A program made the position numbers and the translations under genes. DNA of 64,000 nucleotides, taken from Oscillospiraceae bacterium (lineage in GTDB: Bacteria > Bacillota > Clostridia > Oscillospirales > Acutalibacteraceae). The notes under the pieces are model-generated. The model had not been told where the DNA came from. It did no database searches and worked only from the letters and a program-made list of their open reading frames with translations. How positions within the stretch are numbered: position 1 is the first letter of the stretch; each line of letters opens with the position of its first letter. Shown here piece after piece: positions 1-64,000 of the stretch. The stretch lies in NCBI GenBank assembly GCA_015065785.1, contig SVPR01000002.1:1-64000 (forward strand). Reading direction: 5' to 3'.

Positions 1-2
1 CG

Positions 3-2345
3 TTAATCGGCTGGAAATCTCTTGGCTACGGTGATGAAAAAGTTTATTTACCTGGTGAAAAATATACAATGGGTGAGTTTATGCTTTACTTCAGCGCAGT
101 TTATGAAGCAAATGATGACACACCTTATATTGTAAATCATATCCGTGAAGATGTAGACGGTAGCTTTACTTCTAGTGAATGTGAAACAGAAACTGAAAAA
201 CTTACAGGTACTACTGATTCTAAAGTAAAACCTGAAGTAAAAACTTATAAAGGTTACACATCACCTGCAAAACAGGAAGTAACAATTGCCGGTGACGGTA
301 CAACAGTTGTAAATTATCATTATTACAGAAACGAACACTATATAAAATTTGAATTGGATGGCGGTATTCTTCGTGGTACTTACACACCAAGTTATAAATA
401 CGGTGTTCCGTTCTATGTGTTTGAATATGAAGATGGTTTCTCACTCACAAAGACAGGTTATGTTTTAAAAGGTTTCTACTTAAAAGGCGATGAAACAAAA
501 ACTTTAATAGATACCGATTATTATATTTCAGGTGATGAAATTTACTCGGATGAGGATATTGTTTTTGTTGCTCTTTGGGAAGCAGAACCATACAATTATA
601 AAACTGAGTATTATCTTGAGCAATTGGATGGTACTTATGCACTTACTCAGACCGAAACAGGTAAAGCACCATTCGGTTCAACAGTAAATGCTGATGAAAT
701 TTCATTTACAGGCTTTACAGTCAATAAAAATGTAAGCGGTTCTGTAAGCAGTGGTGTAATTACTTCAGATGATGCTCTTACATTAAAACTTTACTACACA
801 AGAAATACTTACGATGCAAAATGGATGAGTTACGATGGTTCAACAGTTCTTGCTACAACAAAGGTTAAATTCGGTGATACAATTAAAGCACCTGCTACCT
901 TTAACGCTGATAATACCCGACCTGGTTATGCATTGACAGGTTGGCTTGATGTTGAGTATGGTAAGATGTCAGCAGATGGTGCAACACTTTATGCGAAAAC
1001 AAGTGGTGTATGGACTGCGGCAAACTACACAGTAGCATTTAGTGGTAACGGTGCAACAAGTGGTACAATGCAGAGTCTCTCACTTACTTACGGACAGAGC
1101 AAAGCACTCACATCAAACGCATTTAAAAAGACTGGTTATGTTTTCAACGGTTGGAATACAAAAGCAGATGGTACAGGTACAAAGTATTCTGACCAGGAAA
1201 CAGTTCTGAATCTTGCAACATCTGGTACAGTTACACTTTATGCGCAGTGGATTGCAGGTAACAGTACTGCTTATAAGGTTGAACACTACTTTGAAGATTT
1301 AGCCGGTAAGTTTGTTATTGATAATTCAAAAACACAGAGCTTTACAGGTGTTACAAATTCAACAGTAAATGCTTCTGAAATAACAGTTGACGGATTTACA
1401 TTTGACAGTAACAATGCACTTAATGTCAAGTCTGCAACAGTAAATGCAGACGGCAGTACTGTATTAAAACTTTACTACACAAGAAACAGCTATGACCTTG
1501 TATTCGATTTCAATAACTCAACTATTAAAACTATGGTTGATATAAAAGAAGTTGATGAAGAAACCGGTGAGGAATATGTTGTGGGTAGTGAAGTAGGTAA
1601 CTTCTCATTCGAGAGTGCTACAGTTTCAGTAAAATACGGTCAGTCAATTGCTGATGCAGTGGCGAGTGTAGAAATTCCGGAAGCGGCAGGCTACGTGTTC
1701 GAAAAATGGACACTTGAAAATGCGTCCTATGACGAATCAACAACCATGCCGATTGGCGGCTTGACGCTTTACGCAAGCTGGAAGCCGATTGAAATTACCA
1801 TTACGTTCTACTGTGGTAATAAGTATAGCGGCTATAGCGGTGCAACAGGTACTACTGTAGCAAAGACTTATAATTACGGTGATGAAATAAGCTTGCCTGA
1901 GCTCGATTTTGCTTATGAAGACCGCGTAATTACAGGTTGGGTATTCAATGACTGCTCGGGTGGCCCTGGTCAGTATCCTATTCATTATGAATGGCCATTG
2001 CAATTAGTATATGGCAGATATGAATCCGGTTGGGGATTCTTTGATGAAAACAAAACTTCATTAGAAATGTCACCATACTGGAGCAAGAGTTACACAGAAA
2101 TTACCTTCAATGGTAATGGTGGTACAGGTTCAATGGAAAAACAACTTATTGACCGTAATGCAGGTGGTATGCCAATATTCAAAAATAAATTTGTCCGTGA
2201 CGGATATGAATTTATTGGATGGAATACTGTAACTGACGGCTCAGGTGTTGCGTACAGTGATTGTGGATACTTTGTGCCCGTTGAGGCAAACGGTAAGAGT
2301 GAAGTAATTCTTTACGCACAGTGGGAAAAAGTTTCTGCTGAATAA
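3..2345 (+). CDS. Surface protein with InlB-type and MucBP-like repeats, 3' part
   Basis: The reading frame is open from the left edge (first full codon at base 3) to TAA at 2343-2345, so the gene starts outside the window and the in-frame ATG at 69 is internal. The visible ~780 residues alternate InlB B-repeat/Listeria-Bacteroides units (GW...G...Y, ending in LYAQW; clear around bases 1023-1254 and 2095-2330) with MucBP-like units (YKVEHYFEDL, LKLYYTRN). Such repeats form extracellular stalks of adhesins in Firmicutes. No LPXTG motif or C-terminal membrane segment is visible: the protein ends right after the last LYAQW unit, so anchoring must be N-terminal or non-covalent. It is convergent with the C39 peptidase gene and closed by a strong terminator. 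Family assignment is firm; ligand and role are unknown. Confidence 0.85.
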   Translation, partial: LIGWKSLGYGDEKVYLPGEKYTMGEFMLYFSAVYEANDDTPYIVNHIREDVDGSFTSSECETETEKLTGTTDSKVKPEVKTYKGYTSPAKQEVTIAGDGTTVVNYHYYRNEHYIKFELDGGILRGTYTPSYKYGVPFYVFEYEDGFSLTKTGYVLKGFYLKGDETKTLIDTDYYISGDEIYSDEDIVFVALWEAEPYNYKTEYYLEQLDGTYALTQTETGKAPFGSTVNADEISFTGFTVNKNVSGSVSSGVITSDDALTLKLYYTRNTYDAKWMSYDGSTVLATTKVKFGDTIKAPATFNADNTRPGYALTGWLDVEYGKMSADGATLYAKTSGVWTAANYTVAFSGNGATSGTMQSLSLTYGQSKALTSNAFKKTGYVFNGWNTKADGTGTKYSDQETVLNLATSGTVTLYAQWIAGNSTAYKVEHYFEDLAGKFVIDNSKTQSFTGVTNSTVNASEITVDGFTFDSNNALNVKSATVNADGSTVLKLYYTRNSYDLVFDFNNSTIKTMVDIKEVDEETGEEYVVGSEVGNFSFESATVSVKYGQSIADAVASVEIPEAAGYVFEKWTLENASYDESTTMPIGGLTLYASWKPIEITITFYCGNKYSGYSGATGTTVAKTYNYGDEISLPELDFAYEDRVITGWVFNDCSGGPGQYPIHYEWPLQLVYGRYESGWGFFDENKTSLEMSPYWSKSYTEITFNGNGGTGSMEKQLIDRNAGGMPIFKNKFVRDGYEFIGWNTVTDGSGVAYSDCGYFVPVEANGKSEVILYAQWEKVSAE

Positions 2346-2353
2346 AACAATTT

Positions 2354-2394
2354 CATCCCATATAAGTTACTGACTTGTATGGGATGATTTTTTT
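2354..2394. terminator. Intrinsic terminator between convergent genes
   Basis: A 13-bp stem (2354-2366 with 2374-2386, one G-T wobble) with a 7-nt loop is followed by a T-run at 2388-2394. It starts 9 bases after the stop of the InlB-repeat gene. The T-run reaches the stop codon of the opposing C39 gene, so it may serve both strands. Confidence 0.85.
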
Positions 2395-3379
2395 AATAAT
2401 GCAATATTTTATAAAAGTAAGGGTAAGCACTGAAGAACTGATTTAAAGTTGTTCTTGTGTTAGAACCGGGGTCATTTATATAGAATGACGATGTTGTAAG
2501 TGTATTTGTTGCTTTAACACCGGTTACAACAACATAGTGCTGACCACCGTTTGATTTTTTTGCACCTACGATAACAGGTTTACCTTGTTCTAAAAGACTG
2601 TAAATTTTATTAAGATAACCATTTGAAGAGGTTATTTGTGTGTAATAGCTCGGCCAATAAACCGCACCACCTGAAGTGTATGAAAGCTTTTTAGCCATAT
2701 TGTGCGGATAAATTGTTGTGCTTGTTCTCTTGCTTTCAAGCATTGCAATTGCAGTTGTAGCACAACCGATTTTTGCAATTGATTGACCTGAAGAGCCTAA
2801 GGTAACATTTGCCCAACGGGAGTCTGTTTGTTTAAAATCAGGCACACCTGAAAGTTTTATTGCTTTATAACTCGTAGAAGTATTAGAAGAAGCGGAGCTT
2901 GTTAAATAAGCACTGCTTACATAACCCGTTTTTGTACCATTATAAAGAATTTTTGACCAACCGTTTGAGGTTGAAATTACAGGCACCTTTGTGCCACTGC
3001 TAAGCCTTGCAAGAACAGTGCCACTTGTAGAAGCCGAGCTTCTTACATTAAGGTTACCAGAAGTAGTTTTTACTGTTTTAACATCCTTTGAAGTAACTGT
3101 AATATAATCTGCACTGCAATAACCATAGCCCGAAGCACTGTATTTAACATACCAGAAATTTCCGGTTTTATTGATAAGTGTAACTTGCGAATTTCTTTTT
3201 AAGGTAGTAACAACACCTGATGAAGTAGAAGCACTTTTTCTTACATTGAGCGAAGTAGATGCGGTTGTGACCTTACCTACGCCATAAACCGTACTGCTTG
3301 CTTCTGCTGTCATAGTAAAGCTCTGAATTAAAGTTAAAGATAAAATTAAAGCTAAAATTAAACTACGCGTTCGTTTCAT
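2393..3379 (-). CDS. Secreted SH3b-SH3b-C39-like cysteine peptidase
   Basis: 328 residues. A classical signal peptide (KR, about 15 hydrophobic residues, AEA-SS cleavage region near residue 28) is followed by two bacterial SH3 domains (about 38-90 and 98-155, each with the LNVRxSAST motif) and a C-terminal peptidase C39_2-like domain (about 175-328). Putative catalytic residues are the Cys in GCATTAIAM, the His in GQHYVVVTG and the Asp in INDPG. SH3b domains bind cell-wall peptides, so the product probably acts on or at the wall, cleaving a peptide; the substrate is unknown. The start ATG has the Shine-Dalgarno GAGGTG 8 nt upstream, partly inside a long leader hairpin described separately. 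Monocistronic between the InlB-repeat gene and a heptamer array. Confidence 0.85.
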   Translation of the reverse strand: MKRTRSLILALILSLTLIQSFTMTAEASSTVYGVGKVTTASTSLNVRKSASTSSGVVTTLKRNSQVTLINKTGNFWYVKYSASGYGYCSADYITVTSKDVKTVKTTSGNLNVRSSASTSGTVLARLSSGTKVPVISTSNGWSKILYNGTKTGYVSSAYLTSSASSNTSTSYKAIKLSGVPDFKQTDSRWANVTLGSSGQSIAKIGCATTAIAMLESKRTSTTIYPHNMAKKLSYTSGGAVYWPSYYTQITSSNGYLNKIYSLLEQGKPVIVGAKKSNGGQHYVVVTGVKATNTLTTSSFYINDPGSNTRTTLNQFFSAYPYFYKILHY

Positions 3380-3389
3380 AAAAATAACA

Positions 3390-3469
3390 CCTCGTATTTA
3401 CTATTTTGTCATTTTGATTTGGCAAATGACTTTTTAATAGTAACATACGGGGTGCTCAATTTCATTATA
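3390..3469 (-). promoter_or_regulatory. Leader hairpin overlapping the Shine-Dalgarno, with upstream -10 box
   Basis: In the mRNA of the C39 peptidase gene, bases 3436-3452 pair with 3390-3405 (16 pairs, one bulge) and an inner 7-bp stem pairs 3424-3430 with 3408-3414. The Shine-Dalgarno GAGGTG is the complement of 3388-3393, so four of its bases lie in the outer stem. A TATAAT box (complement of 3464-3469) sits just upstream of the hairpin, without a good -35. The pairing is seen directly; that it controls translation, or acts as a DNA operator, is inference. Confidence 0.55.
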
Positions 3470-3482
3470 TAAATATTGGAAA

Positions 3483-3527
3483 TAGGGACTAGGGACTGGG
3501 GACTAGGGACTAGGGACTGGGGACTAG
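3483..3527. repeat. Heptanucleotide tandem array (TRGGGAC)6
   Basis: Six uninterrupted 7-bp units, TAGGGAC or TGGGGAC, plus a partial TAG. The array runs into the stop codon of dusB (complement of 3524-3526), so the last unit is partly coding. No palindromic core is visible beside it. It belongs to the class of heptamer arrays seen at nine other places in the window with different words. Confidence 0.9.
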
Positions 3528-4501
3528 TTTTCGTTTTTCTTACTTAGTTCTATGAATTCACCGGCAATATATTTTAAATCATCCATAGATTCAATAGAAC
3601 TCATTTTTGCTCTGTATTCTGCCGCACCTCTGAGTCCTTTTGTGTACCAGGCGGCGTGCTTTCTCGCTTCTCTTATGCCGACTCTTTCGCCCTTGTATTC
3701 ACAAAGCTTTTCAATGTGCTTAAGCATAATCAGCATTCTTTCAATAACAGGTGGCTCAGGTATAATTCTTTCGTGCGTGAGCCACGCATTTATTTGCTGG
3801 AAAACCCACGGTCTGCCTAAAGCACCACGGCCTACCATAACTAAATCGCAACCTGTTTCTTCAAGCATTTTTGCGGCACTCCTGCCGTCAGTAATATCGC
3901 CGTTACCAATAACAGGCACTTTTACAGCCCTTTTTACATCTCTTATAATGTCAATATTAACAGGGGGGGAGTACATCTGCACCTTTGTTCTGCCGTGAAC
4001 TGTCAAAGCAGAAGCACCTGCTTGCTCACATCTTTTTGCAAGCTCTACTGCATTTATTGTGTTATCATCCCAACCCGAACGCATTTTTACCGTGACGGGT
4101 ACAGCAGAGGCTTTAACAACCTCTTTTACTATTTGCTCTGCTAATTCAGGGCTTTTCATAAGCAACGCACCGCCACCCGAAGCTGCAACCTTAGGGGCTG
4201 GGCAACCCATATTTATATCAATAAATTGTGGCTTGAATTCTAAAGCTTTTTCAGCGGCAATAGCCATTATTTTTGGGTCGTTACCAAAAATCTGTGCACC
4301 GCAGGGGCGTTCAGGGTCAGTAATAGTTAAAAGCTCTTTGCTTTTTTTATCGTCAAGACTTAAACCCTTGGCGCTTACCATTTCTGTAACAGAGTAACAA
4401 GCGCCATAATTTACACATAATTCACGAAAGGCTCTGTCAGCAACACCTGCCATAGGTGCCAAAGCTACCTTGCCATTCCCTTGTAAAAAATCTAAACTCA
4501 T
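3524..4501 (-). CDS. dusB: tRNA-dihydrouridine synthase, DusB family
   Basis: 325 residues from the chosen start. FMN-dependent TIM-barrel enzyme that reduces uridine to dihydrouridine in the D-loop of tRNA. Motifs in order: LAPMAGVAD (FMN binding), DINMGCPAPKV with the catalytic Cys, VPVTVKMRSGW, LTVHGRT, VIGNGDI and MVGRGALGRPW. The frame is open 54 bases further upstream, but the ATG at 4501 (MSLDFLQGNG) is preferred: AGAAGG lies 6 nt before it and the family N-terminus begins there. Just upstream (genome right) lies a palindromic repeat element, and the stop lies in a heptamer array, so the gene stands alone between repeats. Confidence 0.93.
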   Translation of the reverse strand: MSLDFLQGNGKVALAPMAGVADRAFRELCVNYGACYSVTEMVSAKGLSLDDKKSKELLTITDPERPCGAQIFGNDPKIMAIAAEKALEFKPQFIDINMGCPAPKVAASGGGALLMKSPELAEQIVKEVVKASAVPVTVKMRSGWDDNTINAVELAKRCEQAGASALTVHGRTKVQMYSPPVNIDIIRDVKRAVKVPVIGNGDITDGRSAAKMLEETGCDLVMVGRGALGRPWVFQQINAWLTHERIIPEPPVIERMLIMLKHIEKLCEYKGERVGIREARKHAAWYTKGLRGAAEYRAKMSSIESMDDLKYIAGEFIELSKKNEN

Positions 4502-4574
4502 ATTTAGCCTTCTTTCATTCGTGAGTAGTATAGCATAATCAGAATGGTTCTTCAAGCCGTAATTAAATTAAAAA

Positions 4575-4756
4575 TTGAAAATGGAAAATGGAAAATTTCG
4601 GAACTGCGTTGGCAATTATAATTGAATAACAAAAATATAAGTTCTATCATTTAAAGTTTTTTGTAAACTAAAAATGATAGAACTTTTTCTGTTTTCTGTT
4701 TTCTGCTTCCTGTTTCCTGAACAGTCCGCAGGACTTACGAAATTTTCCATTTTCAA
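4575..4756. repeat. Palindromic element with heptamer ends (copy A)
   Basis: Left array TTGAAAA/TGGAAAA (4575-4595), boundary TTTCGG, mini-hairpin AAC-TGC-GTT (4602-4610), then the 43-nt core palindrome 4641-4683 (GTTCTATCATTT...AAATGATAGAAC). To its right come five units of TTTTCTG/CTTCCTG (4685-4719), mini-hairpin AGTCC-GCA-GGACT (4723-4735), CGAAA, and the inverse array TTTTCCA/TTTTCAA (4743-4756). Outer arrays are inverted copies, so the element has terminal inverted repeats. It fills the dusB-mcsA intergenic region. No ORF inside. Confidence 0.85.
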
Positions 4757-4783
4757 TTTAAAAGTATATCAATTAAATAAACC

Positions 4784-4812
4784 TTGAATAAAATTGTAAT
4801 TTGATTTATAAT
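4784..4812 (+). promoter_or_regulatory. Sigma-A-type promoter of mcsA
   Basis: TTGAAT (4784-4789), 17-bp spacer, TATAAT (4807-4812), 37 bases upstream of the mcsA start. No CtsR heptad operator is seen around it. Confidence 0.75.
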
Positions 4813-4848
4813 AAATAAAGTATATTATAAATCCACGGGGGTGCTTTT

Positions 4849-5352
4849 ATGCTTTGTCAGAATTGTCAGAAAAATGAGGCTAATATGCACATGAAAAGAA
4901 TAATAAACGGAAGTGCTACTGAGGTTCATCTTTGCTCAGATTGTGCCCGTTCACTCGGTTATGGCGATAGCTTTGGTAGCTTCGGGCTTGGTTTTAGCGA
5001 CCTTTTCAGTGACTTGTTAGGCAGGAGCGAAAAAACTCTTTCAGGAAGCAGTACTTTAAGATGTTCGCTTTGCGGAAAAAGCTTTTCTGATATAGCAGAA
5101 AGTGGCAGGGTAGGCTGTGCTGAATGTTATGTTACTTTTTACGATAAGCTTTTGCCAACATTAAGAAAAATCCACGGTAAAACTACCCACCAGGGAAAAG
5201 CACCAATGAATTTTGCCGAAATAAAGCAAGAGCCTCGTGTTAATGTTGATGACTTGAAAAATCAATTAAAAGCGGCTATTGAAAGAGAAGATTTTGAACT
5301 TGCGGCAACGCTTCGTGATGAAATCAACGCTATAAACGGGGGTGCTAAATAA
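4849..5352 (+). CDS. mcsA: McsA-like zinc-binding protein with UVR motif
   Basis: 167 residues. Partner and activator of the protein-arginine kinase McsB in protein quality control. Four CxxC pairs are visible: CQNC (3-6) and CSDC (29-32), then CSLC and CAEC in the middle, which bind zinc in McsA. A UvrB/UvrC-type coiled motif closes the protein (about 130-165, LKAAIEREDFELAATLRDEI). The ATG follows a GGGGGTG Shine-Dalgarno. The TAA overlaps the mcsB ATG (TAATG), so the two are translationally coupled. In most Firmicutes the order is ctsR-mcsA-mcsB-clpC; here ctsR and clpC are absent from the locus. Confidence 0.9.
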   Translation: MLCQNCQKNEANMHMKRIINGSATEVHLCSDCARSLGYGDSFGSFGLGFSDLFSDLLGRSEKTLSGSSTLRCSLCGKSFSDIAESGRVGCAECYVTFYDKLLPTLRKIHGKTTHQGKAPMNFAEIKQEPRVNVDDLKNQLKAAIEREDFELAATLRDEINAINGGAK

Positions 5353-6362
5353 TGAGTGCAAAGTGGTATTTAGGCACTGGTGTTCAGAATGATGTTGTAA
5401 TAAGCACAAGTGTTCACTTAGTCAGAAATTTAAGAGAATACCCGTTTCCGCAAATGCTTTCTTTACAAGATAAATTAAAAGTAAATGCCACTATTAAGGA
5501 TGCGGTGGATTCTTTAACTGATTATAACTTCAATTATCTTGAAATGAAAATGCTTTCTCAATATGAGGTTGTGTCATTAGCAGAAAGACATCTTGTAAGT
5601 CCTGAATTTGCTTCTTCCAGAGATGGCAGAGCACTTTTAATTACAGAGGATGAAGCAGTGAGCGTAATGCTCAATGAAGAGGATCACATTCGTTTTCAGG
5701 TTATGTATGCCGCATTTTCACTTGATGAAGCCTATAAAACTGCAAACGAGATTGATAACGCTTTATCACAGAAGCTTAATTTCGCTTTTGATGAAAGAAT
5801 AGGCTATTTAACACAAGACCCGACTATTATCGGTACAGGTATGAAAGCATCAGTTGTGCTTCACTTGCCTGGTCTTGCAAGTCTTATGCAGATTCCGAAG
5901 CTTATTTCAACTGTTCAGAAGTTAGGACTTACCTTGCGTGGCTCCTACGGTGAGGGTGCTGCGGCTAAAGGTGATTTGTTCAGATTGAGCAATAGTATAA
6001 CTTTAGGTATTTCTGAAAAGGCGGCAATTGAGAATTTAAAATCTATTGCTTTACAAATTGCGGCACAAGAGAGAACTGCAAGAGAAGAAATTTTAAAATC
6101 AAATGCAACTGAAGATAAAATTTTCAGAGCTTACGGAACACTTAAATATGCACGACTTATTGATACAGATGAGCTTATGGAGCTTATGTCGTTAGTTCGT
6201 CTTGGTGCAGTCAAAGGTCTTATAAATATGGATACCGCAAAAATCGAGGGTATGATGATAAATATGCAGCCTGCAACAATCTCACTTTCGGTTGACAGAC
6301 CATTGGACCGAAACGGCAGAGATGCTCTCAGAGCAAAGCGAGTAAGAGAAATGTTAGGGTAG
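5352..6362 (+). CDS. mcsB: McsB-family protein arginine kinase, divergent active site
   Basis: 336 residues, near the family's usual ~350. McsB phosphorylates arginines, marking proteins for ClpCP. The fold is clear: NEEDHIR (108-114), IGTGMKAS (160-167), RGSYGEG, LSNSITLGISE, and the C-terminal phospho-arginine-sensing RDALRA matching RDxxRA. Several residues I recall as conserved in guanidino kinases differ: the N-terminal SSRIRLARN-type motif reads STSVHLVRN (S20 and H22 in place of two phosphate-binding Args), the CPTN motif reads DPTI (D156 in place of the reactive Cys), and R in GxRAS is K165. Both candidate catalytic Glu regions (NEED, YGEG) remain. It may be a weak kinase, a pseudokinase or lineage-specific. 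Confidence 0.88.
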   Translation: MSAKWYLGTGVQNDVVISTSVHLVRNLREYPFPQMLSLQDKLKVNATIKDAVDSLTDYNFNYLEMKMLSQYEVVSLAERHLVSPEFASSRDGRALLITEDEAVSVMLNEEDHIRFQVMYAAFSLDEAYKTANEIDNALSQKLNFAFDERIGYLTQDPTIIGTGMKASVVLHLPGLASLMQIPKLISTVQKLGLTLRGSYGEGAAAKGDLFRLSNSITLGISEKAAIENLKSIALQIAAQERTAREEILKSNATEDKIFRAYGTLKYARLIDTDELMELMSLVRLGAVKGLINMDTAKIEGMMINMQPATISLSVDRPLDRNGRDALRAKRVREMLG

Positions 6363-6380
6363 TTTAGGAAGTTTTATTTT

Positions 6381-7322
6381 ATGGCATTAAAACAAGAACA
6401 AAAGAAACAAATAGTTGCATCGCTTTTGTTGACGCTTGCGGCTTTTATATGGGGAAGCGCATTTGTTGCACAAAGTGAAGCACTGGATATTTTAGGGCAA
6501 TTTACATTTTTAGCATCGCGTTCATTTTTAGGTGTTTTGACACTTATTCCGGTTTCCCTGGTAGTTTTCAAAAAGGGACAGAAAACAGGTGCAGGTGAAC
6601 ACAACGAATACAAAGCTTTCTTTTCAAAAGATTTAATATTGGGCGGTGCTCTTTGTGGAGTTGTATTGTTTGCCGCGTCCGCATTACAACAAGTCGGCAT
6701 TATTTCATCAGGGGTAGGTAAATCAGGCTTTTTAACCACCCTTTACATATTAGCAGTTCCGATTTTAGGACTTTTCTTAAAACGCAAGATAAAGCCATTT
6801 ATGTGGGTGTGCATTGCTCTCGGTATTGCAGGAATGTACTTTTTATGCGTAAGCGAAGCAAGTGCATTGAATTCCGGCGATTTAATGCTTATTCTTTGTG
6901 CGGTTTGCTTCGGTGTGCATATTATGGTTATAGACCACTTCGTAAAAAAGGTTGACGGTGTCCGTCTTTCATTGATTCAGTTTTTTGTTGTCGGAATATT
7001 ATCACTTGTTACTGCATTGATTTTTGAAACAATTGATTTTGCTTTAATTAAAGCGGCTTTTATTTCAATTTTTTATGCCGGTGTTTTATCATCAGGTGTT
7101 GCATACACATTACAGATTGTATCGCAGAAAAATTTAAGTCCGACAGTTGCAAGTCTTTTAATGAGCCTTGAAGCAGTGTTTGCGGCACTTTCAGGTGCGG
7201 TGTTCGGCGAAAGACTTACAAGTAACGAAATATTCGGTTGTATATTAGTATTTATAGCAATAATATTAGCACAGCTACCTGTTGAGAATTTAAAATTTAA
7301 AAAGCCATCTACAAATCATTGA
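6381..7322 (+). CDS. EamA/DMT-family transporter
   Basis: 313 residues with about ten hydrophobic segments in two EamA repeats (about 12-150 and 160-300). The first opens with the typical LAAFIWGSAFVAQ, and the end of the second carries SLLMSLEAVFAALSGAVFGE. Drug/metabolite superfamily permeases move amino acids, metabolites or drugs across the inner membrane; the substrate cannot be read from sequence. It starts 18 bases after mcsB on the same strand, takes the place where clpC is usually found and probably shares the mcsA promoter. The stop codon lies inside a bidirectional terminator. Confidence 0.9.
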   Translation: MALKQEQKKQIVASLLLTLAAFIWGSAFVAQSEALDILGQFTFLASRSFLGVLTLIPVSLVVFKKGQKTGAGEHNEYKAFFSKDLILGGALCGVVLFAASALQQVGIISSGVGKSGFLTTLYILAVPILGLFLKRKIKPFMWVCIALGIAGMYFLCVSEASALNSGDLMLILCAVCFGVHIMVIDHFVKKVDGVRLSLIQFFVVGILSLVTALIFETIDFALIKAAFISIFYAGVLSSGVAYTLQIVSQKNLSPTVASLLMSLEAVFAALSGAVFGERLTSNEIFGCILVFIAIILAQLPVENLKFKKPSTNH

Positions 7323-7346
7323 TTTGCAGATGGCTTCTTTAGTTTT
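7302..7346. terminator. Bidirectional terminator between eamA-type gene and ktrA
   Basis: A 17-bp stem (7302-7318 with 7320-7336, one mismatch) with an A-rich left flank and T-rich right flank. The stop codon of the transporter (7320-7322) lies in the right arm, and the stem abuts the ktrA stop codon on the other strand. Confidence 0.8.
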
Positions 7347-7995
7347 AAGTCTTATTCGCTAATTTAAACACATCGTGTTGAGTGCCTAAAATCATAATGT
7401 GGTCATTCTCAACAAATTTGTAGTTAGCACCGGGAGCGCCGGTTACTCTGTCACCGTTTTTAATAACAATAATGTTGACCTTGTAGTTTTTACGAACATC
7501 AACCTCCTGAATGGTTTTACCAATCCAGCTTACTAAAACGGGTATTTCGTAAATTGCATATTCATCGGTAATCTGAATTAAATCAAAAATGTTTTTCGCG
7601 TTGTATTTAATACCTGTTTTTTCAGCAATTTCTCTTTCAGGATAGATTGTGTCATCGGCACCGATTTTCTTTAAAAGATTTGCCTGACGGTCACGCTTTG
7701 CAATTGAAACAACCTTTTTTGCGCCTAATTCCTTAAGAAGCGAGGTTATTTCAAGAGAAGCCTGAAAATCTCTGCCTATGCAAACGAAGCATATATCAAA
7801 ATTGTTTATGCCCAATGAACGAAGAACACCTTCGTTTTTACAGTCACCGATAAATGAGTCGGGGAATATGCTGTTGAGTGCTTCAACCTTTTCTTCATTT
7901 TTATCAACAATAACAACGTCATTGCCTAAATCAAGCATTTGCTTTGCTAAATGCTTACCAAATCTTCCTACGCCTATTACAAGTATAGATTGCAT
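7345..7995 (-). CDS. ktrA: KtrA/TrkA-type K+ channel regulatory subunit (RCK)
   Basis: 216 residues. Cytosolic gating ring of a K+ uptake channel. The N-terminal RCK domain (1-130) has the Rossmann motif GVGRFGKHLA and an acidic residue at the end of strand 2 (VIVDKNEEKV), as in nucleotide-binding KtrA. A TrkA_C domain (about 140-216) follows, a known c-di-AMP or ligand site in Firmicutes. The start is preceded by AAAGGAG. Encoded 14 bases downstream of the pore gene, so KtrA and KtrB are co-transcribed. Confidence 0.92.
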   Translation of the reverse strand: MQSILVIGVGRFGKHLAKQMLDLGNDVVIVDKNEEKVEALNSIFPDSFIGDCKNEGVLRSLGINNFDICFVCIGRDFQASLEITSLLKELGAKKVVSIAKRDRQANLLKKIGADDTIYPEREIAEKTGIKYNAKNIFDLIQITDEYAIYEIPVLVSWIGKTIQEVDVRKNYKVNIIVIKNGDRVTGAPGANYKFVENDHIMILGTQHDVFKLANKT

Positions 7996-8009
7996 AATTT
8001 ATTCTCCTT

Positions 8010-9353
8010 TTAACCTACAATAACATTTTCCTGTGGTCTGTCAACAGGTGCGTTTACTTTTTTCTCTGCCAGGGTGAGTACAAGGGTAAGACCGCCAACT
8101 CTACCACCAAACATAAGAGCAATTATAACAAGCTTTGAAACACCTGAAAGCTCTGTTGTTAATCCTTTTGAAAGACCTGAAGTGCTGATAGCACTTATTG
8201 TTTCAAAAATTGTGTCAGTAATCGGGAAGTTGTCAACTGTGCAAATAATTGCGGTTGCTGTGAATACTGCAGTAATATAAATGATTAAAATTGCAACTGC
8301 CTGTTTTAATGTTCCTGTCGGAATTGAACGCTTGAACACCTGAGGGTGTGTGTTGTTTCTTGCTGCGGCAAGTGTGAAAACAAATAATACGGCAACAGTT
8401 GTAACCTTAATACCGCCACCGGTTGAGCCTGAGCCTGCACCAATAAACATCAGAAGGTCTGTAAGCATTTCACTACCTTGTGAAAACTGTGAACAGTCTA
8501 AAATTGTAAAACCGGCATTTCTTGGTGTTACAGATGTGAAAAATGCTTTTAAAACCTTTTCCCAGATAGGTAAACCATCAAAGAGATTTTTGTCTTCAAA
8601 AATCAAGAAAAGTAATGCGCCACCCACAAACAAAATAAAGTTTGTTGCAAAAACTAATTTTGAGTGCAAGGAATATTTCTGAAAATCAAATTTATGATTT
8701 ATCATATCGTCCCATACGAGAAATCCTAAGCCGCCGATTATGATAAGTACAATCAATGTTACACATACAAGAGGGTCATCGTGATAAGAGGTTAACGATG
8801 AAAATGGTTCTCTGATACCCATTAAGTCGAAGCCGGCATTACAAAATGCAGAAACCGAGTGGAATATTGAAAGCTCAATTCCCGGACCAACGCCGAATTC
8901 ACTGCAATATCTTATTGCTAAAATAGCAGCACCAATGCCTTCTACAATAAATGTGACAAAAAATATTCGTTTTAATAGCTTGACAACACCGCTTAAACGC
9001 AGGGTGCCTTCAGATTGCATAAGCACGCGTCTTTCGTAAATGCCAATTCTTTTTCTTAAGAAAAGCGAAAACATTGAAATAACAATAATAAATCCTAAGT
9101 TACCAATTTGAATAAGTATAAGAATTACTATTCTGCCAAAGAGTGACCATTGAGAGTAGGTGTCATAAATAACAAGACCTGCACCGCTTATGGCACTTGT
9201 TGAAGTGAATATTGTATTTAAAATAGGTGTCACAGAGCCACTTGCAGAAGCTATGGGCAAGGTTAAAAGTGCAGCACCTATTAAGGTTAAAAGTGCGAAG
9301 CTTAACACAATCGTTTGTGTATAAGTAAATTTTTCACGAAGTTTTTCAAGCAT
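8010..9353 (-). CDS. ktrB: KtrB/TrkH-family potassium channel subunit
   Basis: 447 residues, about ten membrane-spanning or pore segments in four M1-P-M2 repeats. Selectivity-filter glycines are visible in STSAISGAG (repeat 1), SVSAFCNAGFD (repeat 2), SVTPRNAGF (repeat 3) and TISAISTSGLSKG (repeat 4); the glycine-rich GAGSGSTGGGIKVTT is the M2C3 gating loop typical of Ktr/Trk. It moves K+ (or Na+-coupled K+) into the cell with KtrA. The ATG has GGAG 10 nt upstream, and a strong promoter lies at 9391-9419. Confidence 0.93.
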   Translation of the reverse strand: MLEKLREKFTYTQTIVLSFALLTLIGAALLTLPIASASGSVTPILNTIFTSTSAISGAGLVIYDTYSQWSLFGRIVILILIQIGNLGFIIVISMFSLFLRKRIGIYERRVLMQSEGTLRLSGVVKLLKRIFFVTFIVEGIGAAILAIRYCSEFGVGPGIELSIFHSVSAFCNAGFDLMGIREPFSSLTSYHDDPLVCVTLIVLIIIGGLGFLVWDDMINHKFDFQKYSLHSKLVFATNFILFVGGALLFLIFEDKNLFDGLPIWEKVLKAFFTSVTPRNAGFTILDCSQFSQGSEMLTDLLMFIGAGSGSTGGGIKVTTVAVLFVFTLAAARNNTHPQVFKRSIPTGTLKQAVAILIIYITAVFTATAIICTVDNFPITDTIFETISAISTSGLSKGLTTELSGVSKLVIIALMFGGRVGGLTLVLTLAEKKVNAPVDRPQENVIVG

Positions 9354-9390
9354 TTTTTAAATACTCCAACTGAAAAAGAATTTTGATGTT

Positions 9391-9419
9391 AGTATAGCAT
9401 AGTGTGTTTAAAGTTACAA
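9391..9419 (-). promoter_or_regulatory. Promoter of ktrBA
   Basis: On the minus strand: TTGTAA (complement of 9414-9419), 17-bp spacer ending in TGC (extended -10), TATACT (complement of 9391-9396), 38 bases before the ktrB start. Confidence 0.75.
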
Positions 9420-9450
9420 GTGTAAAATAACCAAAAAATGCTACAAAATA

Positions 9451-9479
9451 TTGATTTAATAAGTAAATTATGCTATATT
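9451..9479 (+). promoter_or_regulatory. Promoter of the cyclase operon
   Basis: TTGATT (9451-9456), 17-bp spacer, TATATT (9474-9479), 38 bases before the cyclase start. It is the only strong promoter seen for the same-strand genes from 9518 to 18134. Confidence 0.7.
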
Positions 9480-9517
9480 TAATGTGTATAATTATTTTTT
9501 GAAAATGGTGGATTTTT

Positions 9518-11326
9518 ATGAAACACTTAAAGAGAATTTTAGTGTCCTTGTTAGCAGGTATAATTGCATTTTCGGCGGTTTATTTTAACTTGCTTTCTAT
9601 GGTAGATAAATCGGCAGAAGATGTTTTGTATCATAAAAGTTCCGGTACAATGGGGCAAATCAGAATTATTAAAATTGATGATAAAACAATGAATGAGCTC
9701 GGCGATATTTCTACCTGGGACCGTTCTGTTTACACAAAGCTTTTAGATACACTTTGTGTGTCAGAAGAAATCCGTCCTGCAGTAGTTGGATTCGATATTC
9801 TTCTTTCAAGTGAGAAAGATGAAAAAACAGATAAAGAATTCTCAGAAGCGTGTAAAAAATATAATAATGTAGTTTGTGGGTTCAGTTATGTATTTTCAAA
9901 AGAACTCCAGGAAGATGAAAATGGCAATCTTACAGAAAATTCAATGACTGTTAAAGAAAAGGTTTTACCATATAAAGAGTTAAGAGATGTAGTTGACATA
10001 GGTTTTGTTAATGCACTTATGGATAATGACGACAGCTTTATAAGAAGCTCGTTTTTATCATTCGATGAAACAGAAGCTGTTACTACAAAAAGCTTTAGTA
10101 TGAAAGTCTACGAGAAGTATATGGAAAGTCAGGGTGCAACAATTAGCTTTCCGCAATCAGGAGTTATGGACTTCCGTTACAGCGGTAAATCGGGCGATTA
10201 TGAAAATGTTTCACTTGTAGATGTTTTAGATGGCACAGTTCCCGCAAATGCATTTGACGATTGTATTGTTTTAGTTGGTGCTTATGCCGCAGGTATGATG
10301 GACTCTTATTTTGTTCCTGTTGACAGAAGCAGTCAGATGTTTGGGGTGGAAATTCACGCTAATGTTATACAGGCTATAATTGAGGGAAAGACACTTGAAA
10401 GTGTATCGCCTGTAATAGATGCTTTGATTTGTGCAATTATTATTGCAATTATTACTTTTGCTTGTTGGAATTTAAGTGTGGTTAAAACTATCATTGTTTG
10501 CTTGAGTGTTGCAATAATCAAGCTTTTAGTGGGGCTTTTATTATTTAATCAGGGCTTTACAATGAATGTTTTAACAGTGCCTGTTTTAGCAATAGTTATT
10601 GCAATTGTTTACATAGCAGTTCACTATTACAAGGCAAGAACTGCAAAAAGAAGTATCGAAAAGGCATTCAGCAAATATGTAGCTCCACAGGTTGTTAAGG
10701 AAATCGCAAAAGACGGAACCTATGAATTGAAGCTTGGCGGTGAAAACCGTGACATCGCAGTTTTATTTGTTGATATCCGTGGCTTTACACCGCTTTCTGA
10801 AAGCCTTGAGCCTGAACAGGTTGTTGATATTCTCAATGGCTATTTAGAGCTGACAACCCGTTGCATTTTCCGTCACGGCGGTACACTTGACAAGTTTGTT
10901 GGTGATGCAACTATGGCAGTATTCAATTCTCCGTTTGATACAGAGGATTATATTTATAAAGCAATTCTTACCGCTTGGGATATTGTTCAGGGTGGTAACA
11001 AAATTGAAAAAGAATTCACTGAGCGTTATGGAAAAAATGTAGGCTTTGGCGTTGGTGTAAACTGTGGTCCCGCAGTTGTTGGTAATATCGGTTGTGATTT
11101 CAGAATGGATTACACTGCTATTGGTGACACAGTAAATACTGCGGCTCGTCTTGAAGCGAATGCCCCAAGGGGTAATGTTTACATAAGTCAGGCAGTCCGT
11201 GATGCTTTAGGCGACAGGATTACTGTAGAGGATGTTGGTGAAATTCCGCTTAAAGGTAAATCGAAGGGTATATTCGTTTACACAGTTACAGGTGTAAATG
11301 GTTATGTAAGTCCAGAGGAGGAATAA
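9518..11326 (+). CDS. CHASE2-domain class III adenylate cyclase
   Basis: 602 residues. N-terminal membrane segment (about 5-28), extracytoplasmic CHASE2 sensor (about 30-300; RIIKIDDKTM, GFDILLSS), three membrane segments (about 300-370), then a class III nucleotidyl cyclase domain (about 405-595). Metal-binding Asp residues are D419 (FVDIRGF) and D463 (KFVGDATM); K459 and T533 (DYTAIG) are the pair that selects adenine in bacterial adenylate cyclases, and N540 and R544 (NTAARLE) stabilise the transition state. All needed residues are present, so active cAMP synthesis is likely. CHASE2 ligands are unknown. RBS GGTGG. First gene of a run that ends with a predicted cAMP-binding protein. Class III cyclases are uncommon in gut Clostridia as far as I recall. 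Confidence 0.92.
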   Translation: MKHLKRILVSLLAGIIAFSAVYFNLLSMVDKSAEDVLYHKSSGTMGQIRIIKIDDKTMNELGDISTWDRSVYTKLLDTLCVSEEIRPAVVGFDILLSSEKDEKTDKEFSEACKKYNNVVCGFSYVFSKELQEDENGNLTENSMTVKEKVLPYKELRDVVDIGFVNALMDNDDSFIRSSFLSFDETEAVTTKSFSMKVYEKYMESQGATISFPQSGVMDFRYSGKSGDYENVSLVDVLDGTVPANAFDDCIVLVGAYAAGMMDSYFVPVDRSSQMFGVEIHANVIQAIIEGKTLESVSPVIDALICAIIIAIITFACWNLSVVKTIIVCLSVAIIKLLVGLLLFNQGFTMNVLTVPVLAIVIAIVYIAVHYYKARTAKRSIEKAFSKYVAPQVVKEIAKDGTYELKLGGENRDIAVLFVDIRGFTPLSESLEPEQVVDILNGYLELTTRCIFRHGGTLDKFVGDATMAVFNSPFDTEDYIYKAILTAWDIVQGGNKIEKEFTERYGKNVGFGVGVNCGPAVVGNIGCDFRMDYTAIGDTVNTAARLEANAPRGNVYISQAVRDALGDRITVEDVGEIPLKGKSKGIFVYTVTGVNGYVSPEEE

Positions 11327-11329
11327 GTT

Positions 11330-12103
11330 GTGGAAAAATTACTCATCATTCCCGATATAAACGATTTAGAAAACACACTCTCTCTGTCAGAAGAATATAA
11401 TCTCGGTTTTGAATATAATGATTTTTTTGTGCCGGGTGTACTCGATGATGATAAAGCAATAGAAAATATAGTAAGTGGTTATAAGACGGAAAAATTACCC
11501 GATTACACAACAATGCATGGTGCATTTTTTGATGTTATACCATTCAGTGTTGATGAAAAAATCAAAGAAATTTCAATGCTCAGGATAAATCAAAGCTTAT
11601 CAGTTGCAAAAAAAATCGGAGTAAAAGCAGTTGTTTTTCACACTAATTACAACTCATTTTTAAATTCGGCTTCTTACATAGATAGCTGGGTAAAGCAAAA
11701 TACAGAAATATGGCAAGGTATCTTAAGCGAGAATAAAGATATTAATATTTATCTTGAAAATATGTTTGACGATTCACCTTGTGTTTTAAAAGAGTTAGCA
11801 GATAATTTGAAAAACAACGAAAATTTCGGCATTTGTCTTGACTGGGCACACGCTTCAATTTCAGATGTAGAGCCTTGCGAATGGGCAAAAGCATTAGGGG
11901 AATATGTTAAGCATGTTCATATAAATGATAACGATTTAAAAAGTGACTTGCATCTTGCCTGGGGTAGCGGTCAGATTGATAGGTTTAAGTTTTATGATTG
12001 TTACGAAAAATATTTTAACGAGGCAACTGTTTTAATAGAAACCTCAGGTTCAGAAAATAAAAAGAAATCATTAGAGCAACTAAAGAATGATAAATTTATT
12101 TAA
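11330..12103 (+). CDS. Sugar phosphate isomerase/epimerase-like TIM-barrel protein
   Basis: 257 residues, GTG start with GGAGG 7 nt upstream, 3 bases after the cyclase stop, so co-translated. AP endonuclease family 2 / xylose isomerase-like TIM barrel: VVFHTNYN, YLENMFDD (metal-ligand Glu), GICLDWAHA (Asp/His), VKHVHINDND and a late ETSG strand. These are the usual divalent-metal positions of isomerases such as IolE/IolI or endonuclease IV relatives. Substrate unknown; the tight coupling to a cyclase is unusual and may mean a signalling or nucleotide-linked role, but that is inference. Confidence 0.8.
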   Translation: MEKLLIIPDINDLENTLSLSEEYNLGFEYNDFFVPGVLDDDKAIENIVSGYKTEKLPDYTTMHGAFFDVIPFSVDEKIKEISMLRINQSLSVAKKIGVKAVVFHTNYNSFLNSASYIDSWVKQNTEIWQGILSENKDINIYLENMFDDSPCVLKELADNLKNNENFGICLDWAHASISDVEPCEWAKALGEYVKHVHINDNDLKSDLHLAWGSGQIDRFKFYDCYEKYFNEATVLIETSGSENKKKSLEQLKNDKFI

Positions 12104-12136
12104 TGTTCTTTAAAATTTATGAAAGGAGAACTGTAG

Positions 12137-15100
12137 ATGGTAAAAAATGAGAAATCTAAAAAGCTTAAAATTGCCATAATAATTTTTTTAGCTACTGCAC
12201 TCATTGTAACTGCATTTACTACAGTTCTCGCTTTGGGTGAAAATAACGAGGGCTACAGAACAATTACCGTAATCGAAATTTCGGGCACAGTAGGCGTTGT
12301 TCATGATAATATGGAATATCCCGCATACACAGGAATGCATCTTGAAGAGGGTTACTCTGTTGTTACATCGGGTAACAGTTACATAAGAATGCTTCTTGAT
12401 GATGATAAATATGTAAAATTAGAAGCGGGCAGTAAAGCAGTTTTTGAAGAGCTAAGTGGTGGAAAAACTGCAATCAGAATCGAGCGTGGCTCACTTGTGA
12501 GTGAAATTACAAAGCCTTTGGCAGTAGATGAAGATTTTATTGTTAATACACCAAATGCAGTTTTAGCAGTCCGCGGTACACTTTTCAGAGTTGATTTATC
12601 ACGCAACGAAAAAGGTGAACTCAATACCGATGTTATGACCTACGGCGGTGCAGTTTCAAGTAAACGCGTTCAGCCAAACGGAGAAGTTGAAGATATAGAG
12701 CTTACAATCAAACAAGGTTTTAAAGCAACGGTTAATATGGACGATAAGGAAACGGTTTATCTTGTAGATGATATTAAAGTTGATTTAAGTGCTTTGGTCG
12801 GTGCAGGAAATACTGACACAGCAATTACAGAAACAGATGTAAATGGCGGAATTGTTAATACACCAGTTACATTGGAAAGCATATTAAAGCCTATTGTAAT
12901 TGAAGATATTCCTGATGAAGATTTGGTTGATATTTACTTCGCAAGTGAAAATGGTCACTCAATGTTTGTTGAAACAGATGAGATTTCAGAAGAAATAGAA
13001 AACCGCGAAATAGATATTACCTACAAAACTTCTGTTTACGAAATTGCAGAGAAAATTGAAAATCCTGTTGAAATGGTTATTCCTGATGACAATGTTCCGC
13101 TTGTAACTACTACAGAGGGTGTAACTGAGCCTGCGGTAATGGTTCAGGGTCCACCAACAGATGGTCTGGGTGAAGCAACTGAGTCAACCACTACAACAGC
13201 TCCGGTTACAGAAGCTACAACTATTCCGACAACAGAGAGTACAACAAAACCAACTGCTTCAACAACAGAGGGTAATACAAAACCGATAGTTCCGACAACA
13301 GAGCCAACAACTGAAGCGACAACAGAAGCGACAACAGAACCAACTACAGAACCAACTACAATTCATACCCATTCTGAAATTACAGAAGAGGTTAAACCTA
13401 CTTGCATAAAGAATGGTGAGGTAATTGTAAAGTGTTCTGAATGCGGAGTAATTCTCTCTGAAAAAATTATAGAGAAGCTCGGTCATACTGAAGTTACAAC
13501 AAATGTTGCTCCAACTTGTACCGAAGATGGAAAAACGAAAGTGACTTGTTCTGTATGCGAAGAAATTATTTCTGAAACTGTTGTTGTCAGGACGGGACAC
13601 ACAACCGAGAAAACAACTGTAAATGCTACTTGTACAGAAGATGGTAAGGTAACAGAAAAATGTACTGTTTGTAGCGAATTGGTTTCAGAGACAATTCTTG
13701 AAAAACTCGGTCACAAAACTGAAAAAACAACTGTAAATGCAACTTGCACAGAGAATGGTAAGGTAACAGAAAAATGCACTGTTTGTAGCGAGATTATATC
13801 TGAAACAGTTCTTACTGCCACTGGTCATAAATCGATTTATTCAGGTTCAAAGGATGCTCATACAGAGTGTGAAATTTGTCATGAGATTTTATCAGGTGAC
13901 CATACATATACAACCAATACAGTGAATCCGAGCTGTACTCTTGATGGGGGCACAACTTATATCTGTGAATGTGGATACAATTATACTGATATAATCTCTG
14001 CAATCGGTCACACCGAAATAAATGCAGGCGAGCCTGATATTCATACAAAATGTTCTGTTTGTGGTACTGCTTTGACAGATGGTACAGCACATAGCTATAC
14101 TGATACAGAAACTATACCGGGCACTTGTACCACGGTTGGTGAGCTTACTCACAGCTGTCCGTGTGGCTGGAGTTACACGGAAGAAATACCTGCCGGTCAC
14201 AAAAAGTCAGATGATGGCTTGACTTGTAGCGGTTGTGGTGAGAAATGGGTTGATTTAAACAGCACCAACTTCCCTGACAGTGTGTTCTTATCATATATAA
14301 GCACTACTTACGATGCAGATGGTAATAACGCTTTAGTCGGTGACGAGGTAACAGGTGTTGTAACAATAAATGTTTCGGGTGATAGCACAACCGATGCAGG
14401 CTACTCTGATTTAACAGGAATTAACTACTTTACTAACTTAACTAATGTTAACTGTGCTTATAACGCGAATATAGAGAGTCTTGATTTATCGGGTCTTACA
14501 TCACTCACCAATTTAGATGTTACAGGCTTGACAGGACTTAAGAGCTTGAATATTTCGGGTTGTATAAATCTTACCGAAGACAGAATTACAGGGCTTGATA
14601 CCTGTACCGAGCTTACAGAATTAAATCTAAGCGGTTGCACAAATATTAGTGAATTGAACTTGAATAGCTATACAAAATTAGAAACTGTTAATGTAAGTGG
14701 TTGTACTGCTCTTACATCGTTTGTTATCAATGACAACAGCACAACCTACGCGTTACAGAGTCTTGATTTAACAGGCTGTTCTTCGCTTGAAATTTTAATT
14801 GTCAATAATGCTTTAAGCCTTACAACAGTTGATTTTACCGGTGTAAATGCTATTGAAGCTATTGACTTCGGAGGTTGTCAATATCTTGCAGGTGCAATAG
14901 ATTTAAGTAACAAAACCGCTCTTACAACAATAACAATGGGTGGCACAAAGATTCAGTCGCTTAATGTTACGGGTTGTACGGCTCTTACTGATGTGAATTT
15001 GGCAGCATCTTCGTCTCTTTCAACAATTCAGGGACTTAACACTTGTACAGAGCTCGAAACGCTTAATGTGGTCAATACAAGCCTTCAATCACTTGATTTG

Positions 15101-16927
15101 TCATATAATCAGAAGCTTCAGCAGTTGAATGCATTGAATTGTAAGAGTCTTGTTTATCTTGATTTAACGCGTTCAACGGAAAGCACAACATTTAATTCGC
15201 TTACTTTAACAGGTTGTACCGCATTAAAGACATTGAATTTATATAATTGTAAGGGCATTACAGCACTTGATACAACAACTCTTACAGCGCTTGAAGAGCT
15301 TAATCTTACTTATTCAGGTGTTACAACATTTAATGGTGTTACTGACACTATGGATTTCTCACCTAATGCGAGTCTTAAAAATGTTTACCTTAACGGTATC
15401 ACTACATTTACAGGTTTTGATATTTCAGGCAATACATTACTTGAAGAATTTGCATTGACAGAAAACACAAATGTTACTTTACTTGATTTTTCAGGTAATG
15501 TAAACCTTAAAATTCTTAATCTTTCAGATTTACAATCACTTAGTACATTAAATGTAAGTAACTGTACGACATTAGAAAGCTTCAATGTTCTTAACACAGC
15601 CATTACGTCACTTTCAGTAACAGGCTCTGATGCGTTAACGCAATTCTGGGTTTATAACAATGAAAGTCTTGCGAATTTAAGCCTGACGGGTGCCACAAAT
15701 CTTACAAGTGTTAAACTTTCGGCTGGCGCAGAAAATACTACTCTCACAAGCCTTGCACTTACAGACTGTGGAATTACTTCGCTTGATGTGACTTACTTAA
15801 CAGAACTTACATCGCTTGATGTTACGAATTGTTCAGTTCTTTCATCAATTACAGGTCTTGAAAACTTAACGAAACTAAAAACTTTGGTTGCTGATGGTAG
15901 TGGTATTACAAATATTGATGTTTCTGCTTCTGTGGAACTTACTACATTAGGTATAACTGATTGTACATCCCTTAATACAATCAATCTTTCCAATACAAAG
16001 GTTTCAAGTTTTACAATTGACGATACTTACGCTTCGCTTAACTCGGTTACTATGAACAGTATTGTTTCGACAAGTGGTATATTTAACATTAACAATAACA
16101 ATGTTAAAACAGTTACTGCACAGAACATAAATGTTCAAAGTTTTGGTGTAACAAGCACAAGCGTAACATCTATCAATTTAGCCGATTCAACAATCGGTGA
16201 TGGTGGTATGATGGCATTCTCAATCAGTAATTGTGGTTCAAATCTTGAAACATTGATTGTAAGTGGTTCAAATCTTACAACATTACCTACCGAAACAATG
16301 TCAGCACTTAAAACATTTAATGCTGAAAATTGCGGTGGACTAACATATCTTAGCACTTACACAATACCTAATGTTCAAAGTATAGATATAAGTGGATGCG
16401 AAAATATTACCTCACTTGACTTTTCGGATAACTTATCACTTACTTCACTTGATGTTTCCGGATGTACCGCTCTTGGTGATTTTGATATAAGTAGCTGCAC
16501 CGAACTTGTTACTTTAAATGTCAGTGGTACTGCAATTACAATGCTTGACACAAGTTACAATCAGGTTCTTCAGAGTGTTGATATGAGTAATTGTACACAA
16601 CTTACAGTATTTGCAATGGCTTCAGGTGAACCTTACAATCAGTTGACAAGTGTAAATGCGAGTGGTTGTACAGCTATGACGGATTTCCAGATTGAAGCAT
16701 GTTCATCTTTAACAACATTAGATTTATCCGGTTTAACATCTTTAAGGGCTCTTTATCTTAACAGTTGTACAGGATTAACTATGTTGAATGTAAGTAATAC
16801 AGCTATGAATTCGCTTGATGTTGAGACTTGTACTTCAATAGCAAATATTGATATTACCGGTACATCAATGACGTCTGCTAATGTTTCACTTCCTGATGGT
16901 GTAACTCCGACAATTACAGGTCCTTAA
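12137..16927 (+). CDS. Giant FecR / Cys-repeat / leucine-rich-repeat surface protein
   Basis: 1596 residues. An N-terminal hydrophobic segment (about 11-34) is a signal peptide or signal-anchor. A FecR-like domain follows (about 46-200; GMHLEEGYSVVTSGNSYIRM, VNTPNAVLAVRGTLF). Next come a Thr/Glu/Pro-rich linker (about 345-412), seven or so ~37-residue units with CxxC pairs and GH(T/K) (about 412-708; e.g. CTENGKVTEKCTVCSEI), then an NFPD...YDADGNN motif and some 850 residues of leucine-rich repeats of the form LxSLDLSGCTxL (712-1596). No LPXTG or C-terminal membrane helix. FecR domains transmit or sense periplasmic/extracellular signals; LRRs bind proteins or glycans. Position between a CHASE2 cyclase and a cNMP-binding protein suggests an input or output of cAMP signalling. 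RBS AAAGGAG. Confidence 0.85.
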   Translation: MVKNEKSKKLKIAIIIFLATALIVTAFTTVLALGENNEGYRTITVIEISGTVGVVHDNMEYPAYTGMHLEEGYSVVTSGNSYIRMLLDDDKYVKLEAGSKAVFEELSGGKTAIRIERGSLVSEITKPLAVDEDFIVNTPNAVLAVRGTLFRVDLSRNEKGELNTDVMTYGGAVSSKRVQPNGEVEDIELTIKQGFKATVNMDDKETVYLVDDIKVDLSALVGAGNTDTAITETDVNGGIVNTPVTLESILKPIVIEDIPDEDLVDIYFASENGHSMFVETDEISEEIENREIDITYKTSVYEIAEKIENPVEMVIPDDNVPLVTTTEGVTEPAVMVQGPPTDGLGEATESTTTTAPVTEATTIPTTESTTKPTASTTEGNTKPIVPTTEPTTEATTEATTEPTTEPTTIHTHSEITEEVKPTCIKNGEVIVKCSECGVILSEKIIEKLGHTEVTTNVAPTCTEDGKTKVTCSVCEEIISETVVVRTGHTTEKTTVNATCTEDGKVTEKCTVCSELVSETILEKLGHKTEKTTVNATCTENGKVTEKCTVCSEIISETVLTATGHKSIYSGSKDAHTECEICHEILSGDHTYTTNTVNPSCTLDGGTTYICECGYNYTDIISAIGHTEINAGEPDIHTKCSVCGTALTDGTAHSYTDTETIPGTCTTVGELTHSCPCGWSYTEEIPAGHKKSDDGLTCSGCGEKWVDLNSTNFPDSVFLSYISTTYDADGNNALVGDEVTGVVTINVSGDSTTDAGYSDLTGINYFTNLTNVNCAYNANIESLDLSGLTSLTNLDVTGLTGLKSLNISGCINLTEDRITGLDTCTELTELNLSGCTNISELNLNSYTKLETVNVSGCTALTSFVINDNSTTYALQSLDLTGCSSLEILIVNNALSLTTVDFTGVNAIEAIDFGGCQYLAGAIDLSNKTALTTITMGGTKIQSLNVTGCTALTDVNLAASSSLSTIQGLNTCTELETLNVVNTSLQSLDLSYNQKLQQLNALNCKSLVYLDLTRSTESTTFNSLTLTGCTALKTLNLYNCKGITALDTTTLTALEELNLTYSGVTTFNGVTDTMDFSPNASLKNVYLNGITTFTGFDISGNTLLEEFALTENTNVTLLDFSGNVNLKILNLSDLQSLSTLNVSNCTTLESFNVLNTAITSLSVTGSDALTQFWVYNNESLANLSLTGATNLTSVKLSAGAENTTLTSLALTDCGITSLDVTYLTELTSLDVTNCSVLSSITGLENLTKLKTLVADGSGITNIDVSASVELTTLGITDCTSLNTINLSNTKVSSFTIDDTYASLNSVTMNSIVSTSGIFNINNNNVKTVTAQNINVQSFGVTSTSVTSINLADSTIGDGGMMAFSISNCGSNLETLIVSGSNLTTLPTETMSALKTFNAENCGGLTYLSTYTIPNVQSIDISGCENITSLDFSDNLSLTSLDVSGCTALGDFDISSCTELVTLNVSGTAITMLDTSYNQVLQSVDMSNCTQLTVFAMASGEPYNQLTSVNASGCTAMTDFQIEACSSLTTLDLSGLTSLRALYLNSCTGLTMLNVSNTAMNSLDVETCTSIANIDITGTSMTSANVSLPDGVTPTITGP

Positions 16928-16938
16928 TTAAATAAATA

Positions 16939-16974
16939 GTTCAGGTTGATTGTTCAAAAACAATCAACCTGAAC
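16939..16974 (+). promoter_or_regulatory. Perfect 16-bp intercistronic hairpin
   Basis: Arms 16939-16954 and 16959-16974 are perfectly complementary with a 4-nt CAAA loop, 12 bases after the LRR stop and 29 bases before the next start. On the + strand the stem is followed by seven A, not T, so it is not a normal intrinsic terminator for the LRR gene. It may be an mRNA-stabilising or processing site that sets different levels of the two products, or a Rho-independent terminator without a U-tract. Confidence 0.6.
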
Positions 16975-17003
16975 AAAAAAATTACCCAAAGGGGAAATAA
17001 ATT

Positions 17004-18134
17004 ATGGCTATTAAAAATCAAATTGAACTTGAAAGAATTTCTAAACCCAAATATTTCAGTAAAGATGAATATGTTTGTTATGAGGGTCAATGGGGTAAAG
17101 AAATGTACATTGTTCTCCGTGGCTCAATCGGTGTATTTATAACCGGTGTTTTAGGTAATCTGACAAAGGTTGCTGAGATTGGCGAAGGTCAGTTTTTTGG
17201 TGAAATGGCAATTTTTGATAAAGCACCAAGAAGTGCCAGCTGTATCGCTTTAGAAGATACTGTTTGTATTGCAATAGATAAAAGTAATTTGCAAAAATTT
17301 CTTGAAACCTGTCCTGATATGGCAGAAATTATAATGAGTGGAATGAGTAACAGAATAAGAAAGCTCAACGAAGAATTATATAAACGCTCACAAAACAGTA
17401 AAAAGAAAAAGGCGGTTGCTTTTTCCTTGCCATCACAATTTAATTTTAGTCATAATGTAAAAGAACCTGTGCAAGACCCTAATTATATTCAATTGTTAGA
17501 ACAGCCTTGTCCTGTATGTAATGGAATGGTTACTGCTAAAACAGTAAGAAAAAATATGCTTCAAGTAAGAGAAGCTGAAGAAACGGGCAGAGAAATTTAC
17601 TATAATGCAGACCCGTTATGGCTCCAGGTTACCCGTTGCCCTCATTGTACTTACAGTAACTTAACAAATAAATTCTTTAACATTGACGATAGCGAAGTTG
17701 ACAGATTGAAAATTATGTTGAAAACTCAACACGCTCTTGTAATTAAAAACAATGCAGAGGTTTTAAAAAGCTCTTTTGATAATGTTATTCTTTCTTATCT
17801 TCAGGCAATTCATATTAACGAAACAATAAACCCTGACGATAAAGCTACTATCGGTATGCTCTGGCTCAATCTTCACTTTGCTTGTAAGGATGCAGGGGAT
17901 ATAAAGCTTTCTACACACTGTGCAAGAAATGCAATTAAAAAACTCCGTAGCATTATTGATGATGATTTGATTGTTGATTTAAACGAAAAAGCACAAATTT
18001 CTCTTTATGTTGCAAGTCTTTTAAAGCTTATAGGTCAGAAAGCGTCAGCAGAAGAGTACTGCGATGTAGCAATTGAAAGTGCAAAAGATGCAAGTCTTAA
18101 AGTGAGAGCAGAAAAATTTAAAGCAACACTATGA
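17004..18134 (+). CDS. Cyclic-nucleotide-binding protein with DUF2225 domain
   Basis: 376 residues. N-terminal cNMP-binding domain (about 10-125) with a complete phosphate-binding cassette: FFGEMAIFDKAPRSAS, with E67 and R76 in the positions that bind ribose and cyclic phosphate in CAP. No helix-turn-helix follows; instead there is a DUF2225-like part (about 165-376) with a CPVC...CPHC zinc-ribbon pair and helical TPR-like repeats. So it is probably a cAMP-responsive adaptor, not a DNA-binding Crp. RBS AAGGGG. It lies downstream of the cyclase and LRR genes and is closed by a terminator. The pairing of cyclase and receptor in one locus is the main functional clue. Confidence 0.88.
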   Translation: MAIKNQIELERISKPKYFSKDEYVCYEGQWGKEMYIVLRGSIGVFITGVLGNLTKVAEIGEGQFFGEMAIFDKAPRSASCIALEDTVCIAIDKSNLQKFLETCPDMAEIIMSGMSNRIRKLNEELYKRSQNSKKKKAVAFSLPSQFNFSHNVKEPVQDPNYIQLLEQPCPVCNGMVTAKTVRKNMLQVREAEETGREIYYNADPLWLQVTRCPHCTYSNLTNKFFNIDDSEVDRLKIMLKTQHALVIKNNAEVLKSSFDNVILSYLQAIHINETINPDDKATIGMLWLNLHFACKDAGDIKLSTHCARNAIKKLRSIIDDDLIVDLNEKAQISLYVASLLKLIGQKASAEEYCDVAIESAKDASLKVRAEKFKATL

Positions 18135-18160
18135 GTTGAATTTAATAAGGTAACTAATAA

Positions 18161-18195
18161 AAAATGGCTATTGCAAAAGCAATAGCCATTTTTTT
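18161..18195. terminator. Bidirectional terminator after the cyclase locus
   Basis: A perfect 14-bp stem (18161-18174 with 18179-18192), 4-nt loop AAAA, A-run on the left and T-run on the right. It ends the cNMP gene and, on the other strand, the 101-residue gene. Confidence 0.9.
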
Positions 18196-18499
18196 ATTCT
18201 GCATCTTTAATTGCTCTTTCAAGCCAGATAACGCCAATATCCATTGCAGCCCAAAGACCTTTTTTCTCAGTCTTTTTTACAATTGCTTGTAATGGGTTTA
18301 CATTAGGGTCAGTATTTAAAAGCTGAACTGTAACCTTGTCAGCAATCTGAACACCGTGTACCTCGTGAGAATCTGCAATAGAGAGCATAAGCACGAAAGG
18401 GTCATTCATATCACCGTAATAAAGTGTATTGCCCTTACGAACAAGAGGTTTTCCTTTAAACTTGAGAAAACTTGTTTCGGTTTTAGCCAAATTAAACAC
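18194..18499 (-). CDS. Conserved small protein of unknown function
   Basis: 101 residues, no membrane segment or known motif; a mixed alpha/beta pattern with FKGKPLVRKGNTLYYGDM and an acidic end. RBS AAGGAG upstream of the ATG at 18499. It lies 25 bases downstream of ireB on the same strand. I do not recognise a characterised family; similar proteins occur next to ireB in Ruminococcaceae as far as I recall. A cytoplasmic role is likely from the lack of a signal peptide. Confidence 0.7.
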   Translation of the reverse strand: MFNLAKTETSFLKFKGKPLVRKGNTLYYGDMNDPFVLMLSIADSHEVHGVQIADKVTVQLLNTDPNVNPLQAIVKKTEKKGLWAAMDIGVIWLERAIKDAE

Positions 18500-18524
18500 T
18501 CCTTAGCTTTTATTAACAAGTGTT

Positions 18525-18770
18525 TTAACTATTAAGATATGTTTTAAGAAGGGCTTGTAAAAGCTCATCTCTGTCAATCTTACGAATTAAACTTCTTGCG
18601 TTGTTGTGTGTTGTAATGTAGGTCGGGTCCTCGGACAAAATGTAACCTACAAGCTGGCTGGTAGGGTTATAACCTTTCTCTACAAGTGCGTTGTAAACTG
18701 AAATAAGAATATCTCTCATTTCCTTTTCATGCTCATCTCTAATGGCAAATTGAATGGTTTTATCTGTCAT
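18525..18770 (-). CDS. ireB: IreB-family regulatory phosphoprotein (UPF0297)
   Basis: 81 residues from the ATG at 18770. The frame is open further upstream, but this ATG has GGGAGGTG 5 nt before it and gives the family N-terminus MTDKTIQF. Signature features are [27 protein letters not shown] and [13 protein letters not shown]. In Enterococcus faecalis IreB is a substrate of the Ser/Thr kinase IreK and modulates cephalosporin resistance; the N-terminal Thr residues here (T2, T5) fit phosphorylation sites. Usually followed by ruvX (yrrK) and a DUF1292 gene, which are not present here. Confidence 0.93.
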
Positions 18771-18865
18771 AAGAACACCTCCCAGTGAATTTATATTTCC
18801 ATTATAAACTATTATAAACAAAATTACAACAGTAAATTATTAAGAAATATCGACAAAAATATAAA

Positions 18866-21229
18866 TTATTTTTTAAGAGCAACATTTATCTTAGAAAGAT
18901 TTTCTAAAATGCTGTCAATCCAACCCTGAACCTCTTCCATTTCAAGAGTTCTCTCTTTAGATGAGAAGATAAGTCTTATAGCAATACTCTTAACACCGTC
19001 TTTCTCGAATGTGTCAATAACCTTAACGCTTGTGAGCTCTTCTAACTCTAAAGCATTCCAGCATTTTTCAAGCTCTGAGAATTTAGCGCCGTTAGAAATA
19101 TCAAGTGAAAGGTCGTAGTAGGTTGATTGTTGAGTAGATGGCTCAATGAATTCAATGTTGTCGTTTGAAACAGAAATTAAATCATCAACATCAATTTCAA
19201 TACAAACTGCCTTACCTGTTTTATCAAGCTTTGAAGCGACTGACGGGTGAAGTGTGTTAACTACACCAACCTGCACTTCGTCACAAGAAACTGTAGCAGT
19301 ATTCTTTGGGTGTTGCCAAGCGTGAAGCGGAGCAATTTTTTCGTATTTCGGAGCTTTGTGCTTAATTGAAAGGGTGAGAGTATTAACAATGTTGAGTGCT
19401 TTGAAGAATAAATCCTTTTCAGTACCTTTCTTATCAAAGAGAACAACACCTAAAACTCTTCTTTCATTTGCAGTGCCGTCTGCCTTTAAGCCTTTAACAA
19501 CTCTACCAATTTCAAAAATGCCGTAGCTTTCTTTGAAATCCTTGTTGTCAGAAACAGCAGTAAGAAGAGTAGGAAGCATTGAATTACGGATTGTACCGTT
19601 GTCAGAGCTTTCAATGTTAAGAACTTTAACATTGTCTTCAACCTCAATGCCTAATTTCTTATATCTTCTTACATCACCCCAGATGTAAGAGTGAACCTCG
19701 TGAAGATTATAATGCTTAACTAAAATGTCTTTAATCTCGTTGCTTTCAGAACGAACAGCAGAGCTTCTTACAGGCTTTAATGGGCTCTTTGTTGTGATAA
19801 TGCTGAAGTTATCATAACCGTAAATACGGGTGATTTCTTCAATAATATCCGCTTTAATAGTAACATCCTTAGTAGCACGCCATGAAGGAACTTTAATATG
19901 GAAGTTATCGCCATTCATTGTTACCTCAAAGCCGAGACTTTTTAAGGTTGTATTAATTCTTTCGGTTGAAATATCAATACCGGTGTATTTGTCAACATAA
20001 GCCTTGTTAAAGTCAATTTCAATCTCAGGGTATTTCTTTGTGTATTCGTCTGTTAATTGAGAAGCAACACGAGCACCCTCGTCAATTGATTGTAAGAGGT
20101 AAGCAAATCTTTTTGCAGCAGTTACAGTCATTTCAGGGTCGAGCATTTTTTCATATCTTGCAGAAGCATCTGTACGAAGACCGAGTCTTGAAGATGATTT
20201 ACGAACAGAAACACCGTCAAAGTTAGCACATTCAAGAACAACTGAATTTGTATCGCCTACAATTTCAGAATCAAGACCGCCCATAATACCTGCAATAGCA
20301 ACAGGTGTTGTAGCGTTTTTGATTAAGAGTGTGTCGGTTGTAATATCTCTTTCGGTGTTGTCAAGAGTAGTGAATTTGCAATCAGCTTCCGGAGTGCCGA
20401 TTTTAATTTCGTCAATTTTGTTGCCGTCAAATGCGTGAGTAGGCTGACCCATTTCAAGCATAATGTAGTTTGTAAGGTCAGCAAGTAAGTTAATGCCACG
20501 CATACCGCAGTAGTAAAGGCGGATTTGTAATGAAAGGGGACTGGTGTTTTTAGTGATGTTATCCATCTTAACGCAGGAATAACGATATACTAAGTCAGGT
20601 CTTTCAACAGTAACCTTGATTTTTTCATCGCCACTATATGCTAAATCTGAAAGATTAAGCGGTTTTAATTCTCTGCCTGCAAGAGCTGCGAATTCACGGG
20701 CAATACCATAGTGACCCCAAAGGTCAGGACGGTTTGTGAGAGATTTATTATCTACCTCAAAAATAATATCGTCAATAGGGTAAAGCTCTTTTAAATCTGT
20801 ACCGTTAGGAGCATCTACATCAATTTCCATAAGACCGGATTTATCATCAGAAAGACCAAGCTCAAATGCAGAACAGCACATACCCTCTGATTCATAGCCT
20901 GCAACAGTAGCCTTTGTAATGTCACCAGCAGGAACTTTACCACCGGCTTTTACGAAAGCGATTTTCATATTTTCTCTTACATTAGGTGCACCGCAAACGA
21001 CATCATAAACTCTGTCGCCACCGTCAACCTTGAGAAGATGAAGCTTTTTAGAATTCGGGTGATTTTCAATTGAAAGAATTTCACCAACTACCACATTTTT
21101 AATATCTTCACCTTTTACGATGATGTCCTCTACCTCAGCGGTAGCAAGGGTGAAGCTTTCAATAAGCTTTTTAATGTCAAGACCTGAAAGGTCAACATAT
21201 TCTTTAATCCAGTTAATAGATACAAACAT
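18866..21229 (-). CDS. pheT: Phenylalanine-tRNA ligase beta subunit
   Basis: 787 residues, normal length for bacterial PheT. Domains in order: tRNA-binding OB fold (about 40-150; VVVGEILSIENHPNSKKLHLLKVDGG), B3/B4 editing domain (about 210-385, ending near GLRTDASARYEK), B5 DNA-binding-like domain (about 400-475), catalytic-like core (about 480-680) and C-terminal FDX-ACB anticodon-binding domain (about 695-787). Forms the alpha2-beta2 enzyme that charges tRNA-Phe. Its ATG overlaps the pheS stop by one base (TAATG), so the subunits are made in step. Expression is under the pheS T-box. Confidence 0.97.
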   Translation of the reverse strand: MFVSINWIKEYVDLSGLDIKKLIESFTLATAEVEDIIVKGEDIKNVVVGEILSIENHPNSKKLHLLKVDGGDRVYDVVCGAPNVRENMKIAFVKAGGKVPAGDITKATVAGYESEGMCCSAFELGLSDDKSGLMEIDVDAPNGTDLKELYPIDDIIFEVDNKSLTNRPDLWGHYGIAREFAALAGRELKPLNLSDLAYSGDEKIKVTVERPDLVYRYSCVKMDNITKNTSPLSLQIRLYYCGMRGINLLADLTNYIMLEMGQPTHAFDGNKIDEIKIGTPEADCKFTTLDNTERDITTDTLLIKNATTPVAIAGIMGGLDSEIVGDTNSVVLECANFDGVSVRKSSSRLGLRTDASARYEKMLDPEMTVTAAKRFAYLLQSIDEGARVASQLTDEYTKKYPEIEIDFNKAYVDKYTGIDISTERINTTLKSLGFEVTMNGDNFHIKVPSWRATKDVTIKADIIEEITRIYGYDNFSIITTKSPLKPVRSSAVRSESNEIKDILVKHYNLHEVHSYIWGDVRRYKKLGIEVEDNVKVLNIESSDNGTIRNSMLPTLLTAVSDNKDFKESYGIFEIGRVVKGLKADGTANERRVLGVVLFDKKGTEKDLFFKALNIVNTLTLSIKHKAPKYEKIAPLHAWQHPKNTATVSCDEVQVGVVNTLHPSVASKLDKTGKAVCIEIDVDDLISVSNDNIEFIEPSTQQSTYYDLSLDISNGAKFSELEKCWNALELEELTSVKVIDTFEKDGVKSIAIRLIFSSKERTLEMEEVQGWIDSILENLSKINVALKK

Positions 21230-22305
21230 TATTTACCCTCCTTTTCGTCATCAATAAAGGTTTTGTTAGCGAACTGTGAAAGTGCTTTTAAATTACAACT
21301 GTTAAATACGCGAATATCTTTAATACCGTAACGCATCATAGCAAGACGGGTAAGACCAAGACCGAAAGCAAAGCCAGTGTATTCCTCAGGGTCAATTCCA
21401 CCCATAGATAAAACATTAGGGTGAATCATACCGCAAGGGCAAAGCTCAAGCCAGCCTGAGCCCTTACAGGACGGGCAACCGTCACCGCCACAGATAAGGC
21501 ATTGGATATCAAGCTCAAAGCCAGGCTCAACGAATGGGAAGAAGCCGGGTCTTAAACGAACTGTAACATCACGGTTAAATACTTCTGAAAGCATAGTTTT
21601 CATAAAGTAAATAAGGTTTGAAATAGAAATATCCTTATCAACCATAATGCCTTCCATCTGGAAGAATGTATTTTCGTGACAAGCGTCAATTTTTTCGTTT
21701 CTGAAGCATCTGCCGGGGAAAATAACTCTTATAGGTCTGCCAGCCTCTAATTCTTTCTTATATTTAATAAGAATAGCATTCTGCGCTGCAGAGGTGTGAG
21801 TTTTTAAAAGCTGATTTGAGCTTAAATAATAAGTATCCTGCATATCACGGGCAGGGTGATGCTTTGGAATATTGAGAGCTTCAAAGCAATGGTAATCGTC
21901 AACTATTTCGTCATAGTCCTCAATTGAGAAGCCCATTCCTGCGAAAATATCCTCAACCTCTCTCTGAACAAGAGTAATTGGGTGATAAGAGCCTTTTTCT
22001 TCTTCTAAAGGGAATGAAACATCATAATCTTCAGCAGAATTTATAAGTGCTTCCTCTTCAGCCTTTTTGATTTCTTCATTTTTTTCGGCAAGTGTTTTTT
22101 CAATGAATTGTTTAACTTCATTGATAATCTGACCTGCTTCTTTTTTCTGTTCATTAGGAATGTTTCTTAATTCACTCATAAGTGAAGTGATAGGGCCTTT
22201 TTTACCAAGGAACTCAATTCTTAATTGCTCAAGCTCACTTGAAGCCTTGGCTGCGTTCACTTTTTCAGTAAATTGCTGTTTTAAAGCATTTGCATTTTCA
22301 AGCAT
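21229..22305 (-). CDS. pheS: Phenylalanine-tRNA ligase alpha subunit
   Basis: 358 residues. N-terminal coiled-coil that contacts tRNA (1-90), then the class II catalytic domain: HPARDMQDTYY (motif 1 region), FPGRCFRNEKIDACHE (motif 2) and FAFGLGLTRLAMMRYGI (motif 3). A Cys-rich insert CLICGGDGCPSCKGSGW lies before motif 3, seen in many Firmicutes PheS. Start ATG with AAGGAAG 9 nt upstream. First gene of pheST, preceded by a T-box leader. Confidence 0.97.
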   Translation of the reverse strand: MLENANALKQQFTEKVNAAKASSELEQLRIEFLGKKGPITSLMSELRNIPNEQKKEAGQIINEVKQFIEKTLAEKNEEIKKAEEEALINSAEDYDVSFPLEEEKGSYHPITLVQREVEDIFAGMGFSIEDYDEIVDDYHCFEALNIPKHHPARDMQDTYYLSSNQLLKTHTSAAQNAILIKYKKELEAGRPIRVIFPGRCFRNEKIDACHENTFFQMEGIMVDKDISISNLIYFMKTMLSEVFNRDVTVRLRPGFFPFVEPGFELDIQCLICGGDGCPSCKGSGWLELCPCGMIHPNVLSMGGIDPEEYTGFAFGLGLTRLAMMRYGIKDIRVFNSCNLKALSQFANKTFIDDEKEGK

Positions 22306-22353
22306 TGTGATTTCTTCCTTTCAAAATAATGTAGTTATGTGATAGGGTAGGAC

Positions 22354-22587
22354 AAAAAAATAACGCCCCATCCCCAAAGGGACGAAGACATCTCCGCGGT
22401 ACCACCCTTATTTTTGCATCAGAGCAAACACTCTTTTGTAATATAACGGTTACACCCGTTGCAGCCTACTTAGTTTCAACCGCACCGCTCACAAGTGAAC
22501 TTCAAAAGTTGTTTTTGAAAATGCTTTCAGCCTGAGGCACTTCTCTCTGTACAAAAATTCGCTTTCTACTCTCTTGCTCAACGCGTT
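22354..22587 (-). promoter_or_regulatory. T-box riboswitch (Phe) of pheST
   Basis: Minus-strand leader with the diagnostic T-box sequence AAGGGTGGTACCGCGG (complement of 22394-22409) that pairs with the NCCA end of uncharged tRNA. A competing terminator has a CGTCCC/GGGGCG stem (complement of 22379-22384 and 22364-22369) followed by a U-tract (complement of 22354-22360). Upstream lies an extended Stem I region; the TTC that is complement of 22497-22499 is the likely Phe specifier. Uncharged tRNA-Phe should favour antitermination and raise PheST. Confidence 0.92.
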
Positions 22588-22593
22588 TAGAGT

Positions 22594-22622
22594 ATTTTAC
22601 CATATCATTTTTTAAATTGCAA
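22594..22622 (-). promoter_or_regulatory. Promoter of the pheST T-box transcript
   Basis: TTGCAA (complement of 22617-22622), 17-bp spacer, TAAAAT (complement of 22594-22599), directly upstream of the T-box leader. Confidence 0.75.
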
Positions 22623-22638
22623 GAGGTTTTTAGAAATT

Positions 22639-22929
22639 AGAAAGCAGGAAGCAGGAAACAGAAGTTCGCTACGCAAAAATGCTGAGTGCTGAATGCTGAG
22701 TGCTGAGTTAAGGGTCTGCGACGCTATTATAATTAAATAACAAAAAGATAAGTTCTATCATTTAAAGTTTTTTGTAAACTAAAAATGATAGAACTTGTTG
22801 TTTTTATTGATTAATAATTGTAATCAAGTCCGCAGGACTTCCGAAATTCAGCACTCAGCACTCAGCATTCAGCACTTTAAAAGGCGAAGCCTTCCGAAAT
22901 TCTTAATTCTTAATTCTCAATTCTTAATT
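22639..22929. repeat. Nested palindromic element with four heptamer arrays (copy B)
   Basis: Left to right: array AGGAAGC-type (22639-22659); array ATGCTGA/GTGCTGA x4 (22679-22706); mini-hairpin GTC-TGC-GAC (22714-22722); 43-nt core palindrome (22752-22794), identical to copy A; mini-hairpin AAGTCC-GCA-GGACTT (22826-22840); CCGAAA; inverse array TTCAGCA/CTCAGCA x4 (22847-22874); second mini-hairpin AAGGC-GAA-GCCTT (22881-22893); CCGAAA; array TTCTTAA x4 (22900-22927), reaching the stop of the pilin gene. Two modules of hairpin + CCGAAA + array are stacked on the right. Confidence 0.85.
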
Positions 22930-23373
22930 CTATTCCGCGTCCTTATGTAAATCTCCATCTTCACCGCCATCGCAGGTGAGTGTTACGATAGGAATTCCAC
23001 TTGTGTGTGGCTTTACAGTTATAACATAGGTTCCGTAAGACGGGCAACAAGAAAGGTTAGGGTGGATTTCTGTTTCGAGTAAATAAATCTGGTCTTGTGA
23101 AAGTGGCAATTCGTGCTCCTTTACTATAGGAGTTATGCCATCAGTAGAAGTAATAGCATAATTAAAATCTGCATTAAAATTATTCCTTATGCACCAGTTT
23201 TCAGCTTGAGCTACCAAATCTTTTCTTTGTACTCTGCAAATCTTTATGTTTGCGCCTCTTGTAACTGAGCCGTAAGCAGGAATTGCAATTGCAGTAAGAA
23301 CCCCCATAACTAAAACAACAATTAACAATTCAACTAATGTAAAACCCTTTTTAGTATTCAAAAACTTCAACAT
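22930..23373 (-). CDS. Type IV pilin-like prepilin
   Basis: 147 residues from the ATG at 23373 (MLKFLNTKKG), which has GGGAGG 7 nt upstream; a TTG two codons earlier lacks spacing for a Shine-Dalgarno. A class III signal peptide is clear: KKG|FTLVELLIVVLVMGVLTAIAIPAY, with Gly -1, Phe +1 and Glu +5, so it is a prepilin-peptidase substrate. The C-terminal part has four Cys in the last 60 residues (SCCPSYG, TLTCDGG) that could form disulfides. No prepilin peptidase, assembly ATPase or platform gene lies in the window, so it is isolated; it may be a minor pilin, pseudopilin or competence pilin. Confidence 0.85.
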   Translation of the reverse strand: MLKFLNTKKGFTLVELLIVVLVMGVLTAIAIPAYGSVTRGANIKICRVQRKDLVAQAENWCIRNNFNADFNYAITSTDGITPIVKEHELPLSQDQIYLLETEIHPNLSCCPSYGTYVITVKPHTSGIPIVTLTCDGGEDGDLHKDAE

Positions 23374-23457
23374 ATCCAAGCCTCCCTACCAAGATGTTTC
23401 AAAGAAACGGGAATATCAAGGAACTCAAACGAAACTTTTCCGTAACCCCTCTATAAC

Positions 23458-23486
23458 ATAATAGCAGAAAAAATATTGTTTGTAAA
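23458..23486 (-). promoter_or_regulatory. Promoter of the pilin gene
   Basis: TTTACA (complement of 23481-23486), 17-bp spacer, TATTAT (complement of 23458-23463), about 85 bases upstream of the pilin start. Confidence 0.65.
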
Positions 23487-23580
23487 CGGAAAATTAACAG
23501 AATATGGAATTTTTGTGTTTTTGTACAAATTGATGGTCAACGAATTGTTGTAAATTCACATATTGTGTTTTGAAAATGTT

Positions 23581-23614
23581 AAAGGCAAGCTTCTCAATGA
23601 AGCCTGCCTTTTTA
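23581..23614 (-). terminator. Terminator of the beta-helix gene
   Basis: 13-bp stem with one mismatch (23581-23593 with 23599-23611), 5-nt loop, A/T flanks on both sides; it directly follows the stop codon of the beta-helix gene. Confidence 0.8.
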
Positions 23615-23615
23615 A

Positions 23616-25754
23616 TTATTCAAATAATGTGTAAGTGCCTGCTTCAAAATCCCAATACTCAAAACCGGCGTCTAAAGCAGGGGAATTTGTAGCAATTGTG
23701 AAATCTCTGTTTTCTACATCTTTAAACAATGGGTCTGCAAAAACTGCATTGTTGTAATAACCTCTTTTTTCCATTTTGCTGACTGAAAATCTGTCAACCA
23801 GCGACATAGAATGACCTGAGAAAACCTTTTCTTTGTTAGAGTAATCCCAATAAATATTACTGTTATCAGTAAACCAATCTTCATCTACTGCTGTTTTGTA
23901 AATAAGAGTGTCATCAGCAACTAAAATATTATTGTAAAGGAAAAGTGAGTTGTGCTCCTCGTGTCTTGTAATGAGCATTTGTCCGTCATCACTTAAAGCT
24001 AAAATGTTGTTCTGAATTAAATTATCTTTGCCGTAGTGCTGATGGAAAGCATTTGAAGAGCAGTCATAAACCAGATTGTTTTTAACTGTAATGTAGCTTG
24101 AGCCTTCGTCAAGGTAAATACCCCAACCGCCATAACCTGTGCTACCGTTATAACAACCAACATTGTAAATGATATTTCCGCTTAAAACTGTGTCGGGCTG
24201 AATACCTAATGTGTAAATACCGCCCATATCTGAAAGCCAACCGTTACCAATGTTATAAATTAAGTTGTTCTGAACCTTAATGTTATTGGTAGGGTGCTCG
24301 GTGTAGCCCCAGTTCCAGCCGACAGAAACTGCAGTGTACCAGCCATCGTGAATTTCATTGTGAGTAATGTTACAGTCAGAAGCGTGAATGAGAAGTACAC
24401 CAATAGCGTTGTTGTAAATTCTGCCGTAATATCTTATATGGCAGTCTGTAACTGTAATGCCACTTGTCTCGGCAGGAATTGCAAACGGGCCATTTATGTA
24501 AACGGCATTTGCACCAATTTCGTCAAACAAACAGCTTTTTACTGTTGAGTCGGTTGAGCCTGTGTCATATTTAATTGCTGTATCAGAGATATTTTTAAAT
24601 TCACAGTTTATAAAGTCAACACGCGAAGCATTCATTATGTGAAGTGCGGCAGGTGTTTCGTACGCTGCCTGTGGGTGAGTTGCGTCGTATTTGATGTTCC
24701 GGTGAAGCGGACTTTCTTTATCAGTGTTAGCGCCCCATGCACCTGAAACAAAATCCCAGTCAGTATTTATAAATTTAATACCGCTGAATGTGATGTCCGA
24801 AACACCGTTAACTGAAATTAATTTTTCGGTAATTGGGGCAGAAAGTGTAAGACTTTCCGGTGTTTCATTTGCAAACGGAATGTAATAAAGCTTGCCTTCG
24901 CTACGGTCAAGGTACCATTCACCAGCCTTGCTTACAGCCTCACGAACATTTTCATAAACATAGTTGTCGCCAATTTCAATATTCATAGCGGCAGGCTTTG
25001 TAAGCTCAATTCTGCCGTTACCTGTATTTACAGAGTGAAGTGGGAGAATATCATCACACCACTTGTGCATAATGCGCACATTTACATCTTTGAGATTTTT
25101 AAAATTCTTAATTTCATTTGTGTTAGCATAGAAAGCTGTATGGAGCTTGAAGTAATCACTGGTTGGGTCAAATGCATCAGTGTCTGAAGAATTTGCAACA
25201 GTAAAAGAGCCTGCTTTTGGCCATTTGCTGATAGGAAGTCTTTTGTCACCTTTAAAAAGTGAACGGAAATAAAGCGTGTCAGTGTCAACATCTGTTATAT
25301 AAGCAGTGTTGCCGTTGATTTTTCCGACAGTCCAGTCAGTAAGCTCAATTGAGCCTGAAAATTTAACATCTTCATTCGGGTAGGAACGATAAATTACATT
25401 GTCGCAGTCGTCAGCGTCAAAGGTAAGCTCTTTATCTAAAATATAAGTACCCTCACGGAACCAGACTGTAATTGTTCCGCAGTCTGCATTTTTTAGTGAT
25501 TTTATTTTTTCTTTTGCAGCTTTTGGTGTTTTGAGTGGGGCAGAAAGTGTACCGCTGTTTCTGTCGTCACCATCAGGAGAAACAACTAAATCATATTCAT
25601 TCATATAGAAATCACCTTCGTCAAAGGCAACCTGGGTATGTTTGGTGTCCTTAAAATAATCATCGGGTACAGGTCCTGTATTTAATGAGCCGAGAAGCAT
25701 AATAAGAGCACTTAAAACCGAAAATAATTTTTGAATTATGTAAGTAATCGTCAT
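23616..25754 (-). CDS. Secreted right-handed beta-helix protein
   Basis: 712 residues. N-terminal signal peptide (about 1-30, LFSVLSALIMLLGSL). Residues about 55-110 carry the DUF1565/pectate-lyase-like start VVSPDGDDRNSGTLSAPLKTPKAA. A middle beta-sandwich-like region follows (about 110-330), then parallel beta-helix coils (about 360-650) with repeated N-asparagine ladder motifs such as NNLIYNIGNGW, SGNIIYNVG and KNNLVYDCSSNAFHQHYGKDN. Proteins of this build are polysaccharide lyases, glycoside hydrolases (GH110-like) or epimerases acting on host or plant glycans. The catalytic residues cannot be fixed by eye. RBS GAGGT. Confidence 0.82.
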   Translation of the reverse strand: MTITYIIQKLFSVLSALIMLLGSLNTGPVPDDYFKDTKHTQVAFDEGDFYMNEYDLVVSPDGDDRNSGTLSAPLKTPKAAKEKIKSLKNADCGTITVWFREGTYILDKELTFDADDCDNVIYRSYPNEDVKFSGSIELTDWTVGKINGNTAYITDVDTDTLYFRSLFKGDKRLPISKWPKAGSFTVANSSDTDAFDPTSDYFKLHTAFYANTNEIKNFKNLKDVNVRIMHKWCDDILPLHSVNTGNGRIELTKPAAMNIEIGDNYVYENVREAVSKAGEWYLDRSEGKLYYIPFANETPESLTLSAPITEKLISVNGVSDITFSGIKFINTDWDFVSGAWGANTDKESPLHRNIKYDATHPQAAYETPAALHIMNASRVDFINCEFKNISDTAIKYDTGSTDSTVKSCLFDEIGANAVYINGPFAIPAETSGITVTDCHIRYYGRIYNNAIGVLLIHASDCNITHNEIHDGWYTAVSVGWNWGYTEHPTNNIKVQNNLIYNIGNGWLSDMGGIYTLGIQPDTVLSGNIIYNVGCYNGSTGYGGWGIYLDEGSSYITVKNNLVYDCSSNAFHQHYGKDNLIQNNILALSDDGQMLITRHEEHNSLFLYNNILVADDTLIYKTAVDEDWFTDNSNIYWDYSNKEKVFSGHSMSLVDRFSVSKMEKRGYYNNAVFADPLFKDVENRDFTIATNSPALDAGFEYWDFEAGTYTLFE

Positions 25755-25793
25755 AGAAGATACCTCTGTAAATTTTTCTTGTTATGTAAAATA

Positions 25794-25822
25794 ATTCTAA
25801 TATATAAGAAATAAAAAAGCAA
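25794..25822 (-). promoter_or_regulatory. Promoter of the beta-helix gene
   Basis: TTGCTT (complement of 25817-25822), 17-bp spacer, TAGAAT (complement of 25794-25799), 40 bases before the start. Confidence 0.6.
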
Positions 25823-25841
25823 CATAAATCATAAAAATATC

Positions 25842-25869
25842 TTTACATTATTGAAAAATGTGGTAAAAT
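25842..25869 (+). promoter_or_regulatory. Promoter of the IolE-like gene
   Basis: TTTACA (25842-25847), 16-bp spacer, TAAAAT (25864-25869). Transcription from here begins near 25876, which excludes the in-frame ATG at 25874 as start and supports 25901. Confidence 0.65.
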
Positions 25870-25900
25870 AAATATGATATTTCATAAGGAGTTGCTTGCT

Positions 25901-26677
25901 ATGAGTGGAATTAAATTAGGCGTTCAGCTTTTTACTTTAAGAGATAAATGTCAGAACGCTGAAGATTTTGAGGAAACCTTAAAATTTTTACAAGGAATTG
26001 GCTGTAATGTAATTCAAATTTCAGCAATAGGCCCTATCGACCCTGTTAAAGTAGGGGAGCTTGTAAAAAAATATAATATGGAGGTTTGTGTTACTCATAA
26101 GCCTTATGAGCGTTTTAAAAATGATTTAGATGCCTTAATGGCTGAGCACGATTTAATCAATTGTAAAAATTTAGGTATGGGTGCTATGCCGTTTAATCTT
26201 CATGACTCTTACGAGGGCGTTTGGGGATTTATAAATAAATGCAATGAAATCGGTGCAAAATTACACGAAAACGGTAAACAGCTTTGCTACCACAATCACG
26301 CATTTGAATTTGAATGCTATGACGGTAAAAGAACCTTTGAAAGACTTATAGAAGAAACAACCCCTGAGACACTTCATTTTATTCCTGATACATATTGGAT
26401 GCAGGTTGGCGGTGTTAACCCTGCCGACTATTTAAAAAAGCTTAAAGGCAGAGTTGAGGTTTGTCACTTTAAGGATATGAGAATTGTCAACAACGAGCAA
26501 CGCTTTGCTGAATGTGGCACAGGTAATTTAGATTTAGGTGCTTGCTACAGAGCGTGTCAGGAAATTGGCGTAAAATACATTGTTATTGAGCAGGACCTCT
26601 GCTATGATATGGATGTATTTGAATCAGTAAAAATAGGCTTTGACGGCTTACAAAGAATCGCAAAGGAGAATGCATAA
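25901..26677 (+). CDS. Sugar phosphate isomerase/epimerase (IolE/IolI-like)
   Basis: 258 residues from the ATG at 25901 (MSGIKLGVQLFTLRD), with AAGGAG 9 nt upstream. Xylose-isomerase-like TIM barrel: GVQLFTLRDKC at strand 1, YHNHAFEFE (metal-binding His/Glu), PDTYWMQVGG, VCHFKDM and VIEQDLCYD, all typical metal positions of the family. Members interconvert sugars or inosose/keto-inositols; the exact substrate is not readable. Paralogous in fold, but not closely alike in sequence, to the isomerase-like gene of the cyclase locus. Coupled (TAATG) to a small membrane protein. Confidence 0.88.
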   Translation: MSGIKLGVQLFTLRDKCQNAEDFEETLKFLQGIGCNVIQISAIGPIDPVKVGELVKKYNMEVCVTHKPYERFKNDLDALMAEHDLINCKNLGMGAMPFNLHDSYEGVWGFINKCNEIGAKLHENGKQLCYHNHAFEFECYDGKRTFERLIEETTPETLHFIPDTYWMQVGGVNPADYLKKLKGRVEVCHFKDMRIVNNEQRFAECGTGNLDLGACYRACQEIGVKYIVIEQDLCYDMDVFESVKIGFDGLQRIAKENA

Positions 26678-27018
26678 TGTCAAAAGGTAAAATTGCTTTA
26701 ACAGTACTTATTTTTATTTTAGTTACAATGGCTTTGCCGTTAGTTTTGTTACTCGCATTTGTAGATGTTAATAATTTAAGTGTTTACATTGTAGTTTTCG
26801 GCGCAATGTTCTTTGGTAGCATTGGCTTTATGATTGCGATGCTCTTTAAAACTAAAGCTGATATTCAGGAGCAGATTGAAGAATTAAAGGTACAGAACGC
26901 CGCAATTGCTTACAGACTTACAGAAATGAAAAAGCAAGGCACTCTTCCACAACCTGTTGCAGAAGCAAAGCCTGAAGCTAAAGAAGAGCCAAAAGAGAAG
27001 TTTGATGATTTTAATTGA
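26677..27018 (+). CDS. Small two-helix membrane protein with coiled-coil tail
   Basis: 113 residues. Two membrane helices (about 6-28 and 35-58), then a helical segment likely to be coiled-coil (about 60-90, TKADIQEQIEELKVQNAAIAY) and a Lys/Glu/Pro-rich end. The ATG overlaps the stop of the preceding isomerase gene. Topology resembles LapA-like or other small envelope proteins; function unknown. Confidence 0.75.
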   Translation: MSKGKIALTVLIFILVTMALPLVLLLAFVDVNNLSVYIVVFGAMFFGSIGFMIAMLFKTKADIQEQIEELKVQNAAIAYRLTEMKKQGTLPQPVAEAKPEAKEEPKEKFDDFN

Positions 27019-27040
27019 GTGTAGAAGAATATAGTTGTTT

Positions 27041-27085
27041 AAAAAGCTATTGCAATTGACCAAAATTGCAGTAGCTTTTTTGTTT
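27041..27085 (+). terminator. Intrinsic terminator
   Basis: 17-bp stem with one mismatch (27041-27057 with 27064-27080), 6-nt loop, followed by a T-rich tract. Ends the IolE-like/membrane protein pair. Confidence 0.85.
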
Positions 27086-27120
27086 GTTTTTTCAAAGTTA
27101 AAAAAAACAACAAATTTTTA

Positions 27121-27273
27121 TGTAACCTTTTGCGATTTTTGTCATATATAAATGAGCCCTAAAAATATGTTAAGGAGGTTAAAAGGGAAACTATACAAAA
27201 GTTAGGGATACGAGACAAATGTTATGGTTTCAAAATCGGGGTTAATATTTAAAGGCAAGGAGAAAGAAAGCTG
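27121..27273 (+). promoter_or_regulatory. Leader of the RHS gene with possible ECF-type promoter
   Basis: About 190 bases lie between the terminator and the RHS start. TGTAACC (27121-27127) and GTCATATA (27141-27148) resemble an ECF sigma promoter, though the spacing is short; no sigma-A pair is obvious. Downstream, CCCTAA (27156-27161) can pair with TTAGGG (27204-27209), and a GGAGG at 27173 precedes no long ORF; an 8-codon ORF (ATG at 27221) is present. The actual RBS is AAGGAG just before the RHS ATG. Function of the leader is unproven. Confidence 0.35.
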
Positions 27274-30200
27274 ATGAAAAAATCGACAAAGATATTGTCA
27301 TTGATATTATCTGTGCTTACACTTTTAAGTGTATTTTCAGTTGCAACACCTGTTTTTGCGGCGGAGGTTACAAGCGAAAGTACAGAAACAATTGATGATA
27401 TGACTATTTCAAGCGAAGAAACAGAAGAAACCGAGCAAGCTGAGATTGTTTCTGAAATCGAAGATATGCGAACAGAGCATACCAAATATTTCAGAATGTC
27501 AGACGGCTCATATATGGCTGCACAGTACGCTCAGCCCGTTCACTATGAAGAAAACGGAGAATGGAAAGAATACGACTATTCCATTACCGAAGACGAAAAC
27601 GAATTCGTAATTGAAAACTCTGACAGTGAAATGTCATTCCCTGAAGAATTTTCAGAAGATAACGAAGCACAAATTGAAGTTTCAGCAAGAGAATATGATA
27701 TAAAATTCTCACCTGTGCTTGATAAAAAGATTTTTAGTGATTCAAAAAAACAAAAAGGTAAAGTAAAAGACCACAAAGAATTAAAATCAAACAAGATTAT
27801 TGAAGAATTCACAGAGGAAGCACCAATAGATGAAAGTGCTGACAAAAATTCTGAAAAGTTAAAAATCGACAATCAAAAGAGTGCTATTGCTTACGAAGAG
27901 GTTTACAGTAATGTTGACTTGGAGTATGAAATTTCTTCAAATCAGATTAAAGAAAGCATTGTTTTAAACAGTAAGCAGGACAAAGAAAAATTTGAATTCA
28001 CACTCGACACAGACGGACTTTTCCCTAAGAAAGAAACAGACGGCTCAATTACTCTTTATGAAGATAAAGAATGCACAAAGCCTGTTTCTTCAATTATGAA
28101 GCCGTATATGTACGATGCCGAAGGTGCATATTCTTATGATGTCACAATGGACATTAAAGAGAAAAAAGGCATTTACACTTTAACAGTAAAAGCCAGTAAC
28201 AACTGGTTAAACGATAAAGCGAGAAAATATCCTGTTGTAATTGACCCGACAATCGAGCTTGATGTTGGCAGAACCAACACAACTGACACCTATGTGGACA
28301 ACAGTGCCCCCAACTCTACTTATTTTAATGACTACTTTATTTATGCAGGTTATAATAGTTTAGGTAAAACAAGAACTTTTGTAAAATTTAAATTACCTGC
28401 TATTCCTGATAAATGCAGTGTAATTACAAATGCAACTGTAAGCTTTTGTCAGTACGAAGCAGATTTGGTTAATGCTCCAGGTTACCTCAATTTGCATAAT
28501 ATAACATCAGAATGGGAAGCTGGTGGTAGTGTCACCTGGTCAAATCAGAAACCGACTTACAACAAAAATGTTGTGCTTGACTATGCACAGATAAAAACTG
28601 GTAATGGTGTCTGGTATAACTTTGATATTACAAAAAGTGTAAAATCATGGTATCAGGGCGAAGCAAACTATGGTTTAGCGTTAGTTTCATCAAATGAAAG
28701 TGTTGCTAATAGAGTAAGACTTTATTCAGCTCAGAATTACACAGCGGCTATCTATCCACAAATCACAGTAAGTTATCTCAATAACAAAGGGCTTGAGGAT
28801 TACTGGAGCTATTCGAGCTATGCTAATGGTGCGGCAGGTGCGGCATATATTAACGACTACACAGGTAACCTTGTTTATGAGTTACCAATTTTATCAAGTA
28901 TTAGTGACCTTATGCCATTAAACCTTGTAGCATATTACAACACATATTCTGCAAATGTGAAATTAAATGTAGGTAAGAGTGATTCTTCAAGAACAACTGT
29001 TGCTAAAGGCTTCAAACTAAATGTTCAACAAACAGTTTTGCCGTCGTCTCAATATGATTTAAGAGGAGAAGACGCAGAAAAATACCCTTATGTATATACA
29101 GATGGTGACGGTACAGAGCATTATATTCAAAAAACAACCGAAGACGGTAAAACAGTTTATAAGGCAGAAGATAATGAAGATATTACACTTTCATTAACGC
29201 CCGATATTGATTGCAAGTACCAGATTATTTTTAAAGATGGTACTGATTACTATTTTAATTCAAAAGGTAATTTAGGAAGAATTCAAGACGCAAACGGTAA
29301 CAAAATTACCATTTCATATAAAGCTGCTGACGCAACAAATGAACTGGAAGAGAAGACAAGAATTTCTAAAATTACCGATGGCGCAGGTCATACCTTTACA
29401 TTTACTTATTATAAAAGTAATGGTAAAGAACTTGATTATATAAAAACAATTACTGATAATGCCGGAAGAACTGTAGAATTTACAACAAAAAATGGATTTT
29501 TAAGAACGGTTAAGTATTTTGATTCTACCGAAAGTAACCTTTACTATCAATTAGAAAGCACCGAGGGTTTACTCGACTTTGTTCAAGATGAAAATGGTTA
29601 TGGTCTTAACTTTGATTATACTCCCGAAGTAAAAGAAAGAAAAATTAAACAGGTTTGCGAGTATATTCATATTAATGGTAAAAACACAGTTGCTCAACGA
29701 GTAACATTTGACTACTCGAAATATAACACAACAGTTGTTCGTTCAGCAGGTATTGATGGAATACATGGCAGTATAACTCCTGCAAATGGCAAAGATGATA
29801 TTATTACAACTGTTCAGTTTGATAATGCAGGTAAGGCAATTTCTCAGCAAGTAAGCCTTGGCTCTGGTGATGAAATTGGTGCAGGTGTTTGCTCATTTAC
29901 AAATGAAGCTACAGGTGTTGGTGAACAGAATAAAATCAGTTCAAGTGCTTCTTTAGGTAAAAACACGGTTAATCTTTTATCTAATGGTAATGCTGAAACT
30001 ACTTCGAGTTGGACTCAAAAAGCAAATGACAGTGTTACATCTTCAACAGGTAATGCAACTACCTGTTATATAGGTAAAAAGTCATTGAAGATTCAGAACA
30101 CGAAATTTTCCGACGATGGTGTGAGTTATTATCGTCAAAACATCAGTAGCCCGACTGTTAGCGAAACTTATACATTATCAGCTTATGTAAGAGCTGATGC

Positions 30201-33200
30201 CTTAACAGAAAAGTATAACACTACAAACAAGGGTGCTTATATACAGCTTGCAGCTTACAACAGTGCAAACACTCCTCTTAAAACAGTTTACTCTGAAAAA
30301 ATCACAGCCAAAACAGATACTGCTGTTAACAACGGTTGGCGAAGAATAACTGTAAGCATTGAAATACCTGCAAATACTACTACATTAAGCTCGTATTTGT
30401 GCTTAAGAGATATGACAGGTGCTGTATATTTCGACTGTATTCAGCTTGAAAAAAGTGACACTGCAAACAGCTACAATATGCTCGAAAACAGTAGTTTTGA
30501 AAAACACTCTTCAGGCTCCCCGTCTTTATGGTCAAAAGCTGGTGATTTTGTAGTTACAACAAACAGCAGTGGCAGTGTTACAGAGGGTGTTAACGCCCCT
30601 GCAAATCCTAAGGATGGGGCGAATTGCTTAAGAATTGATGGTGATGCGCTTAAAAGTAAAGGCGTGAGTCAATCTATTCCTGTTGCATCAAATGAAAATG
30701 ACACCTACATTGTTAGTGGTTGGGCTAATGCCAATGCAGTAAATGATACTTTTCACCAGAATAGTGCAGGAAAAGCAAAAACAAAGTTTGAAATTTTACC
30801 AAGAGTGTATTACACTTGTACTGATTCATCAGGTACTGAAACGCAGGTTTATCAGGATAAAGACCCTGCAATATTCAACACAACTATTTCAGGTTGGCAA
30901 TATTCTGCCGTAAGCTTTTCGCTTAAATATACAAATCCTGAAAGTGGAAAAACTTACACTCCAAAAAGTATTCTTATTGTACCAAGATATTGCTACCAAG
31001 AAAACTTTGCATATTTTGACCATTTACAGTTAATTAAGGATGAAGGTCAGACTCATACTTATACTTACGATAAAGAGGGCAATGTTGTTTTAACTGCTGT
31101 TAACTCTGAACAAAAGGTTAACACAAAATATGACAAAAATAACGATTTAACTGAATATACCGACACAGCTGGTTATAAAACAACTGCGACTTATGATAAT
31201 TGTCATAATTTGGAAACTGTAAAATCACCACGCGGTGTTGTTACACGCAATACATATTGGGAAAATGGTATTTCTGAAACAACGGAAATTCAAAACTCTA
31301 ATGGTTCTGCTGCAATAAAAACAACAACAGGTATCAGTACAGATAATAGTTCATATATTGAACAAACTTCTGACCAACATGGTTATATAACATCATATAA
31401 AAGAGACCCTGCAACAGGTGTTATCACAGAAATTTCGGCACCAAATGATGTAGTAACATATAATAAATACAATTCAAACCTTACAATACCTATGGGTGTT
31501 GAAACAGATGGAACAAGTGTTGATTATTCGTACAATGGCAATCGTTTGGCAAATATTTTTTATAGTGGTATAGACGGACGAAGCGAAACTTACGGTTTTA
31601 AGTATGACGATTTTGGAAATACAACATCTGTTACAGTTAATAATAAGCCACTTTCAACAAAAACTTATGGCACAAATAATGGACCTTTAAAATCAAGCGT
31701 TTACGGAAATAATGATAGTGTTGCATATAATTATAATAAGCTTGGTTTAGTAAGCTCAATTGTTAAAAGTGACATTGAAACAGTTAAAACATCAACGGGA
31801 GCAACAACTACCACAACAACAACTTCAGACTATTCCTGGACTTATACAAGCACAGGTGTTAAACAGTCGCACACAGACTCAGTCAACAACCGTAAATTTT
31901 TATATGACTACGACTCATTAGGTCGTTTAATTCGTCAGGAAATTCAGAACTCAACAAACAATACACATATTGGAGGAGTTGAATTTGGGTACGATATAAG
32001 AAGCAACTTGACAAAGGTTGCAACTGAAATTGGTGGTTATACTGCTGTTGATAAGTACTTGTATTCAGAAGATTCTGGTAATGCAAATGCGGCAAGTTAC
32101 GCAAGAGATAATCTTCTCTCTCGTTACTATATTACAAATTCAACCTCAAGATATGTAGATTATTTTTATGACAGTCTTAACAGGTTAAATAAAAAATCTC
32201 TTTCATTAGGAACAACAATCAATTGTGATTACGCATACAAAACAGCGGTTGTTTATAACGAGGGGTTAACAGACAAAAAGTATAAAACAACACAGTTAGG
32301 CAGGGAAATTCTTGACAACACTGCATATTCGTATTATTATGATAAAGTAGGTAATGTTACAGATATTAAGTTATCTACAAGAAGTGCTCTGGACACAATT
32401 AGCGAGCATAAAAAATATACCTATGACAGTAAAAATCAACTTTTAAGTGAAACAATCACAAAAAAAGACGTTAATAATAACAGTGTAACTACTAAAACCA
32501 CTTTTGAGTATGATGACATTGGTAATATTTCGAAGAAAAAGCTAACTGTTGGAACAAACACAACAACTGTAATTTATAATTACGGAAAAGACACTAATGC
32601 CGGTTGGAATCATATTTTAACAAGTGTTGACCTTAATGGTAACTCCGAAATTTCAGAAAACGAAAAAATTAGATATGACGCAATTGGTAACCCTACAAAA
32701 TATTTAGGTGCTTCTTTAACCTGGAATGGCAGAGAGTTAACATCTTATAGCGGAACTGTTGACGGTAAAGCAACTAATGTTACTTATACCTACGATTCCG
32801 ACGGACTTCGTACAACCAAGGATAATAACGGTGAAAAATCAACATATTATTATGTTGGTGGTCAGTTGCGTTATGAAACTCGTGGAAATTTAAAGTTCTA
32901 CTATTTCTATGATGCAAGTGGAAATCTTTCTGCTATTCGTTATTACCCTGCTAATTCAACAGACGGATATATGTATTACCCACTCACCAACTCACGAGGT
33001 GATGTTGTTAGTATTTACAACAGTTCAGGTACACCTGTTGTTACTTATGAATATGATGCTTGGGGTAACTGCACTATTGTAAGTGACACATCAGGTAGAA
33101 ATATTGGTGAGCTTAACCCGATTCGTTACCGTGGGTATTATTATGATAGTGAGACTAAGCTTTATTATTTGCAGAGTAGGTATTATGACCCTGAGGTTGG

Positions 33201-33792
33201 TAGGTTTTTGAATGCAGATGGGTATGTTTCTACTGGGCAAGGTGCAACAAGTTACAACATGTTTGCGTATTGTGGGAATAATCCGGTAATGCGCAGTGAT
33301 CCGAGTGGCCGTTCATTTCTTTTAGCTCTAGGACTGACATTGTTTTCAATTGCATTTGTTTCATCTGTATCAATTGTTGGGATTGTACATGTTGAACAAC
33401 AAAGACAAAAAGCAAACGAGAAGTATAATTCTGAAACAGTTAATGTTTATGTACCAGGTGAGGGTAGCAAAAAAGATGATAGTGTAAATGTTTGTATTGA
33501 TAAAAACCATCCAAGTGGTATGAGGGATTCCCTCGATCCTAACATTAGAATTTATGATTCGTTAGATATTACTAATAGATACGAACAGGAAGCGATAATA
33601 GATGTAATTATGAGTTCCCCGCACTATGATAATACTGTTTTTACAAGAACTAAAGAGAGTTACGTCAAAGAGTGGCGTGCTCACAATGCATATGATTTTG
33701 TGATTCCATGGGATATTTCTGAGCATACAGGAGAGGTTGATCTTAATTTTGATGATCCTTATCGGCTAATATATGAATTGTGGGTGTTTTAA
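27274..33792 (+). CDS. RHS/YD-repeat secreted protein with polymorphic-toxin-like tail
   Basis: 2172 residues. Signal peptide (about 1-30, ending VFAAE), an acidic N-terminal region, a DNRLRE-type domain (about 325-505; TDTYVDNSAPN...FDITKSVKSWY), then YD/RHS repeats from about 590 on. These are interrupted by two galactose-binding-like modules (about 905-1065 and 1070-1255; NLLSNGNAE, NMLENSSFE) and end in the conserved RHS core (about 1950-2012; RYRGYYYDSETKLYYLQSRYYDP ... GNNPVMRSDPSGR in pieces). RHS shells encapsulate and deliver C-terminal toxins. The 160-residue tail after DPSGR has a hydrophobic helix and ends with an EWRAHN...HTGEVDLN motif seen in other RHS tails; its activity is unknown. 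A small membrane protein overlaps its end, fitting an immunity gene. Confidence 0.88.
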   Translation: MKKSTKILSLILSVLTLLSVFSVATPVFAAEVTSESTETIDDMTISSEETEETEQAEIVSEIEDMRTEHTKYFRMSDGSYMAAQYAQPVHYEENGEWKEYDYSITEDENEFVIENSDSEMSFPEEFSEDNEAQIEVSAREYDIKFSPVLDKKIFSDSKKQKGKVKDHKELKSNKIIEEFTEEAPIDESADKNSEKLKIDNQKSAIAYEEVYSNVDLEYEISSNQIKESIVLNSKQDKEKFEFTLDTDGLFPKKETDGSITLYEDKECTKPVSSIMKPYMYDAEGAYSYDVTMDIKEKKGIYTLTVKASNNWLNDKARKYPVVIDPTIELDVGRTNTTDTYVDNSAPNSTYFNDYFIYAGYNSLGKTRTFVKFKLPAIPDKCSVITNATVSFCQYEADLVNAPGYLNLHNITSEWEAGGSVTWSNQKPTYNKNVVLDYAQIKTGNGVWYNFDITKSVKSWYQGEANYGLALVSSNESVANRVRLYSAQNYTAAIYPQITVSYLNNKGLEDYWSYSSYANGAAGAAYINDYTGNLVYELPILSSISDLMPLNLVAYYNTYSANVKLNVGKSDSSRTTVAKGFKLNVQQTVLPSSQYDLRGEDAEKYPYVYTDGDGTEHYIQKTTEDGKTVYKAEDNEDITLSLTPDIDCKYQIIFKDGTDYYFNSKGNLGRIQDANGNKITISYKAADATNELEEKTRISKITDGAGHTFTFTYYKSNGKELDYIKTITDNAGRTVEFTTKNGFLRTVKYFDSTESNLYYQLESTEGLLDFVQDENGYGLNFDYTPEVKERKIKQVCEYIHINGKNTVAQRVTFDYSKYNTTVVRSAGIDGIHGSITPANGKDDIITTVQFDNAGKAISQQVSLGSGDEIGAGVCSFTNEATGVGEQNKISSSASLGKNTVNLLSNGNAETTSSWTQKANDSVTSSTGNATTCYIGKKSLKIQNTKFSDDGVSYYRQNISSPTVSETYTLSAYVRADALTEKYNTTNKGAYIQLAAYNSANTPLKTVYSEKITAKTDTAVNNGWRRITVSIEIPANTTTLSSYLCLRDMTGAVYFDCIQLEKSDTANSYNMLENSSFEKHSSGSPSLWSKAGDFVVTTNSSGSVTEGVNAPANPKDGANCLRIDGDALKSKGVSQSIPVASNENDTYIVSGWANANAVNDTFHQNSAGKAKTKFEILPRVYYTCTDSSGTETQVYQDKDPAIFNTTISGWQYSAVSFSLKYTNPESGKTYTPKSILIVPRYCYQENFAYFDHLQLIKDEGQTHTYTYDKEGNVVLTAVNSEQKVNTKYDKNNDLTEYTDTAGYKTTATYDNCHNLETVKSPRGVVTRNTYWENGISETTEIQNSNGSAAIKTTTGISTDNSSYIEQTSDQHGYITSYKRDPATGVITEISAPNDVVTYNKYNSNLTIPMGVETDGTSVDYSYNGNRLANIFYSGIDGRSETYGFKYDDFGNTTSVTVNNKPLSTKTYGTNNGPLKSSVYGNNDSVAYNYNKLGLVSSIVKSDIETVKTSTGATTTTTTTSDYSWTYTSTGVKQSHTDSVNNRKFLYDYDSLGRLIRQEIQNSTNNTHIGGVEFGYDIRSNLTKVATEIGGYTAVDKYLYSEDSGNANAASYARDNLLSRYYITNSTSRYVDYFYDSLNRLNKKSLSLGTTINCDYAYKTAVVYNEGLTDKKYKTTQLGREILDNTAYSYYYDKVGNVTDIKLSTRSALDTISEHKKYTYDSKNQLLSETITKKDVNNNSVTTKTTFEYDDIGNISKKKLTVGTNTTTVIYNYGKDTNAGWNHILTSVDLNGNSEISENEKIRYDAIGNPTKYLGASLTWNGRELTSYSGTVDGKATNVTYTYDSDGLRTTKDNNGEKSTYYYVGGQLRYETRGNLKFYYFYDASGNLSAIRYYPANSTDGYMYYPLTNSRGDVVSIYNSSGTPVVTYEYDAWGNCTIVSDTSGRNIGELNPIRYRGYYYDSETKLYYLQSRYYDPEVGRFLNADGYVSTGQGATSYNMFAYCGNNPVMRSDPSGRSFLLALGLTLFSIAFVSSVSIVGIVHVEQQRQKANEKYNSETVNVYVPGEGSKKDDSVNVCIDKNHPSGMRDSLDPNIRIYDSLDITNRYEQEAIIDVIMSSPHYDNTVFTRTKESYVKEWRAHNAYDFVIPWDISEHTGEVDLNFDDPYRLIYELWVF

Positions 33793-33794
33793 AA

Positions 33795-34241
33795 ATGAAT
33801 GATAAAAATCAATTTTTAAAAGGGTTAGTTGTTGCCTTTTTAAATGGTTTAACTATTTTTTTTGCAGTTGTTTATTTTACTTTTGATAAAATGGGGCAGT
33901 TTTTGTTAATAGCTTTATGTGTTTCTTTATATGTTTGGGAAGTTTATATATACAAAAAGAAAATTGTGCAAAAAACTGTTTTCTTGTACGGATATTTTCT
34001 TATTAGTATTGTGTATTTTTTTGTTTATGATTTGCTTTTACTTTACTGGATAAATAATAGCGAGATAATGATGTCTGTAAAATTATCACCGTTTGTTTAT
34101 GGGTATCCACTGTTAATATTGATGCCTTTTGGATTTTTTTTAAAAGCAAAAGGATATAATGTTGTGGTAAAGGTGGTTTTGTGGATACTTATGGTTTTAG
34201 TATATTTATTTTTCCCAGCAACCATAATGACACTCAGCTAG
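33795..34241 (+). CDS. Small multi-pass membrane protein, candidate RHS immunity protein
   Basis: 148 residues from the ATG at 33795; an upstream in-frame GTG at 33780 overlaps the RHS gene and is an alternative. Four hydrophobic segments (about 8-30, 35-52, 60-88, 100-145). Very A+T-rich, more so than the RHS shell. Being next to a polymorphic RHS tail is the usual place of an immunity gene; the match of function is inference. No Shine-Dalgarno is clear, so translation may be coupled to the RHS stop. The stop codon is followed directly by a REP motif. Confidence 0.7.
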   Translation: MNDKNQFLKGLVVAFLNGLTIFFAVVYFTFDKMGQFLLIALCVSLYVWEVYIYKKKIVQKTVFLYGYFLISIVYFFVYDLLLLYWINNSEIMMSVKLSPFVYGYPLLILMPFGFFLKAKGYNVVVKVVLWILMVLVYLFFPATIMTLS

Positions 34242-34245
34242 ACAA

Positions 34246-34366
34246 TCAGGACAGGGACAATCAGGGGACGGTTAGCGTGAAAACCGAGCCTGAAAAGAAG
34301 TAAAAAGGCAACAAAAAGCAAAGCCCACATAAAGACAATCAGGGGACGGTTAGCGTGAAAGTCTAC
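34246..34366. repeat. REP-like GGGGACGG motifs
   Basis: Two copies of GACAATCAGGGGACGGTTAG (near 34253-34272 and 34337-34356), the first preceded by a shorter GACAATCAGG. Similar motifs lie beside the RAYT gene (34468, 34557) and after the gene ending at 36480. The rest of 34242-34461 shows no ORF or promoter. Confidence 0.7.
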
Positions 34367-34461
34367 TATATATAGAAACGAGTTTTCAAAAAACACAATA
34401 TGCGTGATTGGTAGCTTTCATTTGTTGTGTGTGATTTTGCCACATCATGCGGTGTTCTAGT

Positions 34462-34631
34462 AAGACAGGGGACGGTTCTATGTCTTGACAATTAAATGTT
34501 GATATGGTAATATTAAACAGGGTGATAATATGCCAAGAACAGTAAGAAGCAAGACAGGGGACGGTTCTATGTCTTGACAATTAAATGTTGATATGGTAAT
34601 ATTAAACAGGGTGATAATATGCCAAGAACAG
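34462..34631 (+). repeat. 81-bp direct duplication of the RAYT 5' flank
   Basis: Bases 34462-34542 and 34551-34631 are identical: REP motif GGGGACGG, promoter TTGACA/17 bp/TAATAT, RBS and the first codons MPRT. The first copy opens a 15-codon frame that stops, the second drives the complete transposase. Confidence 0.95.
34574..34602 (+). promoter_or_regulatory. Promoter of the RAYT gene
   Basis: TTGACA (34574-34579), 17-bp spacer, TAATAT (34597-34602). A second identical promoter lies 89 bases upstream (34485-34513) in the duplicated copy. Confidence 0.8.
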
Positions 34632-35377
34632 CAAGAGAAAAGTCTGAAAGCGGAATATACCATGTAATGTTGCGTGGTGTAAACAAACAACAAATTTTTG
34701 AAGACGATGAAGATTGTCAGAAGTTTTTACAAGTGCTTAAAGACTGTAAAGAGATTTGTGAATTTGAACTTTTTGCGTACTGTTTAATGGGGAATCATAT
34801 CCATTTGTTGTTAAGAGCGAACAAAGAACCGATAGAAACGGTATTTAAAAGAATTGGCAGTAGGTTTGTATATTGGTACAATATAAAATATGAACGACAT
34901 GGGCATCTGTTTCAGGATAGATATAAAAGTGAGCCTGTCGATGATGATAATTATTTTAGAGTGGTATTGAGATACATTTTAAGAAACCCTGTAAAAGCTG
35001 GTTTATGCAAGAAACCAAAAGATTATAAATACAGTAACTGTACCGATTATCTTTCGCAAAATCAATCTGGTTTAACAGATACAACATTAGCTTTTGATTT
35101 AATAGGTAAAAGTGAATTTGAGAATTATATCAATACAGACAATGATGATAAGTGTTTAGAATTTGAAATTCAGACAACAGTTCGTTTAACCGATGAAAAA
35201 GCAAGAAAGATAATTGAGAAAAAATCAAAATGTCAAAATGTTGCTGAATTCCAGGAGTTACCCAAGGATAGAAGAGATAAGTATCTAAAATATTTCAAAG
35301 AAAAGGGATTGTCTATAAGGCAGATAAGCAGATTGACAGGAACCCCAAAAGGTATTGTTGAAAGAGTTGTAAAATAA
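34619..35377 (+). CDS. REP-associated tyrosine transposase (RAYT, Y1_Tnp)
   Basis: 252 residues. IS200/TnpA-like HUH nuclease: GIYHVMLRGVNKQ (strand 1), YCLMGNHIHLLL with the metal-binding HIH, FQDRYKS, and a helix YFRVVLRYILRNPVKAG with the candidate nucleophilic Tyr. A C-terminal helix-turn-helix-like part (about 190-252, LSIRQISRLTGTPKGIVERV) is typical of the RAYT group and may bind REP hairpins. Inverted REP motifs flank the gene (GGGGACGG upstream, CCGTCCCC downstream). The RBS GGGTG is close to the ATG. Likely a functional, domesticated transposase responsible for the REP copies nearby. Confidence 0.92.
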   Translation: MPRTAREKSESGIYHVMLRGVNKQQIFEDDEDCQKFLQVLKDCKEICEFELFAYCLMGNHIHLLLRANKEPIETVFKRIGSRFVYWYNIKYERHGHLFQDRYKSEPVDDDNYFRVVLRYILRNPVKAGLCKKPKDYKYSNCTDYLSQNQSGLTDTTLAFDLIGKSEFENYINTDNDDKCLEFEIQTTVRLTDEKARKIIEKKSKCQNVAEFQELPKDRRDKYLKYFKEKGLSIRQISRLTGTPKGIVERVVK

Positions 35378-35999
35378 CTAAAACTCGGTTAATTGAGCAT
35401 AAAACTCAGTTAACCGAGTTGTTTTGTGAAATTTAACACTTTTGACTAATTTTGTAGAAGATTTCAAAATTGCTTGATTTAATTTGAAAAAATTGGTATA
35501 TTGAAGTTAAGAAAAGACAACGGACGGCGCAGGACACAGAACCGTCCCCTGTCTTACTGTCTTACTGTCTTACTGTCTTACCACCCTGTCTTACCAATAA
35601 CTAAAACTCGGTTAATTGAGCATAAAACTCAGTTAACCGAGTTGTTTTGTGAAATTTAACACTTTTGACTAATTTTGTAGAAGATTTCAAAATTGCTTGA
35701 TTTAATTTGAAAAATTTGGTATATTGAAGTTAAGAAAAGACAACGGACGGCGCAGGACACAGAACCGTCCCCTGTCTTACTGTCTTACTGTCTTACCACC
35801 CTGTCTTACCAATAACTAAAACTCGGTTAATTGAGCATAAAACTCAGTTAACCGAGTTGTTTTGTGAAATTTAACACTTTTGACTAATTTTGTAGAAGAT
35901 TTCAAAATTGCTTGATTTAATTTGAAAAATTTGGTATATTGAAGTTAAGAAAAGACAACGGACGGCGCAGGACGCAGAACCGTCCCCTGTCTTATTAGT
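35375..35999. repeat. Three tandem ~215-223 bp copies of the RAYT 3' flank
   Basis: Copies start at 35375, 35598 and 35813. Each holds a hairpin with the arms ACTCGGTTAATTGAG and CTCAGTTAACCGAGT, a conserved A+T-rich stretch, and a REP palindrome GGACGG...CCGTCC (35522-35547, 35745-35770, 35960-35985), ending in TGTCTTAC octamers (four, three and none in tandem, respectively). Copy 1 begins inside the transposase stop codon, and its first hairpin, followed by GTTTTG, may act as a terminator. Copies differ by only a few substitutions, so the amplification is recent. Confidence 0.92.
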
Positions 36000-36036
36000 A
36001 GATATAAATTGTTTATTAGGAGGTTTATTATATTAT

Positions 36037-36480
36037 ATGTTTTTTAGAAAACAGGAAATATTATTTATTGAAACGATAATATTTCTATGTATGTTGTTAT
36101 CAGCTTCGCTTTTTATTCTGAGTTTTGATTTTTGGTATTTTTTGCTTTCTTTTTTTGGCTTTCTTTTGGTTTTAACTTTATGTATAATATCCCCTGAAGA
36201 ATATATCTTGATAGATGATACTGGAATTTCAAATCACCTCAAAAACGATTGTTTGTGGAAATATTCCTGGGATGAAATTGCTGATTTGCGTATAAGTAAA
36301 AGATACAGACAAAAAGCAATTGAGATCTTTTTGAAATCAACAAAAGAAGAGGATAAATTAGAATATTCCCACAACTATTTCCAATACGGAAAAAAAGCAA
36401 AAAAAGCACTTGCAATTTATTATCCGAAAGAAATAAAAAAATTAAAACGCGGCTTGGTAAATGGTGAGTTTATAGATTGA
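36037..36480 (+). CDS. Small membrane protein with PH-like cytoplasmic part
   Basis: 147 residues. Two adjacent hydrophobic segments (about 8-32 and 35-55) are followed by a soluble beta-rich part (about 60-147) beginning YILIDDTGISNHLKND and WDEIADLRISKR, resembling the bacterial PH-like (YdbS/YokE-type) or STM3941 fold. RBS AGGAGG 17 nt upstream, a little far. A+T-rich like the gene at 33795. It stands downstream of the triplicated REP region and ends at another REP motif. Possibly a second, orphan immunity gene of the RHS locus; this is inference. Confidence 0.65.
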   Translation: MFFRKQEILFIETIIFLCMLLSASLFILSFDFWYFLLSFFGFLLVLTLCIISPEEYILIDDTGISNHLKNDCLWKYSWDEIADLRISKRYRQKAIEIFLKSTKEEDKLEYSHNYFQYGKKAKKALAIYYPKEIKKLKRGLVNGEFID

Positions 36481-36520
36481 CAATCAGGGGACGGCTGATT
36501 TTCTGATGACTTTAATTGAT

Positions 36521-36768
36521 TCAGGGATCAGGAAACAGGAAACAGAAAACAGGAAACAGAAAACAGGAAACAGGAAACAGGAAACAGGAAACAGGAAACA
36601 GGAAACAGGAAACAGGAAACAGGAAACAGGAAACAGGAAACAGGAAACAGAAAACAGGATAATATAAATCATCCTATCATTTTTAGTTGATATTAAAACC
36701 AACTTTAAATGATAGGATGTTTTTATGTAGCGGAGCACTGTTTTCTGCTTCCTGTTTTCTGGTTTCTT
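36521..36768. repeat. Palindromic element with a 20-unit heptamer array (copy F)
   Basis: Twenty in-phase heptamers from 36521 to 36660, mostly ACAGGAA with ACAGAAA variants, are followed by a 50-nt core palindrome (36670-36719, CATCCTATCATTT...AAATGATAGGATG) and four inverse heptamers TTTTCTG/CTTCCTG/GTTTCTT (36741-36768). The long left array and short right array are inverted versions of the same word. No ORF inside is credible. Confidence 0.9.
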
Positions 36769-36779
36769 AACAATACAAC

Positions 36780-37985
36780 TCAATTGAGTTGTATTGTTAG
36801 GTCACTCATCGCATACGACACGCACGGGTGAATAATTCCGTGTTTGGTGTCAGCAAGGCGTCTTGAATCTGTTCCGTTTGGAATGAATACATTGCCTTTT
36901 GTGAGTCTTGCTCTGCAAAATCCGCAAGAGCCAACTCTGCAATGGGAAAGCGAGGGGATACCCGCTCTTTCGAGTGCGACTAAAATTGTTTCTTCAGCAG
37001 GGCAGTTAATGGTTGCAATTACCTTGCCATCTTTTTTTACCTTGCACTCAAAGGCTTTGCCGATGCTTTCTACAGGGAAATCAGGTATAGTGCGTGAATC
37101 CTTTATCTGAGAGCCAATGTTAAGTCTTATTGCTTTTCTTTCCAAGCCTAATTCTGTAATTTGTGTAGAAATAAGATTTAAAAGCTGAGTAGAGCCATCA
37201 ATAAAAATGCTGTATTTTTCAGGTGGTGCATATTTTTCAATGAGCTGTTTTGTAATAAATCCTCGTTCATAATTTTCAACCTTTTCATCACTGAAAACAA
37301 AAATCACATTGAAATTTCTTGTGTTTTTCTGAATTTCTGAAAGCTCATCCATAAATACAGCATCGCTCTTTTTACGGCAGCTGTAAAATAATGTAAGGTT
37401 AACTGAAAGTGATTTTTCCTCTATTGCCCTTGCCATAGATAAAAATGCAGGAATACCGTCATTGTCAGCGATGCCTATTAAAAACGGGTAATCTCTTAAG
37501 GTCTGATAATAAAAATTACCAAGAGGTGCAGAGGCTATAACCTCAGTGCCTTTTTCCCAGGTATTAAAAATATGAGTTGTAGCAAAGCCGTGAATGGCTT
37601 TTTTTACTTTAATCATATAAAAATCGTCATCACTTGAATCGTAAGGTGAAGAGCAGATTGTAAAAGGTCTTGTAACAACAGAACTTCCGATATTTAAGGT
37701 TATACTTAAATATTGACCGGGTCTGAAAAACGCAAGCTTGCCTGTGCCGTGTGCGGTGTCAGGTGTTAAAATGTAGCAACGCTCATCACGGTTTATTTCA
37801 ATAACCTCACGCACCTTTAAATATTGAATTTCAGGGTGAAGAAAATTTGCATTTGAATTTACAACAAAATTCTTTTTTAAAGGAGTGTTGAGTGCTTGAT
37901 TTATAGTGCTTTTTCTGTTTTCGGGTATTCTTACAAAATTAGAAAAATCCTTTAAAGCGGAGGTAACAATTACTTTATCTTTCAT
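36780..37985 (-). CDS. Flavin reductase with C-terminal 2Fe-2S ferredoxin domain
   Basis: 401 residues. A ferredoxin-reductase-type FAD domain (about 55-160; RPFTICSSP as FAD motif, GFATTHIFNTWEKG), an NAD(P)-binding domain (about 165-300), and a plant-type 2Fe-2S domain (about 315-401) with ligands in HCRVGSCGFC and HPCVSY (C-x4-C-x2-C...C). It would pass electrons from NAD(P)H through flavin to an iron-sulfur cluster and on to a partner. The start overlaps the stop of the upstream CrtI-like gene in an ATGA arrangement, with GGAGG upstream, so the two enzymes probably act together. Physiological acceptor unknown. Confidence 0.87.
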   Translation of the reverse strand: MKDKVIVTSALKDFSNFVRIPENRKSTINQALNTPLKKNFVVNSNANFLHPEIQYLKVREVIEINRDERCYILTPDTAHGTGKLAFFRPGQYLSITLNIGSSVVTRPFTICSSPYDSSDDDFYMIKVKKAIHGFATTHIFNTWEKGTEVIASAPLGNFYYQTLRDYPFLIGIADNDGIPAFLSMARAIEEKSLSVNLTLFYSCRKKSDAVFMDELSEIQKNTRNFNVIFVFSDEKVENYERGFITKQLIEKYAPPEKYSIFIDGSTQLLNLISTQITELGLERKAIRLNIGSQIKDSRTIPDFPVESIGKAFECKVKKDGKVIATINCPAEETILVALERAGIPSLSHCRVGSCGFCRARLTKGNVFIPNGTDSRRLADTKHGIIHPCVSYAMSDLTIQLN

Positions 37986-39541
37986 TTTGCTTCCTCCTTA
38001 TTCAAGTCCTTTTCAATATCATTAAGCGTAGCGTAAGCAGTATTTCTCCCCGAAGAAATAGCAGAGCAAAAGCCTGAAAGCTGAGTGCCCCAACCACCAC
38101 AAAAGCGAAGTCCTTTTGTGTCACAGTCACTTTCCTCTGTCATAAAACGAGAAAGAAGATTGTCCCACTCGTCACCGGAATATCCGTAAATTACCCCCTG
38201 AGGAGTGTTCAGAAATCTTGCAAAGGTTAAAGGTGTGGCAATTTCAATTTCTTCGATATATTCGCTTATTTTTATTCCGGTTGCTTCTTCATAAAAAGCA
38301 ATAATTCGTTTTGCAAAATTATCTTTTTCGTTAAAGTAATTTTCGGGCTCAACATTTGCCCAGCAATTATCTGTAAAAAGTGTAGTGAATGTTAAAATGC
38401 AGGTGCCTTTAGGTGAACAACCCGGATTTGCATTATTAAGACAGCTTACAATGCACATATTGTTACTGCCTAAGGTTCTCATTAAGTTGTATTGAACAGA
38501 GGTGTCAGCAGTTTCTGTAAGAATTGTTGTGTAATTCTCTATGCCTAAATCACTTGCAGAACGGTTAAGTCCTAAATAAATTGTTGCACCTCTTGCACCA
38601 AAGGCTCTTGCGTTTGTTCTCTTGATTGCAGTAACCGGCACATCACTTGCTTTCATCATTTTTGAATAAGCGTCAGTTGGTGAACAGTTGCCGATAATAT
38701 GCTCACAAAAAATCTTTTCACCATTTTTCAAAATAACGCCTTTGGCTTTGCCTTTTTCAAAAATGATTCTTGCTACTTGAGAGTTGTAGCGTATCTGACT
38801 ACCGTTGTCTTCAATAAATCCGGCTAATGCAAGGCTTATTTCATTACTTCTTTCTTTAGGCACAAATGCACCGAATTGAATGTAAGAATAAAGAAGAATT
38901 ATATATTGAGTAAAACTTAAGCGGTCGCAATCTACACCGAGTAAGCACCAAAGACCAGATAAAATTTCAACAGCCTTTTGCGGAATATGAAGAGCAGAAA
39001 AAACCTGATTAACAGAGTAGGGGGCAGTTCTTACAAAATCTCCGTAGTCCTTTAAAAGACTTTTAGCAAAGCTCATATTGATTTTTTCATCGACGGAGCA
39101 AAGATAATTTGTAGCCTTAACTGTGTTCTCCGCTAAATCGAAAAGTCTTGTGAGGGACTCCTTGCTGTTCGGGGCATATTCTTCTACTGCATTTATAAAA
39201 TTTTCAATACCAAACGGAAGAGTAGCGTCAATTTTTTCGCCGTTTTTAGATTTGGTAATAATTCTGAAAGCAGTTTCAGGCTCGCACCATTCAATTTTTT
39301 CTGTGATGCCTAATTCATCGAAAATAATGCGCACATCACCAACACCTTGCGATTTAGAGTAACCGTAAAGTGAATGTAATGAAGCTTCAAATTCAAATCT
39401 GCCACGGGTAAAGCTTGTAGCACTTCCACCGGGAGTAAGGCCCTTTTCTAAGACTAAAACTCTTTTTCCTTCTTTTGTAGCACAAGCGGCAGAAGTAAGA
39501 CCACCAAGACCTGCACCAATTACAATAATATCAAAATCCAT
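37982..39541 (-). CDS. CrtI/RetSat-like FAD-dependent oxidoreductase
   Basis: 519 residues. N-terminal dinucleotide-binding motif DIIVIGAGLGGLTSAACATKEG with the following VLVLEKGLTPGGSATSF, and a C-terminal FAD-contact segment GLRFCGGWG...GFCSAISSGRNTA. This is the phytoene desaturase/retinol saturase-like branch of flavin amine-oxidoreductases, which saturate or desaturate polyenes. No other carotenoid genes (crtB, crtE) are near, so the substrate may be a diet- or host-derived polyene or lipid. Translationally coupled to the 2Fe-2S reductase gene downstream. Confidence 0.85.
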   Translation of the reverse strand: MDFDIIVIGAGLGGLTSAACATKEGKRVLVLEKGLTPGGSATSFTRGRFEFEASLHSLYGYSKSQGVGDVRIIFDELGITEKIEWCEPETAFRIITKSKNGEKIDATLPFGIENFINAVEEYAPNSKESLTRLFDLAENTVKATNYLCSVDEKINMSFAKSLLKDYGDFVRTAPYSVNQVFSALHIPQKAVEILSGLWCLLGVDCDRLSFTQYIILLYSYIQFGAFVPKERSNEISLALAGFIEDNGSQIRYNSQVARIIFEKGKAKGVILKNGEKIFCEHIIGNCSPTDAYSKMMKASDVPVTAIKRTNARAFGARGATIYLGLNRSASDLGIENYTTILTETADTSVQYNLMRTLGSNNMCIVSCLNNANPGCSPKGTCILTFTTLFTDNCWANVEPENYFNEKDNFAKRIIAFYEEATGIKISEYIEEIEIATPLTFARFLNTPQGVIYGYSGDEWDNLLSRFMTEESDCDTKGLRFCGGWGTQLSGFCSAISSGRNTAYATLNDIEKDLNKEEAK

Positions 39542-39562
39542 AAATTTCTCACTTTTAAAATT

Positions 39563-40273
39563 TTATACAATTTTATCGTCAGTTGCTTCACCTGGTGAAG
39601 TAATCGGAATAACCTCACCTAAATATGTAGGCTCCGGTTTTATTATGCACCAGATGAAATCTTTAACTCTTGCTAAAAATTCTCTTGAATCGTTATAAAG
39701 CTCTTTGGTGAAAGCAAAATTAAAATAGCCATCTGCAGTAACACCGTAAGCCTCAAGCCCTAACTTTCTAGCGTCGTAAATAGCTCTGTAAATATGAAAT
39801 TCCTGAGTTACGATAATTAAGCTTTCTACTTCAAAAATTTCTTTTGCTCTGTACATTGATTCGTAAGTTGAAAAACCTGCGTGGTCCATAAGTATATTAG
39901 TAGCGACAGCATCCACATTATCTATTGCAAATTGCTTCATAGTGTTAACCTCGTCATAATCTTCTCTGCCGTGGTCACCACTCATTAAAATTCTATCAGT
40001 ACAGCCGGTGTTAAAAACCTCAACACCTCTGAAAATTCTCTCTTGCAAAATGGGAGTGGGTTGCCCGTTTCTGATGCCGGCACCTAAAACTAAAACGCAG
40101 TCAACATTATAATCTTTTGTCTCTTCTACGGTTAATATGTATTTACTCGAATATTCATAAATATAAGCGTTAATTAAAATCGGGATTTGCGCAAAAATAA
40201 CACCTAAAAGTAAAACGAACGATATTAGTTTTTTGAACTTTTTTTCTTTGTTTTTAACTCTTTTAAATTCCAT
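39563..40273 (-). CDS. SanA/YdcF-family DUF218 membrane protein
   Basis: 236 residues from the ATG at 40273; an in-frame ATG at 40294 lies only ~12 nt from the inferred transcript start and lacks an RBS, whereas AAGGGA precedes 40273. One N-terminal membrane helix (about 16-40), then a DUF218 domain: VDCVLVLGAG, RIFRGVEVF, ILMSGDHG and STYESMYRAKEIF, IVTQEFHIYRAIYDARKLG. SanA-like proteins influence envelope permeability (vancomycin sensitivity in E. coli) by an unknown reaction. It lies upstream of the CrtI-like operon, 21 bases away, and may be co-transcribed. Confidence 0.88.
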   Translation of the reverse strand: MEFKRVKNKEKKFKKLISFVLLLGVIFAQIPILINAYIYEYSSKYILTVEETKDYNVDCVLVLGAGIRNGQPTPILQERIFRGVEVFNTGCTDRILMSGDHGREDYDEVNTMKQFAIDNVDAVATNILMDHAGFSTYESMYRAKEIFEVESLIIVTQEFHIYRAIYDARKLGLEAYGVTADGYFNFAFTKELYNDSREFLARVKDFIWCIIKPEPTYLGEVIPITSPGEATDDKIV

Positions 40274-40312
40274 AACCAAGCTTTCCCTTTTCATTTCTGT
40301 TTTTATAAAGAA

Positions 40313-40341
40313 ATTTTACACCAAAATTTTACATAAATCAA
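40313..40341 (-). promoter_or_regulatory. Promoter of the sanA-like operon
   Basis: TTGATT (complement of 40336-40341), 17-bp spacer, TAAAAT (complement of 40313-40318). Likely drives 39563-40273 and the two oxidoreductase genes downstream. Confidence 0.7.
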
Positions 40342-40402
40342 TAGAATAAAGGTATAATTTGGAATATTTAATTTGTTCTTAATAATTATAATTGATTTTT
40401 AT

Positions 40403-40431
40403 TTGACATTATGTTAAACTTTAAATATAGG
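40403..40431 (+). promoter_or_regulatory. Promoter of the yhhN-alaX-phosphatase run
   Basis: Consensus TTGACA (40403-40408), 17-bp spacer, TATAGG (40426-40431), then AAAGGAG as RBS before the ATG at 40452. Confidence 0.7.
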
Positions 40432-40451
40432 TTTATAAAGGAGCGAAGAAA

Positions 40452-41147
40452 ATGTTGTTTTACATTTGTTTAGCGTTAGGTATTATCAATTTAATTTTGT
40501 TTTTAATTCAGAGAAAGCCCGAAGTTTCATTAAGAGTTTTATTTTTTAAAACTACAACAAGCTGTTTGATGATTTTAACTGCACTCGCAGCATATTATGA
40601 AAATCAAAGCTGCTCTTTAGAATTAGCATTGCTTTTCTTTGCGGGCTGTGTCTGCGGACTTTTGGGCGATATATGGCTTGATGCGAAATACATATTCAAA
40701 GCAGAAGAAAACGGACTTTTAAAAGCCGGCTTCACAAGCTTTTTAATAGGTCATATTTTCTATTCTTTCGCTATGTTTATCGCTTATGGCGTTTCTACTA
40801 TTACTATAATTTGCGGTGTTATAGGTATTGCATTTGGTCCGTTCAGCTGTTGGTTTACTGAAAAAACAATGAAAGCGGAATTCGGGAAATCAAAGCTCAT
40901 TTCACTTGTTTACACAGCAGTTCTTGGCTTTACAACAGGTGTTGCTGTAGCAGTAGCTATTGAAAATGATTTTGCACTTTTCTCAATATTAAGAGTAGTT
41001 GGTATGGTTTTATTCTTCGCTTCTGATGCAGTTCTTGCACAGATTTATTTCTGCAAAAACAAAAATACAAGATTAAATGTAGTTATAAACCATCTCCTTT
41101 ATTACGGTGCTCAATTCTTAATGGCGTCATCATTATTTGTTTCTTGA
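40452..41147 (+). CDS. YhhN/TMEM86-family membrane protein (putative lysoplasmalogenase)
   Basis: 231 residues, about eight membrane helices. The two conserved acidic positions of the family are present: GLLGDIWLD (about 75-83) and LFFASDAVLA (about 190-199). Family members in mammals and Legionella hydrolyse the vinyl-ether bond of lysoplasmalogens; gut Clostridia make plasmalogens, so the role is plausible. Strong promoter and RBS upstream. The next gene starts within 13 bases on the same strand. Confidence 0.8.
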   Translation: MLFYICLALGIINLILFLIQRKPEVSLRVLFFKTTTSCLMILTALAAYYENQSCSLELALLFFAGCVCGLLGDIWLDAKYIFKAEENGLLKAGFTSFLIGHIFYSFAMFIAYGVSTITIICGVIGIAFGPFSCWFTEKTMKAEFGKSKLISLVYTAVLGFTTGVAVAVAIENDFALFSILRVVGMVLFFASDAVLAQIYFCKNKNTRLNVVINHLLYYGAQFLMASSLFVS

Positions 41148-41159
41148 TTGGTGATAAAA

Positions 41160-42314
41160 ATGCAGACACAAAGATTATATTATGAAGACAGTTTTATAAA
41201 AGATTTTACAGCTGAAGCTATCTCTTGTGAAAAAAGAGATGGCTTTTATGCCGTTATGCTTGACAAAACTGCATTTTTCCCTGAGGGTGGCGGTCAGAAA
41301 TCCGATTCAGGTTTTATTGGCTCTGTCCGGGTTTTTGAGGTTCTTGAGGAAAACGGCGAAATAATACATAAAACAAAAGAGCCTGTTGAAGTGAATCAGG
41401 AATATACTTGTAAAATAGATTGGAACTTGAGATTTTCCCGAATGCAAAACCATTCGGGTGAGCACATTGTTTCAGGGTTAGTTCATAAAAAGTATGGTTA
41501 TGACAATGTCGGCTTCCATATGGAAGAGGATTATGTAACAATTGATTTTAACGGTGAATTAACCCGTGAACAGCTTGACGAAATTGAAGACGAGGCGAAC
41601 GAAGCAATTTATAAAAATCTTGCGTTTAAAACATATTTCCCAAGTGAAGAAGAGTTGAAAACACTCGATTATCGTAGCAAATTAGAGCTTACAGAGGATG
41701 TAAGAATAGTAGAAATTGAGGGTGTAGATGTTTGTGCCTGTTGTGCGCCTCATGTTAAAGCTTCGGGCGAAATAGGTGTTATAAAATTACTCGACTTTAT
41801 GAAGCATCGCGGTGGCGTCAGAATTGTTATGAAAGCAGGAAGACTTGCTTTAATTGACTACCGTGAAAAGTACAAAAATGCTTTGGGAATTTCAAATTTA
41901 CTTTCTGTAAAGCAACAGGATGTTTTTACAGCAACAGAAAAGTTTTATAACGATTTATCAGAAGAAAGACGCAAGTTTTATGAATACAGAATGTCAGTAG
42001 CCAACAGAGATAAAGAAAAGCTTGAAGAGATAAACGACTCTTTAATTTTAATTACTGACGGCTATGATGCTGATATGATGCGTGATGTTGTAAATTATGC
42101 GCTTGAAAAAACAGAAAAATATGCAGGTGTTTTTTCGGGGACAGACAATGACGGCTATTCATTTGTAATTGCATCAAAAACACAGGATATGAATTTATTC
42201 AGAAACAGACTTAATTCTGAATTAAATGGTCGTGGCGGTGGTCGTGACGGAATGATTCAAGGCAAAGCCACTACCCAAAAAATAAATATTATAGATTTCT
42301 TTAAGGAAGTGTAA
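41160..42314 (+). CDS. Alanyl-tRNA editing protein AlaX-L (with DHHA1)
   Basis: 384 residues from the ATG at 41160; a TTG at 41148 is less likely. Editing domain similar to that of AlaRS: FPEGGGQ (substrate loop), zinc ligands H98 and H102 in HSGEH, and C194/H198 in CCAPH. The C-terminal DHHA1 domain (about 300-384) contains the glycine-rich GRGGGRDGMIQG. It hydrolyses Ser- or Gly-tRNA(Ala) formed by mischarging. Length fits the large AlaX class. Encoded directly after yhhN and 3 bases before the phosphatase gene, so part of one transcript; that mixture looks like a housekeeping run without a shared pathway. Confidence 0.92.
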   Translation: MQTQRLYYEDSFIKDFTAEAISCEKRDGFYAVMLDKTAFFPEGGGQKSDSGFIGSVRVFEVLEENGEIIHKTKEPVEVNQEYTCKIDWNLRFSRMQNHSGEHIVSGLVHKKYGYDNVGFHMEEDYVTIDFNGELTREQLDEIEDEANEAIYKNLAFKTYFPSEEELKTLDYRSKLELTEDVRIVEIEGVDVCACCAPHVKASGEIGVIKLLDFMKHRGGVRIVMKAGRLALIDYREKYKNALGISNLLSVKQQDVFTATEKFYNDLSEERRKFYEYRMSVANRDKEKLEEINDSLILITDGYDADMMRDVVNYALEKTEKYAGVFSGTDNDGYSFVIASKTQDMNLFRNRLNSELNGRGGGRDGMIQGKATTQKINIIDFFKEV

Positions 42315-42317
42315 AAT

Positions 42318-43949
42318 ATGAGTGAATTAAAAGTAAAACCACCAAGAGGCAGTGAAAAAAATCCTGACCATATTTTTATAAGTATCAAAGGTGATGCTAA
42401 AACATCAATGACAGTTACCTGGAGAACAAGTGTTGATGTTACTTCAGGTTATGCATTAGTAAGAGAAGACGGCAAAAGCGATTCAGTAAAATATGACGCT
42501 GTTACTGATGTGTTTGAGAGTGATATTGATATCAGTAATATGTTCTGGGCAGATATCTTGAACTTAAAGCCCGGCACAAAATATTTCTACACTGTAGGTA
42601 ATGACGAATACAGAAGTGAAGAATTCTATTTCACAACTGAGGAAGAAAATGCAGAAAGCTTTAAGTTTATCTGCGTTTCAGACCAACAGTCAGGTCAGCC
42701 TTTTGAATTACCTGACTACTCAAGCTTCAATGCAGTTTTAACTAAAGTTTTAGAAGAAAACCCTGACACAAAATTTATTTTAACGGCAGGTGACAACACA
42801 GACTGCGGTCAGCACGAGGTACAGTGGAACGGTGCTTTTTCAGGTCTTAAGGGCATTGTTGAGCATATTCCGTTTATGATGACCTTAGGCAATCATGATA
42901 ATCGTGGCTTCCAGGATTACAAAAACGGAATTGGCAGATATTACTCCGAGCCTGCTGAATTCTTCAGTAAGCAATTCAAAGGCTCATACCCATTCAACGG
43001 CCCTGAGGGCTGGGAAACAGAAAACTATTCATTTAATTATGGTAATGTTCATTTTAATGTTATTGGCGTTAACGAGCCTGAAAAGGTTAATGAATGGTTA
43101 ATCCGTGATATTGATGCTACTGACAGAGTATGGAAATTTGGCTCATATCACTTTCCGATGTATTATGCAGGGCCTGAGCTCAGTAATGATGACGGTTTCC
43201 CGATGATGCGTGAGGGTATTGAAAAAATGGATGTTCTTTTTGCAGGTCACGAGCATAACTTTGCAAGAACATTCCCGATAAAAAATGAAGAGTTGTTCGA
43301 TAAGCCATCACAAGGCACAATTCACTATGAATTAGGTAACAGTAACTCTAACCCACCAGGCACAATGTCCTGCCATAAGGTGTGGCACGCTGCTCACTTC
43401 CCTTGCGAAGAACAAATTTCTACAGTTGCTATTGTTGAAGTGTTTAAAGATAAGGTAAAGCTTACTTCAAAAATAGTAGAGGACGGCAGAATTATTGACG
43501 AGTGTATTATAGATAAAAAGAATGACTGTATTTACCCAATCGCTTTAGCACCAATTTTTAAAAGAAGAACAAGAACATTCTATAAAGGTGTCGGTTTAGG
43601 TCTTAGTGAGCGTGGGCAGATTCCTGAATTTAAAGACGGAATGTGGTTTTCACCATTGGCAGTTATGTTTACTGCTATTGGTGCAGATGTAAAAAAAGAA
43701 GAGGGTAAAGTAACCTTAGGAATCTATGGCAAGAGTGCTACATTTACAGAGGGCTCTGACATAGCAAAAACAGATGACGGTGAAATTACACTTCCTGCAG
43801 CGGTTTATCGTGGTGCTAACAGTCAGCTTTACATTCCGCTTGAAGCAATAGTTCCTTGCTTTAATATGAAGTGGGCTTATTCAAAGAGAAATAATTACCT
43901 CACTATTGAGCATGTAGATGAAGCAATTCCAATGACAAAACAACCATAA
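42318..43949 (+). CDS. Purple-acid-phosphatase-like metallophosphoesterase
   Basis: 543 residues. N-terminal Fn3-like domain (about 18-110; MTVTWRTSVD, LKPGTKYFYTVG), a calcineurin-like catalytic domain (about 118-390) with all metal motifs: CVSDQQ in place of GDxG, LTAGDNTD, LGNHDNRG, YHFPMYY and GHEHNFAR, and a C-terminal region (about 420-535) similar to the copper-amine-oxidase-N-like stalk domain (GADVKKEEGKVTL). Such phosphatases are usually secreted, but no signal peptide is present. RBS AAGGAAG overlaps the alaX end. Substrate unknown. Confidence 0.85.
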   Translation: MSELKVKPPRGSEKNPDHIFISIKGDAKTSMTVTWRTSVDVTSGYALVREDGKSDSVKYDAVTDVFESDIDISNMFWADILNLKPGTKYFYTVGNDEYRSEEFYFTTEEENAESFKFICVSDQQSGQPFELPDYSSFNAVLTKVLEENPDTKFILTAGDNTDCGQHEVQWNGAFSGLKGIVEHIPFMMTLGNHDNRGFQDYKNGIGRYYSEPAEFFSKQFKGSYPFNGPEGWETENYSFNYGNVHFNVIGVNEPEKVNEWLIRDIDATDRVWKFGSYHFPMYYAGPELSNDDGFPMMREGIEKMDVLFAGHEHNFARTFPIKNEELFDKPSQGTIHYELGNSNSNPPGTMSCHKVWHAAHFPCEEQISTVAIVEVFKDKVKLTSKIVEDGRIIDECIIDKKNDCIYPIALAPIFKRRTRTFYKGVGLGLSERGQIPEFKDGMWFSPLAVMFTAIGADVKKEEGKVTLGIYGKSATFTEGSDIAKTDDGEITLPAAVYRGANSQLYIPLEAIVPCFNMKWAYSKRNNYLTIEHVDEAIPMTKQP

Positions 43950-43969
43950 TCAGCTTAAAGGATATAAAA

Positions 43970-45277
43970 ATGATTCCGTTAATAAAAAATAAAAAAGCTT
44001 CTCGATATGATTCTGCATACAGTTCAAAGCTCTGGCTTTTTGAAGATGTAGAAAAAGAGGAGTATCTTTCTCATTTAGAAGATATAAAATCAAAAGGGTA
44101 TCAGGAAGCTTATAAAACAGATATTGAAGACAATCTTACTTATGTATTTCAAAATGGTGAGAACTTAATTTTCAGTTCATTTTACCCTTGTGATAATACT
44201 GTAAGAACAGTTTTAGAAAATAATAAAAATCTTCCCGAATTTAAAATGCGTGAAGATTTAGCAGAAACGACCAAAACAACTCTCTGGCAGTTTGAGGTTG
44301 ACCATTCTCTCATTGATTGTGGTATGTGCTACATAATCCGTGCTTGTGACGGCTCATTCTTTATAATTGACAGCGCCCACACTTATTCTTGCCGTGATGA
44401 TGAACGAATTCACGAATTTTTAAGAGAGCGTACACCGAAAGGCGAAAAAATAAGAATAGCAGGTTGGTTTTTCAGCCACGGTCACGACGACCACATAACA
44501 CAATTCAAAAACTTCTTAATGTATCATTCAAGTGATGCTATAATTGAGGGGCTTTACTTTAATTTCCCTACATACGACCACCGCGATGCAGGTGAGTGGA
44601 TGGGTGCAGGTGAGGGGTATGTCAGACAGTTCAGAGATGCAATAAAAAAGCGAGATGACATACCTGTTTACACACTTCATTCAGGTCAGACCTTTTTTAT
44701 CAGAAATCTCAGATTCGATGTGCTTTGTTCACATGAGGATGTGTTCCCGAAATCAAATGAAAATTATAACGATTCATCGGTTGTTTTAATGATGACTGCT
44801 GAAAACACGAAGGTCTGCTTCCCAGGGGACGCAGGTCACGAGGAAAGCTATATTTTAGAAAATCGTTATAAAAATGGCTACTTAAAATGCGAAATTATGC
44901 AGTCGGCTCACCACGCTCATTTTGGTACAACTGCTCACTTTTACAGAATGACAAATTCTGAAGTAGCACTTGTTCCGTCAACACAGATTATGTACGACGG
45001 CGATTTAGAAAGATATGAAGCCACACGCGTTATGGCAGATATTGCAAAATATCTCTTTATAGCTTCAAACGGCACCGTTGAAATAGATTTACCATATAAA
45101 TCCGGTGAATTTAAGCTTCACCCAGATGAAACTTTCGAGAACTTCCAGGGTATTAACGACCTCTGGTCTTATGAATACACCGAGGAACGAAAAAAACAGC
45201 TTTATAAAGAGTACTTGGAGCGTGGAGGAAAACCGATTCAGGAGTACGACTCCTGGAATGCAGAATTTTGTAATTAA
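43970..45277 (+). CDS. MBL-fold metal-dependent hydrolase
   Basis: 435 residues. A metallo-beta-lactamase fold domain begins about residue 105; the metal motif HGHDDH spans H170-H175, followed by FPGDAGHEE (Asp ligand) and QSAHHAHFG (His). ComEC/RNase-Z-like arrangement without a membrane part. The N-terminal 100 residues are an unassigned alpha/beta segment. It follows the phosphatase gene by 20 bases. The stop codon (45275-45277) lies inside the first heptamer of the downstream repeat, so the last residues may have been changed by the element. Substrate unknown. Confidence 0.85.
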   Translation: MIPLIKNKKASRYDSAYSSKLWLFEDVEKEEYLSHLEDIKSKGYQEAYKTDIEDNLTYVFQNGENLIFSSFYPCDNTVRTVLENNKNLPEFKMREDLAETTKTTLWQFEVDHSLIDCGMCYIIRACDGSFFIIDSAHTYSCRDDERIHEFLRERTPKGEKIRIAGWFFSHGHDDHITQFKNFLMYHSSDAIIEGLYFNFPTYDHRDAGEWMGAGEGYVRQFRDAIKKRDDIPVYTLHSGQTFFIRNLRFDVLCSHEDVFPKSNENYNDSSVVLMMTAENTKVCFPGDAGHEESYILENRYKNGYLKCEIMQSAHHAHFGTTAHFYRMTNSEVALVPSTQIMYDGDLERYEATRVMADIAKYLFIASNGTVEIDLPYKSGEFKLHPDETFENFQGINDLWSYEYTEERKKQLYKEYLERGGKPIQEYDSWNAEFCN

Positions 45278-45500
45278 AAATTAAAAATGAAAAATTGAAA
45301 ATTTCGGAACTGCGTTGGCAATTATAATTCGGAATGCGTAATGCGTAATTCGGAATTGAAGGGTCTGCGACGCAATTATAATTGAATAACAAAAAGATAA
45401 GTTCTATCATTTAAAGTTTGTTGTAAACTAAAAATGATAGAACTTTTTCTGTTTTCTGTTTCCTGCTTTCTGCTTCCTGCTTTCTGTTTCCTTTTTTCTG
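45272..45500. repeat. Nested palindromic element with heptamer arrays (copy C)
   Basis: Left to right: AATTAAA/AATGAAA array (45272-45299) overlapping the MBL stop; mini-hairpin AAC-TGC-GTT (45308-45316); array TTCGGAA/TGCGTAA x4 (45329-45356); mini-hairpin GTC-TGC-GAC (45363-45371); 43-nt core palindrome (45401-45443, one inner base different from copies A and B); eight units TTTTCTG/CTTCCTG/CTTTCTG (45445-45500). Confidence 0.88.
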
Positions 45501-45550
45501 AATAAAAAACACTTTTCCTGAAACAATAGTAAAAAAGGAAGGGTGATTTT

Positions 45551-45856
45551 ATGAGTATTGCATTAAATTTATATTATAAAGGTAAAAATGGCAGTGCTAA
45601 AAGATTTACAGAAGAAATAGAAAAAAGTGGCTTGGCAGATAAAATCAGAAACCAGCCGGGTAACGAGTGCTACGAATATTTTACATCAATGAAAGATAAA
45701 GAAACGATTTTGCTTGTTGACCGTTGGGAAGATGATGACGCTTTACACTTTCACCACGATTCATCAGATATGATTAAAATAGGAGAGCTTAAAGATAAAT
45801 ATGACCTTGAGCTTAAAGTAGAAAGATATGTTACTGAAAAGGAAAGATGCGAGTAA
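45551..45856 (+). CDS. Antibiotic biosynthesis monooxygenase-fold (YgiN-like) protein
   Basis: 101 residues. ABM-fold ferredoxin-like alpha/beta protein: a helix around 13-30 (GSAKRFTEEIEKSG), GNECYEYF, LVDRWEDDDALHFHHDS and a last strand KVERY. Family members are small dimeric quinol monooxygenases or heme-degrading enzymes without cofactor. RBS GGAAGGGTG. Stand-alone between two repeat elements. Substrate unknown. Confidence 0.85.
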   Translation: MSIALNLYYKGKNGSAKRFTEEIEKSGLADKIRNQPGNECYEYFTSMKDKETILLVDRWEDDDALHFHHDSSDMIKIGELKDKYDLELKVERYVTEKERCE

Positions 45857-45859
45857 TAA

Positions 45860-46172
45860 GAATGCAGAATGCAGAGTGCAGAATGCAGAATTGTGGGTCT
45901 GCGACGCTATTATAAGAATGCAGAATGCAGAGTGCAGAATGCAGAATTTCGGGGCCTGCGGCCAGCTATTATAATAATTTGTTGTAACAGTTTATTTGTC
46001 GTTTCTTTTATTATTTATTTTATCTTCTTTATTCTAAAAAAACGAACTACATTCTATCATTTGAGGTTTACAATAACCTGTAAATGAAAGAATGTAGTTT
46101 TCTTTATAAATATCTAATTATAATCAACGCGTAGCGTTCCGAAATTTTCAATTTTCCATTTTCAATTTTTAA
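45860..46172. repeat. Nested palindromic element with heptamer arrays (copy D)
   Basis: Two GAATGCA/GAGTGCA arrays of four units (45860-45887 and 45916-45943), each followed by a mini-hairpin: GTC-TGC-GAC (45897-45905), and GGCC-TGC-GGCC (45953-45963). Then a 51-nt core palindrome (46047-46097, CTACATTCTATCATTT...), mini-hairpin AACGC-GTA-GCGTT (46126-46138), CCGAAA, and array TTTTCAA/TTTTCCA x4 (46145-46172). Right array word differs from the left ones. Confidence 0.87.
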
Positions 46173-46207
46173 TTACAATTGCATTGCAGATTCTTTACTC
46201 ATCACTT

Positions 46208-47170
46208 TTAAGGATTACAACTCTTGCACGGCTCATATCCGTCAGAAATCAACTCATTTCTGTTACCATTGAATTCTTTTTTGTTCTTTTCGGACATTCT
46301 TCCAACTGATGAGCAATCGGAGTAATGGAACTTTTTAGAGCCGGTATTTAAAATATAAGCTGCACTTTTTTTGTCATCTTCTCTGACAGGTGATTCGGTT
46401 GGTTTTGCAATTAAATAGCTTTCTCCGGTTTCGTAGTCAATTTTAATTGATGGCTGTGCGTTGTAGCAAAATACATTAAAGCAGATACCCTCGCCGTTAT
46501 CTTCAACGGAAAAGCCTTCCATTTTAACGCCCTTTGCGAGAAGATTGTCACCCTCGAAAACAGGTGTAACCCTGTACATAACATGGTTTCCTGTTTCTTT
46601 AATATAGTCGGCAACCATATTTTCAAAAGGTAGCATACCCTGAATGTTTAAATATCTTGTGCCGGTTATAAGGTTCTTTTCATTTGCGTTTTCGCCCGAA
46701 AGCTGAAAGCCTATTAAATGGCAACGGTTATATAAATATTTACCGTCAACACAGTCATATTTTACAGAATGCCAACCGCTTGGCTTAATCATTCCTATTT
46801 CGCCACGCTCCTCAGTTGGCATTGTTTCAAGACCTAAACACGCAAAAGCAACACCACAACGACCTGAATAATCTAAATTCGTGTAATCTTCAAAGGCTCT
46901 TGTTGTTATTTCTGTGCTTTTGAATTCGGGGATATTGTTGTTAAGTGTAACATAAGCCTTGCCATTGAAGTCTGGGATGCTTTCATCAGAAATAACTGAA
47001 TTTGTTGTTTCCTTTGTGGTTGGAATCGTATTATGAGTTGTTTCAATTTCTGTTGTAGTAATGTTTTCAATTTTAAATTCGGTTGTTTCTGTATTGGGTG
47101 TTCCACCACAAGCAGAAAGTGTTAAAATAACTGAAATTAAAAGAGTAACTAATCTAAAATGCTTTTTCAT
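46208..47170 (-). CDS. Secreted lipoprotein DNA/RNA non-specific endonuclease
   Basis: 320 residues. Lipoprotein signal with lipobox LSAC (Cys about residue 21), a Thr-rich linker (about 28-65), then an EndA/NucA-like beta-beta-alpha-metal nuclease: YNRCHLIGFQL (DRGH-like catalytic motif with His), NEKNLITGTRYLN (Asn metal ligand) and HVMYRVTPVF. A C-terminal Ada-like YILNTGSKKFHYSDC...CKSC zinc-binding motif closes it. Likely degrades extracellular nucleic acid or aids DNA uptake at the membrane surface. The ATG overlaps the end of the upstream small gene (ATGA). Confidence 0.92.
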   Translation of the reverse strand: MKKHFRLVTLLISVILTLSACGGTPNTETTEFKIENITTTEIETTHNTIPTTKETTNSVISDESIPDFNGKAYVTLNNNIPEFKSTEITTRAFEDYTNLDYSGRCGVAFACLGLETMPTEERGEIGMIKPSGWHSVKYDCVDGKYLYNRCHLIGFQLSGENANEKNLITGTRYLNIQGMLPFENMVADYIKETGNHVMYRVTPVFEGDNLLAKGVKMEGFSVEDNGEGICFNVFCYNAQPSIKIDYETGESYLIAKPTESPVREDDKKSAAYILNTGSKKFHYSDCSSVGRMSEKNKKEFNGNRNELISDGYEPCKSCNP

Positions 47171-47571
47171 AATGAATATATTTCCCTTGTTATTTTATCG
47201 TGAGAGTTGCCCGTGAATTCTTTTGCTTCTGTCAATTTAAAATTACTTAAATCTGAATTGAAATAAAAGTCAGCAGGGTAAGCTCTGTTCCAGTGGTAAA
47301 TTATAAATTTGTTTATTTTGTCTTTGAATTCTGATAAATCAACATTTTCAACAAAGCAAAGGTCATTTTCTTTTGCATTATTCAAAAATGAATCACTGAT
47401 TATAATGTTATTCTCATAATCACTGAAAATTGTCTTTGAAAACTCATTTATTAAAATTTTACTGCCATTTGAGTATTTAATCAAATCATAAATAACTGCT
47501 TTATCTCTGCTTTGTCTTCGGTTATTAAATAACATTCCGTCATTATCATCTATACAAACTACAATAATCAT
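47167..47571 (-). CDS. Conserved protein of unknown function
   Basis: 134 residues from the ATG at 47571 (MIIVVCIDDNDG), which has AGGAG 6 nt upstream. No signal peptide or membrane helix. Recognisable patterns are CIDDNDGMLFNNRRQSRDKAV and a C-terminal WNRAYPADFYF. Similar proteins are common in Clostridia, sometimes carrying an unsupported ribonuclease label; I would not assign a function. Fourfold overlap (ATGA) with the nuclease gene downstream suggests they are made together. Confidence 0.7.
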   Translation of the reverse strand: MIIVVCIDDNDGMLFNNRRQSRDKAVIYDLIKYSNGSKILINEFSKTIFSDYENNIIISDSFLNNAKENDLCFVENVDLSEFKDKINKFIIYHWNRAYPADFYFNSDLSNFKLTEAKEFTGNSHDKITREIYSL

Positions 47572-47588
47572 AAGCTTCTCCTGTTTTC

Positions 47589-47616
47589 TAGTCCCTAGCA
47601 CCTAGTCCCTGTTATC
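47589..47616. repeat. Short heptamer array (TAGTCCC)
   Basis: TAGTCCC, TAGCACC, TAGTCCC, TGTTATC in phase; the reverse complement of the TRGGGAC word at 3483. It sits between two minus-strand genes and overlaps the stop codon of the PHP gene (complement of 47612-47614). Confidence 0.75.
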
Positions 47617-48304
47617 TGGTGTGCTTAAACTCCGCCTTATAAAGACTGTAGTTAAGCGCTTTTAATTCTCTTAAAAGGTCGTCGTTTGTCTTGATTTCGT
47701 TGTTAAAATAAACGCCACCGTGTGCTAAATCTTCAATTTCGTGGAAGTCAGAGCCTGCAACTACAATATCTTTATTGTGGAATTTTGCCCAGGCTTCTGC
47801 AATAGGGTTAGAAGAATAATGACGAGGGTTGCCGTTAAATACCTCGTAGCCGTCAAGAATTTCCCAATCCTCAACAGTTAAACCGCGTCTGAATGGGTGC
47901 GCTTGTAAAAATAAAAGTCCGTTTTCCTTGCAGAGCTTAGAAAAATCCTCTGGCGAATACGCCATTAAATCGCCGTTGCTTCTCAAGAATTCTTCAGTAA
48001 CACCGTAAACTAAATAGTCGTTTTCGCTATCATAAAAGTTAATTTCCATACCAAGCAAAACAACCATTTTACCGTCTAATTCTTCTTTTAAAATGTTGTA
48101 GCCCTCTAAAAAATGGTCAACCTTTTTGTCCCATTCTGCATTTTTGTGCTCAGGCTTTCTGAATGCAGAGTTGTTCATATGGTCTGTAACAACAATCCCG
48201 TCATAATCAGTTGCAAGATAAAGCTTGGCAATCTGCTTTGCAGGAATATTGGCACATCTGCTCACTTCGTCAGTGTGTAAATGCATTTCAAATAAATAGC
48301 TCAT
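47612..48304 (-). CDS. PHP-domain phosphoesterase
   Basis: 230 residues. Polymerase-and-histidinol-phosphatase domain with the metal motifs in order: MHLHTD, VTDHMN, LLGMEINF, LQAHPFR and GSDFHEIED. Members hydrolyse phosphoesters such as histidinol phosphate or oligonucleotides; without his genes nearby the substrate cannot be named. RBS CAGGAG 9 nt from the ATG. It has its own promoter at 48337-48365, and its stop lies in a heptamer array. Confidence 0.9.
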   Translation of the reverse strand: MSYLFEMHLHTDEVSRCANIPAKQIAKLYLATDYDGIVVTDHMNNSAFRKPEHKNAEWDKKVDHFLEGYNILKEELDGKMVVLLGMEINFYDSENDYLVYGVTEEFLRSNGDLMAYSPEDFSKLCKENGLLFLQAHPFRRGLTVEDWEILDGYEVFNGNPRHYSSNPIAEAWAKFHNKDIVVAGSDFHEIEDLAHGGVYFNNEIKTNDDLLRELKALNYSLYKAEFKHTR

Positions 48305-48336
48305 AATATATAAACTCCTGAAAAGAATTTTAAATA

Positions 48337-48365
48337 ATTATATTCTTTTTTTGTTTTATTGTCTA
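48337..48365 (-). promoter_or_regulatory. Promoter of the PHP gene
   Basis: TAGACA (complement of 48360-48365), 17-bp spacer, TATAAT (complement of 48337-48342). Divergent from the promoter at 48374. Confidence 0.7.
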
Positions 48366-48373
48366 CACAAGTA

Positions 48374-48401
48374 TTGAAAAAATTCAAAAAAATGTTATTA
48401 T
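48374..48401 (+). promoter_or_regulatory. Promoter of the Gfo/Idh/MocA gene
   Basis: TTGAAA (48374-48379), 16-bp spacer, TATTAT (48396-48401). Confidence 0.55.
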
Positions 48402-48438
48402 ATAAGTATGTAAAAATTTCTTTGTAGAGGTGTTTATT

Positions 48439-49509
48439 ATGTCAAAAATAAAAGCAGCAATTATCGGTACCGGTGGAATCAGTAATGAGCATATTAAAGG
48501 TTATTTAAAAAATGAGAATGTTGAGCTTTACGCATTCTGTGATATAAACGAAAAACAGCTTAACTTAATGGCAGAGGAATATGGTATTCCGAAAGAAAGA
48601 TGCTTTTTAGATAAAGATGAAATGTTAAAGGCACTTCCTGAAATTGATGTTGTAAGTGTCTGCACCTGGAACAGTGCTCATGCAGAATGTACTATTGCAG
48701 CGCTTAATGCCGGTAAAGATGTTCTTTGTGAAAAGCCAATGGCTATGAATGCGGCAGAAGCAGAGAAAATGCTTGAGGCTGCAAAGAGAAATAATAAGCA
48801 TCTTCAGATTGGCTTTGTAAGAAGATATGGTAACGATGCTGATATAATGAAAGATTTTATTGATGCAGATTACTTTGGCGATATTTATTACGCAAAGGCT
48901 ACATATTTAAGAAGAAACGGCAACCCTGGTGGTTGGTTTGGTGACAAATCCCGTTCAGGTGGCGGTCCGCTTATTGATTTAGGCGTTCATGTAATAGATT
49001 TAGTTCGTTACCTCTGCGGTAATCCGAAACCTGTTTCTGTTTATGGTGCTACATTCCAGAAGCTTTTTAATCGTCCTGATATTAAAGGCAGCAAGGGTTA
49101 CAACTCAGTTTCAGCAGGCGAAAATGATATTTGCGATGTTGAAGATTTAGCCAGTGCTTTAATTCGTTTTGATAACGGATTAGTTCTTTCAGTTGAAGCA
49201 AGCTTTTCACTCAATATTAAAAATCCTAAGGGCGATATTGAGTTCTTTGGCACAAAGGCTGGTGCAAAGCTTGACCCTGAGGTTGAAATTTTCACTGACG
49301 AGCAAGGCTATTTAGTAAATGTTTCATTTGATAAAGAAACATCATTAAACTTTGACGGTCTTTTTGCAAGAGAAATTAACCACTTTGTAGATTGCTCAAT
49401 GAATAATGTTCCTTGCAGAGCACCTGCAGAAGATGGCGTATGGCTTATGAAAATTTTAGATGCAATTTATGAATCAGCAAAAACAGGCCACGAAGTAATT
49501 ATAAAATAA
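48439..49509 (+). CDS. Gfo/Idh/MocA-family oxidoreductase
   Basis: 356 residues from the ATG at 48439; a GTG at 48430 falls inside the AGAGGTG Shine-Dalgarno. Rossmann NAD(P) domain with AIIGTGGISNEHI (residues 4-17), the CEKPMAMN motif with catalytic Lys, and the C-terminal GGPLIDLGVHVIDLVRYL, with Asp/His of the active site. It oxidises or reduces a sugar or cyclitol hydroxyl with NAD(P). Probably works with a sugar isomerase, though none is adjacent. Followed at 28 bases by the zinc-ribbon gene. Confidence 0.93.
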   Translation: MSKIKAAIIGTGGISNEHIKGYLKNENVELYAFCDINEKQLNLMAEEYGIPKERCFLDKDEMLKALPEIDVVSVCTWNSAHAECTIAALNAGKDVLCEKPMAMNAAEAEKMLEAAKRNNKHLQIGFVRRYGNDADIMKDFIDADYFGDIYYAKATYLRRNGNPGGWFGDKSRSGGGPLIDLGVHVIDLVRYLCGNPKPVSVYGATFQKLFNRPDIKGSKGYNSVSAGENDICDVEDLASALIRFDNGLVLSVEASFSLNIKNPKGDIEFFGTKAGAKLDPEVEIFTDEQGYLVNVSFDKETSLNFDGLFAREINHFVDCSMNNVPCRAPAEDGVWLMKILDAIYESAKTGHEVIIK

Positions 49510-49537
49510 TTAAACCTTGTGAAAGGGTGGAAGAATT

Positions 49538-50668
49538 ATGCATAAGTGTGACAGCTGCGGTAAAGTTGTAGTAAATGAGCAGGATTATATGTGCCCGCAC
49601 TGCGGTGCAGTAACAAAAAAACACTGCGACCATTCAAATCATTTGCCTGATGATAAATATAACAGAACTAATGCATATAATACAAACAGCAACTATAATA
49701 ACCCGACTCCACATAAAAGCAAAACTTATGATTATACACCTGCACCGAAAACAAATGAGAGTCAGAAGTTTGATATTAACGATTTAGCAAATATTAAAAA
49801 TGTAGAAGATGCGAAACGAGTTGCTAAAAAAGCATTTATAGAGCAGGACCAGAACGGCAGAAAGAAATTTAAGCCACTTGCAATTGTACTAATTGTAATC
49901 TTCGCAGTTAACATTTTTGGTAATATTTTAGATGTTGCTGATAGTGCAATTGACATTGCGTTTGATGAAATAGAAGAAGTGGTTTCTATGGACTCTATAG
50001 ATGACTATAGGGATGGTTATGTCGAAGACCTTTATGGTGTTTCAGAATTAGAAAACTCTATTTATACTGATTATGATACAGTTTATTCTTATGTTGCTTC
50101 TGCTAATGTACAGAGTGCTTATCTTGATACATGGAATGATATTCTTGAAATTCAACTTTCAGGGATTGGTTTCAATAAATTAAGTATCAATATAGAAAAA
50201 GATGGAATTTCATACAAAAAGCTTACTGAGAGTTCTTTTGTAGTGCTTTGTGAGGTATCATTTATTACAAGTGATTCTATTGATGAATTTGAAGCATCAG
50301 TTGAAGAAACTGATACGATTTTAAGTTATGCCGAACACGCAAAATTTAAGGGTTATTTATCAGGTGACGGTGTTTTGAGTTTAGAGGGTATTGCTTCAAA
50401 ACTTGATGAATATGATGAAGATGTTTATTTTGAAATACGAAGAGTAACAGTTTTAACTGAAATTGGTGTGGACTGTTATAATGGTGACTACGATATAACA
50501 CCTAATATTATAAGGTGCGATTCTTTTGGTGATTGTAATTTTTATGAGTATCAGGATGTTGCAGATGAAACTTTAGCGAGAGAACATTTTGAAATGGTTG
50601 TGTTAACTGAATATGAGGGTTACGATTTACAGGATGAATCATCTTATGATGAAATAATAGAATTTTAA
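49538..50668 (+). CDS. Zinc-ribbon membrane protein of unknown function
   Basis: 376 residues. N-terminal zinc ribbon CDSC...CPHC (4-25), an Asn/Tyr-rich linker (about 35-80), one membrane helix (about 113-135, LAIVLIVIFAVNIFG) and an acidic soluble domain (about 140-376) with no recognised family. Zinc-ribbon-TM-unknown build is frequent in gut Clostridia. The C-terminal part is strongly acidic, suggesting an extracellular location. RBS GGGTGG. The next gene starts one base after its stop. Confidence 0.75.
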   Translation: MHKCDSCGKVVVNEQDYMCPHCGAVTKKHCDHSNHLPDDKYNRTNAYNTNSNYNNPTPHKSKTYDYTPAPKTNESQKFDINDLANIKNVEDAKRVAKKAFIEQDQNGRKKFKPLAIVLIVIFAVNIFGNILDVADSAIDIAFDEIEEVVSMDSIDDYRDGYVEDLYGVSELENSIYTDYDTVYSYVASANVQSAYLDTWNDILEIQLSGIGFNKLSINIEKDGISYKKLTESSFVVLCEVSFITSDSIDEFEASVEETDTILSYAEHAKFKGYLSGDGVLSLEGIASKLDEYDEDVYFEIRRVTVLTEIGVDCYNGDYDITPNIIRCDSFGDCNFYEYQDVADETLAREHFEMVVLTEYEGYDLQDESSYDEIIEF

Positions 50669-50669
50669 T

Positions 50670-51194
50670 ATGAAAAAAACAAGATATACAACAATTTCGG
50701 GAATGGTGTCGGCATTGTCTGTGGTTATAATGCTACTCACAAACATAATGCCGTCTATGATGTATGTAATTCCGATAATAACAGGTGCAATAGTCTTTGC
50801 AGTTCATGAAATAATCGGCAAAAAATGGGCTTTGGGCGTGTTCTTTGTAACAAGCTTTATTTCGTTCATTCTTTTAACTGATAAAGAAGCGGCACTTAAT
50901 TACACATTGTTTTTCGGATATTACCCACTTTTAAAACCAATTTACGAAAAGCTACCAAAAGTGCTTTCGTGGGGTGTAAAGGTTTTAACCTTTAATGCTG
51001 CTCTTGTAGTGATTGGTTTAACAGTGACATTCATTTTTAAGCTACCATTTTTAGATGAAGATTTTGGGGGCTTTACAATCCCTGCATTTGCAATTCTTTT
51101 TAATCTTGTTTTTGTAATGTACGACATTATGTTTACTGTTTTTAAAACGAGATTAAAGCCCGTATTCGATAAATTAAAGAATAAACTCTCTTGA
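50670..51194 (+). CDS. Multi-pass membrane protein of unknown function
   Basis: 174 residues, about five membrane helices (12-28, 32-48, 52-70, 105-128, 135-155). Features FFGYYPLLKPIYEKLP and a Lys-rich C-terminus. I recall similar proteins in many Ruminococcaceae, resembling ECF-type S components in outline, without an assigned substrate. Coupled to the zinc-ribbon gene upstream with no separate promoter; the promoter of the next gene overlaps its stop codon. Confidence 0.7.
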   Translation: MKKTRYTTISGMVSALSVVIMLLTNIMPSMMYVIPIITGAIVFAVHEIIGKKWALGVFFVTSFISFILLTDKEAALNYTLFFGYYPLLKPIYEKLPKVLSWGVKVLTFNAALVVIGLTVTFIFKLPFLDEDFGGFTIPAFAILFNLVFVMYDIMFTVFKTRLKPVFDKLKNKLS

Positions 51195-51219
51195 CTTTTT
51201 ATATTGTAAAGTGTAATAT
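51191..51219 (+). promoter_or_regulatory. Promoter of the PAP2 gene
   Basis: TTGACT (51191-51196) overlaps the stop codon of the preceding gene, 17-bp spacer, TAATAT (51214-51219). Confidence 0.7.
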
Positions 51220-51248
51220 ATTTTTATATTCTTTTAGGAGGCAAAAAT

Positions 51249-51854
51249 ATGGATATTTTTTCAGTATTTACCAATTTCGATTGGTCTGTATTCCAATTGA
51301 TTGAAAAACTCTGGAATCCAGTTCTCGATGCGATTATGGTATTTATCACACATTTAGGTGATGACGGTATTTTCTGGATTGTTTTAGGCTTAATTCTTTG
51401 TGTATTCAAGAAAACAAGAAAATTAGGCGTGCTTGTTATTTTAGGCCTTGGCGTTGCAAGTCTTATCAATAATGTTGTACTTAAACAGCTCTTTGAAAGA
51501 CCAAGACCGTTTAACTTTGAGGGTTGGCCGGGTGAGTTCATTTACCCTGAGCTCGTTGAAAGACCTCACAGCTTCTCATTCCCATCAGGTCACACTTCAT
51601 CATCATTAGGTGCAGCAACACCGCTTCTTATTAAAGCAAACAAAAAATTGGGTATCCCAATGTTTATTTTAGCTGTGCTTGTAGGCTTCTCAAGAGTTTA
51701 CATACATGTTCACTATCCAACAGATGTTATCGTTGGTATGATTGTTGGTATTATTGGTGGTATCTTAGCAGTAGTAGCATTCAAGTATGGTATGGTTTTA
51801 GCAAAGAAACTTCTCGGTGAAGAATTAGTAACAAAAATCTTTGGCGAAATCTGA
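51249..51854 (+). CDS. PAP2-family phosphatase
   Basis: 201 residues, about five membrane helices. All three phosphatase motifs are present: KQLFERPRP, PSGHTSS and SRVYIHVHYPTD. Type 2 phosphatidic-acid phosphatases hydrolyse lipid phosphates such as undecaprenyl diphosphate or phosphatidic acid on the outer membrane face. RBS TAGGAGG. Single gene between its own promoter and a terminator. Confidence 0.92.
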   Translation: MDIFSVFTNFDWSVFQLIEKLWNPVLDAIMVFITHLGDDGIFWIVLGLILCVFKKTRKLGVLVILGLGVASLINNVVLKQLFERPRPFNFEGWPGEFIYPELVERPHSFSFPSGHTSSSLGAATPLLIKANKKLGIPMFILAVLVGFSRVYIHVHYPTDVIVGMIVGIIGGILAVVAFKYGMVLAKKLLGEELVTKIFGEI

Positions 51855-51857
51855 TTT

Positions 51858-51887
51858 AAAAGCACTTGCGAAAGCAAGTGCTTTTTT
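51858..51887 (+). terminator. Intrinsic terminator of the PAP2 gene
   Basis: 12-bp stem (51858-51869 with 51874-51885), GAAA loop and a T-run. Heptamer array follows directly. Confidence 0.9.
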
Positions 51888-51899
51888 AGTTATGAATGC

Positions 51900-51986
51900 A
51901 CTCTGCATTTTGCACTCTGCATTCTGCATTTCTTATGCTTTGCATTCTGCATTTTTCTGAACACTTGCATACTTGCACACTTGCAA
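51900..51986. repeat. Heptamer array (ATTCTGC) plus octamer array (ACTTGCAN)
   Basis: ACTCTGC, ATTTTGC, ACTCTGC, ATTCTGC in phase (51900-51927), another ATTCTGC at 51944, then three octamers ACTTGCAT/C/A (51963-51986). No core palindrome or mini-hairpin was found; a half or decayed element. The hpt promoter starts nine bases later. Confidence 0.75.
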
Positions 51987-51994
51987 CTTTATTA

Positions 51995-52023
51995 TTGACA
52001 CTAATCGACTTTTATGGTATATT
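51995..52023 (+). promoter_or_regulatory. Promoter of the hpt-RR-kinase operon
   Basis: TTGACA (51995-52000), 17-bp spacer, TATATT (52018-52023), about 77 bases before the hpt start. Confidence 0.75.
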
Positions 52024-52099
52024 TAGAATGATAAATATTTAACAGTTATTTCTGCAAATAAATCAAATTTTTATGCAAAAATGACAAACGGGGTGCGGT

Positions 52100-52453
52100 A
52101 TGCAATTTTTAAATTCGTTGAAAGCTTATGGTTGTAATATTGAGGCTGGTCTTGACCGGATGAAAGGCAAGGTTGACTTTTACAAAAGGCTTATTTCTAA
52201 GTTTCCTGAGGTTATTGAAGAGAATGAATTCCGTTCTTTGATAGAATCAAATCAGATTGAAAGAGCGATTGAAAAAACCCATTTAATCAAAGGTGTGACA
52301 GCAAATCTTTCATTTGATTCCCTCTATAAAAGTTACACAAAAATTGTAGATTATTTAAGGCAGGGTAATCCCGAAGCGGCTCTTAAGGAGTTCGATGAAA
52401 TTGAGGGATTACAAAAAGAGCTGGTTGATTTTATTAAAAATAACGCAGGTTGA
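52100..52453 (+). CDS. Histidine phosphotransfer (Hpt) protein
   Basis: 117 residues, all-helical. H61 in EKTHLIKGVTANLSF matches the phosphoryl-accepting His of Hpt domains (HxLKGxxxNLG). It relays phosphate between the hybrid kinase and a response regulator. Upstream of the other two genes in the same direction with a consensus promoter and a weak RBS (CGGGGTG). Confidence 0.85.
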   Translation: MQFLNSLKAYGCNIEAGLDRMKGKVDFYKRLISKFPEVIEENEFRSLIESNQIERAIEKTHLIKGVTANLSFDSLYKSYTKIVDYLRQGNPEAALKEFDEIEGLQKELVDFIKNNAG

Positions 52454-52498
52454 TTTTTATTCCCCCGAAAATCAAATATACATAAGGAGCGAAAAATT

Positions 52499-53557
52499 GT
52501 GGCAGAAGAGAAAAAAAGATTGTTGATAGCAGATGACAGCTTTATTGACAGAGAAATACTTCATCATATTTTAGAAAATCATTTTGAAATTACAGATGCA
52601 AAAAACGGTTATGAAGCACTCGATATACTTACTAAAAAAGAGGTTAAATTCGATGCAATGCTTCTTGATGTTGTTATGCCTCTTATTGATGGCTTTTCCG
52701 TTTTACAGCTTATGAAAAACAATGGGCTTTCAGGTATTCCTATTATTATGATGACTGCAGAGGCTACAAAGGAAAATGTTCGCCGTGCTGCAGAATATGG
52801 CATAACCTCATTTGTTTCAAAGCCATTTGATGGCGAAATGGTGTTAGAAAAGGTTCACTCACTTCTTGATATTGAGCCTCGTAATACTAATGTTTATAAA
52901 GGTCCTTTAAAGGAATTTGATATAAACGATACCAATATTTATATAGGCAGACTTACAGGAGTTTATAAGGATTATTTAAAAAATAAGGGCGTAAGTGATG
53001 AAAAATTCAAACGCGTTTCTGAATTAACAAGAATTCTTATGACAGAATACAGCTCACAATTTGTGGGTGATGAGTATGAGTCTGCAAAAATCAATATGAT
53101 TACAACAGCCGCTTATTTTTATAATATAGGCTATATGACTATTCCGGACAGATGTATTGATTTCCCGAAAAAGAACGAGAGCGATTACAGAATGTTCCAG
53201 AAGCACACTACCGCAGGTGCTAAGTTTATAAGAATGAATACCGCACCAAGCTGTGCTTATTTTGTTGCGGTGTGTACTGATATTTGTATGTATCACCACG
53301 AAAGAGCAGACGGTACAGGCTTCCCTCATCAGCTCACATCAGATGAAACCCCGATTCACGCTCAGGTGTGTGCTTTTGCTACTCAGTTCGATGAAATTTT
53401 CTGTAAATTAGATGATTTTACAAGACAAAACTTTAATATAGCAATAAGTCAGTTGTCAGTTGATGCGGGTGCATTTTCTGAAGAGATTTATAAATTAGCA
53501 AAGGAATGTAAAGGTACAATTACAGATTTTTACAGAAACAGATTCGCTCAAGGGTAA
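52499..53557 (+). CDS. Response regulator with degenerate HD-GYP output
   Basis: 352 residues, GTG start with AAGGAG 9 nt upstream. REC domain (about 6-125) with acceptor D57 (MLLDVVMP), Thr/Lys switch residues (MTAEA, SKPFD). An HD-GYP-like domain (about 160-345) follows: the HD of the metal site is replaced by Y208-N209 (FYNIGYMTIPD), while FQKH, YHHERADGTGFP and the later FATQFDEI are kept. Loss of the HD pair suggests that c-di-GMP hydrolysis is lost or changed, so it may act as a sensor. In one transcript with Hpt and the hybrid kinase. Confidence 0.85.
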   Translation: MAEEKKRLLIADDSFIDREILHHILENHFEITDAKNGYEALDILTKKEVKFDAMLLDVVMPLIDGFSVLQLMKNNGLSGIPIIMMTAEATKENVRRAAEYGITSFVSKPFDGEMVLEKVHSLLDIEPRNTNVYKGPLKEFDINDTNIYIGRLTGVYKDYLKNKGVSDEKFKRVSELTRILMTEYSSQFVGDEYESAKINMITTAAYFYNIGYMTIPDRCIDFPKKNESDYRMFQKHTTAGAKFIRMNTAPSCAYFVAVCTDICMYHHERADGTGFPHQLTSDETPIHAQVCAFATQFDEIFCKLDDFTRQNFNIAISQLSVDAGAFSEEIYKLAKECKGTITDFYRNRFAQG

Positions 53558-53599
53558 AACCTTGTTTATAAAAAAAGTTTAACTTCAGGTGGTGTAGCT

Positions 53600-55786
53600 G
53601 TGCAAAAGCGAATAAACAGAAAATGGAAAGTGGCAGCAATAATATCAGTTGTAGTAATTCTTACTTTAGCAGCAATTTCTATAATCAGTTATGTCAATGA
53701 ATTCAGTCAGATGGTTTACAAAGAAAGAGCGTACCATTTAAACGAAACAGCGGCACAGATTACTGAAACGGTTGATGTTGCACTTGAGGAGCAATGGGCT
53801 TTATTGCAAATTATGTCGGTTCGCTTTCCTACTTTTGATAGTCTCACCACTGAAGAGTGTATTTCCAGAATTATCCGAATGGAAAACAAATTGCAAAAAG
53901 ATGGCTTGCTGTTTGGTATAGTTGATGAAAAAGGTAATGTTTTTGCATCTAATGAGGATAAACGCGTCTTTACTTTAGATGATTTAAATGTTAATGATAT
54001 CAACGGGAAAACTTTAGCTATTCTTAAACCGGTTGAGGATTCTGCCACCGAATATATGACATTCCTTATGAAAAATGAGTCACCTGTAACTTTAGGTGAT
54101 GGCAGAGTTATTACTCATACAGTTGTTTTCTGGGAAATGAATTACTATAAAAAGATTTTCCACACAGACGCCTACGGCGAAGAAAACAGTATTTTTATAA
54201 GAAATAATGACGGTAAAAGTATTTATTCGGAATCTGAAAAATATGAGTTTATAAACAGCTTCGACTATATGGATATTTATCCTAATGTCCAACGGGTTAA
54301 TGGTGATAATATTACTCAGATTGAGGAAAATATAAAAAATGGCAAAAGCTCGGTTACAGCTATAAAAACACTTAGTGATCAAAAAACATATTTCATAACT
54401 GTTCAGCCAATGCGTAATAATGACTGGGATTTAGTTATGATAGTACCTGAGGAGTTTGTAAGCGCCGAAACAATAGACTTCGCAAGTGCGATTGTTGACA
54501 CTGCTTCATTTATAGCGCTTCTTGTTTTCGCAGGTCTTTTGCTTCTTGCTATTTTCGCTGTAAAAATGCAGAACCAGAATATTCTTCTGAAGCAGGAAAG
54601 AGAATATTCAGAAGCTCTTGCGGCGTCAGCTGAAGAAGCAAAAAGTGCTAATATGGCAAAGACTAAATTCCTTTCACATATGTCGCACGATATAAGAACG
54701 CCTATTAACGGAATATTAGGTATGATTGCTAAAGCAGAAAGAAATATTGAGAAGCCTGATGTTTTACGCGATTGCCACAAGAAAATAAGAATGGCGGCAG
54801 AGCATCTTTTAGGTCTTATAAACGATATTCTTGATATTACAAAGCTTGAAACCGGTCTTAATGAAGATAAAGACGAGCCATTCCCGATGAGCTGTATGCT
54901 CGATACCTGCTGTTCAATTATAAAAGGACAGCTTGAGGGTAAGAATATTGAACTCAAAACAGATTTTCTTAATATTTCACACGATAGTGTAATTGGTAAC
55001 AAATTACATATCCGTCAGATTTTTCTTAATATTTTAAGTAACGCAGTAAAATATACTGATAACGGCTACATTTATTTCAAGGCTGAAGAAACAGGCTTTG
55101 AAAATGAGAGAGCTACATATCGCTTTACTATTACAGATACAGGAATCGGTATGCACAAATCATACCTTGAGCATATTTTTGAGCCGTTCTCAATGGATCA
55201 GTTAGAGGATAGAAAAACTCGTATAGGCACAGGGCTTGGTATGTCAATTGTAAAAAATAATGTCGATAGGCTCGGCGGTGAAATTACTGTTGACAGTACT
55301 CTGGGGCTCGGCAGTACATTTACAATTACATTTTCTCTCAAGACTACGGATTTAGATGTTATTTGTGAAGCGGCAAAGGAACGCGTTAAGTCATCTGTTG
55401 ATGTTTCAGGAATGAAGGTTCTTTTAGTTGAAGATAATGACCTCAATATTGAAGTCGCTTTAATGCTTTTAGAGGATGCAGGTATCAACACCGCTGTTGC
55501 TAAAAATGGTAAAGAGGCAGTAGATATGTTTATGGCTTCCAAAGAGGGTGACTATGACCTGATTCTTATGGATGTTATGATGCCTGTAATGGACGGTTAT
55601 GAGGCTACAAGGATAATTCGTAGCTTAAACCATCCGTTGTCAAAGAGCATTCCGATAATTGCACAAACAGCAAATGCATTCCAGGAAGATATAAAAAAGG
55701 TTAAAGAAGTGGGTATGAATGCACACATTTCAAAACCTATTGACGAAGAAAATCTTCTTAAGGTTTTAGCACAATTTAAAAAATAA
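53600..55786 (+). CDS. Hybrid sensor histidine kinase
   Basis: 728 residues, GTG start with AGGTGGTG upstream. Membrane helix (about 10-30), extracytoplasmic Cache-like sensor (about 35-290), second helix (about 293-318), coiled linker, HisKA with H363 (SHMSHDIRTP), HATPase_c (N-box NILSNAVKYT, DTGIGM, GTGLGMSIVKNN) and a C-terminal receiver with D658 (ILMDVMMP). Phosphate likely flows H363, D658, Hpt H61, RR D57. Signal unknown. Terminator follows at 55793. Confidence 0.93.
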   Translation: MQKRINRKWKVAAIISVVVILTLAAISIISYVNEFSQMVYKERAYHLNETAAQITETVDVALEEQWALLQIMSVRFPTFDSLTTEECISRIIRMENKLQKDGLLFGIVDEKGNVFASNEDKRVFTLDDLNVNDINGKTLAILKPVEDSATEYMTFLMKNESPVTLGDGRVITHTVVFWEMNYYKKIFHTDAYGEENSIFIRNNDGKSIYSESEKYEFINSFDYMDIYPNVQRVNGDNITQIEENIKNGKSSVTAIKTLSDQKTYFITVQPMRNNDWDLVMIVPEEFVSAETIDFASAIVDTASFIALLVFAGLLLLAIFAVKMQNQNILLKQEREYSEALAASAEEAKSANMAKTKFLSHMSHDIRTPINGILGMIAKAERNIEKPDVLRDCHKKIRMAAEHLLGLINDILDITKLETGLNEDKDEPFPMSCMLDTCCSIIKGQLEGKNIELKTDFLNISHDSVIGNKLHIRQIFLNILSNAVKYTDNGYIYFKAEETGFENERATYRFTITDTGIGMHKSYLEHIFEPFSMDQLEDRKTRIGTGLGMSIVKNNVDRLGGEITVDSTLGLGSTFTITFSLKTTDLDVICEAAKERVKSSVDVSGMKVLLVEDNDLNIEVALMLLEDAGINTAVAKNGKEAVDMFMASKEGDYDLILMDVMMPVMDGYEATRIIRSLNHPLSKSIPIIAQTANAFQEDIKKVKEVGMNAHISKPIDEENLLKVLAQFKK

Positions 55787-55792
55787 ATTAAA

Positions 55793-55838
55793 AAAGAGTG
55801 TGGTTTAAGCTTAAGTTTAAACCACACTCTTTCTATTA
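55793..55838 (+). terminator. Intrinsic terminator after the phosphorelay operon
   Basis: 16-bp perfect stem (55793-55808 with 55817-55832), 8-nt loop, T-rich tail. Confidence 0.85.
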
Positions 55839-55846
55839 TTTTCTTG

Positions 55847-55875
55847 TTGAAATATATTCTTTTTTGTGCTATAAT
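55847..55875 (+). promoter_or_regulatory. Promoter of the acyl-CoA ligase gene
   Basis: TTGAAA (55847-55852), 17-bp spacer, TATAAT (55870-55875), 43 bases before the start. Confidence 0.8.
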
Positions 55876-55918
55876 ATAATGAATTGTTTAATTCGTAATA
55901 TTTGAAAGGAGTTCAGCG

Positions 55919-57625
55919 ATGATAAGACCAAATAATCAGAGTTGCTATCTCTATTTTAAAGAATGTACTAAAGATTTCGGCTCGTATAATGTAATTGAAA
56001 ATTACGGTAATATGATCAGCCATAAAAAATTCTTAAAAGATGTTGACGCTATTGCAGGTTATCTTGATAAGAATAACATAAAAAGGGGAGATGTAGTTAC
56101 TATTTTCCTCCCTAATATTCCACAAAGCTTTGCGGCATTTTATGCGGTTAATAAAATTGGTGCTATTGCTAATATTGTTCACCCTTTAATGACCCCGAAT
56201 ATTTTAGAAGAAATACTTGAAAAAACAAAGTCAAAGGCTGTTTTTGTTTATGATATGATAATGGCACCTTGCAAGCCTGTGTTAGACAGGTTTGACGGAA
56301 TTACTATAATTTGTAGTACTTCTGATTATGTCAGCACAGTTGCAAAGCCTGTTTTCAAGGTGTTTGAAAAGGTTAAGGTTAAAGCAGAAATTACAAACCA
56401 GAAGAAAATTTCATATAACACTATTACACATTTGAGCTTTATTACAAAAGCTGTTCAGAATAATGGTGACGAAACTGCTGTGTATCTTCACGGTGGCGGA
56501 ACAACAGGTAAAAGTAAAACAATTTGTCTTTCATCAAATAATCTTAACGCTCTTGCGTTTAAGCTCAGCTTTCTCGATTCACCACACAGACCTGGTGATG
56601 AATTCTCTCTTATTGTTTTACCGCTTTTCCATGCATTCGGTTTAGGTGTTGCGATGCATTTCAGTATGTGCGCCGGCTTTACTTGTATTGGTATGCCTCA
56701 ATTTTCACCTGAAAAAGCAAATAAATATTTAAAGAAATATAATGTTACCTATGTTTTAGGTGTTCCTAATATGTTTAAAAAGATGTATGAAGCATCTAAC
56801 TTTGAGGGAGAACACCTTAAAAATCTCCGTCTCCTCTGGGCAGGTGGCGATATGGTAAGCGAAACATTCTTGAATGAATTCAACTCAGTTCTTCAGAAAT
56901 GGGGCAGTAAGGGTAAGCTTTTAAGAGGTTACGGGCTTACTGAGGTTTCATCTGTTTGTACTGCAAATGTTGCAGGTGCTTATAAAGAAAATTCAATCGG
57001 ACGCCCTCTTGCAGAGCTTCGTGTTGAAATCTGGGATGAAAGACACAAAAAATTACCGCCTAATACAATTGGTGAAATTGTTGTCAGCGGTGACACAGTT
57101 ATGAACTGTTATTTAGATAAGAGTGATGACTGCTTCCACTTTGACCGTAAGGGCAACAAATGGGTGCTTACTGGTGACCTCGGTTATGTTGATGATGACG
57201 GTTATTTCTTCTTCACAGGCAGAAAAAAGAGAATGATTATTATTTCGGGCTACAATGTTTACCCTAATGACATTGAAAGTGAAATTCTCAAATTAGATTA
57301 TATTAACGAGGCTTGTGCAGTTCAGGGCTATATTGATGCAAAGCCTGTTATAAGACTTTTTGTTTCTTTAAATGACCCTGACTCTAATCACGATGAAATC
57401 ACAAAGCTTTTAAAAGAGTATTGTGGTAAAACTCTTGAAAAATTTGCACAACCGTCAACAATTACTATTATGGATAAGCTTCCACGAACACAAATGGCAA
57501 AAATCGATTTTATGAAGCTTACCGATACACCACCCGCTCCTGTTCCTACTAAAAAGGAATTAAGAGAAGAGCGTCGTGAAGAAAAAAGAGCACAAAAGGA
57601 ATACAACGAAAAAAATAAAGAATAA
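55919..57625 (+). CDS. AMP-binding acyl-CoA synthetase/ligase
   Basis: 568 residues. ANL superfamily: P-loop LHGGGTTGKSK, RGYGLTEVSSV (A5), TGDLGYVDDDGYFFFTGRKK (A7-A8) and the C-terminal catalytic Lys in MAKIDF (A10). Activates a carboxylic acid as acyl-AMP and most likely transfers it to CoA. A basic C-terminal tail (EERREEKRAQK) is an addition. RBS AAAGGAG. Single gene with own promoter and terminator. Acid not identifiable. Confidence 0.92.
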   Translation: MIRPNNQSCYLYFKECTKDFGSYNVIENYGNMISHKKFLKDVDAIAGYLDKNNIKRGDVVTIFLPNIPQSFAAFYAVNKIGAIANIVHPLMTPNILEEILEKTKSKAVFVYDMIMAPCKPVLDRFDGITIICSTSDYVSTVAKPVFKVFEKVKVKAEITNQKKISYNTITHLSFITKAVQNNGDETAVYLHGGGTTGKSKTICLSSNNLNALAFKLSFLDSPHRPGDEFSLIVLPLFHAFGLGVAMHFSMCAGFTCIGMPQFSPEKANKYLKKYNVTYVLGVPNMFKKMYEASNFEGEHLKNLRLLWAGGDMVSETFLNEFNSVLQKWGSKGKLLRGYGLTEVSSVCTANVAGAYKENSIGRPLAELRVEIWDERHKKLPPNTIGEIVVSGDTVMNCYLDKSDDCFHFDRKGNKWVLTGDLGYVDDDGYFFFTGRKKRMIIISGYNVYPNDIESEILKLDYINEACAVQGYIDAKPVIRLFVSLNDPDSNHDEITKLLKEYCGKTLEKFAQPSTITIMDKLPRTQMAKIDFMKLTDTPPAPVPTKKELREERREEKRAQKEYNEKNKE

Positions 57626-57630
57626 AATAA

Positions 57631-57671
57631 AACTGATGAATTAACCGGACGGTTAGTTCATCAGTTTGCTT
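57631..57671. terminator. Bidirectional terminator between acyl-CoA ligase and rodA
   Basis: 16-bp stem with one wobble (57631-57646 with 57651-57666), GGAC loop, A-rich left and T-rich right flanks; serves the convergent genes. Confidence 0.85.
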
Positions 57672-57672
57672 T

Positions 57673-58851
57673 TTAGAATTCAGAGAATGGTGTTGAAATT
57701 CTGCTCAGACGGAAGTTGACAGCCTCTCTTGACCGGTTAAAACGGTAAATACTGAATACAAGACCGATACCGATGTAAAGGCAGAGAGTACTTGAGCCAC
57801 CCGCACTGAAGAATGGCAGGGTGATACCGATAACGGGTAAAACCATAAAGCACATACCAATGTTAATAAGCACTTGTGCAGAAATCATTGTTGCGATTCC
57901 GTAGCAGAAAATCTGCGTTGAGAAATCTCGTGTGTTTTTACCTGTTTTTATTATTTTGTAAACAATAAGGAATAAAAGTCCTAAAGCAATCATACAGCCG
58001 AAAAAGCCTGTTTCTTCACCAATTGCAGTGAAAATCATATCGTTCTCTCGTTCCGGAACGAAACCACCCTGGGTATAAACGCCTTTTGTAAAGCCCTTGC
58101 CCCAGAAGCCACCGGAGCCGAGAGCATTTAAGCCAATCAATTGTTGGTAGCTTTCGTCGGTGAATTGTTCAGGTCTGAAGAGTGCTAAAAATCTGTTTTT
58201 CTGGTATTCACTGAAAACAAACATCCAGATAAGCGGTGAAGCGGCTAAGAGTAAAAGCCCACCACAAGCGAAGTAGCCCCAATGAAGTCCTGCAAAGAAC
58301 AACATACCGATTGTCATAATGATGAAAACAAGAGCAGAGCCCATATCACCTGTAAGAACAACAAGACCAATCGGGATAGCGGCGTGAACACCTAAAAGAA
58401 TTATAGAAGTAAGGTTGTTTATTTTATCTCTTAAAAGCTCAAGATGCATAGAGTAGGTAATAAGATAACCTATTTTTACAAGCTCCGAGGATTGAAAGTA
58501 AACATTACCGATTATAAGCCAGCATTTTGAGTCAGGTCTTGCCTCAGGCGCAGCACCGAAAATAAGCGTTATAATCATTAAGACAATACAAAATCCACCA
58601 ATAATCGGCCATAGTTTCATTATAAATTCATAGTCAATTGCCGAAATTACCAGCGTTACAATAATACCTGCGACAGCCGCAATAATCATAACAACAGCAT
58701 CTCGTTCAATAAACTGACCATCTTCAAGTCGGAATCTTGTAGCACTGTAAACCATAAGAACACCAAAAATTGAAGTAGCTATAATTAAAAGCAATAACGG
58801 GTTGTCCGTTTCTTGAATAAATCTTTTTGTAACAGAAAAAAACTTTTTCAA
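57673..58851 (-). CDS. rodA: SEDS peptidoglycan polymerase RodA
   Basis: 392 residues, ten membrane helices. SEDS family: VLTGDMGSALVF, the loop GFTKGVYTQGGFVPERENDMIFTAIGEE in pieces (with catalytic-region Asp/Glu), and LPFFSAGGSS. More RodA-like than FtsW-like from the VPERENDMIF and GITLPFFSAGGSS patterns. Polymerises glycan strands with a class B PBP for elongation. No mre genes are adjacent. Confidence 0.9.
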   Translation of the reverse strand: MKKFFSVTKRFIQETDNPLLLLIIATSIFGVLMVYSATRFRLEDGQFIERDAVVMIIAAVAGIIVTLVISAIDYEFIMKLWPIIGGFCIVLMIITLIFGAAPEARPDSKCWLIIGNVYFQSSELVKIGYLITYSMHLELLRDKINNLTSIILLGVHAAIPIGLVVLTGDMGSALVFIIMTIGMLFFAGLHWGYFACGGLLLLAASPLIWMFVFSEYQKNRFLALFRPEQFTDESYQQLIGLNALGSGGFWGKGFTKGVYTQGGFVPERENDMIFTAIGEETGFFGCMIALGLLFLIVYKIIKTGKNTRDFSTQIFCYGIATMISAQVLINIGMCFMVLPVIGITLPFFSAGGSSTLCLYIGIGLVFSIYRFNRSREAVNFRLSRISTPFSEF

Positions 58852-58936
58852 GCCTTTGCCCCCTTGATTTTATCTTAGAATATTGTTATTATACATATTA
58901 TCAGATATTATTTCAAGTGGGGTAAATGTTAAAATT

Positions 58937-59383
58937 ATGATAAGCGTAGAAGTTAGTAGCTTTGAAGAGACAATTGGATACGCCAAAAAGCTCGGTGCTG
59001 TTTTAAAGGGTGGCGAGGTAATTGCATATTTTGGCGGTTTGGGTATGGGTAAAACTACCTTTACTTCGGGGCTTTGCGAGGGCTACGGAATAAAGGCGGA
59101 GGTTTCAAGTCCTACCTTTGCACTTGTTAATGAATATGGTAACAATAATAAAAAGGTTTATCATTTTGATATGTATAGAATTTCTACCTTTGATGATTTA
59201 TGCTCAACAGGTTTTTTCGATTATCTTGACACAAATGCAGTTTTAGCTATTGAGTGGAGTGAAAATATAGAAAACGCTTTACCCGAAAATTATATCAGAA
59301 TTGAAATAGAACGCGGTAATTTGGATGATAGCCGTATTTTAAAATTAAGTGGTGACAAAATTTATGAAGATTCTTGGTGTTGA
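58937..59383 (+). CDS. tsaE: tRNA threonylcarbamoyladenosine biosynthesis ATPase TsaE
   Basis: 148 residues from the ATG at 58937 (MISVEVSSFEE); the frame is open upstream from a TTG, but the family N-terminus fits this ATG. Walker A GGLGMGKTT, the SSPTFALVNEY motif, HFDMYRI and AIEWSENI are all family signatures. Required with TsaB and TsaD for t6A37 tRNA modification. It overlaps tsaB by 20 bases. Confidence 0.93.
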   Translation: MISVEVSSFEETIGYAKKLGAVLKGGEVIAYFGGLGMGKTTFTSGLCEGYGIKAEVSSPTFALVNEYGNNNKKVYHFDMYRISTFDDLCSTGFFDYLDTNAVLAIEWSENIENALPENYIRIEIERGNLDDSRILKLSGDKIYEDSWC

Positions 59384-60074
59384 AAGCTCTGCCACAAGTG
59401 CAAGTGTTGCTGTTCTTGAAGATGGCAAGATTATTTCACTTTCATATTCAAATACAGGGCTTACTCACAGCCAGACTCTTATGCCAATGGTAGAAGAGGC
59501 ACTCTTAAAAGCAGATGTTAATATAACTGATGTTGATTATCTTGCCGTTTCAAATGGCCCTGGTTCATTTACAGGAATAAGAATAGGTGTTTCATTGGTT
59601 AAAGGTCTTTCTGACCCGTTAAATAAAAAATGCGTAGGTGTTTCTACTTTAGAGGCAATTGCAAAGCCGTTAGAGAATACGGGTGTGTTAGCAGTTTCTG
59701 TAATGGACGCTCGTTGCAATCAGGTTTACTGTGCTTTATTTGACTGTGAAAAAGGCGAAATGAAGCGTTTAACTGATGATGAAGCAATTTCTATTGATGA
59801 ACTCACAGAACGCCTTAAAACGCAGGAAAAACACATTGTTTTAATAGGTGACGGAGCAAATATTTGTTATAACAAAATGAAAGCTGAAATAGAAAATATT
59901 TCTATTGCCTCACCAAATATTCGTTGTCAGTCAGCTTCTTCGGTAGCCTTAATTGCAGAAGAGTTAATTTTAAATGATGAAAATGCTGCTGTTTTAGCAG
60001 AAGAATTAGTGCCAAAATATTTAAGACTTTCACAAGCTGAGAGAGAATTAAAAAAGAAACAAGAAAACAAATAA
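59364..60074 (+). CDS. tsaB: tRNA threonylcarbamoyladenosine biosynthesis protein TsaB
   Basis: 236 residues from the ATG at 59364 (MKILGVESSA); an in-frame GTG at 59349 is too early for the family start. ASKHA fold: VESSATSASVAVL, SNGPGSFTGIRIGVSLVKGL and MDARCNQVY. Non-catalytic scaffold that partners TsaD and TsaE. The usual rimI and tsaD neighbours are absent and rpiB follows instead. Confidence 0.93.
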   Translation: MKILGVESSATSASVAVLEDGKIISLSYSNTGLTHSQTLMPMVEEALLKADVNITDVDYLAVSNGPGSFTGIRIGVSLVKGLSDPLNKKCVGVSTLEAIAKPLENTGVLAVSVMDARCNQVYCALFDCEKGEMKRLTDDEAISIDELTERLKTQEKHIVLIGDGANICYNKMKAEIENISIASPNIRCQSASSVALIAEELILNDENAAVLAEELVPKYLRLSQAERELKKKQENK

Positions 60075-60106
60075 ATTGAAATAAAAATTGAAAGAAGGAT
60101 TTTAAA

Positions 60107-60553
60107 ATGATAGCTATTGCATCAGACCACGCAGGTTTCCCACTTAAAGAGGAAATTAAAAAGTTTTTAGAAGAAAAAAATATTGAATTTATTGATTGTG
60201 GCGCACACTCAACAGACTCTGTTGACTATGCAAAATTTGCACAGGTAGCCTGTCTTAAAGTAACAGAGGGTTATGCAGAAAAAGCGATTCTCTGCTGCGG
60301 TACAGGTATTGGTATTTCAATGGCGGCAAATAAGGTTAAAGGTATTCGTGCCGCTTGCTGTTCAGATTATTTCAGTGCGAAATTTACCCGCTTGCATAAT
60401 GATGCTAATGTGCTTTGTATGGGTGCAAGAGTAATCGGCGGTGGTGCTGCTTGTGAATTAGTTGATGTATTCCTTTCAACAGAGTTCGAGGGTGGCAGAC
60501 ATCAGAGAAGAGTGGATCAGATTATGGCTATTGAGAATGGTGAGATTTTATAG
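60107..60553 (+). CDS. rpiB: Ribose-5-phosphate isomerase B
   Basis: 148 residues. ASDHAGFPLK at the start, CCGTGIGISMAANK with the catalytic Cys, SDYFSAKFTRLHNDANVL and GARVIGG are RpiB signatures. Interconverts ribose-5-phosphate and ribulose-5-phosphate (or allose-6-P). RBS AGAAGGA. Downstream of tsaB by 32 bases, probably in the same transcript. Confidence 0.95.
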   Translation: MIAIASDHAGFPLKEEIKKFLEEKNIEFIDCGAHSTDSVDYAKFAQVACLKVTEGYAEKAILCCGTGIGISMAANKVKGIRAACCSDYFSAKFTRLHNDANVLCMGARVIGGGAACELVDVFLSTEFEGGRHQRRVDQIMAIENGEIL

Positions 60554-60589
60554 TTAAGTAATCAGGAAATAGGGATTCGCTATGCTCAA

Positions 60590-60628
60590 GTGCTGAGTGC
60601 TGAGTGCTGAATTTCGGGACCTGCGGTC
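60590..60628. repeat. Half element: heptamers GTGCTGA x3 with mini-hairpin
   Basis: GTGCTGA three times (60590-60610), ATTTCGG, mini-hairpin GACC-TGC-GGTC (60618-60628). No right-hand partner or core palindrome before the next gene; a solo left end. Confidence 0.8.
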
Positions 60629-60694
60629 GGCATTTTAACAAACAAAAAACAGTAATGCGGCTACTGTAAATTATAAAAGAAAGAAGTAATCCCA

Positions 60695-61213
60695 ATGAAA
60701 AAAGAAAAATTAAGACTCGTAATAGTATCAGCCTTGTTTGCGGCGTTGATTTGCGTTGCAACAATGGTTGTTAAAATTCCGACACCGCTTAATGGTTATA
60801 TGAACTTAGGTGACTGTGTAATTTTAGTTGCGGCGTTTACTTTACCGTGTGGTTATGGATTTTTAGCAGCCGGGGTAGGCTCTGCTCTGGCAGATATTCT
60901 TTCAGGCTACACCGCTTATGCACCTGCGACATTTTTAGTTAAGGGCTTAATGGTGCTTGTGGTGTTCGCAGTAGCAAAGCTCTTGAAATCTGAGAAAACT
61001 GATTTAGTAAAGCTGATTGGCTTTGTTTTAGCAGAAGTAGAAATGGTTTTAGGCTACTACATATTTGAAGGCTTTATGTATGGCTTTTCAGCTTCTCTTG
61101 TGAATATCCCTGCAAATGCAATTCAAGGTGCGGCAGGACTTGTTCTGGCAGTTGTTATTGTTAAGGTTTTAGAGAAACAGAAAGTCTTAGAAAAATTAAG
61201 AATTAAAAATTGA
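60695..61213 (+). CDS. ECF transporter S component
   Basis: 172 residues, about six membrane helices. Substrate-binding S subunit pattern: ALFAALICVATMVVKIPTP, NGYMNLGDCVILVAA, GVGSALADILSGYTAYAPATF. Captures a vitamin or similar small molecule for the shared EcfAAT module encoded elsewhere; substrate not readable (pantothenate/queuosine-type families look related in outline). RBS AAGAAAG weak. The stop codon is followed closely by a repeat element. Confidence 0.85.
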   Translation: MKKEKLRLVIVSALFAALICVATMVVKIPTPLNGYMNLGDCVILVAAFTLPCGYGFLAAGVGSALADILSGYTAYAPATFLVKGLMVLVVFAVAKLLKSEKTDLVKLIGFVLAEVEMVLGYYIFEGFMYGFSASLVNIPANAIQGAAGLVLAVVIVKVLEKQKVLEKLRIKN

Positions 61214-61389
61214 AAATTGAAAATTTCGGAACGCTACGCGTTGATTATAATTAAATATTTATAAAAAAGACTACATTCTATCATTTCAAGTTATGATAAA
61301 CAAGAAAATGAAAGAATGTAGTTTGATTTTTTATATTATAATCGCGTCGCAGACTCTTAATTTTCAATTTTTAATTTTCAATTTTCAAT
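61203..61389. repeat. Palindromic element with heptamer ends (copy E)
   Basis: Array TTAAAAA/TTGAAAA (61203-61223) overlapping the S-component stop, TTTCGG, mini-hairpin AACGC-TAC-GCGTT (61230-61242), 51-nt core palindrome (61271-61321), mini-hairpin GTC-GCA-GAC (61346-61354), inverse array TTTCAAT/TTTTAAT (61355-61389). Same core class as copy D. Confidence 0.87.
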
Positions 61390-61400
61390 TTTTTTGCGCG

Positions 61401-62933
61401 CTATTCCTTCCAGAACTTTCTGTCAAGGCTTCTGTATTGTATTGCTTCAAAGATGTGCTTCTTTTCGATTGTTTCGCTCTTGTCTAAATCGGCAATAGTT
61501 CTTGCAACCTTTAAGATTTTATCATAAGCTCTTGCAGAAAGACCTAATTTTTCAAATGAGCTTTCTAAAATCTTTGCGGCATCATCGGAAAGAATACAGA
61601 ATTGTCTTGTCATAGATGGTGTCATTTTTGCATTACAGGTAACGGTAGAACCTTTAAAGCGTTCTAACTGAATTGCCCTTGCTTCATTTACACGCTTTCT
61701 TATATCCGCTGAGCATTCGCTTTCTTCAGTTGCTGAAAGCTGTGCGTAATCGACAGGTGGCACTTCAATGTGAATATCAAGTCTGTCAAGAAGTGGGCCT
61801 GATACTTTAGAAAGATACCTTGCAGGTGCACCTGAGGGACAAGTGCATTTTTTTGTCGGATGGCCAAAGTGACCGCAAGGACACGGATTCATTGCACAAA
61901 TAAGCATTACTGAGCAAGGGTATGTAAGAGCACAAGCGGCTCTTGAAATTGTAATTGTACCATTCTCAATAGGTTGGCGTAAAACCTCCATTGTGTTGCG
62001 GGTGAATTCAGGTAATTCATCGAGGAACAAAACACCGTTGTGAGCAAGTGATAATTCGCCGGGCTTTGGAATTGTACCGCCACCCGAAAGTCCTGCTGGG
62101 GAAACAGAGTGATGTGGTGCTCTGAATGGTCTGTAATTTATTATAGGGTTATCTTTTGAAAGATTACCCGAAAGTGAATAAATTTTTGTTGTTTCTAATG
62201 CCTCGTCAACTGTAATATCCGGTAAAATTGTCGGTATTCTTTTGGCGAGCATACTTTTACCCGAACCGGGTGGGCCAATCATCATAGCATTGTGGCCACC
62301 AGCGGCGGCAACCTCTAACGCTCTTTTTACTTCATATTGACCTTTGACATCTTTAAAGTCGGGTAAATAAGACGGTACCTCAAAATTTTTGAAGGGCTTG
62401 ATTTTAACCGGTTCTATAATGTCAAAGTCGTTTATGTGGTCAACAACCTCTTTTAAAGTCTTAACGCCGTACACTTTAATATCTTCGATTACTGCAGCCT
62501 CTTCGCAGTTGTCAAAGGGAACATAAATCTCTTTTATTCCGTGTTCCTTTGCGGCAATTACCATTGGTAGAACGCCTTTTATACTTTTTATCTCGCCTGA
62601 CAACGAAAGCTCACCAACAAATGCGGCATTTTTATAATCGCCACGGATTTGTTGAGTTGCAGAAAGCACAGATATGGCAATAGGTAAATCGTAGTAAGAG
62701 CCCTCTTTTTTAGTGTCAGCAGGGGCTAAATTGAAGGTGTAGTGATAGCTTTCACTCATTTCAAAGCCCGAATTTTTCATTGCGGCACTAACTCGTTCTT
62801 TTGCTTCGTTAACAGCCGTGTCGGGAAGTCCTACAATAGTAATTGAATATTTACCCGATGACATACTGACTTCAACATCTACCATATAAGAGTTAAGACC
62901 TAAAAGACCAACGCTTTTAATTTTAGAAAACAT
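61401..62933 (-). CDS. comM: YifB/ComM-family Mg chelatase-like ATPase
   Basis: 510 residues. N-terminal ChlI-like domain (GLPDTAVNEAKERV, AFVGELSLSGEI), AAA+ ATPase with Walker A IGPPGSGKSM and Walker B LFLDELPEF, Arg finger region RLDIHIEVP, and a C-terminal lid. A Cys-rich CPCGHFGHPTKKCTCP binds zinc. ComM is a helicase that extends D-loops during natural transformation in Vibrio and Haemophilus; in Clostridia the role is inferred. It follows the yfhO-like gene by 8 bases on the minus strand. Confidence 0.93.
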   Translation of the reverse strand: MFSKIKSVGLLGLNSYMVDVEVSMSSGKYSITIVGLPDTAVNEAKERVSAAMKNSGFEMSESYHYTFNLAPADTKKEGSYYDLPIAISVLSATQQIRGDYKNAAFVGELSLSGEIKSIKGVLPMVIAAKEHGIKEIYVPFDNCEEAAVIEDIKVYGVKTLKEVVDHINDFDIIEPVKIKPFKNFEVPSYLPDFKDVKGQYEVKRALEVAAAGGHNAMMIGPPGSGKSMLAKRIPTILPDITVDEALETTKIYSLSGNLSKDNPIINYRPFRAPHHSVSPAGLSGGGTIPKPGELSLAHNGVLFLDELPEFTRNTMEVLRQPIENGTITISRAACALTYPCSVMLICAMNPCPCGHFGHPTKKCTCPSGAPARYLSKVSGPLLDRLDIHIEVPPVDYAQLSATEESECSADIRKRVNEARAIQLERFKGSTVTCNAKMTPSMTRQFCILSDDAAKILESSFEKLGLSARAYDKILKVARTIADLDKSETIEKKHIFEAIQYRSLDRKFWKE

Positions 62934-62941
62934 TTTTGCAC

Positions 62942-64000
62942 CTACTCATTCTGGTTTGTGTCACTTTCAATTTCGATAACATTCTCTTCTGAAACTGTAA
63001 CCTCAACCTCTTCTGTTGTTATTTCTTCATATAATGGCGGGTTGAATTTGAAGAACTTTAATTTTCTGATATAACAGAAAGCTAAAACAGTCAATAACGC
63101 TAAAGCAGAAACAATAGCACCTAAAATAAGACCATCAGGGGTATATTTAAAGGTTACTGTGTGATTACCTTTTGAAACTCTTACGCCTAAAAGTGCATCA
63201 CCAATAGCTATAATGTCATCTTCTCTGACCTTTTCGCCGTCAATGTAAACTGACCAGCCTGTGTCGTAGTTTATAGATGTGTAAATAATTCCGTCGTCAC
63301 TTGCGTTGATTGTACCTTTAATTTCTGTTTCTTTGAAGGAATCAATCTGTAAAGAATCTTGCTTTAATTGGTTATAGCCTTCAACAAAATCATCGTCATT
63401 AACAGTAACAGCGTAAAGATAGGTGTAACCGCTCTGACCTTCTTTAATTGGTGCATAAACAGAAATTGAATCACCTTTTTCGAGATAACCTAAATCTAAA
63501 ATATGTGGCTTTGTGTCAATTGGCTGAGAAATTGCTGTGCCGTTTGAGAGTGAAACAGTAATTCTTTCAACAGTGTTTGAGCCTGTTTTAAAATAAAGAT
63601 ATCCGTTACCGCTTTTTTCTACTGTCAAATCGTAAGTTAAAGATGCATCGGCACTGCTTCCTGTAACTGTGTAAGGGTAACAGCCGGAGTCGCCGTAGCC
63701 CTCATAATTACAGGTTGTGTTGTTTGTAGAAACCTTATCTAAAGTAATATCGTGGAATACTTGATTTTTGCCTGTTGCAGCTTCAAAAAGTGCACTCTGA
63801 ACTTCAAATGGATTTGAATTATCGTGTGACCAATATTCAATTTCTTCATTTGCTCTGAAAGCAATAGGGAGAGTGAAGTTGTTTTTATATGCGACATATT
63901 TGCCTTTGCTGAAAATTCTTTCGTAGTAATTTTCATTCATATCGGCAGTTGAACCCTGGTCATTGTCAACAATGTAATCAAGTGCGAAAAATGCGTTATA
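62942..64000 (-). CDS. YfhO-family membrane protein, C-terminal part
   Basis: The reading frame is open from the right edge down to 62942, so the gene extends beyond the window; the in-frame ATG at 63940 is internal. Visible ~352 residues: an extracellular beta-rich part (VSKGNHTVTFKYTPDG), one membrane helix (LGAIVSALALLTVLAFCYI) and an acidic tail. YfhO proteins are large GT-C-like polytopic membrane proteins linked to lipoteichoic-acid glycosylation in Bacillus. Encoded just before comM. Confidence 0.8.
   Translation of the reverse strand, partial: YNAFFALDYIVDNDQGSTADMNENYYERIFSKGKYVAYKNNFTLPIAFRANEEIEYWSHDNSNPFEVQSALFEAATGKNQVFHDITLDKVSTNNTTCNYEGYGDSGCYPYTVTGSSADASLTYDLTVEKSGNGYLYFKTGSNTVERITVSLSNGTAISQPIDTKPHILDLGYLEKGDSISVYAPIKEGQSGYTYLYAVTVNDDDFVEGYNQLKQDSLQIDSFKETEIKGTINASDDGIIYTSINYDTGWSVYIDGEKVREDDIIAIGDALLGVRVSKGNHTVTFKYTPDGLILGAIVSALALLTVLAFCYIRKLKFFKFNPPLYEEITTEEVEVTVSEENVIEIESDTNQNE

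Follow-up and report, generated by a model that had tools for sequence, protein, structure and literature searches.

Heptamer-ended palindromes of an Oscillospiraceae genome look like gene-less relatives of S23p-bearing elements

The STRR heptamers and SDR elements of heterocystous cyanobacteria, attributed to Elhai in 2008, reportedly comprise tandem heptamers of many words together with small structured repeats that show compensatory changes and nesting. The TAACTGA repeats of Beggiatoaceae, Cyanobacteria and Bacteroidetes are intergenic heptamer arrays found across phyla, with suspected horizontal transfer and no evident mechanism; the sections of the paper considered here interpret them mainly as sites of translational control close to start codons, and do not mention S23p (MacGregor 2015, PMC4679880). 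The GGGAATC and GGGGAYT repeats of Xanthomonas and Nostoc, in the parts of their description used here, prefer four units, which were related to G-quadruplexes, lie downstream on the coding strand, form some inverted pairs and avoid divergent gaps (Rehm 2015, PMC4692102). In the 23S rRNA intervening sequence (IVS) of Coxiella, tandem GACAGAT heptamers precede an open reading frame, with a 28-bp stem (part of PMC4990558). The family PF05635, S23p or '23S rRNA intervening sequence protein', is a relative of the Avd protein of diversity-generating retroelements (DGRs), with a solved relative in Xanthomonas (2gsc, XCC0516).

Here we report on dispersed palindromes with heptamer ends in a 64,000-nucleotide stretch of DNA from an Oscillospiraceae bacterium (the window). 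They resemble short copies, without a gene, of a widespread and probably mobile element in which an S23p gene stands between matching arrays. The window elements are as follows, with strand where one was assigned.

3483 to 3525, minus strand: lone TRGGGAC array (a solo end), from the array scan
4565 to 4760: element with an AATTGAA-type array (4565-4596), then TTTCGG and a hairpin (GNA loop at 4607, minus strand), palindrome (4639-4685), TTTTCTG array (4685-4719), GCA hairpin and AATTTTC array
22630 to 22931: element with two arrays per side (22630-22661, 22680-22708; 22848-22874, 22898-22931) and palindrome 22750-22796
36521 to 36768: element with a long ACAGGAA array (36521-36657), palindrome 36670-36719 with CATCCTATCATTT arms and a short TTCCTG array, lacking the CCGAAA module
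45272 to 45500: element with arrays 45272-45303 (AATTAAA) and 45326-45357 (AATGCGT), palindrome 45399-45445 and TTCCTG array 45445-45496
45859 to 46174: element with two GAATGCA arrays (45859-45891, 45915-45947), palindrome 46045-46099 with 9 outer pairs, hairpin at 46131 and AATTTTC array 46143-46174
47579 to 47620: lone heptamer array of AGTCCCT/TTTCCTG words (by eye), directly upstream of the gene at 47167-47601
51897 to 51955: lone GAATGCA-type array, downstream of a terminator-like hairpin (51858-51885)
60589 to 60630: half element, a GCTGAGT array with a GACC.GCA.GGTC hairpin (GNA loop at 60624, minus strand)
61194 to 61392: full element with AATTGAA arrays 61194-61225 and 61359-61392 (one word, inverted) and palindrome 61270-61322

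The first-pass annotation had listed six elements and four partial ones, and all ten stand at the places it gave; the one it began at 61203 is a full element, and those at 3483, 47589 and 51900 are lone arrays, the last two of which our array-detection threshold did not report. Of the common plan it proposed, the element at 36521 lacks the TTTCGG and CCGAAA module, and its TTCCTG array is long; in the elements at 22630, 45272 and 45859, two modules follow one another on one or both sides. C(GNA)G mini-hairpins, which covary, precede the module arrays, and these point away from a palindrome, CTATCATTT..AAATGATAG, whose stems also covary. As had been noted, two of these cores are identical (4644-4680 and 22755-22791), and the core at 45404 differs by one base. 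Folded as RNA, 61190-61395 reaches -59 kcal/mol (z -8.25) with its arrays paired with each other as a long terminal stem, an arrangement not seen where the two sides of a window element carry different words. The elements sit between protein-coding reading frames; no rRNA was matched within the window, where a T-box was the sole Rfam match at the gathering threshold.

Core and arrays recur well outside the window, and the association of the two that the annotation had put forward held up. The core has 98 matches in its own genome, with 40 scored out of 223 candidates, and is present in 6 of 22 same-genus genomes (own included) and in none of 38 others; no longer element with CTATCATTT ends was recognised from core half-sites in the stretches fetched. 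The constant period was likewise borne out: 464 kb of the genome holds 97 period-7 arrays, with 64 at the harmonic lag of 14, 0-7 at lags 4-6, 8-13 and 15, and none at lag 7 in one shuffled copy. Module arrays are about 4.5 words long, and 61 of all 97 arrays measure 31-34 nt. The annotation had the word changing from site to site; words are not private to one site, being common to many loci. One 32-nt array was found six times behind three different hairpins, and the own-genome array CTGCATTCTGCAYTCTGCATTC has exact matches in at least 115 stretches of named genomes from many phyla, Nostoc and Moorena among them. CTGC arrays show the identical internal variant order T,T,C,T,T in 11 of 16 cases; the C in the third word, common to two words, may be chance. 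GNA hairpins across phyla are mostly internal to the word, so that the C(GNA)G module was rejected as a general feature and is, as far as seen, a feature of this genus.

The core palindrome is only one of several possible middles, and other elements of the genome hold an S23p gene there. Although none of the 10 listed S23p places (of 11 counted) lies inside the window, S23p genes elsewhere stand between ends like those of the window elements, with the same words and hairpin modules: sister elements L266-L270 have a PF05635 reading frame between their ends, and the own-genome loci L268-L270 share modules and words with the window. The usual layout is a purine array upstream and an inverted array of the same word downstream. 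Across the host order, arrays flank 41 of 70 S23p loci (lag 7, within 450 bp; 40 of 69 if L242 and L265, which are one place, are merged), with 74 arrays at lag 7 against 0, 0, 5, 0 and 0 at lags 5, 6, 8, 9 and 10. Several families of this order have relatives with array-bearing S23p loci, contrary to the statement that no such family was known in Clostridia. Of 23 S23p loci on named plasmids chosen by protein alone, 21 have arrays; in 19 these lie on both sides, and in 16 the words match. The arrays number 45 at lag 7 and at most one at lags 4-6 and 8-11. The suspected likeness to cyanobacterial STRRs gained substance here, in that such arrays also enclose S23p genes on plasmids of Nostoc, Anabaena, Aulosira and Euhalothece. 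As a control, an array lies near 1 of 14 Y1-transposase or reverse-transcriptase loci. Arrays are missing from 4 of 10 own S23p copies fetched and from 20 of the 29 top-scoring Bacteroidota loci; array clusters outnumber S23p matches by about 20 to 1, as extrapolated from the 49 clusters in 464 kb and 11 matches. S23p is under purifying selection (dN/dS 0.07-0.14 in 7 of 8 pairs). Copies were found between cas2 and cas1 and between hsdS and hsdR. We claim no splitting of a cytosine-methyltransferase gene by the Nostoc plasmid copies, where a lone upstream fragment (L461, 76 residues) gives a weak PF00145 match that stays under the cut-off and the downstream fragments give none.

The heptamer word follows the protein. 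At two-sided S23p loci the same word stands inverted in 34 of 39 cases (null mean 4.1, maximum 12), and word distance tracks S23p protein distance (Mantel r 0.62, n=38), with values of 0.63 within the host order and 0.77 in plasmids (n=16), each at 0/5000. S23p lineages tend to have their own word, a correlation for which joint descent alone can suffice. Among the own-genome arrays, 79 of 97 lie within one base of the word of an own S23p element, compared with about 21% when letters are shuffled.

Sites differ between related genomes. The gspE site is empty in G018, G021 and G011 and differently filled in the own genome (G000), G001, G002 and G005; the site of the 61194..61392 element is empty in G021 and holds a different element in G018. 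At 45272..45500, G018 and G021 carry other words and other palindromes; at 47579..47620, G018 and G001 have other words; and the place of 60589..60630 has no array in G018, G001 or G021. No clean target-site duplication was found, and comparing filled with empty copies of the gspE site shows no clear one of the fixed kind that goes with the short terminal inverted repeats of classical DDE-transposon MITEs, in species that are far apart at about 80% DNA identity. Eight S23p-free relatives have no arrays in 499 kb and 14 S23p-bearing ones have 28 in 630 kb, a comparison confounded by kinship. An enrichment of S23p in array-bearing genomes (32/35) was set aside, the figures being 61/80 in Bacteroidota and 42/60 among relatives.

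We consider it probable that the window palindromes belong, as non-coding (MITE-like) members, to a mobile repeat family whose coding members hold an S23p gene between inverted heptamer arrays. A coding member has one small gene (S23p/IVP, PF05635, a four-helix bundle) between two inverted arrays of about 4.5 heptamer copies each, and these arrays would form its ends. Within this genus they often stand behind a C(GNA)G mini-hairpin with a CCGAAA/CCCACA module, around an S23p gene or the CTATCATTT palindrome. We infer that the element moves. An S23p oligomer may bind the stem formed by the arrays, either in RNA or in extruded single-stranded DNA, and could, together with host enzymes, bring copies to new sites, mostly immediately 3' of stop codons; gene-less copies would be served in trans by whichever S23p reads their word.

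Of the other explanations, mobility at the RNA level fares best, and we regard it as unlikely. An S23p/array transcript, forming a hairpin like that of an rRNA IVS, would be reverse-transcribed in trans and reinserted, in the manner of Avd and the DGR reverse transcriptase. S23p and Avd are homologous (in the part of PMC10053308 used here), the folded element is very stable as RNA, and arrays nearest a gene's 3' end are purine-sense in 54 cases against 9. However, RVT_1 was not found in the own genome (83.6% complete), nor in G007, G018, G020 and G009 (95-98% complete, with 9, 5, 11 and 5 S23p matches), and a reverse transcriptase in trans was rejected on account of these near-complete S23p-bearing genomes; a diverged enzyme or past activity is conceivable.

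That the arrays are slippage minisatellites, arising anywhere between genes as the polymerase slips by 7 nt and gathering near palindromes and small genes by happenstance, we hold to be improbable. Among long repeats, heptanucleotides were reported to be the commonest class in most bacterial genomes and were explained by slippage (Mrazek 2007, as cited in the parts of PMC4679880 and PMC4692102 used here), and TTCCTG arrays, 31 to 137 nt in length, may simply have arisen by slippage. Module arrays, by contrast, are near-fixed in length and repeat the same internal variant order at many loci; adjacent arrays run purine-then-pyrimidine rather than the reverse by 24 to 1 in the own genome and 61 to 12 at cross-phylum loci; words match around S23p genes; and sampled S23p-free relatives have no arrays.

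Just as improbable is a host function, in which immobile 3' elements are selected for their structure as terminators or mRNA stabilisers. The core stems do covary, and arrays lie in convergent (30 in 8.2 kb) and tandem gaps (55 in 25.7 kb) with only 4 in 10.7 kb of divergent ones. Yet orthologous sites are empty or hold different elements, S23p copies stand inside cas and hsd gene pairs, and some elements adjoin ordinary terminator hairpins (51858-51885; L012 and L016 by eye), on which ground the terminator role was rejected.

More improbable still are REP/REPIN-like elements moved through single-stranded hairpins by the window's Y1 (RAYT-type) transposase. One Y1_Tnp gene is present in the window (34619-35377) and thus in the own genome, the hairpin stems covary, and C(GNA)G loops form favourable DNA hairpins. 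That gene, however, sits among other repeats, which carry GGGGACGGTTC; words follow S23p; and DNA folding of five 17-mers under standard parameters did not single out the hairpins in every case, z falling below -3 in 2 of 4 natural ones. Three relatives with S23p, G006 (10 matches), G008 (6) and G009 (5), gave no Y1_Tnp hit, and the window's RAYT was rejected as the mover on this account. G-quadruplexes were rejected as the common cause of unit number because A+T-rich words (AATTTTC, ATTCTGC, AATTCTT), which lack G-tracts, show the same roughly 4.5 units.

If heptamer-ended elements with S23p are the source of the window palindromes, two puzzles are joined: the excess of 7-base repeats in bacteria, on record since 2007 and until now put down to polymerase slippage, translation control or G-quadruplexes, and the role of the orphan but widespread '23S rRNA intervening sequence protein / four helix bundle protein'. 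We tentatively suggest, with rather less confidence than for the window, that S23p elements constitute a class of mobile elements lacking any recognised recombinase, in which a four-helix bundle of about 120 residues reads its own heptamer, word and protein co-evolve like address and reader, and most heptanucleotide repeats across bacterial phyla are ends or footprints moved in trans. The word would then predict the S23p lineage and S23p the word, making both puzzles testable; should S23p read its word, a small protein family would offer many natural nucleic-acid specificities. For annotation, S23p genes that lie within an operon between heptamer arrays, like those separating cas2 from cas1, would be recognisable as intruders.

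The elements share with the TAACTGA repeats intergenic heptamer arrays common to several phyla, and with the GGGAATC and GGGGAYT repeats their unit number, downstream position, inverted pairs and avoidance of divergent gaps, as far as the parts of PMC4679880 and PMC4692102 used here describe them. Like the 23S rRNA IVSs of Coxiella, Leptospira and Xanthomonas, they place a PF05635 gene inside a long terminal inverted repeat, but they lie between protein genes, both halves of their stem consist of heptamer arrays, their words go with S23p lineages and most copies are gene-less. REPINs, BIMEs and foldback transposons with repeat-array ends (such as Drosophila FB) resemble them in having inverted short-repeat arrays around a variable middle and a majority of non-autonomous copies, whereas here no RAYT or other transposase is linked and the ends are heptamers tied to S23p. 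In the literature searched, S23p and heptamer arrays were found together only in the Coxiella IVS paper, and no link between STRRs and S23p was found. The elements resemble the cyanobacterial STRR and SDR repeats in their degenerate tandem heptamers, which come in several words, in being small and structured with compensatory changes, and in their nesting; what sets them apart is that their arrays bracket S23p genes, in Nostoc too.

The palindromic elements described in the first-pass annotation are all present in the window, and a scan for the 7-nt period that it saw in their ends detected 97 tandem heptamer arrays in 464 kb of the organism's own genome (G000; the window and the fetched stretches L031-L050, from a 2.24 Mb assembly of 37 contigs, 83.6% complete), with 0-7 arrays at lags 4-6, 8-13 and 15, 64 at the harmonic lag 14, and none at lag 7 in one shuffled copy of the sequence. 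The first-pass annotation and the kin of the genome's sequences both point to Clostridia. A length of 31-34 nt is found in 61 of the 97, all words pooled. TTTTC, CTGC and ACGC arrays are mostly of this length and CAGC arrays mostly 22-31 nt, about 4.5 heptamers being the usual size for all four, and TTCCTG arrays extend from 31 up to 137 nt. By simple ORF calls on the same genome, arrays favor convergent gaps (30 in 8.2 kb) and avoid divergent ones (4 in 10.7 kb), and where a gene 3' end lies nearest, the sense strand is the purine strand by 54 to 9. Genes for tRNA-Arg, tRNA-Ala and tRNA-Leu adjoin ATTATTC or ACTCTTC arrays (L033 17797-17833, L046 17581-17616 and L036 484-514); ATTATTC arrays also lie upstream of genes for the 23S rRNA-intervening sequence protein (S23p) in the relatives G001 and G036 (loci L280 and L260).

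A C(GNA)G triloop hairpin precedes 58 of the 68 arrays of 29-34 nt, lying in the upstream 31 nt as read on the pyrimidine strand, compared with 8 of 29 arrays of other lengths and a background rate of 79 in 20,000 random 31-mers; 18 of the 68 have one in the downstream 30 nt, a region in which the next module often starts. The stem sequence of this mini-hairpin varies freely while pairing is kept: in an alignment that took in 42 of 59 distinct sequences, the C-G closing pair is retained in 29 of 30 distinct hairpins and the second pair is GC in 12, TA in 7, CG in 6 and AT in 3 (28 of 30 paired), pairing being partial past the third pair. Modules of array and hairpin form head-to-tail chains via ATTATAATT, facing outward, and an identical array is found behind different hairpins, as is an identical hairpin before different arrays. 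Neighboring array pairs of the own genome run from purine to pyrimidine in 24 cases and in the opposite order in 1, with like orientation, as in chains, in 23.

At the center of the window elements lies a core hairpin, CTATCATTT..AAATGATAG. Its inner stem is conserved in sequence among 49 distinct copies (of 53 pattern matches, 4 were left out as not of the core family), and its outer pairs vary with pairing kept, the first being TA in 42, CG in 5 and AT in 1 (48 of 49). This core, which the first-pass annotation took to be conserved, recurs in 6 of 22 same-genus genomes, the own one included, and in 0 of 38 genomes of other genera; the core-less genus-mates G007 and G013 have hairpin and heptamer modules with further words. 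Half cores, CTATCATTT fused to GTACCAGTGGTCAG-type arrays of 7/8-nt period, were seen in stretches L002, L003, L004, L015, L018, L025 and L041, some of which repeat the second core arm and resemble template-switch products.

In one own-genome copy (L041 9156-9896) a gene occupies the middle, and it encodes S23p (PF05635, E 1e-27). The own genome has 11 matches to this family. Within the relatives' set, 42 of 60 genomes have it, and none of the 14 control genomes does. Lag-7 arrays lie within 450 bp of the S23p gene at 41 of 70 loci (30 given by the search and 40 taken from its list before arrays were viewed; L242 and L265 are one place), a count unchanged with the search's own coordinates; 74 arrays were found there at lag 7 and 0, 0, 5, 0 and 0 at lags 5, 6, 8, 9 and 10, and an array was found near 1 of 14 control loci with Y1-transposase or reverse-transcriptase genes. 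Six of ten own S23p copies fetched have arrays and four do not (the latter are L271-L274), and the coding copies L268-L270 share their hairpin modules with the gene-less copies in the window. The opposite order, with the pyrimidine array upstream and the purine array downstream, was seen at L235, L241, L306, L308, L313 and L428.

The cleanest sample for this association is a set of named plasmids selected by S23p similarity alone (25 records, 23 fetched), in which arrays occur at 21 of 23 loci, on both sides in 19 and with the same word in 16, with 45 arrays at lag 7 and no more than one at any of lags 4-6 and 8-11. Of 29 cross-phylum loci (L305-L333), 17 have arrays when the search coordinates are used and 16 when the domain borders set by the script are used. 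Lag 7 gave 31 arrays at these loci, lags 4-6 and 9-11 gave 0-4, and lag 8 gave 11 that are perhaps octamer-ended relatives. Bacteroidota were sampled blind to arrays, as 29 top-scoring loci from as many genomes, and just 9 of these loci have arrays (lag 7 gives 11, other lags 0-2; at 600-1500 bp from the genes there are 5 in 51 kb). The exact 22-nt array CTGCATTCTGCAYTCTGCATTC is in at least 115 stretches, among them Acidobacteria, Bacteroidota, Planctomycetes, Verrucomicrobia, Chloroflexi, Cyanobacteria, CPR and others; the contigs listed contain 318 lag-7 arrays, 153 with the searched word, and at most 14 at lags 4-6 and 8-13. S23p is present in 32 of 35 tested genomes of this set, its base rate being high (61 of 80 Bacteroidota).

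The S23p gene lies between cas2 and cas1 in Nostoc TCL26-01 and Anabaena cylindrica and before cas1 in Pseudanabaena; the cyanobacterial plasmid loci of these kinds are L453, L455 and L467, the first two sharing the word AAGTAAA. In Monoglobus it lies between hsdS and hsdR, with arrays recognized by eye only, and in the minimal Nostoc forms L454 and L457 it has one 31-33-nt array per side. On three Nostoc plasmids (L457, L461, L463) a flush-array S23p element adjoins short gene fragments; a test for a gene split by the element did not support one, the upstream fragment in L461 resembling a cytosine methyltransferase start weakly and the downstream fragments matching nothing. S23p reading frames of an SR1 genome (G075, source of L146) contain in-frame TGA, as expected if SR1 reads TGA as an amino acid.

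Words were compared at 99 S23p loci, two of which (L167 and L222) entered through an array. Arrays lie on both sides within 260 bp at 39, and at 34 of these the same word is inverted on the two sides (null mean 4.1, maximum 12, 2000 shuffles). Word distance tracks the distance between S23p proteins (Mantel r 0.62, n=38, 0/5000), with r 0.63 within the order, 0.62 for the order set against 12 other loci (one of them, L222, from Clostridia), 0.46 within those 12 (7/5000) and 0.77 in the plasmid set (n=16, out of 18 loci entered from the 23, near-duplicates included). The correlation shows that gene and array ends travel together, for which their joint descent is enough; a protein that reads the word would go beyond it. 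Own-genome arrays carry the word of an own S23p element exactly in 59 of 97 cases and within one base in 79, the shuffled-letter expectation being about 21%. S23p is under purifying selection, with dN/dS of 0.07-0.14 in seven of eight pairs (six of these with dS exceeding 1; the eighth pair not computable).

No arrays were found in 499 kb from eight relatives without S23p, against 28 in 630 kb from fourteen that have it, a contrast confounded by kinship since the array-rich genomes are mostly congeneric; 80 kb of the 630 kb are stretches picked for core matches (L081-L084, contributing 6 of the 28 arrays, 3 in G018 and 3 in G001), one G056 stretch includes an S23p locus, and 6 of the 14 had none in the small sample taken. 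The comparison of empty sites envisaged by the first-pass annotation, made here at species level, revealed both filled and empty sites among relatives. One such site, where a gspE-like gene ends, is empty in three genomes (G018, G021 and G011) and occupied in others (the next gene is not shown at three more loci).

Occupants of the site at the gspE-like gene end, by genome
G000 (own genome): S23p element, word GAATGCA
G001: gene-less element, word AATTAGG
G002: GCTGAGT element, classed by its word
G005: S23p, word AAAACGC
G014: lone array

At another 3' end, the S23p elements of three species (L266, L279 and L301) differ from one another, and so do their words; the L266 and L279 proteins are 70% identical and that of L301 has no BLAST match to either. 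The window element at 61203 is absent from G021, its place in G018 is occupied by another element, and the site at 45272 has other words and palindromes in both. No sure target duplication was read at the compared sites, given the distance between species.

Beyond the anatomy, association, co-variation and presence or absence observed at these loci, we infer binding by S23p, movement of the elements and action in trans. The inverted arrays would form a long stem, as in the predicted RNA fold of 61190-61395 (-59 kcal/mol, z -8.25); S23p may bind the stem, either as RNA or in a DNA form, and would help copies get into new sites, with gene-less copies served in trans. Some relatives that carry S23p gave no RVT_1 match, and some gave no Y1_Tnp match. 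The window has a single Y1-transposase gene, flanked by repeats of which the 89-bp unit, containing GGGGACGGTTC, is perhaps a family of its own.

Y1 gene, its flanks and a leader in the window
22375-22590, minus strand: T-box leader (Rfam RF00230)
34462-34636: 89-bp tandem duplication
34619-35377: Y1-transposase (RAYT-like) gene
35373-35994: 215-bp repeats

The five chains of 2rld, a solved relative, are in keeping with the pentamers formed by S23p and by Avd, a protein of DGRs. A passage of PMC10053308 describes homology between PF05635 and Avd. Our literature searches found no paper tying S23p genes to heptamer-array ends between protein genes. Heterocystous cyanobacteria reportedly have the SDRs treated by Elhai. 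Passages of PMC4679880 and PMC4692102 credit to Mrazek 2007 the observation that heptamers are the commonest long repeats. In the rRNA setting, the Coxiella IVS has heptamers and a 28-bp stem according to a section of PMC4990558, which also mentions the older idea of IVSs as mobile, and CPR rRNA insertions contain 23S_rRNA_IVP, as stated in part of PMC11270868.
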